Source: a virus | DNA length: 32,496 bases | Strand: one strand, 5' to 3' | Virus record (IMG/VR): IMGVR_UViG_3300027963_000206 | Location: 1-32,496 of that record | Part shown: piece by piece, positions 1 through 32,496 of the stretch | How the letters are laid out: every line of letters begins with the position of its first letter | Position numbering within the stretch: the first letter of the stretch is position 1 | Made by a program: the position numbers and the translations under genes | Notes under the pieces: generated by a model | What the model saw: the letters and a program-made list of their open reading frames with translations, nothing else | Databases searched by the model: none | What the model was told of the DNA's origin: nothing

Positions 1-105
1 TGGAAGTCTGCGGCCCTGGCAGATCTGGCACAGCAAAAAGTAAAAAAATCACTTGGCTGCCGCTGCGGGGTTGATAAAAATATTTTAGACTTTCCTGACT
101 TTTAG
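1..105 (+). CDS. possible 3' end of an upstream gene (34 residues, partial)
   Basis: Reading from base 1, the first frame stays open to a TAG at 103-105 and ends in SLGCRCGVDKNILDFPDF, with a CRC motif. It contains one copy of the AGCAAAAAGTAAAAA element, read here as QQKVKK. The other two + frames are also open for part of the stretch (one ends in SKK-stop inside the repeat, another reads AKSKK), so the coding frame cannot be fixed. No function can be assigned from so short a tail. This could equally be intergenic sequence preceding the promoter at 108. Confidence 0.25.
   Translation, partial: WKSAALADLAQQKVKKSLGCRCGVDKNILDFPDF
32..46 (+). repeat. AGCAAAAAGTAAAAA element, exact copy 1
   Basis: Exact 15-base copy of the dispersed early-region element. 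It lies 76 bases upstream of the -35 box of the promoter at 108-136. No clear CTATAAACAATT partner follows. Confidence 0.85.
89..99 (-). promoter_or_regulatory. GTCAGGAAAGT motif, minus strand
   Basis: ACTTTCCTGAC on the + strand is the exact complement of the 11-mer found inside the spacers of the promoters at 5419, 6384 and 7902. A second, partial copy (ACTTTCCTAG, 111-120) overlaps the start of the promoter at 108. Here the motif precedes rather than fills a promoter, which would suit an operator. Confidence 0.45.
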
Positions 106-107
106 AC

Positions 108-136
108 TTGACTTTCCTAGAGCAAGGGCGTATTGT
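108..136 (+). promoter_or_regulatory. promoter for the 189 gene
   Basis: TTGACT (108-113), a 17-base spacer and TATTGT (131-136). The predicted transcript starts near 143 and carries a Shine-Dalgarno (AAAGGAAAG, 176-184) before the ATG at 189. The TTG that would extend this reading frame upstream is the -35 box itself, so the longer frame is not the gene. Confidence 0.65.
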
Positions 137-188
137 GCGTTATGTAAGTGAGAAACTCTCTCTTACAAAGAACGAAAGGAAAGACACA

Positions 189-593
189 ATGACAAACAAT
201 GTCAAAGGTGTTGTAGATACAGTAGTGGCAATTCGCACTACTACTACAACCATTAAGAACGATACAAAAGTAATCGTTCTTGATGAAACTAATGCTAAAG
301 AACTTCTAGCGAAGTTTGAGGCAAACAAGGCAGACAAGGCAACCTTAGAAGCCCAATACAAAGAACTACAAGCCGAAATCTATTCACTTCTTGGATACAA
401 GAAGGTTGGCGACAAATGGATTGGTGTCGCAGAGGAAGGCACTATTGACGGAGTTTCCGTTATCAAAGTAGGAACACAAACTCGCACAAACTTTGATAAA
501 GAAAAGTTCTTACAGGAAAATCCTGAACTTCTACCGCTAGTTGAGGCTTTCACTTCACAAAGCACCAACACAATTCTAAAGACAACTCGGTAA
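189..593 (+). CDS. conserved phage protein of unknown function (134 aa)
   Basis: The start is the ATG at 189, which follows AAAGGAAAG at a normal distance and lies downstream of the promoter at 108. The protein has a Thr-rich N-terminus (RTTTTTIKND), a charged helical stretch at about residues 40-70 (KELLAKFEANKADKATLE), and a globular end with LGYKKVGDKWIGVAEEGTID and FDKEKFLQENPEL. The GYxKVGDKW and FxxExFLxxNPEL patterns recur in early proteins of actinophages, but I know no established function. A terminator at 614-632 follows the stop directly, so it may be a single-gene transcript. I am confident it is a gene and do not know what it does. Confidence 0.8.
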   Translation: MTNNVKGVVDTVVAIRTTTTTIKNDTKVIVLDETNAKELLAKFEANKADKATLEAQYKELQAEIYSLLGYKKVGDKWIGVAEEGTIDGVSVIKVGTQTRTNFDKEKFLQENPELLPLVEAFTSQSTNTILKTTR

Positions 594-613
594 TGTCTAA
601 AACTAAAAAGAAG

Positions 614-635
614 CCCCCGCTAACTGCGGGGGTTT
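614..635 (+). terminator. hairpin terminator after the 189 gene
   Basis: CCCCCGC (614-620) pairs with GCGGGGG (626-632) around TAACT and is followed by TTT. The T-tract is short, so it may be partly read through into the 653 gene, for which I find no separate promoter. Confidence 0.7.
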
Positions 636-652
636 CCCAACAAGGGGGAAAA

Positions 653-1117
653 ATGACAACAAAGACACTAACAATAGGTGAAGCAGTAAAATCTATGAAC
701 TTTCTTGCTACTAACTTTATGGAAACAAATGAGTTAGATAGAGAAGCGTTAGAAATATCTAGTAAAGCAATAAGTAAAAATCTACTTATTCGTGATTACT
801 TTATGGGTATGCCGAAAGACTTTGGATTACCTTTTATGACTTCTCTATGTAAAAAAATGATAAGTGAGGTAGATAGTTCAGAACTTCTTGACTTATACGC
901 AATTTATTCAGCGTTCTTATATGAGGGTGGAGAAAGCGAACTTGCTTTAGATAACCTAAATAAAGCGTCAGAGATAAACAATAAGCACCCACTAACAGAA
1001 CTGTTGGTTCGTGTTTATGAGCACGCTTGGGAAGCAAGTAGTTTCTCTGAGATGAGAAGTGCTATCCACAAAAAAGTTATTGCTGAAGCAAAGAAATACG
1101 CAAAAGACGAAATCTAA
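653..1117 (+). CDS. DUF4192-like protein (154 aa)
   Basis: The ATG at 653 follows AAGGGGGA and lies after the hairpin at 614-632. An in-frame upstream ATG at 593 would place that terminator inside the coding region, so I reject it. The N-terminus reads TLTIGEAVKSMNF and a middle segment RDYFMGMPKDFG. The C-terminal half (LLDLYAIYSAFLYEGGESEL, then ALDNLNKASEINNKHPL) has the helical, TPR-like pattern of the end of the actinobacterial DUF4192 family, in which a gain-in-number helix is followed by A-L-DxAL and P-x-H/HPL. The family function is unknown. The assignment rests on pattern memory. A terminator at 1132 closes the unit. Confidence 0.75.
   Translation: MTTKTLTIGEAVKSMNFLATNFMETNELDREALEISSKAISKNLLIRDYFMGMPKDFGLPFMTSLCKKMISEVDSSELLDLYAIYSAFLYEGGESELALDNLNKASEINNKHPLTELLVRVYEHAWEASSFSEMRSAIHKKVIAEAKKYAKDEI
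766..780 (+). repeat. near copy of the 15-bp element inside a gene
   Basis: AGCAATAAGTAAAAA differs from the element at one base. It lies within the coding sequence of the DUF4192-like gene, where it contributes to SKAISKN. It may be chance in A-rich coding DNA, or a genuine intragenic copy like the one at 9037. Confidence 0.45.
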
Positions 1118-1131
1118 AACAAAAGGAGAAG

Positions 1132-1153
1132 CCCCGCCAAGCGCGGGGTTTTT
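1132..1153 (+). terminator. terminator after the DUF4192-like gene
   Basis: CCCCGC (1132-1137) pairs with GCGGGG (1143-1148) around CAAGC, followed by TTTTTC. It sits 15 bases after the stop codon and is a typical intrinsic terminator. Confidence 0.8.
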
Positions 1154-1154
1154 C

Positions 1155-1220
1155 TTTATGCGGTGGTAGCAAAAAGTAAAAATTAAAGTTTTTAATTTTC
1201 TGGTGGACTATAAACAATTT
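1155..1220 (+). repeat. bipartite repeat copy A: 15-bp element plus CTATAAACAATTT box
   Basis: Exact AGCAAAAAGTAAAAA at 1168-1182, preceded by TTTATGCGGTGGT and followed 40 bases from its start by CTATAAACAATTT (1208-1220). Copy B at 2424-2491 has the same order, nearly the same spacing (42) and a similar left flank (TTTGTGCGGCAGT). It ends about 20 bases before the -35 box of the promoter at 1240, which suggests a regulatory role there. Confidence 0.75.
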
Positions 1221-1239
1221 TATGACTTATGCGTGTATA

Positions 1240-1269
1240 CTTGCGAAAAAGTGATTGCCCTGTTATAAT
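1240..1269 (+). promoter_or_regulatory. strong promoter giving a leaderless transcript
   Basis: TTGCGA (1241-1246) and TATAAT (1264-1269) are separated by 17 bases. Counting 6-7 bases past the -10 box puts the transcription start at the A of the ATG at 1276, so the 1276 gene should be translated without a leader. There is no Shine-Dalgarno between the -10 box and the ATG. Confidence 0.7.
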
Positions 1270-1275
1270 AAAGAT

Positions 1276-2403
1276 ATGAAGCCAACAGAAGCATTGGATA
1301 TTCGTGCTAACTTTAAGAGTAAGTGCGGTGATAGCCTATGGAAAGAACTCGTAAAGCAAACCATTATGATTTCTTCAGGGGCAAAGTTTTACAAAGAAAA
1401 ATTAGCATCTACCCACAAACAAAAAGAAGATATTATTCTTAGAGAAAAAGCAATTGAAGTTTATGTAGAAGATGTTATTCGTGCTGGTATGTCGGCAGAG
1501 TGTTTCTTTATCAAAGACGAAATGACAGACCTAGTGTTGTTTGCTTCTCAGAAACTAGATGATACAGATTTGTTTGACCCAACGCTTGCCCCGACAGATA
1601 AGGGATTTGCTTACTTTGAGAAACCTGTTCCACTTATAGATGTTCGAGGAAGAGAACTTCTAATAAATGTTATCACTTGGGAAAGAATATTTAACGAAGA
1701 AATAGGTAATTTTGTGATATCCATGTCTTGCTGGAACGATACTGCTAGAACGCCTGACGAAGTTGCAATTGAAATTATTTCTAATAAAGATAAAGCACAT
1801 CAAGAATTATTGAAAAAAATAGGTCGTTTCCATTGGATAAAAAGTGAAACAGTAAAACCAGGAACTACTGTTGGTTCTAAAGAAATAGAATTAACAGAAC
1901 AAGAACTACAAGCGATTAAAGAAACTACTTTTGATAAAAGTTATGGAGTAGAGCAAAAAGATAACTCTCTAGACTACAATAGACTTTCAGATAAAGCGTG
2001 GGAAGAATATAAAGAAAAAATAATTACAAACCCTACAAATGTAGTGCGGATACTTCACGCTTACTGGCTACTAATGTCGCAGTCCATCGTTGAGCAGTCA
2101 AAAGAAAAAGGTGATAGAGCGCAACGAAGAAGACTAGAGCGAGAGAATTGCCCGACAGAAGTTGTTGTTATTCAATTTAGAAAGCGTAAGTATTACAACG
2201 AGCGTGGTGAAGAAACTGAAGAAAGCAAAAAAATTGACTGGTCGCATAGATGGTTAGTCGGCGGGCATTGGCGTTGGCAACCATACAAAGACCCCATAAG
2301 CAAGGGAGAAATTAAAAAGCGTATTTGGATTAACCCTTATGTAAAAGGTCCTGAGGATAAACCTCTTGTAATGAAAGATAAGATTTATGTTCTTGCTAGA
2401 TAA
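1276..2403 (+). CDS. conserved actinobacterial/actinophage protein with HRW-GHWR-KGPEDKPL C-terminus (375 aa)
   Basis: The start is the ATG at 1276. A TTG seven codons upstream overlaps the -35/-10 spacer and is unlikely. The first two thirds are charged and mostly helical, with no motif I can name. The last 60 residues carry a conserved block: SHRWLVGGHWRWQPYKD, then KRIWINPYVKGPEDKPLV. I recognise this block (HRW-V-GHWR-Q, IWI-PY-KGP) from many unannotated proteins of actinobacteria, their plasmids and their phages, where it usually closes the protein. Its function is unknown. The RAQRRRLER stretch just before it is strongly basic and could bind nucleic acid. It forms a single-gene transcript with its own strong leaderless promoter, so high early expression is likely. 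Confidence 0.8.
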   Translation: MKPTEALDIRANFKSKCGDSLWKELVKQTIMISSGAKFYKEKLASTHKQKEDIILREKAIEVYVEDVIRAGMSAECFFIKDEMTDLVLFASQKLDDTDLFDPTLAPTDKGFAYFEKPVPLIDVRGRELLINVITWERIFNEEIGNFVISMSCWNDTARTPDEVAIEIISNKDKAHQELLKKIGRFHWIKSETVKPGTTVGSKEIELTEQELQAIKETTFDKSYGVEQKDNSLDYNRLSDKAWEEYKEKIITNPTNVVRILHAYWLLMSQSIVEQSKEKGDRAQRRRLERENCPTEVVVIQFRKRKYYNERGEETEESKKIDWSHRWLVGGHWRWQPYKDPISKGEIKKRIWINPYVKGPEDKPLVMKDKIYVLAR

Positions 2404-2423
2404 TTAAAAAACTTGACGATTTT

Positions 2424-2491
2424 TTTGTGCGGCAGTAGCAAAAAGTAAAAATTTACCAAGATGCCTAGTGCAGGAAAACTATAAACAATTT
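2424..2491 (+). repeat. bipartite repeat copy B: 15-bp element plus CTATAAACAATTT box
   Basis: Exact AGCAAAAAGTAAAAA at 2437-2451, with CTATAAACAATTT at 2479-2491. The DNA between the boxes differs from copy A while the boxes and left flank match, as expected for two bound sites rather than a recent duplication. A TTGACG at 2413 lies just before it. The promoter at 2531 follows 40 bases later. Confidence 0.75.
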
Positions 2492-2530
2492 CGCTATGTG
2501 GGGTAGGCAATTAAAAACAGCGAGGGGTGC

Positions 2531-2558
2531 TTGACTAAATTATGTAAGTATGTAATAC
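2531..2558 (+). promoter_or_regulatory. promoter of the 2586-3573 operon
   Basis: TTGACT (2531-2536), a 16-base spacer and TAATAC (2553-2558). The predicted leader is about 20 bases and carries the Shine-Dalgarno AAAGGGGAAA before the ATG at 2586. Confidence 0.65.
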
Positions 2559-2585
2559 TACGGATATCAGGGAAAGGGGAAACAA

Positions 2586-2837
2586 ATGAACTCTGAGGTA
2601 TTAGAACTAAAGTTAGACGAAGAGGAAGTTGGCTTCGTAAATATGGGTTTGGCATTGCTATTAGAAATGCTTGGCTCTGATATAGATGGCTGGAAAAATA
2701 AGAAGGATACTTCTATGGATAAGTTATTCTTTTTAATGGATACCAAAGTTGGAGTTGCTAATCTTTGGCGCAAGGTGCTTATCACCGCTGGGGCTGACCC
2801 TGAAACGATTGCTGAACATTTAAGAGAGCAGGAGTAA
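2586..2837 (+). CDS. hypothetical acidic protein (83 aa)
   Basis: First gene of a four-gene operon, with a clear Shine-Dalgarno (GGGAAAGGGGAAA) ahead of the ATG at 2586. The N-terminus is acidic (LELKLDEEEVGF). It is followed by a helical hydrophobic stretch (MGLALLLEMLG) that is too short and interrupted to be a membrane segment, then a helical C-terminus ending in ETIAEHLREQE. I do not recognise the family. Three bases separate its stop from the next gene, so the two are translationally linked. Confidence 0.7.
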   Translation: MNSEVLELKLDEEEVGFVNMGLALLLEMLGSDIDGWKNKKDTSMDKLFFLMDTKVGVANLWRKVLITAGADPETIAEHLREQE

Positions 2838-2839
2838 TC

Positions 2840-3010
2840 ATGACAATTAAAGAAGTAGAGTTGGAATACACAGTGGATACTCTTGCTAAGTTAGTAAGAG
2901 ATAACTACGGAAAGAACGCTGTTGAGTATCTAGTTGGTAGATTAACTAGTGTGATAACTGAGAAACAACTCAAGGCTTTGATTGACTATGAAAAGGGCGT
3001 AAATGGATAA
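2840..3010 (+). CDS. hypothetical small protein (56 aa)
   Basis: ATG at 2840 preceded by GCAGGAGTAATC, giving a good Shine-Dalgarno that lies at the end of the previous gene. The translation is MTIKEVELEYTVDTLAKLVR and continues through DNYGKNAVEY to EKGVNG. It is all-helical in character, with no Cys and no membrane segment, and the function is unknown. Its last 8 bases overlap the start of the 3003 gene. Gene density, the Shine-Dalgarno and interlocked overlaps on both sides support it being real. Confidence 0.7.
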   Translation: MTIKEVELEYTVDTLAKLVRDNYGKNAVEYLVGRLTSVITEKQLKALIDYEKGVNG

Positions 3011-3233
3011 CATACTTCCAAGCCGAACAGTAATGTTCGTTGGCGATTACTTTACGCTAATGACCACCATAGTCTTAGACGAAAAACTAAGAAACGAAGG
3101 CGAAGCCGAAAATGACTTTGCGGTTCGCGTTGCGTCTGTATTCATGAAAGAATACTACGGCTTTGATGTAGCGTCAGTTGCTAACAGTATTGGAGTTGTA
3201 GATGAAGATGGAGCAGAGGTAGATAATGATTAA
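3003..3233 (+). CDS. hypothetical acidic protein (76 aa)
   Basis: ATG at 3003 overlaps the previous gene by 8 bases, with AAAAGGGCG as Shine-Dalgarno. The protein starts MDNILPSRTVMFVGDYFTLM and ends in the very acidic GVVDEDGAEVDND. A hydrophobic start followed by a helical middle (EAENDFAVRVASVFMKEYYG) suggests a small globular protein. It overlaps the next gene by 8 bases, so the operon is translationally coupled. No family recognised. Confidence 0.7.
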   Translation: MDNILPSRTVMFVGDYFTLMTTIVLDEKLRNEGEAENDFAVRVASVFMKEYYGFDVASVANSIGVVDEDGAEVDND

Positions 3234-3573
3234 GACTGCTGTAGATTTATTTGATGAAGTTTGTAATGCCGTTTCTAAAGGAGAACTAGATAAACAATTA
3301 CTTCCCCTTAAAAAACTTATAGAGGAGCGATTAAGTATTGTGAGGGTAGATGCGGATATAAAGGATTTTGTAGTTGGAGACAGGGTTGTTCTAAATAGCA
3401 GTTGCGGAACAAAGTCTTTAATAGGAGATGAAGGAACTGTAGTTGCTATCAGGAGAAGTAAAATCACTATTACTTTTGATAAACCTAAAGGTAGGTTTGC
3501 TAGAACAAACTCAAAGGGAGAGATTTACTCTGCCAATGCCGTAGTTCCTATATCCATAGTTGATAAGATTTAA
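3226..3573 (+). CDS. small protein with an SH3/KOW-like C-terminal barrel (115 aa)
   Basis: ATG at 3226 overlaps the preceding stop by 8 bases. Residues 1-45 are helical (AVDLFDEVCNAVSKGELDKQ). From about residue 48 the pattern KDFVVGDRVVLNSSCG, then GDEGTVVAIRRSKITITFD, is that of a small beta barrel of the SH3/KOW type: a V-GD-V-V strand, a G-x-G-x-V turn and an I-I-F-D strand. Such modules bind RNA, DNA or protein partners; which one cannot be told. It is the last gene of the operon that starts at 2531. Confidence 0.7.
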   Translation: MIKTAVDLFDEVCNAVSKGELDKQLLPLKKLIEERLSIVRVDADIKDFVVGDRVVLNSSCGTKSLIGDEGTVVAIRRSKITITFDKPKGRFARTNSKGEIYSANAVVPISIVDKI

Positions 3574-3586
3574 GAGCGTCTGAGCA

Positions 3587-3601
3587 AATAAAAAGTAAAA
3601 A
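3587..3601 (+). repeat. variant copy of the 15-bp element
   Basis: AATAAAAAGTAAAAA keeps the AAAAAGTAAAAA core (3590-3601). It is intergenic, 14 bases after the end of the 2531 operon. Confidence 0.6.
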
Positions 3602-3623
3602 ATCAGGCTAAACTAATTCTCAC

Positions 3624-3658
3624 CTTGGGTAGCGGTTAATCCCCTTTTCCGCCCCGAG
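3624..3658 (+). other. intergenic RNA hairpin
   Basis: CTTGGG (3624-3629) and GCGG (3632-3635) pair with CCGC (3649-3652) and CCCGAG (3653-3658), leaving a two-base bulge, one wobble and a 13-base loop. No T-tract follows. It may belong to a structured 3' end together with the hairpin at 3692. It does not fold like a tRNA. Confidence 0.4.
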
Positions 3659-3691
3659 TTGAGAGCAGAACACACCCCTTCTTGCTCCGCC

Positions 3692-3718
3692 AACCCCCCA
3701 CCGATCTGGGGGGTTTGG
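3692..3718 (+). terminator. hairpin terminator after the 2586-3573 operon
   Basis: AACCCCCC (3692-3699) pairs with GGGGGGTT (3708-3715) around an 8-base loop. The following TGGTGTTTAAT is only weakly T-rich, so termination efficiency is uncertain. Confidence 0.6.
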
Positions 3719-3767
3719 TGTTTAATCCAACAAAATCACCCTTCTGAGAGTAGGGTATTTTTTAACC

Positions 3768-4013
3768 ATGGAGATTGTAGATAAGTATTACCACTCAAAT
3801 GGTTCTGCCGTTCCCTTTATTGCCGCCCTTGTTGATGATCCGGCTGATGGAGATACAAAAATTGTTATCATGTTTGACGAGAGGGACTTTACTGCTGTTC
3901 TTTCGCTAGACTCTCTACTTAGAGATGAAGATATTTCTGCAAGAAACAATGGATATCACGGAGATAAGTATGAAAAACTTAGAGAAGATTTGTGGGACGG
4001 TTTTTTAGACTAA
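3768..4013 (+). CDS. hypothetical acidic protein (81 aa)
   Basis: ATG at 3768. I see no good Shine-Dalgarno. A TATTTT (3756-3761) seven bases before the ATG would allow a leaderless transcript, but no convincing -35 box goes with it. The protein is beta-rich then helical: AALVDDPADGDTKIVIMFDE, DFTAVLSLDSLLRDEDI, and an acidic end KLREDLWDGFLD. The family is not recognised. Its stop codon TAA shares its last A with a copy of the 15-bp element. The Ntn-hydrolase gene follows 28 bases later and may be co-transcribed. Confidence 0.65.
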   Translation: MEIVDKYYHSNGSAVPFIAALVDDPADGDTKIVIMFDERDFTAVLSLDSLLRDEDISARNNGYHGDKYEKLREDLWDGFLD

Positions 4014-4027
4014 GCAAAAAGTAAAAA
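4013..4027 (+). repeat. AGCAAAAAGTAAAAA element, exact copy
   Basis: Exact copy that begins on the last base of the stop codon of the 3768 gene and ends 14 bases before the ATG of the Ntn-hydrolase gene. GGGGA follows it as the Shine-Dalgarno. No CTATAAACAATT partner is seen here. Confidence 0.85.
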
Positions 4028-4041
4028 ATTGGGGAAAAATT

Positions 4042-4614
4042 ATGACAACTATTGCAGCGATACAGGGAGAGAACTGGGCTGCCATAGGGTATGACGCAAG
4101 ACTGACTGAAGACAATAGCAAGATTTACACGCTGCCTAAAGATAATGGAAAAGTAAATAGAAACGGTCCATACTTAATTGGTGCGGCTGGAGATATGCGT
4201 GCCATCAACATACTTACACATGTCTTTAAGCCACCTGCCGTAAATCCAAACCTTTACGGGGCAAAGTTAGACAAGTTTATCTCCTCAGTCTTTATCCAAG
4301 ATATGAAACATTGCTTCGAGGAGAACTCTTACAGCAAAGATGGAGAGCATGACTCTCAAGTAATGGTTGCGGTTAATGGAACTATCTACGAAATTGGTGA
4401 TGACTTCTCATGGGCACATGATGAAACAGGCGTATATGCCATAGGTTCAGGGGGCGGATACGCAATGGGAGCAATGCTGGCAAGCCTAGACAATAAAAAG
4501 AAAACCTTAGGCACAGCCAAGAATGTTATTAGACAAGCAATAACTATCGCTGCCAAGTTAGATCCAAGCACAGGGCTGCCGATCAATATCGCGGTGCAGC
4601 ACTTCGGATCTTAA
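4042..4614 (+). CDS. HslV/proteasome-like N-terminal-threonine hydrolase (190 aa)
   Basis: After removal of Met the protein begins TTIAAIQGENWAAIGYDAR, matching the HslV and proteasome beta family, in which the N-terminal Thr is the nucleophile. Numbered from that Thr, an Asp falls at position 17 (GYDAR), as in HslV, and K36 in NGKVNR is the likely partner of HslV Lys33. The signature IGSGGGYAMGAMLA lies at residues 134-147, where this family has its GSGG turn before a long helix. AAGDMRA at about 48-54 corresponds to the G-x-AG-x strand. No propeptide is present and no HslU-type ATPase gene is nearby. It probably forms a barrel peptidase, with or without host regulators; substrates are unknown. 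Shine-Dalgarno GGGGA precedes the ATG at 4042. Confidence 0.8.
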   Translation: MTTIAAIQGENWAAIGYDARLTEDNSKIYTLPKDNGKVNRNGPYLIGAAGDMRAINILTHVFKPPAVNPNLYGAKLDKFISSVFIQDMKHCFEENSYSKDGEHDSQVMVAVNGTIYEIGDDFSWAHDETGVYAIGSGGGYAMGAMLASLDNKKKTLGTAKNVIRQAITIAAKLDPSTGLPINIAVQHFGS

Positions 4615-4615
4615 A

Positions 4616-4671
4616 AAGTTGTTTTGATCTGACTCAACTGACACCTGAAGATATATTTTTTACTTTTTGCT
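4616..4671 (-). repeat. inverted copy of the 15-bp element with a degenerate partner box
   Basis: TTTTTACTTTTTGCT at 4657-4671 is an exact copy on the minus strand, the only copy in that orientation. Reading on the minus strand, ATCAAAACAACTT (4616-4628) follows 43 bases from its start, close to the 40-42 spacing of copies A and B, and resembles the CTATAAACAATTT box. The promoter at 4697 lies just beyond it. Confidence 0.6.
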
Positions 4672-4696
4672 AGGAAGAAACACCAGATCATCATAC

Positions 4697-4725
4697 TTGC
4701 CAACAACTTATCAACATGATAGTAT
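4697..4725 (+). promoter_or_regulatory. promoter of the 4751 gene
   Basis: TTGCCA (4697-4702), a 17-base spacer and TAGTAT (4720-4725). The predicted leader of about 20 bases contains GAAAGAGGGGGAAA, a strong Shine-Dalgarno before the ATG at 4751. Confidence 0.65.
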
Positions 4726-4750
4726 CTGTGTTGAAAGAGGGGGAAATAAA

Positions 4751-5059
4751 ATGGCGAACTTCGACCTAGTTAAAGAAAGAGTTGGCGATGCTAAGGCTAT
4801 CGCTTGGGATACTTGCCACAAGATCTATTTGCTAATGGACGATGAGCAAGTAGAAACGATGCGCGGCTATGGGTATGACCCACTAATTACAAACAAAGAA
4901 CTAACACCTGAAGAAATGCTAACAACCTTGCAAAACTGGTATTCAAATTCTTGCGGGCTTAGATTTATTCAAGCGGTTACTACTAACCACATAGATCCAA
5001 ACGCTGGCTTCGAAATCCTAATAGGACAGGGTGAACATGAAGAATACGAGGAAGACTAA
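4751..5059 (+). CDS. hypothetical acidic protein (102 aa)
   Basis: I use the ATG at 4751 because it follows AGAGGGGGAAA and lies after the predicted promoter. The longer in-frame start at 4667 would begin upstream of that promoter. The sequence reads MANFDLVKERVGDAKAIAWD, then a helical stretch with CHKIYLLMDDEQVETM, ELTPEEMLTTLQNWYSNSC, and a very acidic tail GEHEEYEED. It contains several Cys and Trp but no metal-site spacing. The function is unknown. The stop codon overlaps the ATG of the next microgene by one base. Confidence 0.7.
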   Translation: MANFDLVKERVGDAKAIAWDTCHKIYLLMDDEQVETMRGYGYDPLITNKELTPEEMLTTLQNWYSNSCGLRFIQAVTTNHIDPNAGFEILIGQGEHEEYEED

Positions 5060-5151
5060 TGGTAGACTTACTAACAATAAAGTGCCGTGAGTGTCTACAA
5101 ACTATGAGCCGTGAGGAATACGCTTACGGACATGACTGCGAATCTGCGTAA
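5059..5151 (+). CDS. zinc-ribbon-like microprotein (30 aa)
   Basis: ATG at 5059 in the arrangement TAATG with the previous stop, preceded by GAGGAAGA. The translation MVDLLTIKCRECLQTMSREE ends YAYGHDCESA. CREC and GHDC can supply four metal ligands (Cys9, Cys12, His25, Cys27), so a minimal zinc knuckle is plausible. Actinophages carry many such tiny Cys-pair proteins of unknown role. The terminator at 5166 follows directly. Confidence 0.6.
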   Translation: MVDLLTIKCRECLQTMSREEYAYGHDCESA

Positions 5152-5165
5152 TATAAAATCAAACT

Positions 5166-5196
5166 AACTCCTTGCCTTACGGCAGGGAGTTTTTTA
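5166..5196 (+). terminator. strong intrinsic terminator
   Basis: AACTCCTTGCC (5166-5176) pairs with GGCAGGGAGTT (5181-5191), with one wobble and a TTAC loop, followed by a run of T. It ends the 4751-5151 transcript. Confidence 0.85.
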
Positions 5197-5244
5197 TTGG
5201 AAAAACCTTTACATTTTTTTCATCAAGGCGGTATGCACATCCAA

Positions 5245-5345
5245 AAGTTGTTTGTAAATCTGGACTGACAGCAGCATGGTCATAGCAAAAAGTAAAAAAA
5301 TACAGCAGCCTGGCTATTTGCGGCTTCGTAAGTTGTTTATAGATT
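5245..5345 (+). repeat. 15-bp element flanked by two AAGTTGTTTRTARATY boxes
   Basis: Exact AGCAAAAAGTAAAAA at 5284-5298. It is flanked by AAGTTGTTTGTAAATC (5245-5260) and AAGTTGTTTATAGATT (5330-5345). These are complements of the CTATAAACAATT box seen in copies A and B, so here the boxes are inverted relative to the element and occur on both sides. The rest of the 5152-5400 gap holds the terminator at 5166 and nothing else I can name. The promoter at 5419 follows. Confidence 0.65.
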
Positions 5346-5418
5346 TCAAAGCGGGCTCAAAGTGAGCGTAGGAAGTAAGCGCTTTTTCTGAAGGACAACT
5401 ATGAAAATTGTTGCCTTC

Positions 5419-5447
5419 TTGACAAAAAGTCAGGAAAGTGCTACTCT
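5419..5447 (+). promoter_or_regulatory. promoter with GTCAGGAAAGT in the spacer
   Basis: TTGACA (5419-5424), 17-base spacer and TACTCT (5442-5447). The spacer contains GTCAGGAAAGT (5429-5439), four bases after the -35 and two before the -10 box. The same 11-mer occupies the same place in the promoters at 6384 and 7902. Confidence 0.7.
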
Positions 5448-5478
5448 TACGAAACAAGGTAAGAGAAAGGGGAAATCA

Positions 5479-5655
5479 ATGAGAGGCTTACCTGATAGTG
5501 CAATAGTAGGAACCTATGGTCGTATTAAACACATGAGGCACAAAAGCCGTCATAGTGCTAAGGAGTATCAAGCAACTGCGGATTTCTTAAACAATATGAT
5601 AAACAAGGCAATACAAAAACAATTAGATAAAAAAAGTAATTTGACAAAAGTCTAA
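5479..5655 (+). CDS. hypothetical basic protein (58 aa)
   Basis: I use the ATG at 5479, which follows AGAAAGGGGAAA and lies downstream of the promoter at 5419. The in-frame ATG at 5401 is upstream of that promoter. The protein is strongly basic: RIKHMRHKSRHSAKEY, then helical DFLNNMINKAIQKQLDKK. It could be a nucleic-acid-binding protein, but I recognise no family. Its 3' end contains the next promoter (TTGACA at 5641). Confidence 0.65.
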   Translation: MRGLPDSAIVGTYGRIKHMRHKSRHSAKEYQATADFLNNMINKAIQKQLDKKSNLTKV

Positions 5656-5669
5656 TTATTTATTAAAAT
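5641..5669 (+). promoter_or_regulatory. consensus-like promoter of the phosphatase operon
   Basis: TTGACA (5641-5646), 17-base spacer and TAAAAT (5664-5669), with its -35 inside the end of the preceding gene. It lacks the GTCAGGAAAGT motif. The Shine-Dalgarno AAAGGGGGGAAC follows before the ATG at 5693. Confidence 0.75.
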
Positions 5670-5692
5670 ATAAAAAGAAAGGGGGGAACTAA

Positions 5693-6223
5693 ATGTTTTC
5701 CTTAGAAGATGAAGCACTAGAACTATTAGAAACAAAAATAGCACCACGCTCTTACACAGTTGAGTATCCAAAAGAGTTATGGTCAGAGGTTCTTCCCGGC
5801 TTATGGCAAGGTGGAACTGATGATGATGATATCTTTGATCAACTAGCAAAACCAGCAATTAGTAAAAAAGATTTTGATTTAGTGATCACCGCTTATGCCT
5901 CAGCAAACCCAGTTGATTGGTTTGTGAAAGAACTAAGATTTGGATTTTACGATAGCGATATGCAGGACTTTGACCCTAATGAGTTAAAGCCGATTGTTCG
6001 CATGGCACATGAGGATTGGAAACGCGGTCAGCGTGTCCTAATTCGTTGCCAAGCAGGTATGAACAGATCAGGCTTGATCATGGCTCTAGTTCTTATCCGT
6101 GAAGGTTATACGGCAGATGAAGCCATTAACTTGATTAGAACCAAGAGAAGCAAGCACGCCCTATTTAATGGTCGCTTTGAGAATTGGCTTAAAGAGGCAA
6201 GCGTTGAGGCTTGGAGAAACTAA
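5693..6223 (+). CDS. dual-specificity (cysteine-dependent) protein phosphatase (176 aa)
   Basis: The P-loop IRCQAGMNRSG gives Cys119 as nucleophile and Arg125 as phosphate-binding residue, in the C-x5-R-S form of the dual-specificity/tyrosine phosphatase family. The residue before Cys is Arg rather than the usual His. The region FGFYDSDMQDFD (about 83-94) is the likely general-acid loop, with an Asp such as Asp87 or Asp89. The helix after the P-loop, LIMALVLIREGYTADEAINL, and the RSKHAL segment are typical. LWQGG at about 37-41 matches the family entry strand. It is expressed from a consensus promoter at 5641. It would remove phosphate from Tyr/Ser/Thr of host or phage proteins; the substrate is unknown. 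A kinase-like domain is encoded in the structural block at 14794. Confidence 0.88.
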   Translation: MFSLEDEALELLETKIAPRSYTVEYPKELWSEVLPGLWQGGTDDDDIFDQLAKPAISKKDFDLVITAYASANPVDWFVKELRFGFYDSDMQDFDPNELKPIVRMAHEDWKRGQRVLIRCQAGMNRSGLIMALVLIREGYTADEAINLIRTKRSKHALFNGRFENWLKEASVEAWRN

Positions 6224-6387
6224 TGCCTAGATACGAGATCATCTTAGAAAAGAACAAGACAAAAGTTATACGAGCATCTTCGCTAGAGGTCGCTGAAGAA
6301 AGAGCGAGCAAGATGGAAGTAGATGGTTGGTCAGTTATGCGTATATATGAGCAAAAGGGGCAACACGCCGAAAGTCAGGAAAGTTGA
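6223..6387 (+). CDS. hypothetical small protein (54 aa)
   Basis: ATG at 6223 overlaps the phosphatase stop as TAATG, with GGAGAAAC as Shine-Dalgarno. The translation starts MPRYEIILEKNKTKVIRASS, with a beta strand then helix (LEVAEERASKMEVDGW) and a second strand (SVMRIYEQ). This is a beta-alpha-beta small fold common among phage microproteins. Its C-terminal codons carry a GTCAGGAAAGT copy (6374-6384) and its TGA lies within the -35 box of the next promoter. No family recognised. Confidence 0.65.
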   Translation: MPRYEIILEKNKTKVIRASSLEVAEERASKMEVDGWSVMRIYEQKGQHAESQES

Positions 6388-6411
6388 TTTTGTCAGGAAA
6401 GTCTGTATAAT
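6374..6411 (+). promoter_or_regulatory. promoter with tandem GTCAGGAAAGT motifs
   Basis: TTGATT (6384-6389), 16-base spacer and a perfect TATAAT (6406-6411). GTCAGGAAAGT occurs twice: immediately upstream of the -35 (6374-6384) and inside the spacer (6392-6402). The tandem arrangement suggests an operator bound cooperatively. Confidence 0.75.
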
Positions 6412-6452
6412 TATCTTATTGGCAAATTGTCAATAGGACTAAGGGGGTCTAT

Positions 6453-6608
6453 ATGAAAACGAAGGCAAAGTATATTAGACGCAGAGTGGTAGTAGCACTT
6501 GTGTTGGTCGGTCTTATTGTTTGGGCTAACAACGCAACGACACCTGAGATGTGTAAAGTGCCGACAGAGCAGATGAACCAATTCTGCCTAGACCTGTTGT
6601 ATCCATAA
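6453..6608 (+). CDS. small single-pass membrane protein (51 aa)
   Basis: ATG at 6453 after AAGGGGGTC, first gene behind the promoter at 6384. A basic N-terminus (MKTKAKYIRRR) is followed by one hydrophobic helix (VVVALVLVGLIVWA) and a short tail with two Cys (PEMCKVPTEQ, FCLDLLYP). The positive-inside rule places the tail outside the membrane, where the two Cys could form a disulfide. A secreted product is possible but no clear cleavage site is visible. Unknown function. Confidence 0.65.
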   Translation: MKTKAKYIRRRVVVALVLVGLIVWANNATTPEMCKVPTEQMNQFCLDLLYP

Positions 6609-6618
6609 AGGGGACAGC

Positions 6619-6840
6619 ATGACTAAAGCACTTATCACTATCGAGGTAGATATAGATACTACTAATCACCCCGTTCAAAATGGATTAGGGGAATCATCTA
6701 ATCCTCAGACGCCACCGAGAAGTAGGATTGTAGAAGCCAAGCGAGAGTTGGTTTGGGACACTGTTCATAGTTGGGTTTCAGATAAGCAGGGGTTTATTCA
6801 GATAAAAGAAGTAAGGTTTCCAAAAGGCAACTCGTGGTGA
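6619..6840 (+). CDS. hypothetical protein (73 aa)
   Basis: ATG at 6619 with AAAGGGGACAGC as Shine-Dalgarno, 10 bases after the previous stop. It begins with a strand (ALITIEVDIDTTNH), then a disordered Pro/Ser-rich linker (GESSNPQTPPRSR), then a helix-strand end (ELVWDTVHSWV, IQIKEVRFPKG). The family is not recognised. Confidence 0.65.
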   Translation: MTKALITIEVDIDTTNHPVQNGLGESSNPQTPPRSRIVEAKRELVWDTVHSWVSDKQGFIQIKEVRFPKGNSW

Positions 6841-6857
6841 ATTACCTAAAACAGAAA

Positions 6858-6872
6858 GGGAAAAAGTAAAAA
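6858..6872 (+). repeat. variant 15-bp element placed between Shine-Dalgarno and ATG
   Basis: GGGAAAAAGTAAAAA ends immediately before the ATG at 6873 and directly follows AGAAAGGG. The same arrangement is seen at 7297, so at these two sites the element also forms the translation-initiation region. Confidence 0.65.
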
Positions 6873-7160
6873 ATGTCTGATACGCATAATCACCTTGAAC
6901 AACTAACTGAGAAATGGAACGAAGTCCCTAACTGGACAGTTCTTGAGTCTTGGAAAGGAAAAGGAAAAGAAAGTAATAAGTTCTATTTTAAGATTTATGA
7001 AGATAGAACAGGAGAGCATGCACCGTTCTATTGCTTAGAGGAAAACAAAGAAAGTAGGACTTTTATCTACTGCGCCACGAGGAGAAAAGACAGACAAGGG
7101 TATATCTTTCACCTAGAGGAAATAGATATAGCCCCACAACTAGTAGGAAGTGAGAAATAA
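6873..7160 (+). CDS. hypothetical protein (95 aa)
   Basis: ATG at 6873, with AAAGGG about 12 bases upstream, separated from it by the A-rich element. The protein reads MSDTHNHLEQLTEKWNEVPN, then FYFKIYEDRTGEHAPFYCLE and TFIYCATRRKDRQGYIFHLE. It is a mixed alpha/beta protein with aromatic strands, two Cys in separate strands, and no recognisable motif. It is in an operon with the 6453 and 6619 genes. Unknown. Confidence 0.65.
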   Translation: MSDTHNHLEQLTEKWNEVPNWTVLESWKGKGKESNKFYFKIYEDRTGEHAPFYCLEENKESRTFIYCATRRKDRQGYIFHLEEIDIAPQLVGSEK

Positions 7161-7161
7161 T

Positions 7162-7308
7162 ATGATACTTGACACGGGAACACTTATAGGTATTGTTATC
7201 GCACTTGCTTGTTCATGCTTTGTAATGGTGCTTTCTATTGTGAAGTATGGCGTTCTATACCGAGAGAACCAAGAACTAACCGAGAAACTAAAGAAAGGTA
7301 AAAAGTAA
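7162..7308 (+). CDS. small single-pass membrane protein with C-terminal helix (48 aa)
   Basis: ATG at 7162, one base after the previous stop, with AGGAAGTGAG upstream. Residues 7-27 form a membrane helix (TLIGIVIALACSCFVMVL). It is followed by a charged amphipathic tail YRENQELTEKLKKGKK that looks like a short coiled coil. Its last codons GGT AAA AAG and its stop TAA are part of a 15-bp element copy. The topology resembles small accessory holins or Rz-like spanins without the lipobox, but that is speculative. Confidence 0.65.
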   Translation: MILDTGTLIGIVIALACSCFVMVLSIVKYGVLYRENQELTEKLKKGKK

Positions 7309-7311
7309 AAA
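7297..7311 (+). repeat. variant 15-bp element forming a stop codon and the next initiation region
   Basis: GGTAAAAAGTAAAAA encodes the end GKK-stop of the 7162 gene, and its final A is the first base of the ATG at 7311. It follows AGAAAGG as at 6851-6872. Confidence 0.65.
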
Positions 7312-7487
7312 TGAACCAATTTCCAGAGTGCGACACCTTAAGATGTCAGTTCGAGTGGATTGATTTATCTAGCAACTTCTTTGATATCTCAGTTTATACT
7401 CCCGCGGCGCTTGTCGTTTTAGTAGGAGTATTAATTTACAGAGCCTTCAAGAGAAAACAATGGTCTGGGTTTAATGGCAAAAAGTAA
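7311..7487 (+). CDS. small single-pass membrane protein (58 aa)
   Basis: ATG at 7311, two bases after the previous stop. The N-terminal 27 residues are polar with two Cys (PECDTLRCQFEW). A hydrophobic helix follows (PAALVVLVGVLIYRAF), then a basic tail RKQWSGFNGKK. The basic residues after the helix suggest an N-outside, C-inside orientation. The last three codons and stop (GGC AAA AAG TAA) are again supplied by a 15-bp element copy. It overlaps the HTH gene at 7474 by 14 bases in another frame. Function unknown. Confidence 0.65.
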   Translation: MNQFPECDTLRCQFEWIDLSSNFFDISVYTPAALVVLVGVLIYRAFKRKQWSGFNGKK

Positions 7488-7674
7488 AAAACTAGAAAGT
7501 CAGGCTGCAGAACTATATACATCTGGTCTGGCTATCGATAGTGTTGCGGTTGAACTAGGAGTTTGTTATAGAACTGCTAGGAAGGCTATCCGTAATGGTG
7601 GAGTGCAACTAAGAGATCCCTCTTCTCGCTTGAGAGGTCGGACTAAACCTAACAACAAGAAAGGCAAGAAATGA
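7474..7674 (+). CDS. small helix-turn-helix DNA-binding protein (66 aa)
   Basis: ATG at 7474, overlapping the 3' end of the 7311 gene. Residues 8-40 form a clear HTH: ESQAAELYTSGLAIDSVAVE, then LGVCYRTARKAIRNGG. The recognition helix is around YRTARKAIRN, in the form seen in resolvase/Hin-type and sigma-like HTHs. The remainder is basic (LRGRTKPNNKKGKK), which suits a DNA minor-groove tail. At this size it is a single HTH with a tail, so it would act as a dimer or on tandem sites. It is the only small HTH regulator in the early region and so a candidate reader of the repeated elements, but there is no direct evidence for that. Its own N-terminus MAKSKK is encoded by the element. Confidence 0.75.
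   Translation: MAKSKKLESQAAELYTSGLAIDSVAVELGVCYRTARKAIRNGGVQLRDPSSRLRGRTKPNNKKGKK
7476..7490 (+). repeat. 15-bp element (one mismatch) across a gene overlap
   Basis: GGCAAAAAGTAAAAA lies in the overlap of two genes. It encodes the GKK-stop of the 7311 gene in one frame and AKSKK after the start codon of the HTH gene in another. Confidence 0.75.
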
Positions 7675-7823
7675 ACAACTTAAACATAGTATGGACTGCT
7701 GTAGGAACAATAGTCTTAGGACTTGCGACTCTACTGTCAGCATGGCAGGGTGACATGACCTACACGGTGGCATTTGGTCTTGCATCAATTGCTTCGGCTA
7801 CTTTGTCTAGCAGAGAGAAGTAA
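7671..7823 (+). CDS. two-helix membrane protein, candidate holin (50 aa)
   Basis: ATG at 7671 overlaps the HTH gene stop by four bases (ATGA), with AAAGGCAAGA as Shine-Dalgarno. Two hydrophobic helices (about 6-24, VWTAVGTIVLGLATLLSAW; about 30-45, TYTVAFGLASIASATL) are joined by the short loop QGDM, with a charged tail SSREK. This is the hairpin topology of class II holins. It is the last gene before the terminator at 7849, and the lysozyme-fold gene lies one short unit downstream. The holin role is inferred from size, topology and place only. Confidence 0.6.
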   Translation: MNNLNIVWTAVGTIVLGLATLLSAWQGDMTYTVAFGLASIASATLSSREK

Positions 7824-7848
7824 GCCAGAAGATAGTTTTCAGCAGAAG

Positions 7849-7884
7849 CCCCCTAGAACTTTGGTTGGGACTAGGGGGTTTTTT
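7849..7884 (+). terminator. strong intrinsic terminator
   Basis: CCCCCTAG (7849-7856) pairs with CTAGGGGG (7871-7878) around a 14-base loop, followed by six T. Confidence 0.85.
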
Positions 7885-7901
7885 GCTGTCTCGGCGTGTC
7901 T

Positions 7902-7930
7902 TTGACTATTTGTCAGGAAGGTGGTAGTAT
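7902..7930 (+). promoter_or_regulatory. promoter with GTCAGGAAGGT in the spacer
   Basis: TTGACT (7902-7907), 17-base spacer and TAGTAT (7925-7930). The spacer contains GTCAGGAAGGT (7912-7922), at the same offset from both boxes as in the promoter at 5419. Confidence 0.7.
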
Positions 7931-7953
7931 TTGTCCTAAAGGGGGGTATTTAG

Positions 7954-8064
7954 ATGAAAACCATGAAAAAGCAAATCATTTATATTTCTTGCTGGAAATG
8001 TGGCAAATCTATGGCTGTAGCGGAGATTGACTACCGAAATGGGCTCATTTGCGAGAGTTGCTAG
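7954..8064 (+). CDS. zinc-ribbon microprotein (36 aa)
   Basis: ATG at 7954 preceded by AAAGGGGGG. The translation MKTMKKQIIYISCWKCGKSM runs on to LICESC and a stop. CWKC (13-16) and CESC (33-36) give the C-x2-C, x16, C-x2-C arrangement of a minimal zinc ribbon, with a short beta hairpin (AVAEIDYRNGLI) between. Its role is unknown. It has its own regulated promoter at 7902. Confidence 0.7.
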   Translation: MKTMKKQIIYISCWKCGKSMAVAEIDYRNGLICESC

Positions 8065-8240
8065 CCCTAAACCTCACTTTCCTGCACTATTTGTGGTAAC
8101 CTGATACCTATGAAGCACCAAACGACTTACGACCTACGGACGCATTAGAAAGGTAGTTGTAATACCTGTCTCCCCAAAGCGGGTGGCACGGGTTGGCTAG
8201 TTAAGCAACCTTGTCTCTGTCCCCTAACAAAGGAAAATCA
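8065..8240 (+). other. leader region of the lysis pair
   Basis: This gap holds ACTTTCCTGC (8076-8085, minus-strand relative of the GTCAGGAAAGT motif), a weak promoter-like TGCACT with ACTATTTGT as in the 7902 promoter, and a possible 12-codon ORF (8110-8148). The leader of over 100 bases folds at least into GGTTG/CAACC with an inner CT/AG pair around 8190-8215. It ends with AAAGGAAAATCA, the Shine-Dalgarno of the 8241 gene. It does not match a tRNA, and I could not match it to the c-di-AMP (ydaO) riboswitch. Confidence 0.4.
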
Positions 8241-8843
8241 ATGCACAAACCCAGTAATAGAGTTGTCGAACAAATAGCGAGCATATTGATTGCTGTTCTA
8301 TCTGTATCTATCTTCTCTACTTATATTCAATCATCTGTCGCACAAACGACACCGCAAACAAAAGATGCAATAAAGATCCAGATTGATAAAGAAATAGAAG
8401 CGCATAAAGTAAAAATTAGAAATTTAGAGTTGAAGAAGTTTTCTGAACAGAAGACTCCTTTCACCGATGAAGAGTTAGTCAAGATGCTAAGCGCCATTGG
8501 GTTCGAAGGTAAGGCACTCAAAGTAGCGTGGGCAGTTGTGAAGAAAGAATCAAATGGACGCCCCCTAGCCTTTAATGGCAATGTTAAAACAGGAGATAAC
8601 TCTTACGGCATATTCCAAATCAACATGATTGGTGGATTAGGCGTAGCACGGCGCGATAAGTTTGACCTTGACTCTAATAAGGACTTATTCGACCCAGTTG
8701 TTAATGCCCAGATTGCTTACTACATGAGCAACGAAGGAAGCGATTGGTCAGCATGGGGGGTAGGTAAGTTCCCTTATAATGGTAATACCGATCAAACCAT
8801 GTATAACTTATGGATTACCAAGTTCCCAGAAGGAGCAATCTAA
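8241..8843 (+). CDS. exported lysozyme-fold (SLT-like) peptidoglycan hydrolase (200 aa)
   Basis: I use the ATG at 8241, which follows AAAGGAAA; the upstream in-frame TTG at 8211 has none. Residues 10-31 form one hydrophobic segment (IASILIAVLSVSIF), followed by SSVAQ, a possible signal-peptidase site, so the product is exported or membrane-tethered (a SAR-type endolysin is possible). Residues 36-66 are a charged coiled-coil. From about 74 the soluble lytic transglycosylase/lysozyme pattern appears: VAWAVVKKESNGRP with Glu103 as likely catalytic acid, then SYGIFQIN (121-128), and DPVVNAQIAYYMS. It would cleave the glycan strand of the cell wall during lysis. The 8843 gene overlaps its stop by one base. 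Confidence 0.82.
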   Translation: MHKPSNRVVEQIASILIAVLSVSIFSTYIQSSVAQTTPQTKDAIKIQIDKEIEAHKVKIRNLELKKFSEQKTPFTDEELVKMLSAIGFEGKALKVAWAVVKKESNGRPLAFNGNVKTGDNSYGIFQINMIGGLGVARRDKFDLDSNKDLFDPVVNAQIAYYMSNEGSDWSAWGVGKFPYNGNTDQTMYNLWITKFPEGAI

Positions 8844-9319
8844 TGAGCGATGAATTAAACCAAGAAGCCCCCGCCAGTTGGGAAGCACCTAACGAGGCTG
8901 AAGCCCCTGCGGTTGTTGAAGTTGTTGCTACTCCAGCAGAGCCAGATCCAGTTGTAGAGCCAGAGCAAGAGCCAGTTGTTGAAGTTGTTGCTACTCCAGA
9001 GCCTGCGGCTGTAGTTGAAACACCTGCGGCTGAAGAAGCAAAAAGTAAAAAATCTACAGCAGCATCCAGTTATCAAGATGGAGAAGTTGTTGTGTTGTCT
9101 AAGTTAGTTCTTAGCAGCAAAGAAAGAAACTCTAGGTCAGTTGCTTTAGTTCAAGAGCAATTGATATCAAAAGGATTTGCTGATGCCGATATGGATAAAC
9201 GCGGTTGGTATAAAGAGAATACCCAGAAGGCATTGCTAGAGTTCTGCGGTAGTGAAGGTATTAACGAAGCCACATTAAAGAAGTTGTTTGCTAATACAAA
9301 GGTAGCAATAGCCTACTAG
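8843..9319 (+). CDS. PEVA-rich protein with a peptidoglycan-binding-like C-terminus (158 aa)
   Basis: ATG at 8843 overlaps the lysozyme-fold gene (TAATG), with AAGGAG as Shine-Dalgarno. Residues 1-68 are low-complexity Pro/Glu/Val/Ala, including two copies of VVEVVATP encoded by an exact 25-base direct repeat (8912-8936 and 8975-8999). Residues 95-150 (SRSVALVQEQLISKGFADAD, then GWYKENTQKALLEF) fit the PG_binding_1 pattern of Q-x2-L-x3-GF, GW-Y, T-x2-A-x2-F. I infer a cell-wall-targeting partner for the 8241 enzyme, with a flexible linker, made as a separate chain. No signal peptide is visible, so it would need the holin for access. It may instead be a virion or tail protein. Confidence 0.7.
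   Translation: MSDELNQEAPASWEAPNEAEAPAVVEVVATPAEPDPVVEPEQEPVVEVVATPEPAAVVETPAAEEAKSKKSTAASSYQDGEVVVLSKLVLSSKERNSRSVALVQEQLISKGFADADMDKRGWYKENTQKALLEFCGSEGINEATLKKLFANTKVAIAY
8912..8999 (+). repeat. intragenic 25-bp direct repeat
   Basis: GTTGTTGAAGTTGTTGCTAC plus TCCAG occurs at 8912-8936 and again at 8975-8999, 63 bases (21 codons) apart and in frame. It encodes the repeated VVEVVATP of the linker. Confidence 0.85.
9037..9051 (+). repeat. AGCAAAAAGTAAAAA element, exact intragenic copy
   Basis: Exact copy inside the 8843 gene, read as EAKSKKS at the junction between its low-complexity linker and its folded domain. Its presence within a gene shows that the element is not only a promoter part. 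Confidence 0.85.
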
Positions 9320-9327
9320 AATTAAAA

Positions 9328-9350
9328 AAGCCCCCCTATGCGGGGGGCTT
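9328..9350 (+). terminator. bidirectional terminator between convergent units
   Basis: AAGCCCCCC (9328-9336) pairs with GGGGGGCTT (9342-9350) around TATGC. On the minus strand the stem is followed by a T-run (complement of the A-run at 9325-9329), so it ends the 9364 gene well. On the + strand it is followed by CTTGTCTT. It closes the early + block. Confidence 0.85.
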
Positions 9351-9363
9351 GTCTTACTCTTAT

Positions 9364-9504
9364 TTACTTTATTACTTTAAAGATTAATTCATTTACTGAA
9401 TCAACATCTGTTTTGACTTGTAGAGAGTTGCCGTTGCGAATATCGTTTGCAAGCATAGAAAGGGCTGTGTGAATAAGCGCCTTGTCGTTAGGTGTAAGTG
9501 TCAT
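9364..9504 (-). CDS. minus-strand hypothetical microprotein (46 aa)
   Basis: This is the only minus-strand gene I accept. The ATG at 9504 follows GGGGGAAAG on the minus strand. A longer frame to 9561 would start upstream of the predicted transcription start. The translation begins MTLTPNDKALIHTALSMLAN and ends in DSVNELIFKVIK. It is two helices with a polar turn (DIRNGNSLQVKTD), of unknown family. It has its own consensus promoter and a leader hairpin, and ends at the bidirectional terminator. A separately regulated, oppositely transcribed microgene at the early/late boundary could be a regulator. Confidence 0.75.
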   Translation of the reverse strand: MTLTPNDKALIHTALSMLANDIRNGNSLQVKTDVDSVNELIFKVIK

Positions 9505-9523
9505 TTTCTTTCCCCCTATTTCT

Positions 9524-9540
9524 AAGCACCCCTTGTGCTT
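9524..9540 (-). promoter_or_regulatory. leader hairpin of the minus-strand gene
   Basis: AAGCAC (9524-9529) and GTGCTT (9535-9540) pair around a 5-base loop in the short leader, just upstream of the Shine-Dalgarno. It could stabilise the message or modulate initiation. Confidence 0.5.
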
Positions 9541-9549
9541 ATAGGTATA

Positions 9550-9578
9550 AAGATAGCACATGTATTTATAGTTGTCAA
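9550..9578 (-). promoter_or_regulatory. consensus promoter of the minus-strand gene
   Basis: On the minus strand, TTGACA (9573-9578), a 17-base spacer and TATCTT (9550-9555). It predicts a start near 9543 and a 40-base leader. Confidence 0.75.
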
Positions 9579-9857
9579 GTATCTACTATAGGCGTGTCTT
9601 AGTCAGGTAAATGTTCTAGGAATATCTAAACTCCAGGTTTATAGTTAGACATAAAGGCAAGAGTAGTCAAACCATAAACAGTGGCTTTGGTGCATTCAAC
9701 ATTAGAACAATTTATTTAGTTGTGAAACATCTAAGCCCTGATATATCTAGGCTAACCAAACTTGAGCCACCTCGACTCAACCTTGACTACAAGCCTATAC
9801 CTATAGAACAATACTAAACATACATATAAAAAATAAAAGTATTTATTGCCTTAAAAC

Positions 9858-9872
9858 CTAAAAAAGTAAAAA
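9858..9872 (+). repeat. variant copy of the 15-bp element
   Basis: CTAAAAAAGTAAAAA keeps the 12-base core (9861-9872). It is the last copy before the structural genes. Confidence 0.5.
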
Positions 9873-10033
9873 AGTCTAGTGTCATTAAAAAACTTTCCGG
9901 AAACGATTTAGAAAATGTTCAAATCCATGCAGAACCTTCTCACAGGCCAAAAGCAAATAATGGAAACCTTCATATTTTTGTCTTTTCGTCCAATAATCAA
10001 TGCCCTCTTCCTGTACGACATTTAAAAACAATG

Positions 10034-10039
10034 TAAAAT
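10034..10039 (+). promoter_or_regulatory. candidate -10 box of the structural operon
   Basis: TAAAAT lies seven bases before the GTG at 10046. A weak -35 (TGTACG, 16 bases upstream) precedes it. No Shine-Dalgarno is present, so a leaderless transcript starting on the GTG is the simplest reading. A phage-specific activator may be needed because the -35 is poor. Confidence 0.4.
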
Positions 10040-10045
10040 ATAACA

Positions 10046-10546
10046 GTGAAAAACAAACCAAAACTACCTAAGGAAGAGATTAAGTTTCTGCTGTCTCTTT
10101 CCCAGGATGCCTTTACTGCTCGCCTTCGCTCCCTCTGGGAAGCAGGCTGGTCACTGGGGATCATCGCTGAGTCTTTTACTCCGCCTAAACCAAAATCAAC
10201 TGTTCATTTCTGGGTTAAGAATGCTACCCAGCAGGAACAAATAAAACCTATTCCAGAAACTCCATCCAAGTCTTTAACGGTTCTTTCCCCTATCGCCGAT
10301 ACGCCTAGACTTCGTTCTATATCTCTTGGCGTGCCTCCCGAGGTTAGAGCACGTCTAAAACACCTTTCTAGCCTTTCTAGACGCTATAGATCAAAGAGCG
10401 CATCAAACAGTGAACCAGCCTTAGCAAATGTTGCTTTAACTGAACTTGCAAGGAGTCTGCATAATCGAGGAGTTGCAACCGCTACTATCGCCGAGGCTGC
10501 TGGAGTTACATATCGAGCCATGGCTAGAAGAATAAGCAATGGCTAA
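10046..10546 (+). CDS. two-HTH DNA-binding protein, possible small terminase subunit (166 aa)
   Basis: GTG start at 10046, no Shine-Dalgarno, probably leaderless. The N-terminal part has a HTH-like stretch (RLRSLWEAGWSLGIIAESF, ending KSTVHFWVKN). A Pro/Ser-rich linker (PIPETPSKSLTVLSPIADTP) follows, and the C-terminus has a second HTH (ELARSLHNRGVATATIAEAA, then GVTYRAMARRIS). Its position as first gene of the head cassette is where small terminases sit, and they bind DNA through HTHs. It could also be a late-gene regulator. No large terminase gene lies between it and the portal, which weakens the terminase assignment. It overlaps the next gene by 8 bases. Confidence 0.6.
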   Translation: MKNKPKLPKEEIKFLLSLSQDAFTARLRSLWEAGWSLGIIAESFTPPKPKSTVHFWVKNATQQEQIKPIPETPSKSLTVLSPIADTPRLRSISLGVPPEVRARLKHLSSLSRRYRSKSASNSEPALANVALTELARSLHNRGVATATIAEAAGVTYRAMARRISNG

Positions 10547-10886
10547 GACATATAAGAACTCTTCTGGAACATACTTAGATAAGGATCTAGTTGTTGCTGT
10601 ATGGCTAAACCCAGATAAGCAAGGTTCTAGACCAAACGCTAGACGTCTAGAAACAATTACCTCTAAGGAATCTCCTAATCCAATTGCTTTTCCATTAAAT
10701 CTTCTTAAGAAAAATAAAGTCTGGGCTCTATGCCCCGTTGTAGTTAAAGTAGAGGACATAGATGTATGGTTGACCCCTAAAGGTGCTTCCAGAGAAAAAC
10801 CTCTTCTAGTCCCCCTAACAATCGCTAAATCATATTTCGGCTGGGAAGATTTTCACATACCTTCCGAGTATAAGGAGGTTGTGTGA
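10539..10886 (+). CDS. hypothetical protein of the head cassette (115 aa)
   Basis: ATG at 10539 overlaps the end of the previous gene by 8 bases. The protein starts MAKTYKNSSGTYLDKDLVVA and is beta-rich, with KVWALCPVVVKVEDIDVWLT and PLLVPLTIAKSYFGWEDFHI. I do not recognise it. The tight overlaps with its neighbours suggest co-translation with the packaging and head genes. Its end carries AAGGAGG, the Shine-Dalgarno of the next gene. Confidence 0.65.
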   Translation: MAKTYKNSSGTYLDKDLVVAVWLNPDKQGSRPNARRLETITSKESPNPIAFPLNLLKKNKVWALCPVVVKVEDIDVWLTPKGASREKPLLVPLTIAKSYFGWEDFHIPSEYKEVV

Positions 10887-11242
10887 ACGTGGTAGCTGAT
10901 GTATTTCCAGCGATGGTCGCCTTAGCCTTACCAGGATCTTTAGAGGATATAAATGAACTTCTACCTAAGGGCGCATCTCCTGCAGGCACTAGGCATGTAG
11001 ATAGATGTAGAGCAATCTTGCTGAATAATAAACTCTTAATTGCTGTAGATACCCCTACAGGAGCCAATGTAGTCTTCAATGAAACTTATGTTTCTCATAG
11101 CAAGATAGATAGAGTCCATAGGGTTACTACCGAGTCTGGAAAACTTATTGCATTTACTAAAGACGATAACTGCGGATGTGGCTCTAGGCTTAGGTCTTGG
11201 AACCCATACGGGTCAATAATTACTGTTGGAGGGGAAGAGTAA
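10883..11242 (+). CDS. hypothetical protein of the head cassette (119 aa)
   Basis: GTG start at 10883 overlaps the previous stop (GTGTGA), with a perfect AAGGAGG nine bases upstream, so the start is well supported. The sequence has an alanine/leucine-rich helix (PAMVALALPGSLEDINEL), a strand-rich centre (LLNNKLLIAVDTPTGANVVF) and a Cys pair CGCG near residue 103. One base separates its stop from the DUF1360-like gene. Function unknown. Confidence 0.65.
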   Translation: MNVVADVFPAMVALALPGSLEDINELLPKGASPAGTRHVDRCRAILLNNKLLIAVDTPTGANVVFNETYVSHSKIDRVHRVTTESGKLIAFTKDDNCGCGSRLRSWNPYGSIITVGGEE

Positions 11243-11533
11243 ATGGACAATTTATTTGAGTTATCAGTGGCTGGTCTTGCGACCTATAGAATAGCAAGGC
11301 TTATTGTTAAAGACGAGATATTCTCTAAATTAAGAAATGCAATTTGGAAAAAGTTTCCTCCAGAGAGATCTAAGTTTGGTTATCTATTTACCTGTATGTG
11401 GTGTACTGCAATTTGGGTCGCATCACTACTTGAAATATCACGTATCATTATCCCTAATGTAGTACATCCAGTAGAGGTTGTTCTAGCAATCTCTGCTATT
11501 GCTGGTTTGTTGGCTGCGTATGAAGAAAAGTGA
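11243..11533 (+). CDS. DUF1360-like membrane protein (96 aa)
   Basis: ATG at 11243 after GGAGGGGAAGAG. The pattern GLATYRIARLIVKDEIFSK, then FGYLFTCMWCTAIWVASLL, is that of DUF1360: L-A-YR-x-R-L-x2-D-x-I and the L-x-C-x-WC-T-x-W-V motif. Two hydrophobic segments follow (about 50-70 and 77-92). Proteins of this family occur beside portal genes in actinophages; their role is unknown. It overlaps the portal reading frame. Confidence 0.75.
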   Translation: MDNLFELSVAGLATYRIARLIVKDEIFSKLRNAIWKKFPPERSKFGYLFTCMWCTAIWVASLLEISRIIIPNVVHPVEVVLAISAIAGLLAAYEEK

Positions 11534-13301
11534 TAGTTCTTCTACTCCGCCACAGAGACGAGGAGTTTCAAGGGTGAGCGTTTTTAGACACCAAGAGCCA
11601 ATAGAGCCTACCCCTATTTCTGCTTCTGAAATTGTCCCAAAGAAAGTTAGAAAAAGAAAAAAGTCTACTACTCGTTCAACTCAGATAGTTAGAAACATTA
11701 AACCAAAACTTACAGGCGCTACTGGAATATTTATTTCCTCTAATGCTCAATCAGTTTCCTACTCAACACCTAGAACTTTAACTGCTGCTGCAGTACAAAT
11801 TAAAATTAATGATAAAGGCGAGTTTGAACAATTCAAACAACGTCGGTCTGCTGGATCTAGCGCATGGCAATCCGAAGCATGGGAATATTATGATGCTATT
11901 GGAGAAATAAAATATGCATTTAACTTAGTTGCTTCCGTTGTTTCTCGTATTCGTATCTACGCTGCTGCCATCGATAACGCTGCAGAAGCACCAGCACCAG
12001 TTGCGTTATCTAGTGTTATTGATCCGCGTTTAGCAGCCGCTGCGGAGAGAGCACTTGCTCGTTTAGATTCCGCTTATGGTGGACAAGCAGGACTTCTTCG
12101 TGATGCTGCATTAAACATTTCAGTTGCTGGTGAGTGCTATTTAGTTCAAATGCCAGAGCGTGTTGGTTCAGGAGTTCCAGAGTCTTGGGATATTAAATCT
12201 GTGGATGAGATAATGGCTGATACTCGCGGTGGATTTAATGTTGTTGGTCGCAGAGAACAAAGTATTGGTGGAGGTATGTCACCTAATAGTAAACTTTCTA
12301 AGAGTGCATTTGTAGGACGCATCTGGCGTTCACATCCTCGTTACTCAGATGAAGCAGATTCATCTCTTCGTGGCTTGCTAGATCTTTGCGCAGAACTTTT
12401 ACTTCTTAATAGAACATTCCGTGCTACAGCACGTTCACGCTTAAATGCTGGTGCACTTTATTTACCAGATGGCTTGTCAGTTGCAGCAGGTGGCGACCCA
12501 GATTATCCGTATGACACAGATAGTGAAGCCAACCCAGGATTTACTGCAGAAGAAGCAGAGGATGAGTTTGAAGAACAATTAATTGACGCTATGACAACTC
12601 CTATTCGTGATGAGGAGTCTGCTAGCGCAGTAGTTCCACTTATTATCCGCGGTCCTGCCGAACTTGGCGACAAGATTAAACAATTTAAGTTTGAGCGTTC
12701 ATTTGATCCAGCACTTGCTTCTCGCGCCGACAGAGTATTAGAGCGAATCCTTCAAGGACTAGATGTTCCTAAGGATGTTGTTACTGGTCTAGCAAATGTT
12801 AAGTATTCAAACGCACTTCAAATCGATGAGTCACTATATAAGGCACACATCGAACCATTAATGTTATTAATTGCTGATGCTTTAACAGTTGTTTACTTAC
12901 GCCCATACCTTAAGGCACAAGGATTTACTGAATCAGAAGTAGATCGAATTGTTGTTTGGTATGACCCTTCAGCAGTTGCTACTAGAAATGATAAAGCAGC
13001 CGATGCTGACTCAGGATTTGATCGTGGTGCTATTTCTTACGATTCATGGCGCCGTGCCCATGGATTCTCATCTATGGATGCACCAACACCAAATGAACTT
13101 GCTATCCGAATGCTTTCTGAAAAGGGAGCAATTAGCCCTGAGTTAACAGAAGCAATGTTAAACACTGTTGCTCCAGAAATGATGAACGCAGTTAGAGATA
13201 CACAGCAAGAAAATTCTGTTGCTCCTCTGCCACCAGAGGTAGAACAAGTTTTACAACAAGCAACACAACCCCCAACTGAGCAACAAGGAGTTACACAATG
13301 A
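11520..13301 (+). CDS. phage portal protein (593 aa)
   Basis: The protein forms the dodecameric ring at the capsid vertex through which DNA enters and leaves. Recognisable actinophage portal features are SSAWQSEAWEYYDAIGEIKY (about 117-136), FNLVASVVSRIRIYAA, ERILQGLDVPKDVVTGLANV (portal clip/stem region) and the C-terminal SYDSWRRAHGF. Residues 1-95 are basic and disordered (KKVRKRKKSTTRS). The first in-frame ATG is at 11520 and overlaps the DUF1360-like gene. A GTG at 11574, preceded by CGAGGAG at a good distance, is a strong alternative start that would remove 18 residues. The C-terminus is Gln/Pro-rich. Its stop overlaps the Dps-like gene by four bases. Confidence 0.9.
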   Translation: MKKSDSSSTPPQRRGVSRVSVFRHQEPIEPTPISASEIVPKKVRKRKKSTTRSTQIVRNIKPKLTGATGIFISSNAQSVSYSTPRTLTAAAVQIKINDKGEFEQFKQRRSAGSSAWQSEAWEYYDAIGEIKYAFNLVASVVSRIRIYAAAIDNAAEAPAPVALSSVIDPRLAAAAERALARLDSAYGGQAGLLRDAALNISVAGECYLVQMPERVGSGVPESWDIKSVDEIMADTRGGFNVVGRREQSIGGGMSPNSKLSKSAFVGRIWRSHPRYSDEADSSLRGLLDLCAELLLLNRTFRATARSRLNAGALYLPDGLSVAAGGDPDYPYDTDSEANPGFTAEEAEDEFEEQLIDAMTTPIRDEESASAVVPLIIRGPAELGDKIKQFKFERSFDPALASRADRVLERILQGLDVPKDVVTGLANVKYSNALQIDESLYKAHIEPLMLLIADALTVVYLRPYLKAQGFTESEVDRIVVWYDPSAVATRNDKAADADSGFDRGAISYDSWRRAHGFSSMDAPTPNELAIRMLSEKGAISPELTEAMLNTVAPEMMNAVRDTQQENSVAPLPPEVEQVLQQATQPPTEQQGVTQ

Positions 13302-13753
13302 ACGTAGAAAAACCAGAACTAGTTAATGCTTTAGCAGTTGGTCTTAGTGATGCTGTGGTACTTTCTCATAAAGTGCAAGGAGCGCACTGGAATGTTATGG
13401 GACCTGACTTCCCAGAATTTCATGAGTTCTTCGGTGAAATATATGAAGACATTGATGGATCTATAGATCCTTTTGCTGAAAACATAAGAAAACTTGGAGC
13501 CATATCTCCATATCGATTAGTTGAGTTTGCTCGTATGTCAAACATTGAAGACACAGATGTAGGTTATATGTGTTTAGATCTTGCTAGAGACATTCTTATC
13601 TATAATGCTGTAATGCTTAACGATTTAAGAAAAGCATTTGATATAGCAAACCAAGCAAATGAGCAAGGTATTGCAAACTTTATTGCAGAGCGTATTGATA
13701 TGCATGCCAAATGGGATTGGCAATTAAAAGCAACTACTTACCAAGGAATGTAA
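13298..13753 (+). CDS. dps: Dps/ferritin-like protein with intact ferroxidase signature (151 aa)
   Basis: Start ATG 13298 overlaps the portal stop, with AAGGAG upstream. The sequence HWNVMGPDFPEFHEFFGEIY and the following DIDGSIDPFAENIRKLG match the Dps family. The four ligands of the intersubunit ferroxidase centre are present with E. coli Dps spacing: His30, His42 (+12), Asp57 (+15), Glu61 (+4), plus the conserved Trp31. The length (151) fits the family. Dps dodecamers oxidise Fe(II) with peroxide, store iron and often coat DNA; here the N-terminus is short and lacks the Lys-rich tail of DNA-binding Dps. Its place between portal and the next virion gene suggests late expression and possible incorporation in or around the head. 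Confidence 0.88.
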   Translation: MNVEKPELVNALAVGLSDAVVLSHKVQGAHWNVMGPDFPEFHEFFGEIYEDIDGSIDPFAENIRKLGAISPYRLVEFARMSNIEDTDVGYMCLDLARDILIYNAVMLNDLRKAFDIANQANEQGIANFIAERIDMHAKWDWQLKATTYQGM

Positions 13754-13762
13754 ATAACAAAA

Positions 13763-14797
13763 ATGGCAAAGCAGTGGGCGCCCTCTAACTGGGCAAAAGA
13801 AGGTAGTAAGGATTATGTTCCTGTAACTACCTCTATTTCTGCTGCCGCTGGTTCAAAACCTGCCCCTAAAAAAGATCAAATAAAAGGCTCAAATAAAAAC
13901 TCTAAAGGATCTGCATCAGGTTCTCGTAAAGTTGTTTTTTCTAAAGCAGTAGAGAACTCTCTTAAAGAGAAAGTCTCTAATCATAACGAGAAAAGTCCTA
14001 AAGGAAGAAGAGCAACTTTAGGTATGTTAAAAGCAGTTTATCGTCGTGGCGCTGGAGCATTTTCTGTTTCTCATCGTCCTGGTATGAACCGTAATCAGTG
14101 GGCAATGGGAAGAGTAAATGCTTTTCTAAAACTACTTAAGTCTGGCAGACCAACAAATGCTGCTTATAAGTCAGACAATGATTTGCTACCATCTTCTCAT
14201 CCTCGTAGCACTAAAAAATCAAACTCTATTACTGCAGCAGGTTTAGTTCCTGAAGAACAAGATTTAGCAAATGCATTGATCGAGATCTCGCAGAAGTATG
14301 GAAAATTTAATGAAGACGAAGAAGGTATTTGGGCAGGCTACACGCCGCCAGCGGAAAATGAAGTTGCTTCTATTGGTGTTACTTGCGCCAATTGCGTTCT
14401 ATATGCTGGGGGTTCAAATTGTAAAATCATTGCTCTCCCAGTTGAGCCAACAGGAAAATGTAGATTTGCCGTAATACCTGACGGAGTTGTTAATGTAGAA
14501 AGCAGTAAAAATCTAACTGAAGTAAAAGATGAATTAGATGAGTACGTAATAGATCAAGAGTTAAATGTTCTACTAAAGAACAAAGAAGATTATGAAACTG
14601 TAGAAGATGCAATTTTTGCTATGACTGAGTATCTAGGTTATGGATATGAAGCAGAGCCTGCAATTAGAGCAAGTTGGTTAAGAGCAGTTAAAAATGGAGA
14701 AGATCCATTCTTAAGAGCATCACTTCTTGCTTCACTAGGAAAAGGTAGTTTAGATGCAGATTTGCTTCCAGTACTAGAAGAGGAGGATCAAGCATGA
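13763..14797 (+). CDS. virion-associated protein with RRGAGAFS/HP-R-S module and Cys motif (344 aa)
   Basis: ATG at 13763, 9 bases after the Dps stop. Residues 1-60 are basic and low-complexity. Residues 61-150 carry a module I recognise from many phage virion proteins: TLGMLKAVYRRGAGAFSVSH, NQWAMGRVNAFL, and DNDLLPSSHPRST. Residues 205-235 hold CANC...C...C (Cys208, 211, 220, 233), a possible Fe-S or zinc site similar in kind to that of the 21068 protein. The C-terminus is acidic and helical. The same DLLP-SHPRST segment opens the giant protein that follows, so the two probably share an assembly interface. The stop overlaps the next gene by four bases. Confidence 0.7.
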   Translation: MAKQWAPSNWAKEGSKDYVPVTTSISAAAGSKPAPKKDQIKGSNKNSKGSASGSRKVVFSKAVENSLKEKVSNHNEKSPKGRRATLGMLKAVYRRGAGAFSVSHRPGMNRNQWAMGRVNAFLKLLKSGRPTNAAYKSDNDLLPSSHPRSTKKSNSITAAGLVPEEQDLANALIEISQKYGKFNEDEEGIWAGYTPPAENEVASIGVTCANCVLYAGGSNCKIIALPVEPTGKCRFAVIPDGVVNVESSKNLTEVKDELDEYVIDQELNVLLKNKEDYETVEDAIFAMTEYLGYGYEAEPAIRASWLRAVKNGEDPFLRASLLASLGKGSLDADLLPVLEEEDQA

Positions 14798-17700
14798 GTA
14801 GAATAAGAAGAATTAGTTATGCCATCACTCCTGAAGGTCGTCGTGCTGTTGCTATTAAGCAAGCAGTAGATTTAAGAGATAAAGTTTTGTCAGTTGTAGA
14901 TAATGCTAACTTTTCAACATCTACTGCAAGAAAGATTACTAAAAAAGCTGCTTTTTCTGTAGTTATGCGCTCTTTAGAAGAGAGCAAAGGATTGCCACTA
15001 TCTCTTCGCGAGCACTTAGCAATGAAAGAACTTAATAAGTACATATCACTTGCTAAACATAATAAAAGTGATTTCTTCTACGCAACTAATACAGATTTAT
15101 TACCAATCTCTCACCCACGCTCAACTCGCGAGCATTCAATGACTGCTAGTGCATTAAGAATTGCACGCTCTCGTTGGTTTGCTGCTGATCCAAGGATTAC
15201 AGATGAAAGAGCAAAAGCAGTTCTTGCTTCAGCATTTGAATCAATACCAGGATCTGTAGAGCATCTTTACTACACTTCAATATTACTTTCACTTCCTCAA
15301 GGAATGATTCCAGGCGAGGCTTTAATTGCAGCATCTGATGGAAACTCTTTTGAGTCACGTAGTGCTCGTGCTAGACGTCAACGTCGTGATCGTAAAGGAA
15401 GATTTGCTTATGAAGGTGGAGGCATTCGTGCTCTCATTCGTCGCCTTGACGGAAATGTATTTAGTCTTAGTGGAAGAGTAGTTGCCAACGCTAAAAATAG
15501 TAAAGATGTAGAAGTAGAGTTTCCAGATGGAAAAATCGCTGAAATAAATCCTGCAAAAGGTGAATATATAAAAGCAGTTCTACCTACTCCAGATGGCTAC
15601 TCTCCTGAACCTATAATTCCAAGCGTAACTGATGAAGTTATAAATGAAAAAGATTTAGTATTTCTTGATGCCCCTAACGGCTGGGAAAAAGATGAAAAAT
15701 ATAAAGAGTTTGGCGATAAAGTAGAGAGATATGTAGATTCTAACAAAGAATTTGTAGTTTTTGTGTCTAAACAAGATGACGGTACAAAAGATTATCAAAT
15801 ACTAAACGCTAAGTCCGCTGAGCAAATTGGTGTAGTAAAGACTTGGGCAGATGTTCAAGACAGACTAGAAGGAAAAGAAGATCAGATACTAAATCCAGAA
15901 GCAAAACTTCCATTTAGACAAGGCTTAATTCCTGCTGAAGATAGACCAGGGCCAAATGCATATGAAAAACTTATGGCTGAGAAAAAGGATAAAGAAAACG
16001 CTCTTGCAAATCGTAAAGCAGAGTTAAAGAAGAATGCTGATGACAGAGTAGATGCTTTAGATCGGACTGTTCCTGAAGGCTGGGATATTGAAGAGAAAAA
16101 CAATGCCCTTATGTTACGCAGAGCAACAGAGCCAGCAGATTTAGAGAACGTATACAAGCAAGATAACTTTGTAGCAAGAGTTGTAGAGCAAGGCGAGATT
16201 TCAGTTAAAGATACAAATAATCTTTTGGAAGATAAGATTTATCAGAACTGGGCTTATGTAGAAAAAGATAAAGATGCAAGAGCTACAGAGTATGCTCGAA
16301 AGGCTCGTGAAGAGATCAAAAAATTTGCTCCTGCTTATGGGTATAAAGAAGAAGATTTAAACAAGATCGATTCAATGTCCGCCGATGAGATTGCTAATTT
16401 CTTTTTAGACGAAAAACTTCAACCAGAAGGATTTGCTAGTGCGTTAGATGACTATATGACTTCAGATATGGTTGATGCTCCTTCTCAACAACAACAAGCA
16501 AAGTGGAAAAGTTTTGGCGAGAAACTAAAAGTTATAAATGATGCTGGAGATTTCCCTGGCAATAATAAAAAGAAGGCAGATCTTCCTAAACAACCAGATG
16601 CTCCAGTTGAAACTAAAGGTGGCTTTGAATTTAACTACCCAGCTGGGGCGTATAAAATTAAGCAAGGTTCTGCGTATGATCCTCAAGGACGTGTGGATGA
16701 AGACAGCCCAGACTTTACAGATGATCCTATTGAACTTGCTCAAAAGCAAGATGAAAGAGACATACTTGCTGCATTAGAGCAAGCAGTTTCTCCAGGAGAA
16801 AACGGGGAGAATGCTTTAGGAGTAGGCGCTCTTCCTTTTGCTAAAGGCGATGAGTTTGTTCCTGCTGAAGCACTTTTCTTTGCTTTAGAAGAAGCAGGAA
16901 TTGATGCTCCTATGGAGTTAGCAAAGATTTATGATAAAAAACTTGGTGCTGATAACAATGAAAAAGCATTAAATGATTTTAGAAAGAAAGCAGAAATTAT
17001 TTCTGGCAATACTCCAGAACTTGCCGAGTCATTTAAAAAAGTTACAGAACAAAATCCTGATTTAGAGCCTCCTACTCAAGAACCAAAGTTTGATGCTAAA
17101 GAGATGGATTTGATTCCACTTCCTCCGCTTCTAGAAGGTCTTAGCCAAAAAGAGTTAGATCAATTTAATGAGACAAAAGATCACATTCCATACTTACCTA
17201 AAAATGAAGAGATTCAGATGCCAGAAGGCTATAACCCTCTTAGCCCAGAGCCATTTGCAGCATGGAAAGAAGTAACTGCAGAAAATCCTGATGCAATTCT
17301 TCCTGAAGGTTTCTCAGACAATCCTGTTTTCTTAGCACAAGAGATTGCTACAAATGATTTGTTAAAAGAGTTACGTCGATCTGTAGAGCCAGGCAATGAG
17401 GTTCCAGGCGCTGCTGTAATAGCACTTCCTACAGATGATGGGGAAGATTTTGTTGCAAACGTGCCAGGAGAAGCAGTTAGAGATGCTCTTCAACTTAAAG
17501 GCATAGACACTAACGCCGAGTTAAAGAAGATTGCTGAAGAAGGACTTCTTGGTCAAGCAGATGATTTAGCCGATGTAGAGATTCCTGCTGACGATGCTGT
17601 ACGTCTTATTGTTGATGGAGATGTCCCACTAGAGACTCAAATCAGAGAAGCAATTGCCGCTAAACAAAAAATTGCATTCCTTTACAACGGCACTGAGCGT

Positions 17701-20700
17701 TTAGTTCTTCCTGTAGAGGTATTTGAGAATCCTAGAAACTCAAATGTTAATGTAAGAGCAATTGATGCAAATGGAGATAGAAGAACATTTACTCTTAGCA
17801 AGATCGAGAACAGTAAAGAAGGTTCACCAGTAGCAGTCGAGATTACTGATAAAGAAATTTTTGATCGCCGTATGGCTGGAGAGTCATTACAAGACATTGC
17901 AGATGCTACAGGTATCCCTCGTGAAGAGATTCGCGCAAGAGAGGCTAAGTATGCTCGAGAGAATCCAGAAGCAAAGCCAGAAGCAGTTGTTGGAGACTAC
18001 AAACCTACTGCTGATCAAATAAATAAAATTCAAGAAGGTGTTGCAGAACTTGATTGGCTAGATAACGGCATTATGTTCTTAAAGCCTGATGATGGCGGTC
18101 CTCGTGCAGAAGCACCTATCGAAATCTATGACGATAATGGTTTACCAGAAGATGGCCCATTTGCAAAGATTGATTCAAATGGAAACTTTGAATGGAAAGA
18201 TCAAGCAGCATACGATAAATATGCTGATCGCTTAAAAGAAATTCTAGATGCTGACTTAGCAGGTATCGGCAATAATCAAGATAACCAACAACCAAAAGAA
18301 ATTGATAACGTGCCCGTTGAGCAGGCAAAACTTGATGATAATCAAGAGCCAAAAGATAAAAAATATGTAGAAGAGAACCCTGAAGTAATCAAGGTGAATG
18401 CTTTTGTTGAAGCAAATGCTGGACGTCTTGCTCCTACTAAAGCAAGAGATGTAAAAACTGGTGATTTCTTATGGAATAACTTTAATAAAGTATATGAAGA
18501 GATTCTTGATATTCAACCAGCACCTTTTGGTCGAGTTAGGTTTTTAATTAAAGATCCAAGAAATCAAAAAGAGTATTTCCGTTTCTTTGATCGTCGCTCT
18601 CCTATTCGTAATATGCGTCGTCTTGGTACTGGAGAGGTGCCTGAAGATTTTAGAGTTCCGCCAGAAGAGAATAAGGGCGATGGACCAAAGCGTGGTCGCG
18701 CTTTAAGACAACCACTAGAAAAAAGAGTTGAAGTAGTTGCTGGGCGTGATGTAGGTGGATTCGCATACAAAGAAGGCTTCTATAAAGATAAAAATGGAAT
18801 TGTTTTAAAACCTGGCGATAGAGTTCGTCATGGAAATGCAAAAAAGAATGAGATGTATGGCGAGGGTGTAGTTCTTGTTCGCGCTGGAGATCAGATTGAT
18901 GAAGCCAAAAAGGTTGGTGGAATTGGTCGTAACGGAAAAGTTTACAAAGACTATGTTTGGGTACAAATCCCTGGTGAAGACGGTCCACGTTTGTGGAAGT
19001 CAAGAATGATTGTTAAGCAAGCAGACGGCGCTGGTCCTGCTCGCGTTGCACCCGAGGTTAGAAATGTTGCACCAGATGCCCCTAAGGTAGAGGCCCCTAA
19101 AGCAGAACCAATAGCAGAAAAAGTTCCTAATGCTGCTGATATGAATGAGGAACTTGTTCAAAAAGAACTTAAGAGGGTTAGAGTTAAGTACTTCCCTAAA
19201 GCAAGAGATTACAAAGCAAACGATGAAGTTCGTGGCGCTGGTAAAAAACTGGATGAAGTAGTTAATAAATTAAATGCTGGAGAAAAAATAGAAGACCTTT
19301 CTACATCTCCTTTAGATTCAGCAATTCGTAAACTACGCAGGGTAAGAGATTTAGAAAATAATCCTAATGCATTAGTTCTTGCTGACTATGTAGAAAACTT
19401 TAAAAAAGAAATAGAAAAATACAAGGACGAAAAAGATAAAGAAAGACGCGCTGAGTATGAAAGAATATTAAACGAGCCAATACCAGATGACTTAATTCCA
19501 GCAAATGTAAACGCTCTTGATGAAGAAAAAATTAAAGAGGCTGTAAAGGTAATTTCTATAAAACTTCCTAAATGGAATGAAAGAGGCGCTAATCGTAAAG
19601 CAAGTGAGGCTGCTTACTACTTAGAGAGATTTGCTAAAGAAATGGATCAAGGTCAAGTGATTGAAGGAATTGACCCTGCTGATTTACTTCAAGTATCTAC
19701 ATACTTAAAAGACTCAGGGGATGCTAGATACGAGTCTTTGGGAGATAAGATAGATCAACTTAATGAACTTATTAAACAAAGACAAACTGCTAATCAAAAG
19801 CCTTTTGCTAAAGCAAACATGGAGTTTATTGATCCTGTTGCTGAAGCAGAAAAAAGAGTTAATAATAAAGATAATGAATTTGATGCCTCTAACAAACTAC
19901 GCTCTGCCTTTGCCTTAGATAAAATCTATCGAGATAACTCTTATCTAGAACCCCATAAAGAGCAATTAAAAGAATTCTTTGCTTTAGAAGGTGGTGCTTC
20001 TTTAGCAAAACTAGATCAAAAGGCTCGTCAGGCTTTAGCTCAATATGCAAGTCAAGAGATTAGGAATCCTGATGGAATGCAGGGTGCTGATGGCGCTGAG
20101 ACCGCAAAAAACATAAATGAAATTGCTACTTTAGTAAAAGCACTTCATGATGAAAAAATGGTTTACAGCCCAAATAGATCTAACATTGGACCAGCAGATG
20201 CTTTGCTAAACATAGATCCTACAAAGATTTTAAATTTTGGTAAGTCCCTTGATTCAGGAGTTCGTAAAAAATTAGTTATTGATGGAAACGATACTGGATT
20301 TGATATTCAAAGAGTTTCTCAAGGTATAAATAGCGGTAGCAACTTTAGACTTATACACAGACAAAGTGGTCAAGTTGTTTACTTTAAGAGAGAGAAAACA
20401 GAGGGAGCAGCTGATGCAGAGTATGTTTCTTCAAAGATAGCTCAGTCTCTAGGCATTGCAGGTGCAGCATATGTTCAAAAACATCCAAATGATTCTAGAA
20501 CAGTTATTATTACAAATGCTGGAGATGGAATAGACTTTAAAAATAAACCAGTGCTGTTTGACGAATTCCCTGGTAAATTTTCAATAGAGACTGTTGCTAA
20601 GAGAGCCTCTCTTGCAGATGTAGTTGGTTTAGCAGTACTTGATGCTGTTATCTACAATACTGATAGACATGTACAAAACTTTTTAGCAGGAGTGGTTGAC

Positions 20701-21057
20701 AATAAGGGTGTAGAAAAAAATGGTTATGAAGAAATACAACTTTTGCCAATTGATCATGGTTTTGCTCAACTTTTAAATGGTGCTGGTAGTAGAAGTATTA
20801 CAGATCCATTTACCCATATGAAGGGCAGAGATGCTAGATCAGGTGGAGAGATTAATAGGGCAGTGGCTAAACAAATTGGAGCAACTGCATACAAAGAATT
20901 AATAGACATGACCTCTCAACAAGCAATACAAGCACTAAAAAGAATGTATGGTTCTGACATTAGTAAAGCAACTTTAGACGAAGTTATTAGTCGTTTAGAG
21001 GCTCTAAAAGGTATAACTAAAGAAAAATGGCGTACTGGCTTAGCAGGAAGGGATTAG
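14794..21057 (+). CDS. giant multidomain virion protein with C-terminal kinase-like domain (2087 aa)
   Basis: ATG at 14794 after AGAGGAGG. Visible order: a DLLPISHPRST segment (101-111); a RDRKGRFAYEGG tag followed by an SH3-like barrel (about 197-270); long Glu/Lys-rich helical stretches; two degenerate 80-residue repeats starting near 639 and 837 (P-x2-F-x-D-x-P-x2-LAQ ... GID-x3-EL); a WYL-like segment (about 945-1010); a HTH-like segment (SLQDIADATGIPREEIRA, about 1020-1060); two further small barrels (about 1220-1290 and 1325-1410). The C-terminal 250 residues match the PI4K/HipA-type kinase fold: K1865 (VVYFKRE), E1876 (ADAEYVSSKIAQSLGI), the catalytic loop NTDRHVQNFL (D1957, N1962) and IDHG (D1987). 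It is encoded between portal and protease, so it is probably packaged. Its target is unknown. Confidence 0.75.
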   Translation: MSRIRRISYAITPEGRRAVAIKQAVDLRDKVLSVVDNANFSTSTARKITKKAAFSVVMRSLEESKGLPLSLREHLAMKELNKYISLAKHNKSDFFYATNTDLLPISHPRSTREHSMTASALRIARSRWFAADPRITDERAKAVLASAFESIPGSVEHLYYTSILLSLPQGMIPGEALIAASDGNSFESRSARARRQRRDRKGRFAYEGGGIRALIRRLDGNVFSLSGRVVANAKNSKDVEVEFPDGKIAEINPAKGEYIKAVLPTPDGYSPEPIIPSVTDEVINEKDLVFLDAPNGWEKDEKYKEFGDKVERYVDSNKEFVVFVSKQDDGTKDYQILNAKSAEQIGVVKTWADVQDRLEGKEDQILNPEAKLPFRQGLIPAEDRPGPNAYEKLMAEKKDKENALANRKAELKKNADDRVDALDRTVPEGWDIEEKNNALMLRRATEPADLENVYKQDNFVARVVEQGEISVKDTNNLLEDKIYQNWAYVEKDKDARATEYARKAREEIKKFAPAYGYKEEDLNKIDSMSADEIANFFLDEKLQPEGFASALDDYMTSDMVDAPSQQQQAKWKSFGEKLKVINDAGDFPGNNKKKADLPKQPDAPVETKGGFEFNYPAGAYKIKQGSAYDPQGRVDEDSPDFTDDPIELAQKQDERDILAALEQAVSPGENGENALGVGALPFAKGDEFVPAEALFFALEEAGIDAPMELAKIYDKKLGADNNEKALNDFRKKAEIISGNTPELAESFKKVTEQNPDLEPPTQEPKFDAKEMDLIPLPPLLEGLSQKELDQFNETKDHIPYLPKNEEIQMPEGYNPLSPEPFAAWKEVTAENPDAILPEGFSDNPVFLAQEIATNDLLKELRRSVEPGNEVPGAAVIALPTDDGEDFVANVPGEAVRDALQLKGIDTNAELKKIAEEGLLGQADDLADVEIPADDAVRLIVDGDVPLETQIREAIAAKQKIAFLYNGTERLVLPVEVFENPRNSNVNVRAIDANGDRRTFTLSKIENSKEGSPVAVEITDKEIFDRRMAGESLQDIADATGIPREEIRAREAKYARENPEAKPEAVVGDYKPTADQINKIQEGVAELDWLDNGIMFLKPDDGGPRAEAPIEIYDDNGLPEDGPFAKIDSNGNFEWKDQAAYDKYADRLKEILDADLAGIGNNQDNQQPKEIDNVPVEQAKLDDNQEPKDKKYVEENPEVIKVNAFVEANAGRLAPTKARDVKTGDFLWNNFNKVYEEILDIQPAPFGRVRFLIKDPRNQKEYFRFFDRRSPIRNMRRLGTGEVPEDFRVPPEENKGDGPKRGRALRQPLEKRVEVVAGRDVGGFAYKEGFYKDKNGIVLKPGDRVRHGNAKKNEMYGEGVVLVRAGDQIDEAKKVGGIGRNGKVYKDYVWVQIPGEDGPRLWKSRMIVKQADGAGPARVAPEVRNVAPDAPKVEAPKAEPIAEKVPNAADMNEELVQKELKRVRVKYFPKARDYKANDEVRGAGKKLDEVVNKLNAGEKIEDLSTSPLDSAIRKLRRVRDLENNPNALVLADYVENFKKEIEKYKDEKDKERRAEYERILNEPIPDDLIPANVNALDEEKIKEAVKVISIKLPKWNERGANRKASEAAYYLERFAKEMDQGQVIEGIDPADLLQVSTYLKDSGDARYESLGDKIDQLNELIKQRQTANQKPFAKANMEFIDPVAEAEKRVNNKDNEFDASNKLRSAFALDKIYRDNSYLEPHKEQLKEFFALEGGASLAKLDQKARQALAQYASQEIRNPDGMQGADGAETAKNINEIATLVKALHDEKMVYSPNRSNIGPADALLNIDPTKILNFGKSLDSGVRKKLVIDGNDTGFDIQRVSQGINSGSNFRLIHRQSGQVVYFKREKTEGAADAEYVSSKIAQSLGIAGAAYVQKHPNDSRTVIITNAGDGIDFKNKPVLFDEFPGKFSIETVAKRASLADVVGLAVLDAVIYNTDRHVQNFLAGVVDNKGVEKNGYEEIQLLPIDHGFAQLLNGAGSRSITDPFTHMKGRDARSGGEINRAVAKQIGATAYKELIDMTSQQAIQALKRMYGSDISKATLDEVISRLEALKGITKEKWRTGLAGRD

Positions 21058-21067
21058 GAGATAAAAA

Positions 21068-21844
21068 ATGGCTATAGAAATATTTAGAGCATACGTAAAC
21101 TCTGACCTGCCTATTCAAGATGGAGATCATATATTTTCCATTATTGCTTCTGATACTGATGTTGCTTACGCTGCACCACAAGAGGTTATAGATTCATATG
21201 GTCTTACTCAAGAAAGAATTGATATGGCAAAAGATTTATACGCAGCTTCTGGTGTAGAAATGCCTACAACACCAACCGACTGGGCAGTGCTCGCTTCAGA
21301 AAACATGAGCAAAATATCTGTTATGCCTTTTGATATATCAGAACCTTACGACACAATTGAGCAAGCAGTTATTGACGAGACTAGTGATGCTCAAGACTCA
21401 TTAGAAATAAGAAATGAAAATCAATCAGTAGAACCCGTAACTGCTGCTGCACCAGATGCTTGTCCTCCTGCAACACAAGATATCTCCATCAATCTTGCTA
21501 ACCGCGAGAAGGCAATTAAAGATGCTGCTTATGGTCCACTAAATCCAGCAGAACCAAATGAAGAGTTTTGGCAAGAAAAATCAACACGCTGGTCTATAAC
21601 AATAGATGAAGCAAAAAAGTCACGTTGCGGAAACTGCGTAATGTTTATTACAACTACTAAAATGAAAGACTGCATTGCTCAAGGCATTGAGCAAGGTGGA
21701 TCAAGTAAAGATAACGCTTGGGACGCTGTAGATGCTGCTGAACTTGGTTACTGCGAAGCATTTGATTTTAAATGCGCCGCTTCCAGGACTTGTAACGCTT
21801 GGGTTGCAGGTGGTCCAATTGATGACTCTAAGGCAAAGGAGTAG
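21068..21844 (+). CDS. Cys-rich virion-cassette protein (258 aa)
   Basis: ATG at 21068 after TTAGGAGATAAAA. The N-terminal 130 residues are mixed alpha/beta without a motif, then a Pro/Ala linker. The C-terminal 80 residues hold RCGNCVMF (Cys187, 190), MKDCIAQG (202), and GYCEAFDFKCAASRTCNAWV (229, 236, 242), ending AGGPIDDSKAKE. This CGNC ... GYCEAFDFKCAASRTC-AWV-GGPI block recurs in virion proteins of phages of this type. The spacing would suit an Fe-S cluster or structural zinc. Role unknown; co-translation with the giant protein suggests a structural part. Confidence 0.7.
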   Translation: MAIEIFRAYVNSDLPIQDGDHIFSIIASDTDVAYAAPQEVIDSYGLTQERIDMAKDLYAASGVEMPTTPTDWAVLASENMSKISVMPFDISEPYDTIEQAVIDETSDAQDSLEIRNENQSVEPVTAAAPDACPPATQDISINLANREKAIKDAAYGPLNPAEPNEEFWQEKSTRWSITIDEAKKSRCGNCVMFITTTKMKDCIAQGIEQGGSSKDNAWDAVDAAELGYCEAFDFKCAASRTCNAWVAGGPIDDSKAKE

Positions 21845-21846
21845 TT

Positions 21847-22131
21847 ATGGCTTTCACACCAGATAAACCAGAAAACATTTCAGATTTGTATGCACTGATT
21901 GATACAGAATTTGATGAGGTAGTAGTAGTAATTTACGAGTCAGATGAAGGCACTTTCTACAGACAGAATGGTGACTGGATTGAGCTATCTGACGAGGATG
22001 ACCACTTTGATTTTGATGGTTTAATGGTCATATATGTTGACCCCGCCTTTATAGCCGTATACGACGAAGCCGAAGGTTCCAGCGAGGCTATTGGAATAAA
22101 CGAACTAAAAGAGTACGAGTCAGCGAAGTAA
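21847..22131 (+). CDS. small acidic protein of the head cassette (94 aa)
   Basis: ATG at 21847 two bases after the previous stop, with AAGGAG as Shine-Dalgarno. It is highly acidic and beta-rich: YALIDTEFDEVVVVIYESDE, YRQNGDWIELSDEDDHFDFD, then LMVIYVDPAFIAVYDEAE. An acidic all-beta protein in this place could be a chaperone or decoration protein. I do not recognise a family. Confidence 0.65.
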   Translation: MAFTPDKPENISDLYALIDTEFDEVVVVIYESDEGTFYRQNGDWIELSDEDDHFDFDGLMVIYVDPAFIAVYDEAEGSSEAIGINELKEYESAK

Positions 22132-22148
22132 AAGAGACGGAGTTTAAG

Positions 22149-25100
22149 TTGCAATTTATAGGTCGTAGTGGGAATAACGCCTTATTTGTGCTTGAAAACA
22201 AGGCTGTAGTAATTGACGAGAAAAGAAATTTAGTTTCTTCTATTGACTATGCAGATGCGCTTATTGCCTCTTTCACTCTTGATGATAGCCAAGAGAATCC
22301 ATCCTCTGTTACTTACGAGTTAGCAACCGCTGCAATATCAGATTTAGATATAAAAATTTTTTCAAATAATGACCGTTTATACACAATTCCAAAATCAGTT
22401 CAGTCAGAGGCAAAACGTGCCTTAGAGTGGCGTAAAAAGCATGATCGCGGTGGCACATCGGTAGGTTTAAATACTGCTAGAACTCTTGCTCGTGGTGGTC
22501 AAATTGGTATTAGAAAAATTCGTCACATCGCTAAGTACTTCCCTCGTCATCAAGTAGATAAAAAAGGAAAAGGCTACGAGCCTTCAGAACCTGGCTATCC
22601 TTCAAATGGACGCATCGCTTGGGCTCTTTGGGGTGGAGATGCTGCTGAACGCTGGGCCAGTGCAATAGTTGCCCGTGAAAATAAAAAAGCTCAGGCTAAC
22701 TCAATTACTGCTTCATATAAATTTGTTATGGCTGATTATGAGTCTCCAGAAAAGGTAGAACTCAACTCTTTCATAGAATCAGAGATGTTGCTAGAAGATA
22801 TGGCTCCTCAATTCTTCATTCGTATTCGTTTAGATGGTACTGGCATTGATCGCTTATATAAAGTAAATACAGACGGATCAGTCTTTGTTTGGGACGATGC
22901 AATGTGGGAAGATCTTGGAAATATTAACTATGATTTTTACACTTACGATAAAAGCCTCGATGATCCCTATGACATGGTTGAGAAAATACATGTTCCTGTA
23001 GACACAGAAACTGCAATTATTGTTTCAGGAAACTTAGACTCTAATCCTATGAAATCAATTTCTATATCTCAAATTAATCAAGAAGAGTCTGACATATTTG
23101 TAGATGAGATGGATAAAATTGATTGGGATTTAATTAATGAGATTTCTTATGATGAAAATATGTATAGCGAGTATGAGGAGTTTTCAGACTCTTCTTTAAC
23201 TGCTGCCACTGCTCCGACAGCAGGAACTCCTGTAACTAATCAAGATGGAAATTACACTCCAGAAGAGCGCTCTCAGAAAGCACGTTCTCAGGTAAGAGAT
23301 GCTATAGGTAAGTTTGCCAAGTCTGGTGGACGAGTTGTTATTGGTAAAAAGCCAGAGTATTCAGGAACTATTGAATCTATTAACCCTGCTACTCAAAGCG
23401 TTAAGGTTAAGTTAGATAATGGAAATTATGTTGATGTTCCTGCTAATACTACAGAGCCTGCAGATACTTTTAAACCACTTCCACAAGAAAAAACTTTAAC
23501 ATCTACTAAGCAACTTACTAAAGGAATTTTAGGAGAGCCTAGAGTTCCTATTGATTCCCCTAATGCCACTCTTCCTGGAAAACTTCCTCAATTAAACACT
23601 GCTCAAGTTCAAACAATATTAAATGATCTTCCAGCGTGGAGCACTGATCAAAGATTAAAAGCATCTTCTCCTAGCGCTCCTACGGCTGTTAGCACAGAAA
23701 CAAAAACTCCTAATGCTTATAACGATCCAAGTTTAAGAAAGTTTTTAGAGAAAAAAGTTGTAGTAAATGGAGAAACTACTTATCCTAATTCAATTTGGTA
23801 TCAACCAAAAGTAGATCCTTCTTCAATAGAAGGCTACAAGCCAACTAAAGACTTAACTCCTTCCCCTGGATTAAAAGTTCCACCTGCTTTTCGACAACCT
23901 GCTAAAGGTCTTACCTCTGCTGCATCTGTAGCATTAACGCCAGATACTTCAGATGTTCCACCAATTTATATGGCAATTGTTTCACCTGATGACCCTCAAG
24001 CGGTAATGGAATTAGTTTCATTAATACCTACTAGTAAAGACTCTGTTGTAACTTCCACATGGAAGCGTAAGCCAGGAGTATGGGAAAAAGATGACTCAAT
24101 TCTTTCTGATTTAAAGAGTCCTACACCTCCACCAGTTGTTGTCTTAGATGATGACACCTTAAAAATAGTTTTGGATCAAATAGATTCAGCTGCTAAAACT
24201 GCATCTGCATATATTACAGATTCAATAATTTCTTCCTTAATTGCTGCTGGAGGAATTGACCGTAACAAAGGAAATGCTGAAAAACTTCGTCGTTATTGGT
24301 TATATGGAAAAGGTGCAGCAAAAATTCGTTGGAATACCGCAGGTGATTGGACCCGCTGCGTTCGCCAACTTTCAAAATACATGGGTCCTCGAGCAAAAGG
24401 CTACTGTGCATTGCGTCATAAAGAAGCAACTGGCATGTGGACTGGAGATAAGGAGCATCGTCAACTTTATGGCAAAAAAGGAGTTAGAGCGGACGCGTTT
24501 AGCACAGATTTTATACTTCCTTCTGAAGCCATACTCGAAGCAACCTCTCTTAAAGCAAGAGCAGCGGATGCCAGAAACAGAGTTGTCTTAGCAGGAGCAG
24601 AGATAGAAGATTTTAAAGGAGCAGAGTTTGTTATTCCTTTAGTTATCCCAGAAGACATAGAGTCTGGAGATGGTCGTAAGTTTGAAAAAGGCGCTATTAC
24701 TATGCGTGAACTTCCTCTTCCATTTTTATGGCAAATTAAGACTGGCGAGGGTCATTCTGGATCAGTTGTAATTGGAACAATTCTTCAGATGGAAAGAGTA
24801 GAACAAGGTATTGGAAATGCCAGAGGATATTTTGATACTGGAGAATACGGAAAAGAAGCGGAAAGATTAGTTCGTGGAGGCTTCATCCGTGGAGTTTCTG
24901 CTGATATGGACATGTTTGAAGCAGATGAAGAAAAAGAAAATGCTGAAAATGACTCTAACAAAAAAGTTGGAGCAGGTAAAATGAACATAACTAAGGCAAG
25001 GGTTATGGCTGTAACTCTTGTCCCCAAGCCCGCTTTTCAGGAATGTCGAGTAGAACTCGCAGACCAAAGCGGAGAAATGCAGGAGGAAGAAGTGATATCT

Positions 25101-27341
25101 GATGGAGTGTATGTCGAAGGATTAAATCCTTTAGACGCATCAGCGTTAGTAGCGTGTGGAATTGTGGCTGGGTCAATACCAGTTACTCCACCGAAAGATT
25201 GGTTTGCTAACCCAAAATTAAAAAAACCAACCGCACTAACAGTAACTGATGAAGGTCAAGTGTATGGTCACATTGCTGCATGGCATGTAGATCATATTGG
25301 AATGTCTTATGGAACTCGTCCTCCTCGGAGTAAGAGCAGTTATGCATACTTCCACACTGGTGCTGTACGTGCTGACGATGGAACAGATGTTCCAGTTGGA
25401 CAATTAACTTTAGCTGGAGGACATGCTTCTCTTGAAGCAAGTGCTTCAGAAGCAGTTCGTCATTATGACGACACAGCATCTGCAGTAGCAGATGTACATG
25501 CTGGAGAAGATGCTTATGGCATCTGGGTTTCAGGAGCACTTCGCCCTGGCACAACTCCAGAACAAATTCGTGCTTTACGTGCCTCTGCTCCGTCAGGAGA
25601 TTGGAGACCAATTAAAGGTGCTCTAGAACTTGTAGCAATTTGTCAGGTAAATGTTCCTGGCTTCCCAATTGCCCGTGCTCGTGTTGCATCAGGTCAAGTT
25701 ATGGCACTTGTTGCTGCTGGCGCAAGCGTTCTTGCTCAACTAAAGAATGATCCTCTAGCAGAGTTACATACTCGAATTGATAAACTAGAAGCACCATTAA
25801 TTGCGGCTAGTAATAGTGCTAAAGATAGAATGAGAACAATTACTGCTGCTATTAAAGCATCTGAATTATCTAATAGAGTAAATAAGATGAAAGAAGAATC
25901 TTCTTCTTATATGCTTCAAAATATTGATAACTCAGATTCAGAGTTAGCAGTCATTACTCGCAAACAACGTATGGAATTAGCAAAAGATAAAAAAGCACTT
26001 CCAGATGGGTCATTCCCAATTAGAAATGTTTCTGATCTAAAAAATGCTGTTCATGCATATGGACGTGCTAAGCCAGGAAATCGTGGTTTGGTTCGCCGTC
26101 ATATTGTAAAGATGGCTCGTCAATTAGATCGAAAAGATCTAATTCCAGAGAACTGGAAAGAAGCATCCGTAAACGATACAGATAGTATTGCTGCTAGTTT
26201 AAGAGCAAGAATCTCTATTGTTGAATCAGTTGTTGCCGCTGGCGGTTTGGATCGTAACCGGGGAAACGCTGAAACGCTCCGTCGCTACTGGACAAGAGGC
26301 GAAGGAGCTGCAAAAATCCGTTGGGGAGCACCTGGTGATTGGAGTAGATGCGTAAAGCATTTATCAAAATATCTAGGTCCTCGTGCTAAGGGTTACTGTC
26401 AACTTCGTCATAAAGATGCTTTAGGTATTTACACTGCAACACATGCTAAGCGTGATAGAGCTAAGAATAATTCTGTAGAAGAATTTTCTAGTGACTATAT
26501 GCCAGAAACAATGGAGCAGATGGAGATTCCACAGGATCAACTACAAATGCCTGTAAGCAAAATTATTCAACAACCAGATGATCTATATGACGCTCAATGG
26601 GAGCCAGAAGATGCAATTGTTGTCATTTTAAATGAAATGGGAGAGGCTTCAGAAGCAGATTTTTTAGCCAATTCTGAAACATTTGCTGAAAAAGATCCTT
26701 ATGTAGTAGATCAAAGTGGGCCTGTTGGTACACCTGATTTAACAAAAGAAGATCTAAAAGGTCTTACAGATGAAGAAACAGATATACTAAAAAAAGAAGT
26801 TAAGAGTAAGCAAGACGCAGAAAAGTCCAGAGCTAAATACACACCTAAAACCCAACCCCGTGATGCCACAGGGAAGTTTCGACAAGTGCTTGCTCGGTTG
26901 AAACTGGACTTAGGTGATGCTGGATCAGATGCTGCATTAAAGAAGATTGAAGAGGTTGATAATCTAGATAATGCTGGTAACTACGCTGAAGCAGCCAAGG
27001 CTGCTGGCGATTTGCTAGATATTGTAGATAGATTAGATACAGGAGCACTTAACGCTGAGGCTATAGGCAATGTTAGAAACAGTGCTGGAGAATTAGGCAA
27101 GGTTATTGCTAACCTACCTTTTGCCTTTGGAGAAGATGCTCAGAAGATCAGATTTAGTGATGTACCACCTGCCCTACAGGATCTAATGGAAAAAATGATC
27201 ACTAGGGTTGAGAATAAAATTGGTCAAAAAGACGCAGATATTGCTACTAAAGGTATGAAGGACTTTATGTCAGGTCAAGAGGTCTACAGCCAGAGCGAGA
27301 TATCTAGTCAAATGTCTAAGTTACTTAGACTACTTACCTAA
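22149..27341 (+). CDS. capsid maturation protease polyprotein (S78-like prohead protease; 1730 aa)
   Basis: TTG start at 22149 after ACGGAG. Order of modules: RGGT/RHQ/LWGGD domain (about 78-178); RDAIGKF tag and SH3-like barrel (about 383-435); Pro-rich linker; GG-DRN-GNAE-LRRYW module copy 1 (701-771); prohead protease (about 800-960) with His869 in EGHSGSV and Ser917 in RGVSADMD, 48 apart as in HK97-type proteases; an actinophage extension (GHIAAWHVDHIGMSYG ... VNVPGFPIARARVASG, about 1020-1200); a DUF6582-like module (ALPDGSFPIRNVSDL, about 1267-1340); module copy 2 (1365-1435); RDATGKF tag and C-terminal helical domain ending MSKLLRLLT. It cleaves scaffold and capsid parts during head maturation. 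A length of 1730 is far beyond the 200-600 usual for the protease alone. Confidence 0.87.
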   Translation: MQFIGRSGNNALFVLENKAVVIDEKRNLVSSIDYADALIASFTLDDSQENPSSVTYELATAAISDLDIKIFSNNDRLYTIPKSVQSEAKRALEWRKKHDRGGTSVGLNTARTLARGGQIGIRKIRHIAKYFPRHQVDKKGKGYEPSEPGYPSNGRIAWALWGGDAAERWASAIVARENKKAQANSITASYKFVMADYESPEKVELNSFIESEMLLEDMAPQFFIRIRLDGTGIDRLYKVNTDGSVFVWDDAMWEDLGNINYDFYTYDKSLDDPYDMVEKIHVPVDTETAIIVSGNLDSNPMKSISISQINQEESDIFVDEMDKIDWDLINEISYDENMYSEYEEFSDSSLTAATAPTAGTPVTNQDGNYTPEERSQKARSQVRDAIGKFAKSGGRVVIGKKPEYSGTIESINPATQSVKVKLDNGNYVDVPANTTEPADTFKPLPQEKTLTSTKQLTKGILGEPRVPIDSPNATLPGKLPQLNTAQVQTILNDLPAWSTDQRLKASSPSAPTAVSTETKTPNAYNDPSLRKFLEKKVVVNGETTYPNSIWYQPKVDPSSIEGYKPTKDLTPSPGLKVPPAFRQPAKGLTSAASVALTPDTSDVPPIYMAIVSPDDPQAVMELVSLIPTSKDSVVTSTWKRKPGVWEKDDSILSDLKSPTPPPVVVLDDDTLKIVLDQIDSAAKTASAYITDSIISSLIAAGGIDRNKGNAEKLRRYWLYGKGAAKIRWNTAGDWTRCVRQLSKYMGPRAKGYCALRHKEATGMWTGDKEHRQLYGKKGVRADAFSTDFILPSEAILEATSLKARAADARNRVVLAGAEIEDFKGAEFVIPLVIPEDIESGDGRKFEKGAITMRELPLPFLWQIKTGEGHSGSVVIGTILQMERVEQGIGNARGYFDTGEYGKEAERLVRGGFIRGVSADMDMFEADEEKENAENDSNKKVGAGKMNITKARVMAVTLVPKPAFQECRVELADQSGEMQEEEVISDGVYVEGLNPLDASALVACGIVAGSIPVTPPKDWFANPKLKKPTALTVTDEGQVYGHIAAWHVDHIGMSYGTRPPRSKSSYAYFHTGAVRADDGTDVPVGQLTLAGGHASLEASASEAVRHYDDTASAVADVHAGEDAYGIWVSGALRPGTTPEQIRALRASAPSGDWRPIKGALELVAICQVNVPGFPIARARVASGQVMALVAAGASVLAQLKNDPLAELHTRIDKLEAPLIAASNSAKDRMRTITAAIKASELSNRVNKMKEESSSYMLQNIDNSDSELAVITRKQRMELAKDKKALPDGSFPIRNVSDLKNAVHAYGRAKPGNRGLVRRHIVKMARQLDRKDLIPENWKEASVNDTDSIAASLRARISIVESVVAAGGLDRNRGNAETLRRYWTRGEGAAKIRWGAPGDWSRCVKHLSKYLGPRAKGYCQLRHKDALGIYTATHAKRDRAKNNSVEEFSSDYMPETMEQMEIPQDQLQMPVSKIIQQPDDLYDAQWEPEDAIVVILNEMGEASEADFLANSETFAEKDPYVVDQSGPVGTPDLTKEDLKGLTDEETDILKKEVKSKQDAEKSRAKYTPKTQPRDATGKFRQVLARLKLDLGDAGSDAALKKIEEVDNLDNAGNYAEAAKAAGDLLDIVDRLDTGALNAEAIGNVRNSAGELGKVIANLPFAFGEDAQKIRFSDVPPALQDLMEKMITRVENKIGQKDADIATKGMKDFMSGQEVYSQSEISSQMSKLLRLLT

Positions 27342-27509
27342 TCGGTAAAAACAGTACAAAAAAGAAAATCACACTATAAGAACTAATGTAGTATTCAGTA
27401 TTAGGTGGAGTGCCTCCACGCATCTATTGCGTCCGCGAGTCCCTCAGCCTCGACTGATCAGCGAGATGGGGAAAAGCCCTATCCTAACTGACCCTAAGGA
27501 GGGACAGTA
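27342..27509 (+). promoter_or_regulatory. leader region of the major capsid gene
   Basis: 168 bases without a gene. The first half is AT-rich with weak -10-like TATAAG (27375) and TAGTAT (27389) but no good -35. The second half is GC-richer and can fold: GTGGAG (27405-27410) pairs with CTCCAC (27414-27419), and CTCG/CGAG flank a CTGATCAG palindrome around 27449-27465. It ends with AAGGAGG, a perfect Shine-Dalgarno before the GTG at 27510. A stable leader would fit the most abundant virion protein. Confidence 0.5.
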
Positions 27510-29645
27510 GTGGACCAAATCAAACAAATGATGGATCAGTTGTCTGACATCACTGACGAACAAGTTAGTGAACTTCAGGCATCTATCCTCAGCGAATTTG
27601 AATCGGTCGAGAAGGAGGATCCTACTCCGCAGACAGTTGACGCTATGACGTCACTTGCCGACATGCTCGATGGAGTTAGAAACGAAATCAAGCGTCGTGA
27701 GGTAGCAACTGTAGAACTTGCTCAAAAAGCAGCAGAAGCAACTAATCGCGTATACGGAAAAGAAGACGAAAATAAAGACATGGAAACTACTGAAGTTAAA
27801 GATGCTGCAATGCATGAAGAGGCTCCTGCCGCTCCTGCTGAAGAAGCACCTGTAACTGAAGAAGCACCTGTTTCTGAAACTCCTGCCCCAACCATGGAAG
27901 AGGAGAAAAAAATGGAAGAAGCAGCAGCAATGCCTGCAACTCCAGAAGTTACTCCAGAAGTAGAAGATGAAAAATCTCCTGCAGACATGGAAGAAGACAA
28001 AAAGGAAGAAAAGGAAATGGAAAAAACTATGACTGAAGCGTCAACCGAAGCAGATAAGAAATCTGAATTTTCGACTGAAGTTAAAGAAACAACTGAAGCA
28101 GCAGTAGCTGTGGAAGAAACAGTTGTTGCAGCTGCTGAAGAAGCACCAGCAACAACAACAGCAGAAGTACCAGTAGTAGCAGAAGCAGCAGTTGTAGAAG
28201 AGGTAGCAGTATCGCAAGATGCTCCTGCAGCTGAAGCAGCAGTTGTTGTTACTGAAGGTGCTGAAGCAGCAATCATTGAAACACCAACACAAACAGAAAC
28301 TGTGCAAACAGCACAAGAAACTATGGAGGCACCCGTGACCGCCGCTGCAGATAACGCAGATAACCTCAACATTGAGGTACCGGCTGACCGCCGCCCAACA
28401 TCTCGGACAACAGAAGCAACAGTGGCAATCACTGCGGGCGCTGACATTCCTGGATATACAGCAGGCAGCTCAATTTCAAGCATGGCAGAAGTTGCAGAAG
28501 CAATGGCCAAGCGTCTACATGGCCTACGCCGTGTAAATGGTGGAGATGGAGAACAACACATTGTTGCTTCTATCTCTACACAATTTCCAGAGGCTCGCAC
28601 CCTTAATCAGGATGCACAAGCTAACTGGGACAAGGTACAAGCTGTAGTCGGACCTGAGGCACTTGTTGCTTCTGGTGGACATCAAGCACCTTTCGAGGTT
28701 AAGTACGACATCTTCGGTCTTGGCTCAGCAGTGCGCCCAGTCCGTGATTCTCTACCTCGTTTCCAAGCAGACCGTGGCGGTATTCGCTACATCACTCCAC
28801 CAGTACTTAGCTCATATGCTAGCGCTGTTGGTGTATGGACTGCTGCTAACGATTCAGCAGAAACACCAAGCCCAGCTTCAAAGTTGAGCTTAACTGTAGC
28901 CGCAGCTGCTGAGACAACTGTCTCAACTGATGCTGTTACTTTGCAACTACAATTCGGTAACCTTCTAAGCCGTGCATATCCTGAATTAATCGCTCGTCAC
29001 AACGAGCTTGGTTTGATTCAACATGCTCGCGAGGCTGAAGGAAATCTTATGGCAAAAATCGGTTCAGCATCAACAGCCGTTACTTCAACTTCCGTAATTG
29101 GAATGGGTCGTGACTTCCTAGTTCAACTAGGTCGTGCTTCTGCTGCTTACCGTGCACGTCACCGTCTAGATGCAGATGCTCCACTTCGCGCAATTATCCC
29201 AGCATGGGTTAAAGACGCAATGGCAGCTGATCTAACTTTAAATATGCCTGGAGATTCAACTCTAAATGCATATGCAGAGATTGATGGCTACATTGCAGCT
29301 CGCGGAATCAACGCTACATTTGCTCTAGATACTGCAGCAGGAGCTTCTCCTTTTGCAGCACAGAGCTCTGGCGCAATGAATGAGTTCCCAGATACATTCG
29401 TTTGGTACATCTTTGCTGAAGGATCATTCTTGTTCCTTGATGGCGGCACTTTGGATCTTGGAGTTATCCGTGACTCAACACTTGTCGGCACCAACGACTA
29501 CAAGATGTTCGTTGAAACCTTTGAGAACGTTGCCCTTGTTGGCGTCGAGTCTCTACAGGTAACATCAACCATCAATGTAAACGGAGTAGCAGCCGCTCTT
29601 CGCGATACACTTGGTGGATTGACTGCAGCAACAATCGAGTACTAA
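27510..29645 (+). CDS. HK97-type major capsid protein with long acidic N-terminal (scaffold-like) extension (711 aa)
   Basis: GTG start at 27510 with AAGGAGG upstream. Residues 1-83 are helical and charged (IKQMMDQLSDITDEQVSELQ ... MTSLADMLDGVRNEIKRRE), as in scaffold or delta domains. Residues 84-290 are low-complexity Glu/Ala/Val/Pro, with Met-rich acidic stretches (MEEEKKMEEAAAMPA). From about 305 the capsid fold begins (DIPGYTAGSSISSMAEVAEA), with DIFGLGSAVRPVRDSLPRFQ, FGNLLSRAYPELIARHN, LRAIIPAWVKDAM and FVWYIFAEGSFLFLDGGTLD. No separate scaffold gene is seen, so the extension probably plays that role and is removed by the upstream protease. The mature protein would be about 400 residues, normal for the family. 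Confidence 0.88.
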   Translation: MDQIKQMMDQLSDITDEQVSELQASILSEFESVEKEDPTPQTVDAMTSLADMLDGVRNEIKRREVATVELAQKAAEATNRVYGKEDENKDMETTEVKDAAMHEEAPAAPAEEAPVTEEAPVSETPAPTMEEEKKMEEAAAMPATPEVTPEVEDEKSPADMEEDKKEEKEMEKTMTEASTEADKKSEFSTEVKETTEAAVAVEETVVAAAEEAPATTTAEVPVVAEAAVVEEVAVSQDAPAAEAAVVVTEGAEAAIIETPTQTETVQTAQETMEAPVTAAADNADNLNIEVPADRRPTSRTTEATVAITAGADIPGYTAGSSISSMAEVAEAMAKRLHGLRRVNGGDGEQHIVASISTQFPEARTLNQDAQANWDKVQAVVGPEALVASGGHQAPFEVKYDIFGLGSAVRPVRDSLPRFQADRGGIRYITPPVLSSYASAVGVWTAANDSAETPSPASKLSLTVAAAAETTVSTDAVTLQLQFGNLLSRAYPELIARHNELGLIQHAREAEGNLMAKIGSASTAVTSTSVIGMGRDFLVQLGRASAAYRARHRLDADAPLRAIIPAWVKDAMAADLTLNMPGDSTLNAYAEIDGYIAARGINATFALDTAAGASPFAAQSSGAMNEFPDTFVWYIFAEGSFLFLDGGTLDLGVIRDSTLVGTNDYKMFVETFENVALVGVESLQVTSTINVNGVAAALRDTLGGLTAATIEY

Positions 29646-29665
29646 GCCGTAACCCATTTGTTGAA

Positions 29666-29690
29666 GGGGGGCCTAGAAATAGGCTCCCCC
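29666..29690 (+). other. hairpin with GAAA tetraloop between capsid and next gene
   Basis: GGGGGG plus CCTA (29666-29675) pairs with TAGG (29680-29683) and TCCCCC (29685-29690), with one bulged C and one wobble, closing on a GAAA loop. No T-tract follows. It could protect the 3' end of the capsid message or partly attenuate transcription into the tail genes. Confidence 0.6.
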
Positions 29691-29733
29691 GATACAATAA
29701 ACAAAAACTAGATTTAAGTTAGGAATAGAGAAC

Positions 29734-30600
29734 ATGGCTTTTACCGGAATATTTGAAGCTCCAAAGATCACACCTTCAGAGTTCGGTCTATTCACCGTAG
29801 CAAAGCCTGATACTAAAATAAAAGAAGATCAATGGATTAGAGGATTCTCACAAGAGTGGGATACCAGTATTTATTCTACAAAGAACTGGGACGATACAGA
29901 TACTACATCCGCTGTCATTGCCTCAAATGCAACACCTACGCGATACACTGAAATTAAACCATTTTTTATTGAAGCTGAAGATTATCGCTCAACATTAGGT
30001 TTTACTGGCTTTGACTATGTAGCAAGAGTTAAACGTCAACTTGAAGGAATAACACAGAAGTCAATTGAACGCGAGCTATGGGATGGAGCAGTTAGAAAAG
30101 GCGAATCCCACGAAAATAAAGCACTTAGTGCCGCAAGTGCAACACTTGTTAATGGAACTACAGCACTTTCTGTTCAACGTGCACTTGCATTACTTGACTA
30201 TGAATTGTCTGATACTTCCCCTTGCGGAGAAAACGGTGTTATTCACATGACAAAGGATGTGGCTGGTCTTCTATCTGCTAACTATATGATTTTTGATAAT
30301 AAAGAAAAAGGCCACCTTCAGACAGTTAGTGGAACTAAAATTATTGTTGGTTCTGGTTACACTGGAAATGGTCCAGATTCACAGACAGGCGCAACAGCGT
30401 CAGCGACAAACAAATGGATGTACGGCACTGGCACAATCAAAACACTTATTGGTGATGTTGATGTCGTAGCTGACAATCTGGCTCAAAGCTATGATGTAGC
30501 GGGAAATCAAAATGATATGCGTATTAAGGCAATTCGCCCAGCGGCGGTTTACTTTGATACATCTATACATTTAGCAATCAGAGTTGATTTAACAGCGTAA
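29734..30600 (+). CDS. second capsid-associated structural protein (288 aa)
   Basis: ATG at 29734 with TTAGGAATAGAG upstream. It begins MAFTGIFEAPKITPSEFGLF and contains EDYRSTLGFTGFDYVARVKR, LALLDYELSDTSPCGENGVI, TVSGTKIIVGSGYTGNGP, MYGTGTIKTLIGDVDVVAD and AVYFDTSIHLAIRVDLTA. The last segments resemble the C-terminal strands of capsid-fold proteins, and the gene follows the major capsid gene directly. I take it as a minor or vertex capsid protein, but a connector role is possible. No signal peptide or membrane segment is seen. Confidence 0.65.
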   Translation: MAFTGIFEAPKITPSEFGLFTVAKPDTKIKEDQWIRGFSQEWDTSIYSTKNWDDTDTTSAVIASNATPTRYTEIKPFFIEAEDYRSTLGFTGFDYVARVKRQLEGITQKSIERELWDGAVRKGESHENKALSAASATLVNGTTALSVQRALALLDYELSDTSPCGENGVIHMTKDVAGLLSANYMIFDNKEKGHLQTVSGTKIIVGSGYTGNGPDSQTGATASATNKWMYGTGTIKTLIGDVDVVADNLAQSYDVAGNQNDMRIKAIRPAAVYFDTSIHLAIRVDLTA

Positions 30601-30639
30601 AATAAGAACAAGTAAAAACCAACTAAAGGAGAAATCAGT

Positions 30640-31689
30640 ATGGCCACTCAGGACTACGCGGCAAGCGTCCAAGGTGTGGCGATCCGTGTCACTAGACTGG
30701 ACGCCTCAGGTAACCTACTCACCCAACCAGGTGATAGTTATACAACCTCGGCGTTCCTTCGCGCTTCATTTACACCAGAGTACGAAGAGGGCGATGAAAT
30801 CGTAGAGAAGTCAGCAAACGGTACAGTTTGCGTTTCCTACAAAGCCCCAGACACTCTTAAAAGAATTACTATGGAACTGGCAATTTGTGAGCCAGATACA
30901 GAACTTACTGCTCTATTAGCAGGCGGGTTACTACTTCGTAAGAATCTAGGAACTTATGCTTCACCAGATCGCACATCAATTGGTTGGGCCGCACCAGCCG
31001 TTGGAGATGACCCTGCTGGAAACGGCGTTGCTCTTGAAGTTTGGTCATTTGCTGTGAAGGATGGAAAGCGTGCAACAACTCGTCCATACTTCCACTGGGT
31101 TTTCCCATATGTTAAGTTGCGTCAATCAGGTGACCGTGTAATTGAAAACGGATTACTTGCAAACACTTTCGAAGGCTATGGTCTTGGAAATGAGTCCTTT
31201 GATGCAGGTCCAGACGGCCGCTGGGAGTTTCCAGTTGCAGCAGAGCGTCCATACTCATACGCTCGCGATTCATGGGCACCAACTGGTCTAAAGGGCTTCT
31301 ACGAGTGGCATGATGATATTACTAAGACTATTAGTAACACATACCGCACTGGAACTACTGCAACTATTACAACATCTTCTGCTCACGGATTCCGTGTAGG
31401 AGATAGCGTAACTGTTGCTGGTACCAACGGAAACTCTGCACTTCACGGTACTAAAACAATTACCGCAGTTCCAACAACAACAACCTTCACATACACCACT
31501 ACAACAAGCGGAACTATCACCTCTGCTGCTGATACTGGAACCGCAGTTGTTGCTAAGGGCTACTGGGCAGTTACAGACTTTACCTCTCAAGGATCTACTA
31601 CTGCGTACAACGTACCTGGTAGCAGTTCATATAATGCTGACAACGCTGTTGACTTCATTATTGCTTCATCAGAGGATGCAACCTCTTAA
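30640..31689 (+). CDS. major tail (tube) protein with inserted AHGF-VGDSVTV domain (349 aa)
   Basis: ATG at 30640 with AAAGGAG at good spacing. Residues 1-220 fit an actinophage tail tube protein (GVAIRVTRLDASGNLLTQPG, TPEYEEGDEIVEKSANGTVC, ALLAGGLLL, GRWEFPVAAERPYSYARDSW). Residues about 228-305 are a Thr-rich beta domain (ATITTSSAHGFRVGDSVTVA, then TKTITAVPTTTTFTYTTT) that recurs as an add-on in tail and baseplate proteins and is probably displayed on the tail surface. The remainder returns to the tail-protein fold (YWAVTDFTS ... VDFIIAS). A shorter spliceform by frameshift is not apparent. Confidence 0.78.
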   Translation: MATQDYAASVQGVAIRVTRLDASGNLLTQPGDSYTTSAFLRASFTPEYEEGDEIVEKSANGTVCVSYKAPDTLKRITMELAICEPDTELTALLAGGLLLRKNLGTYASPDRTSIGWAAPAVGDDPAGNGVALEVWSFAVKDGKRATTRPYFHWVFPYVKLRQSGDRVIENGLLANTFEGYGLGNESFDAGPDGRWEFPVAAERPYSYARDSWAPTGLKGFYEWHDDITKTISNTYRTGTTATITTSSAHGFRVGDSVTVAGTNGNSALHGTKTITAVPTTTTFTYTTTTSGTITSAADTGTAVVAKGYWAVTDFTSQGSTTAYNVPGSSSYNADNAVDFIIASSEDATS

Positions 31690-31701
31690 TATAAGTAAAA
31701 G

Positions 31702-31757
31702 AAGGGCGGACGACGTGTTGGTCGTATCATTGATACAACTACCCGTTGTTCGCCCTT
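31702..31757 (+). terminator. long two-level hairpin after the tail protein gene
   Basis: AAGGGCGGACGACG (31702-31715) pairs with CGTTGTTCGCCCTT (31744-31757) over 14 bp including two G-T wobbles. Inside it GTATC (31724-31728) pairs with GATAC (31732-31736). The tail that follows (ACTCTTTAGG) is only moderately T-rich, so it may attenuate rather than stop transcription. Confidence 0.6.
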
Positions 31758-31780
31758 ACTCTTTAGGATTGGTGTAAATA

Positions 31781-32496
31781 ATGGGCAATCTTTGGGTAGA
31801 TGTTAACGAACTTGGCTCTACTTATGCAGAGTCTCAATACGCATATGATGCTGTACAAACAGCCTCCTACCTACTTTGGGGCATGTCTGGAAGAAAATAC
31901 TCTGGCGTAACAACTGTTACTGAGCGATATGTATCTTCTTATGATCCTCATATCCGAACAGGCGCCTCTATTCTTACATACTCTCCCACTTTAATTAGGG
32001 GAAATGTTGAAAATATTAGATTAAATGGTTCAGGACCATATCAGCAAGATGACTTTTCAGGGGATGGAACATCTGCAAGTACTCGCGTACGCCTTCGTGG
32101 TCGTAAAGTAATAAGAGTTCATACACTAAGAGATAGAAATGGCGTTGTAATAGATCCAAGAGATTACTATTTAGTAGAGCACTCAACTATTCTTGCTACA
32201 CCAGGGGCTAGTTGGACATCTTCTAATATTGAAGTTACTTATTCATATGGAACACCTCCACCATTAGCAGGAAAAGCTGCTGCTCGCTTACTTGCCATTG
32301 AACTTGTTAAGTTATATGAAAATGATGACACTTGCGCCCTACCTCAACGTGTAACCTCTGTTGCTCGTCAAGGTGTTTCATACACAATTCTTGATAATCA
32401 AGATTTTATTGATGAACTTAGAACTGGTTTATATGCTGTAGATCTTTTCCTAAAAACAACTAACCCAGATAGGGCTAGAGCAAAAGCAAAAGTATT
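31781..32496 (+). CDS. head-to-tail adaptor protein, 3' partial (238 codons present)
   Basis: ATG at 31781; the frame is open to the window end. It begins MGNLWVDVNELGSTYAESQY with a helix (AYDAVQTASYLLWGMSGRKY), then strand-rich DDFSGDGTSASTRVRLRGRK and DPRDYYLVEHSTILATPG. Toward the end, AAARLLAIELVKLYENDDTC and SYTILDNQDFIDELRTGLYA are the features of gp6/gp15-like head-tail connectors in actinophages, ending near FLKTTNPDRARAKAK. It joins the portal to the tail. The start has only a weak Shine-Dalgarno (AGGATTGG). Confidence 0.75.
   Translation, partial: MGNLWVDVNELGSTYAESQYAYDAVQTASYLLWGMSGRKYSGVTTVTERYVSSYDPHIRTGASILTYSPTLIRGNVENIRLNGSGPYQQDDFSGDGTSASTRVRLRGRKVIRVHTLRDRNGVVIDPRDYYLVEHSTILATPGASWTSSNIEVTYSYGTPPPLAGKAAARLLAIELVKLYENDDTCALPQRVTSVARQGVSYTILDNQDFIDELRTGLYAVDLFLKTTNPDRARAKAKV

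Follow-up and report, generated by a model that had tools for sequence, protein, structure and literature searches.

Element A, a dispersed A-tract sequence and putative regulator site in the early region of an actinophage-like genome

We conclude that the early region of the viral DNA studied here (the window, 32,496 nucleotides, a fragment of an actinophage-like genome of ~133 kb) carries a short repeated element, element A, in copy numbers far above chance. From sequence comparison, it seems somewhat more probable than not that the copies are operator- or stoperator-like sites of a putative phage regulator that coordinates the early transcription units. The copy number, conservation, architecture, orientation rule, DNA-level constraint, and partner motif of the element are directly supported; that a regulator binds it, which regulator this would be, and with what sign it would act are matters that we infer. 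The phages carrying it belong to a lineage of large aquatic actinophages and are apparently lytic.

Element A in the window

Element A is an A-rich 15-bp sequence, AG[C/T]AAAAAGTAAAAA, with sharp edges, spaced among the early genes at ~1 copy per kilobase. Rescanning the window recovered every copy named in an initial sequence-only reading: seven exact 15-mers (at 32, 1168, 2437, 4013, 4657 on the minus strand, 5284, and 9037), five additional AAAAAGTAAAAA cores (3587, 6858, 7297, 7476, and 9858), a one-mismatch copy at 766, and weaker copies at 5854 and 8401. The shared orientation that it described holds for 11 of the 12 cores, which are on the plus strand, and the structural part is indeed devoid of the core (zero exact matches past 9.9 kb). 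The sites and their surroundings are as follows.

32-46 (+): exact element A, AGCAAAAAGTAAAAA; intergenic, 61 bp ahead of the promoter-like TTGACT-N17-TATTGT
108-136 (+): sigma70-like promoter TTGACT-N17-TATTGT, following the first element A copy
766-780 (+): element A with one mismatch, AGCAATAAGTAAAAA; within ORF 593-1117
1131-1153 (+): intrinsic-terminator-like stem GCCCCGCCAAGCGCGGGG plus T-run, directly upstream of the 1168 copy
1168-1182 (+): exact element A; intergenic, after the terminator; forms the left breakpoint of a hot spot of gene replacement
1208-1220 (+): B-like element CTATAAACAATTT; motif B in reverse orientation
2437-2451 (+): exact element A; intergenic; in the comparison with G001, the gene indel 1255-2403 has its right breakpoint here
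2479-2491 (+): B-like element CTATAAACAATTT
3587-3601 (+): core copy AATAAAAAGTAAAAA; intergenic, past ORF 3226-3573; G001 and G006 have it at the same position
4013-4027 (+): exact element A, ahead of the HslV-like gene; its first base is also the last stop-codon base of ORF 3768-4013
4042-4614 (+): HslV/proteasome-like gene (phrog_1040, 3.3e-25), bracketed by plus- and minus-strand element A copies
4616-4623 (strand not assigned): one motif B box of the composite at 4657
4657-4671 (-): exact element A; middle of a B-A-B composite
4702-4709 (strand not assigned): the other motif B box of the composite at 4657
5245-5252 (+): left-hand motif B of the 5284 composite, AAGTTGTT of AAGTTGTTTGTAAA
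5284-5298 (+): exact element A; intergenic; middle of a B-A-B composite
5330-5337 (+): right-hand motif B of the 5284 composite
6858-6872 (+): core copy that ends directly before the ATG at 6873; start associated
7297-7311 (+): core copy whose final A is the A of the ATG at 7311; start associated
7476-7490 (+): core copy in codons 1 to 6 (MAKSKK) of an HTH-like 66-aa gene
8982-8989 (+): left-hand motif B of the 9037 composite
9037-9051 (+): exact element A within ORF 8843-9319; B-A-B composite in coding sequence
9084-9091 (+): motif B, right of the 9037 copy
9858-9872 (+): last core copy, CTAAAAAAGTAAAAA; intergenic

Chance and A-rich composition are ruled out as the source of these copies by shuffles, Markov models, and a codon shuffle. 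The window holds 16 core matches with at most one mismatch, compared to 1.7 ± 1.4 in dinucleotide-shuffled sequence, and none of 100 shuffles reached 16. For the first 10 kb, Markov backgrounds of orders 1 to 5 predict 0.02 to 0.55 exact cores (0.015 to 0.02 with the copies masked), against 12 observed, and codon-shuffled early ORFs yield 0.044 coding copies, against 3 observed overlapping ORFs. Copies occur between genes, at overlaps, and inside genes, as initially described, but the intergenic preference is stronger than that description suggested, because coding sequence fills 75% of the first 10 kb and yet 9 of the 12 cores have no overlap with an ORF.

Conservation and a partner motif

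Element A recurs in seven related contigs, with 14 to 30 copies each in a single block of 18 to 30 kb. G001, a relative of 133 kb, has 15 exact copies, and allowing for the terminal repeat of this contig, all of them fall within ~21 kb. Confinement to the early region, as first proposed, is thus a strong concentration in the longer relatives but not an absolute rule, as G005 and G010 each have single outlying copies. Positions are conserved too, with element A kept at orthologous places, one of them inside coding sequence. The placement of the 4013 copy is shared by G001, G004, G005, G006, G008, and G010, and the 7476 copy has an identical offset (+5) in G001, G005, G006, G008, and G010. All six A+ relatives compared retain the 9037 site in the same gene, and the orthologs that do so have identities down to 36%. 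Across 11 sequences of this site, every A base (synonymous ones included) and the AAGTTGTT boxes are invariant; the flanking codons vary, and codon-sized gaps are present. As judged from this alignment, the 9037 site is under purifying selection at the DNA level.

About one-third of element A copies are flanked, on one or both sides and ~34 bp off, by motif B (AAGTTGTTTGTAG), a single box of ~13 bp. At 218 nonredundant sites, motif B occurs 43 times upstream of A (in plus orientation) and 58 times downstream, compared to background-rate expectations of ~1.4 and ~3. There are 24 B-A-B composites among these sites, one of them intragenic, formed without regard to promoters. Such composites could anchor DNA bridging, segregation, or replication, tethering the early region or marking initiation, and their indifference to promoters and the intragenic case would fit this. 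We nevertheless consider an anchor improbable: a ParB_N domain is absent from eight contigs, no clear helical phasing of B relative to A was seen, orientation tracks transcription units, and other lineages place their element strictly at unit boundaries. The related proposal of primase or replication marking found no support; the orientation of the element is that of the transcription units and is reversed in other lineages. An RNA-structure reading was dropped, as the mean folding z score is -0.11, left-right stem pairing is absent in the composites, and element A matches no Rfam family.

Short direct repeats could also drive homologous exchange or loss of gene cassettes, and the initial suggestion of cassette boundaries has one clear case. 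The window and G001 differ by exactly one gene (1255-2403, absent in G001), both breakpoints fall at A copies, and several relatives have a replacement hot spot on the left of this site. However, the nearest copy is typically 140 to 600 bp from most other indels among close relatives, so a cassette boundary is not the general role of the element; nor does recombination need coding-sequence conservation or the B-A-B layout. We consider this a highly doubtful explanation; recombination at element A is more probably a by-product of the repeats.

Placement and elements of other lineages

Element A is mostly intergenic, and many copies follow a terminator and precede a sigma70-like promoter. GGGGTTT terminator tails are 25-fold enriched at positions -70 to -8 of the element, and 38 sigma70-like promoters lie 20 to 160 bp downstream, compared to 5 upstream and 1 downstream but facing the opposite way; a separate count gave 39 sites. 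Full sigma70-like promoters follow at median distances of 40 bp in G026, 46 bp in G022, 58 bp in G007, and 86 bp in the A+ lineage, and the next called gene is at a median of 136 to 322 bp. The early statement that the element is not simply a promoter was right in that element A itself is none and some copies are start associated or intragenic; it missed the usual terminator-to-promoter position. Because the element lies past the end of one gene unit and ahead of the promoter of another, it is probably a docking site for a regulator of early phage genes.

Six other contigs have differing A-tract elements in this same slot, all intergenic, with 9 to 43 copies each: 43 of GTATTCGTTTTTTCC in G026, and 26, 22, 14, 19, and 9 copies in G025, G024, G027, G007, and G022, respectively. 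There is nearly one per transcription unit in these lineages. The A-rich strand runs along the genes in the A+ lineage (123 of 138), G007 (16 of 19), and G022 (9 of 9) and against them in G024 to G027 (94 of 103). Orientation is thus largely fixed per lineage yet reversed between lineages, and because of this reversal a DNA site is favored over an RNA or ribosome signal. An extended ribosome site, as suggested for the start-associated sequences (SAS) of cluster K, has the copies abutting start codons in its favor (6858 and 7297 here, similar ones in G004, G006, G008, and G010). It is extremely improbable, since most copies are ~100 to 300 bp ahead of the next gene, often before that gene's promoter, and since other lineages have the opposite orientation.

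An upstream activator, of phage or host origin, might act at A (and B) to raise the following sigma70-type promoter and switch the early units on together. The median promoter distances and the near one-to-one match of elements to units in other lineages agree with this. We regard it as unlikely, in that distances range broadly from 10 to 160 bp, many A+ copies are start associated, intragenic, or opposed with no promoter ahead, and orientation reverses between lineages. A position upstream of a promoter suits an activator as much as a repressor.

Among the roles first proposed, a regulator-binding site resembling stoperators or SAS remains the best supported, on enrichment, DNA-level conservation, placement, and motif B. 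Under the operator-like reading, a DNA-binding regulator specified or recruited by the phage would bind each copy in one orientation and act jointly on the early units. Terminator-to-promoter gaps, gene starts within operons, and occasional intragenic sites are positions where a stoperator would be useful, and with motif B ~34 bp off at one-third of copies, a multi-site complex might form there. The likely outcome would be coordinated restraint of early initiation and read-through, e.g., early shut-off. Against this reading, orientation is not strict, with 15 exceptions among 138 A+ copies.

Known systems and the search for a reader

Cluster A stoperators (the L5 gp71 system) are short asymmetric sites with >20 copies, intergenic or near gene boundaries, in a single orientation relative to transcription and with a consensus that varies among related phages (PMC9283540, PMC3029335). 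Element A likewise occurs as many copies (14 to 30 per main block) of one short asymmetric site whose orientation tracks transcription. In contrast, it is based on an A-tract rather than on the 5'-GGTGGMTGTCAAG / GTTACGWDTCAAG type of consensus, is concentrated in one early block (in G001, exact copies within ~21 of 133 kb) instead of being genome-wide, has a partner motif, and is reversed between lineages. Cluster A phages are temperate with immunity. The tyrosine integrase domain (PF00589) is absent from eight contigs here, and six have a short serine recombinase (PF00239, in a frame of 219 to 233 aa). Cluster K SAS are asymmetric, repeated, mainly in one orientation, and tied in a subset to a second motif (PMC3203893), features that element A shares. 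However, SAS lie directly upstream of start codons with rare exceptions, a placement found for only a minority of element A copies; the consensus GGGATAGGAGCCC is not matched; and ESAS are 17-bp inverted repeats, unlike motif B.

The lytic Microbacterium phages of clusters EC and EI, without integrase or repressor, have asymmetric motifs in small intergenic regions (18 bp, 12 times per genome, and 30 bp, 5 times, respectively; PMC7302621). Element A resembles these as a cluster-conserved, asymmetric, intergenic repeat of an actinophage with inferred lytic style and host. The EC motif differs in sequence and in its position 22 to 30 bp ahead of the start codon, and the elements here have 14 to 43 copies, lie between terminator and promoter, and are sometimes intragenic. 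Dispersed cluster-specific motifs are thus already reported in lytic Microbacterium phages (PMC7302621), and element A is of that kind. No named phage has DNA similarity at the megablast level; the closest isolate by portal protein (77%) is Actinomycetia phage DSL-LC01 (OQ999401), whose gene order resembles that of the window. In its early block, a single element, AAAGATGTTATA, occurs 16 times; this element looks like a promoter itself, as it contains a TATAAT-type box resembling a -10 box a short way ahead of the RBS. DSL-LC01 lacks both element A and motif B in its AAGTTGTTTG form.

Dispersed actinophage motifs had been noted cluster by cluster, without an assigned function. Here, different A-tract elements, in up to 43 copies, occupy one slot across several contigs from a single wide phage group. 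It is conceivable, if quite unlikely, that these form a fast-diverging early-regulon code, a lineage-specific A-tract operator at nearly every early unit read by a coevolving regulator. If so, phages differing in code would not recognize one another's early control, as in heteroimmunity but outside lysogeny. Element positions also offer a map of early transcription units in phages of abundant, poorly cultured aquatic actinobacteria.

The comparison provides a handle on the reader, which is expected to differ in its DNA-contacting residues wherever the element differs. A double-HTH protein of ~190 to 220 aa, with one or two paralogs in every A+ contig examined, was hinted at by its presence and absence, with no BLAST-level match in G009, G007, G014, or DSL-LC01. 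Its candidacy as the specific reader is weakened by recognition helices that are both nearly invariant across lineages with differing elements and by weak relatives elsewhere: G007, with its own element, has the family only as a weak match. Pumpernickel carries the family, and element A is absent from its first 33 kb. Cluster A sites are bound by a cognate two-domain HTH repressor as a monomer. The double-HTH protein has no sequence relation to solved repressors and no significant Foldseek match, only sigma-factor and ParB HTH-type ones. Among the inspected families found in all A+ contigs and absent elsewhere, none is an obvious DNA-binding protein.

A conserved, oriented element at early-unit boundaries

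We conclude that element A, the dispersed 15-bp A-rich repeat, is a conserved DNA-level element that lies at the boundaries of early units, is oriented relative to transcription, and is accompanied by a partner box (motif B). We infer the label "early" from gene content and position rather than from expression. Every copy listed by the sequence-only reading was found at its position, and the proposed excess over chance holds: the window has 16 matches to the 12-base core at ≤1 mismatch, against 1.7 ± 1.4 in 100 dinucleotide shuffles. The first 10 kb has 12 exact cores, compared to 0.02 to 0.55 expected under Markov models of order 1 to 5; codon shuffling of the early ORFs predicts 0.044 copies. 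Nine of the 12 cores overlap no ORF, with 75% of this region coding.

The source of the window is a tailed phage (an IMG/VR record), and its proteins have PHROG matches for the portal (776), major capsid (777), major tail (792), and adaptor (783). By portal, the closest isolate (77%) is the lake-water Actinomycetia phage DSL-LC01, followed by large Microbacterium and Arthrobacter phages; the putative host is assigned from protein relatives. A near relative, G001 (133,336 bases; portal 99% identical), is probably complete at ~132.6 kb, because its first bases recur at 132,578. The related contigs are metagenomic and mostly incomplete, and all but the named records were gene-called by a simple script.

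Across these contigs, 337 unique sites (218 nonredundant, those of one lineage not being independent of each other) give the consensus [A/G]-G-[C/T/G]-AAAAAGTAAAAA with abrupt edges. Sites were collected by the 12-base core, so that its invariance is by construction; the edges and the information at positions -3 to -1 are unaffected. The commonest form in contig G006 is AGTAAAAAGTAAAAA, two tandem GTAAAAA heptamers. All 30 copies in G006 lie within 75 to 105 kb of 127 kb, and all exact cores in G001 lie within 132,554 to 19,990, spanning the contig junction. G005 and G010 have one outlying copy each, and a further contig, G032, has 20 copies.

The positional conservation on which the sequence-only reading hinged was borne out: A and motif B are constant at orthologous sites of near relatives, and the intervening spacers vary. 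The copy at 9037 lies within coding sequence, and its 16 bases are identical at all synonymous positions in 11 sequences, as are the surrounding AAGTTGTT boxes; neighboring codons vary, and codon-sized gaps are present. Across G001 and relatives with 36 to 80% protein identity, this copy and the one 5' of an HslV-like gene are retained in 6/6 contigs with A, and the copy within codons 1 to 6 of a 66-aa HTH-like gene is retained in 5/6. The G009 and DSL-LC01 orthologues have no A copies. The 66-aa protein (7474-7674; weak PF19575/PF13384), whose gene has its A copy at an unchanged offset in most relatives, is possibly an autoregulated DNA-binding protein. The HslV/proteasome-like gene (4042-4614) is retained in most relatives and is flanked in the window by oppositely oriented copies.

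Transcriptional context and likely mode of action

GGGGTTT terminator tails are enriched 25-fold directly 5' of A. Same-direction sigma70-like promoters number 38 at 20 to 160 bp downstream versus 5 upstream, with a single reverse-direction promoter downstream. Motif B (AAGTTGTTTGTAgtT) starts 30 to 61 bp upstream of A in 43 cases, nearly all in plus orientation, and 37 to 60 bp downstream in 58, in either orientation (~1.4 and ~3 expected from the background rate of AAGTTGTT); it occurs on both sides at 24/218 sites. These B-A-B composites show no RNA folding (mean z -0.11) and no pairing between left and right spacers.

A regulator probably binds A, with a likely stoperator-like effect on initiation and elongation that could bring about early shut-off. 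The copies at operon-internal starts and within genes favor such action over that of a pure activator. Known kin of A are the stoperators and SAS/ESAS (PMC9283540, PMC3029335, PMC3203893) as well as motifs that recur in lytic phages of Microbacterium clusters EC, EF, EG, and EI (PMC7302621). A itself is not described in the limited selection of literature searched. New here are a slot common to several lineages and DNA-level conservation within a gene.

Neither a tyrosine integrase nor a ParB domain was found in eight contigs. A short serine recombinase (PF00239 plus truncated PF07508; L109:6190-6837, G001 106190-106837) occurs in 6/8 contigs, one of them without A; given its presence, lysogeny is conceivable but not indicated. 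A collagen-repeat protein is encoded close to it in G001.

Other elements and a candidate reader

Contigs that are related but lack A have dispersed A-tract elements of their own.

Dispersed A-tract elements in contigs without A
G026: GTATTCGTTTTTTCC, 43 copies
G025 and G024: AAAAATGAAAAAT, 26 and 22 copies, respectively
G027: GGAAAAAATACATAA, 14 copies
G007: GGAAAAAATCTTT, 19 copies
G022: GCTCAAAAAAGGT, 9 copies

By script gene calls, 133/133 copies are intergenic, at a median of 66 to 192 bp past the preceding gene and 96 to 132 bp ahead of the following one. Early units of G026 are mostly ordered terminator, element, promoter-like boxes, RBS, and ATG. We infer from position and composition, not sequence alignment, that the elements form one family. 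In the A-carrying, G007, and G022 lineages, the A-rich strand follows gene direction; in G024 to G027 it runs against it. This argues for a DNA site, which can be flipped, over a signal read in RNA, for which no such flip would be expected. The interval from element to -35 box is enriched for GACACG in G026 (L288-L290) and for ACACGG in G024 and G025, perhaps as a local equivalent of motif B. In the early block of DSL-LC01 (L149 24795-43316), CTAAAGATGTTATA is present 16 times, in many cases ahead of the ribosome-site-like stretch ACGAAAGGACAA, giving near-identical promoter-like units.

One candidate reader (a protein recognizing the element) is a ~190- to 220-aa protein with a sigma region 4-like N-terminal HTH and a C-terminal HTH (LAKRLGVTHGALRFR), resembling the TipsytheTRex and L5 repressors in size and two-domain layout (PMC9283540). 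All A-carrying contigs examined encode one or two; tblastn gave no match in G009, G007, G014, or DSL-LC01. AlphaFold2 predicts two helical domains (mean pLDDT 80, pTM 0.56), with no significant match among solved structures. We stop short of calling it the reader, because both recognition helices are near-identical across lineages with differing elements, G007 carries an element yet has only a weak relative, and Pumpernickel encodes the protein but lacks A in its first 33 kb. A 166-aa protein near the portal gene (10046-10546), with two apparent HTH segments, is conserved in all relatives, including those lacking A, and may be a distant relative of this family.

Probable recombination at A copies

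The gene at 1255-2403 distinguishes the window from G001, with A copies at both breakpoints, and the left breakpoint is shared by several relatives. Most other indels lie away from A. The repeats probably aid occasional exchange, which is probably not their purpose. In the window, the gene forms a cassette between two direct A copies (1168-2451), and its slot holds different sequence in G001, G003, G013, L028, and L036.

What the first reader, a model, noticed from the sequence alone, without database searches (positions are those of the whole stretch)
14794..21057. A 2087-residue virion-cassette protein ending in a PI4K/HipA-type kinase-like domain
The last 250 residues keep the ordered kinase signature: K1865, E1876, NTDRHVQNFL (D1957, N1962) and IDHG (D1987), all key catalytic and metal-binding positions. 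The gene lies between portal and protease, where MuF-type and effector-bearing head proteins are found. A packaged kinase could be ejected with the DNA and modify host proteins at once, or act in head assembly. The fold assignment is from motif pattern; packaging and function are inference.
Basis: partly seen in the sequence, partly recalled or inferred. Interest (0 to 1): 0.85.

Follow-up and report, generated by a model that had tools for sequence, protein, structure and literature searches.

The report
Phage head-region protein with kinase-like tail
A virus of actinobacteria carries, among its head-building genes, a giant modular protein that ends in a well-preserved kinase-like enzyme domain; it is probably packaged and delivered into the host cell as an effector, but neither packaging nor kinase activity has been shown.

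Summary
In detail: ORF 14794-21057 encodes 2087 aa, and K1865, E1876, D1957, N1962 and D1987 stand where stated. The five residues are invariant in 12 sequences (down to 37% identity), Pfam PI3_PI4_kinase matches every member scanned (best E 1.7e-6), and the predicted model's nearest solved structure is the HipA-like kinase CtkA. The model is of moderate confidence (pLDDT 61), weak at the catalytic loop. dN/dS of the domain is 0.07-0.16 in close relatives. The protein is modular: orthologues keep the N-terminus and the C-terminal kinase; three insert a DEDDh (RNase_T) exonuclease. Phage DSL-LC01 and L029 instead carry an ART-like segment and a second, remotely similar kinase-like domain; in Gordonia phages Forza and GodonK that second type lies directly after the portal gene. 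The C-terminal block is exchanged as a mosaic between otherwise 85-90% identical genomes. A motif (RDxxGKF) is shared with the head-protease protein. Best reading: a polyvalent-type virion effector with a PI4K/HipA-like kinase. Fold: well supported; packaging and injection: inferred; substrate: unknown. MuF is not supported. Kinases between portal and capsid genes are precedented ('Gratiaviridae'), so this is a new variant of a known kind.

The parts
14794..21057 (+). 2087-aa multidomain head-cassette protein
   Evidence: ORF and translation; full-length homologues in IMG/VR
14780..14786 (+). Shine-Dalgarno-like GAGGAGG; start codon overlaps the upstream stop (ATGA)
   Evidence: sequence
14836..15156 (+). 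N-terminal DUF5824-like region (residues 15-121), paralogous to the upstream gene
   Evidence: match to 13919-14245, E 6e-6; the upstream gene is PF19141 at 3e-7
15385..15405 (+). RDRKGRF motif (residues 198-204), also present twice in the head-protease protein
   Evidence: 3 observed in 16 window genes, 0.0086 expected by shuffling
16630..17010 (+). Acidic module copy 1 (residues 613-739), conserved in phage DSL-LC01
   Evidence: 45% identity over 130 aa
17212..17547 (+). Acidic module copy 2 (residues 807-918), diverged copy
   Evidence: aligns to the same DSL-LC01 segment
17620..17823 (+). Small beta-barrel-like module (SH3/WYL-like by eye; not significant), residues 943-1010; it changes place among homologues
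20275..21054 (+). PI4K/HipA-like kinase domain (residues about 1828-2087)
   Evidence: PF00454; invariant K1865/E1876/D1957/N1962/D1987; model and Foldseek
19001..21500 (+). Approximate block replaced by a divergent allele in L017 (flanks 82-93% identical); in L026 the block begins near 17500
   Evidence: sliding nucleotide identity; amino-acid identity by region
11499..13301 (+). Portal protein
   Evidence: phrog_776 1e-107; 848 phage records match, nearly all actinobacteriophages
13763..14797 (+). DUF5824 protein, paralogue of the N-terminus of the kinase protein
   Evidence: PF19141 3e-7
22149..27341 (+). 1730-aa protein with head-maturation protease region; carries the RDxxGKF motif twice
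   Evidence: PHROG head maturation protease/portal families, Peptidase_S78 E 0.01, motif
27510..29645 (+). Major head protein
   Evidence: phrog_777 2e-77
5693..6223 (+). Dual-specificity phosphatase; possible counterpart of the kinase (speculative)
   Evidence: PF00782 9e-11; present in 7 of 7 kinase-type-A relatives tested

Best explanation
The gene encodes a polyvalent-type head protein of an actinobacteriophage. Its conserved N-terminal third (DUF5824-like region and RDxxGKF motif) most likely anchors it in or directs it to the prohead. Its variable middle and its C-terminal PI4K/HipA-like kinase are effector modules that leave the head with the DNA and modify host molecules, probably proteins, at the start of infection. 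Shown here: the ORF, the kinase signature and its conservation, purifying selection, modular domain gain, block exchange of the C-terminus, and head-cassette synteny. Inferred: catalytic activity, packaging, ejection and target.
For: Kinase: PF00454 in 9 of 9 members, best 1.7e-6, one match over Pfam's cut-off in a genome search; K, E, D, N and D invariant in 12 sequences down to 37% identity; PDB search headed by HipA-like CtkA, E 8e-4, prob 0.98; viral search finds PI3K/PI4K-annotated and ART-annotated phage proteins and GodonK gp67. Purifying selection, dN/dS 0.07-0.16. Effector-like modularity: RNase_T exonuclease inserted in L070/L071/L072; an ART-like segment plus type-B kinase in DSL-LC01 and L029; C-terminal block exchange between otherwise similar genomes. 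Head link: portal-to-capsid position, RDxxGKF shared with the protease protein, and type-B kinase genes directly after the portal in Gordonia Forza and GodonK.
Against: No virion proteomics. AF2 mean pLDDT is 61 and the catalytic-loop region is below 50; Foldseek TM-scores are about 0.3. The window protein scores below the Pfam cut-off (22.1 v 27.1). Head-gene position also fits an assembly role or a late-infection role. The type A-type B link is weak (hhalign E 6e-4 over the N-lobe only).
Confidence: 0.6

Rival explanations
1. The kinase acts inside the producing cell late in infection, for example on the host envelope or against competing phages (superinfection exclusion), as proposed for HipA-like kinases encoded between portal and capsid genes in 'Gratiaviridae'.
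For: Same gene position and a similar kinase type in a published case (PMC8008677); head genes are usually expressed late.
Against: The published case also has a glycosyltransferase and an AAA ATPase just upstream, which are not seen here; here the kinase ends a 2087-aa protein whose N-terminal region is 89-100% identical among relatives and which shares a motif with the protease protein.
Confidence: 0.17
2. The protein is a head-assembly or maturation factor; the kinase phosphorylates virion proteins or is an ATP-binding structural domain.
For: Lies between portal and protease; the N-terminal region is the best conserved part; the upstream gene carries a related region.
Against: C-terminal block exchange and gain of an exonuclease or replacement by ART-like domains are typical of effectors, not of assembly factors.
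Confidence: 0.15
3. The fold is kinase-like but the reaction is not protein phosphorylation: lipid or small-molecule phosphorylation, AMPylation or another transfer, or a pseudokinase. (This overlaps with the best explanation on delivery and differs on chemistry.)
For: Best Pfam match is the PI3/PI4 lipid/protein kinase family; Legionella MavQ lipid kinase is among weaker Foldseek hits; the substrate cannot be read from sequence.
Against: A pseudokinase would not be expected to keep all five catalytic positions. Nothing here excludes the other reactions.
Confidence: 0.25

Closest known systems
Polyvalent proteins of phages and conjugative elements (Iyer et al. 2017, PMC5512222)
   Same: Large multidomain phage protein in a portal-terminase head cassette; unrelated enzymatic domains mixed in one chain (kinase, exonuclease, ART-like in relatives)
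   Different: That paper's kinases are a Ser/Thr/Tyr-type group with a lost C-terminal subdomain; HipA and PI3 are not mentioned in it. No MPTase, ArdC-N or other hub domain found here
HipA-like kinase of 'Gratiaviridae' gut phages (Benler et al. 2021, PMC8008677)
   Same: HipA-type kinase encoded between portal and major capsid genes
   Different: Gut phages with an AAA ATPase and glycosyltransferase next to the kinase; not reported as the end of a 2000-aa head-type protein; proposed role is superinfection immunity
Type-B kinase-like domains of Gordonia phages Forza gp78, GodonK gp67 and phage DSL-LC01
   Same: Large protein directly downstream of the portal (Forza, GodonK); conserved K, E, D..N and DxGG positions
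   Different: GSNxGG loop and NWD...DN instead of DRHxxN; only remote sequence similarity; often joined to an ART
PI3_PI4_kinase (PF00454) / HipA_C (PF07804) / CtkA
   Same: DRHxxN catalytic loop, IDxG metal motif, ordered K and E; CtkA is the best structural match
   Different: Sub-threshold score for the window protein; not a stand-alone enzyme; no HipB-like partner was looked for
MuF polymorphic toxins (PMC5576092)
   Same: Gene close downstream of the portal, variable C-terminal region
   Different: No MuF domain found; the C-terminus diverges but keeps one kinase type within the clade
HSTV-2 gp16 (archaeal tailed virus)
   Same: PF00454 match 1.5e-5, gene in the head cassette three genes after the capsid gene; the genome also has a dual-specificity phosphatase
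   Different: 490 aa, archaeal virus, no further similarity shown

Membership tests
PI3_PI4_kinase (PF00454) superfamily | Score above Pfam's gathering cut-off | tested here: inconclusive
   Window domain 22.1 v 27.1 bits; all 9 members match, best E 1.7e-6; L026 orthologue 28.3 bits in a genome search but 25.0 as a whole protein
PI3_PI4_kinase (PF00454) superfamily | Catalytic loop DRHxxN and metal-binding IDxG, Lys and Glu upstream | tested here: met
   Invariant in 12 homologues
PI3_PI4_kinase / HipA-like kinase fold | Bilobed kinase fold | tested here: inconclusive
   N-lobe order strands-helix-strands at pLDDT 60-90, catalytic region below 50; Foldseek top hits kinases, best E 8e-4 to CtkA
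HipA toxin family | Significant similarity to HipA | tested here: not met
   HipA_C best E 0.012, below cut-off; hhalign to E. coli HipA P 0.06, though the catalytic loop aligns in register
Polyvalent proteins | Two or more functionally unrelated domains in one chain | tested here: met
   In orthologues: RNase_T plus kinase. In the window protein itself only the kinase has an assigned enzymatic function
Polyvalent proteins | Encoded in a phage with a portal-terminase packaging cassette | tested here: met
   Portal, protease and major head protein adjoin
Polyvalent proteins | Packaged in the virion and delivered to the host | not testable with these tools
   Needs virion proteomics and delivery assays
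MuF proteins | MuF domain (PF04233 or PF06152) | tested here: not met
   No match at E up to 1 in Pfam
MuF proteins | Gene immediately downstream of the portal | tested here: not met
   Two genes lie between (13298-13753, 13763-14797)

The most novel reading that the evidence does not exclude
A virion-borne PI4K/HipA-type kinase is ejected with phage DNA into actinobacteria and reprogrammes host proteins at once; its C-terminal block is swapped between phages in an arms race, and the phage's own dual-specificity phosphatase reverses or tunes its action.
Probability: 0.2. Interest if true: 0.8.

Novelty: new variant of a known kind. Interest (0 to 1): 0.58.

Why it matters
Delivered enzymes such as T4 Alt show that phages can reprogramme a host before any phage gene is expressed. 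A delivered atypical kinase would add phosphorylation to that set, in phages of environmental actinobacteria whose infection biology is little known. A second kinase-like type lies at the same place in cultured Gordonia phages, which makes packaging and activity directly testable.

Tried and rejected
Kinase relatives in bacterial genomes: none in genome contigs. Direct tblastn of the kinase in named phages: nothing convincing. Sequence search of PDB with the kinase profile: no kinase; the AcrF8 hits (E 0.05-0.9) cover only the N-lobe strands and are taken as chance. NCBIfam: no family. The 943-1010 module as a WYL domain: PDB profile hits Sac7d 0.23 and WYL protein 0.68, not significant. MuF membership rejected. 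A first model from 9 sequences was poorer (pLDDT 52). The match of type B to a surface-layer protein (E 4e-4) is spread over four weak stretches of a repeat protein and is not taken as homology. Virion proteomics for HSTV-2 gp16: none found in the open papers searched.

Full report
Observation. ORF 14794-21057 is intact, starts with ATG behind GAGGAGG, and overlaps the upstream stop codon by ATGA. The ordered signature occurs once in the protein and in none of 20,000 shuffles, and the five positions are invariant in 12 homologues, where 70 of 305 columns are invariant (P = 6e-4 for all five). The cassette is portal, Dps/ferritin-like gene, DUF5824 gene, this gene, two small genes, protease-containing protein, major head protein.

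Phage and host. The portal matches 848 phage records, nearly all of actinobacteria; the best is phage DSL-LC01 (77%), and Gordonia phage Phendrix follows among those listed (42%). The window is itself an IMG/VR virus record. That the host is an actinobacterium is inference from this; GC is 40%.

Kinase domain. Pfam PI3_PI4_kinase matches the isolated domain at 1.7e-4 and all nine aligned members, best 1.7e-6; the window domain is below the curated cut-off, and an orthologue passes it in one of two scorings. HipA_C is a weaker match. Homologues at 37-50% identity keep K1865, E1876, D1957, R1958, H1959, N1962, I1986, D1987, H1988 and G1989. AlphaFold2 with 12 sequences gives pLDDT 61 and pTM 0.62: a confident N-terminal helix pair and a beta-rich N-lobe (four strands, a long helix, two strands), then a long helix, a low-confidence catalytic region and a moderately confident helical end. 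Foldseek against PDB is headed by HipA-like CtkA (E 8e-4, prob 0.98) and the rest of the list is kinases, with low TM-scores. Against viral models the best include PI3K/PI4K-annotated HSTV-2 gp16, ART-annotated phage proteins and Gordonia GodonK gp67.

Selection and mosaicism. Against close relatives the domain has dN/dS 0.07-0.16, like the rest of the protein. Against L017 residues 1-1020 are 82-94% identical, 1021-1500 are 77%, 1501-1790 only 34% and the kinase 53%. Nucleotide identity is 82-93% on both sides but largely undetectable from about 19,000 to 21,500. In L026 the divergent block begins near 17,500. So the C-terminal part is exchanged as a block while a kinase of the same type is kept.

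Modularity. L070, L071 and L072 are 2707-2926 aa (open-frame lengths) and carry an RNase_T exonuclease domain (5e-16 to 6e-14, above cut-off) in the middle, with the kinase still at the end. DSL-LC01 (3289 aa) and L029 share the N-terminal region and an acidic module, but carry an ART-like segment (by eye; no Pfam hit) and a second kinase-like domain, 'type B', with GSNxGG, YxK, E, NWD...DN and RxDxGG. Type B occurs in Gordonia, Pseudomonas, Yersinia, Aeromonas, Morganella and Enterobacter phages, and in Forza gp78 and GodonK gp67 it is in the gene directly after the portal. Dolphis gp117 carries a Pfam ART (1e-7) in the same chain. Types A and B are linked by hhalign over the N-lobe with K and E in register (E 6e-4; 1.6e-3 with the larger alignment) and by Foldseek; common ancestry is likely but not proven.

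Link to the head. RDxxGKF occurs in this protein and twice in the protease protein; three in 16 genes against 0.009 expected. Orthologous pairs in other contigs show the same motif. It is not seen in the Forza or GodonK regions. It might be a targeting or processing signal; that is speculation. The N-terminal region is the most conserved part and is paralogous to the upstream DUF5824 gene.

Mechanism. Best reading: head-anchored N-terminus, effector middle and end, delivered with the DNA. Effector-like swapping with retained catalytic residues and cassette synteny are the main support. Packaging, delivery, activity and substrate are not shown. Rivals are late action in the producing cell (as proposed for 'Gratiaviridae', PMC8008677), an assembly role, and a non-protein substrate.

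Known versus new. Polyvalent proteins (PMC5512222) are the nearest class; HipA and PI3 are not mentioned there. A HipA-like kinase between portal and capsid genes is published for 'Gratiaviridae'. What is added is a family of 2000-2900-aa head-cassette proteins with a constant PI4K/HipA-like C-terminus, exonuclease insertion and block exchange, and a second kinase-like type at the same place in cultured phages. MuF is not supported. Hence a new variant of a known kind.

Noticed in passing
window 5693-6223: Dual-specificity phosphatase (PF00782, 9e-11), present in 7 of 7 type-A kinase relatives and not found in DSL-LC01, L029 or Forza; HSTV-2, with a PF00454 head-cassette protein, also has one.
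   Followed up: partly
window 13298-13753: Dps/ferritin-like protein (PF00210, 3e-15) right after the portal; alignment to L017 and L026 breaks here, so it may be absent or replaced there.
   Followed up: partly
L070:1288-9456, L071:1345-9465, L072:655-9432: DEDDh exonuclease (RNase_T) domain inside orthologues of the kinase protein.
   Followed up: yes
window 13763-14797 and 21068-21844: Both genes flanking the kinase gene carry Cys-rich CxNC...C...C stretches; a DSL-LC01 gene just downstream of the homologous protein is annotated high potential iron-sulfur protein.
   Followed up: no
window 22149-27341: 1730-aa protease protein with a repeated RNxxNAExLRRYWxxGxGAAKIRW module (phrog_6439, two stretches) and two RDxxGKF motifs.
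   Followed up: partly
window 4042-4614: HslV/proteasome-subunit-like peptidase (phrog_1040 3e-25; PF00227 2e-4) in a phage.
   Followed up: no
L001:16525-17604: ART-like segment next to a type-B kinase-like domain in DSL-LC01; type-B matches in Pseudomonas, Aeromonas and Yersinia phages lie in genes annotated as ADP-ribosyltransferase.
   Followed up: partly
window 17620-17823: About 65-aa module (QxxxAIxxxxxIxFxYxGxxRxVxP) that changes position among homologues and is present twice in DSL-LC01; SH3/WYL-like by eye, not significant.
   Followed up: partly
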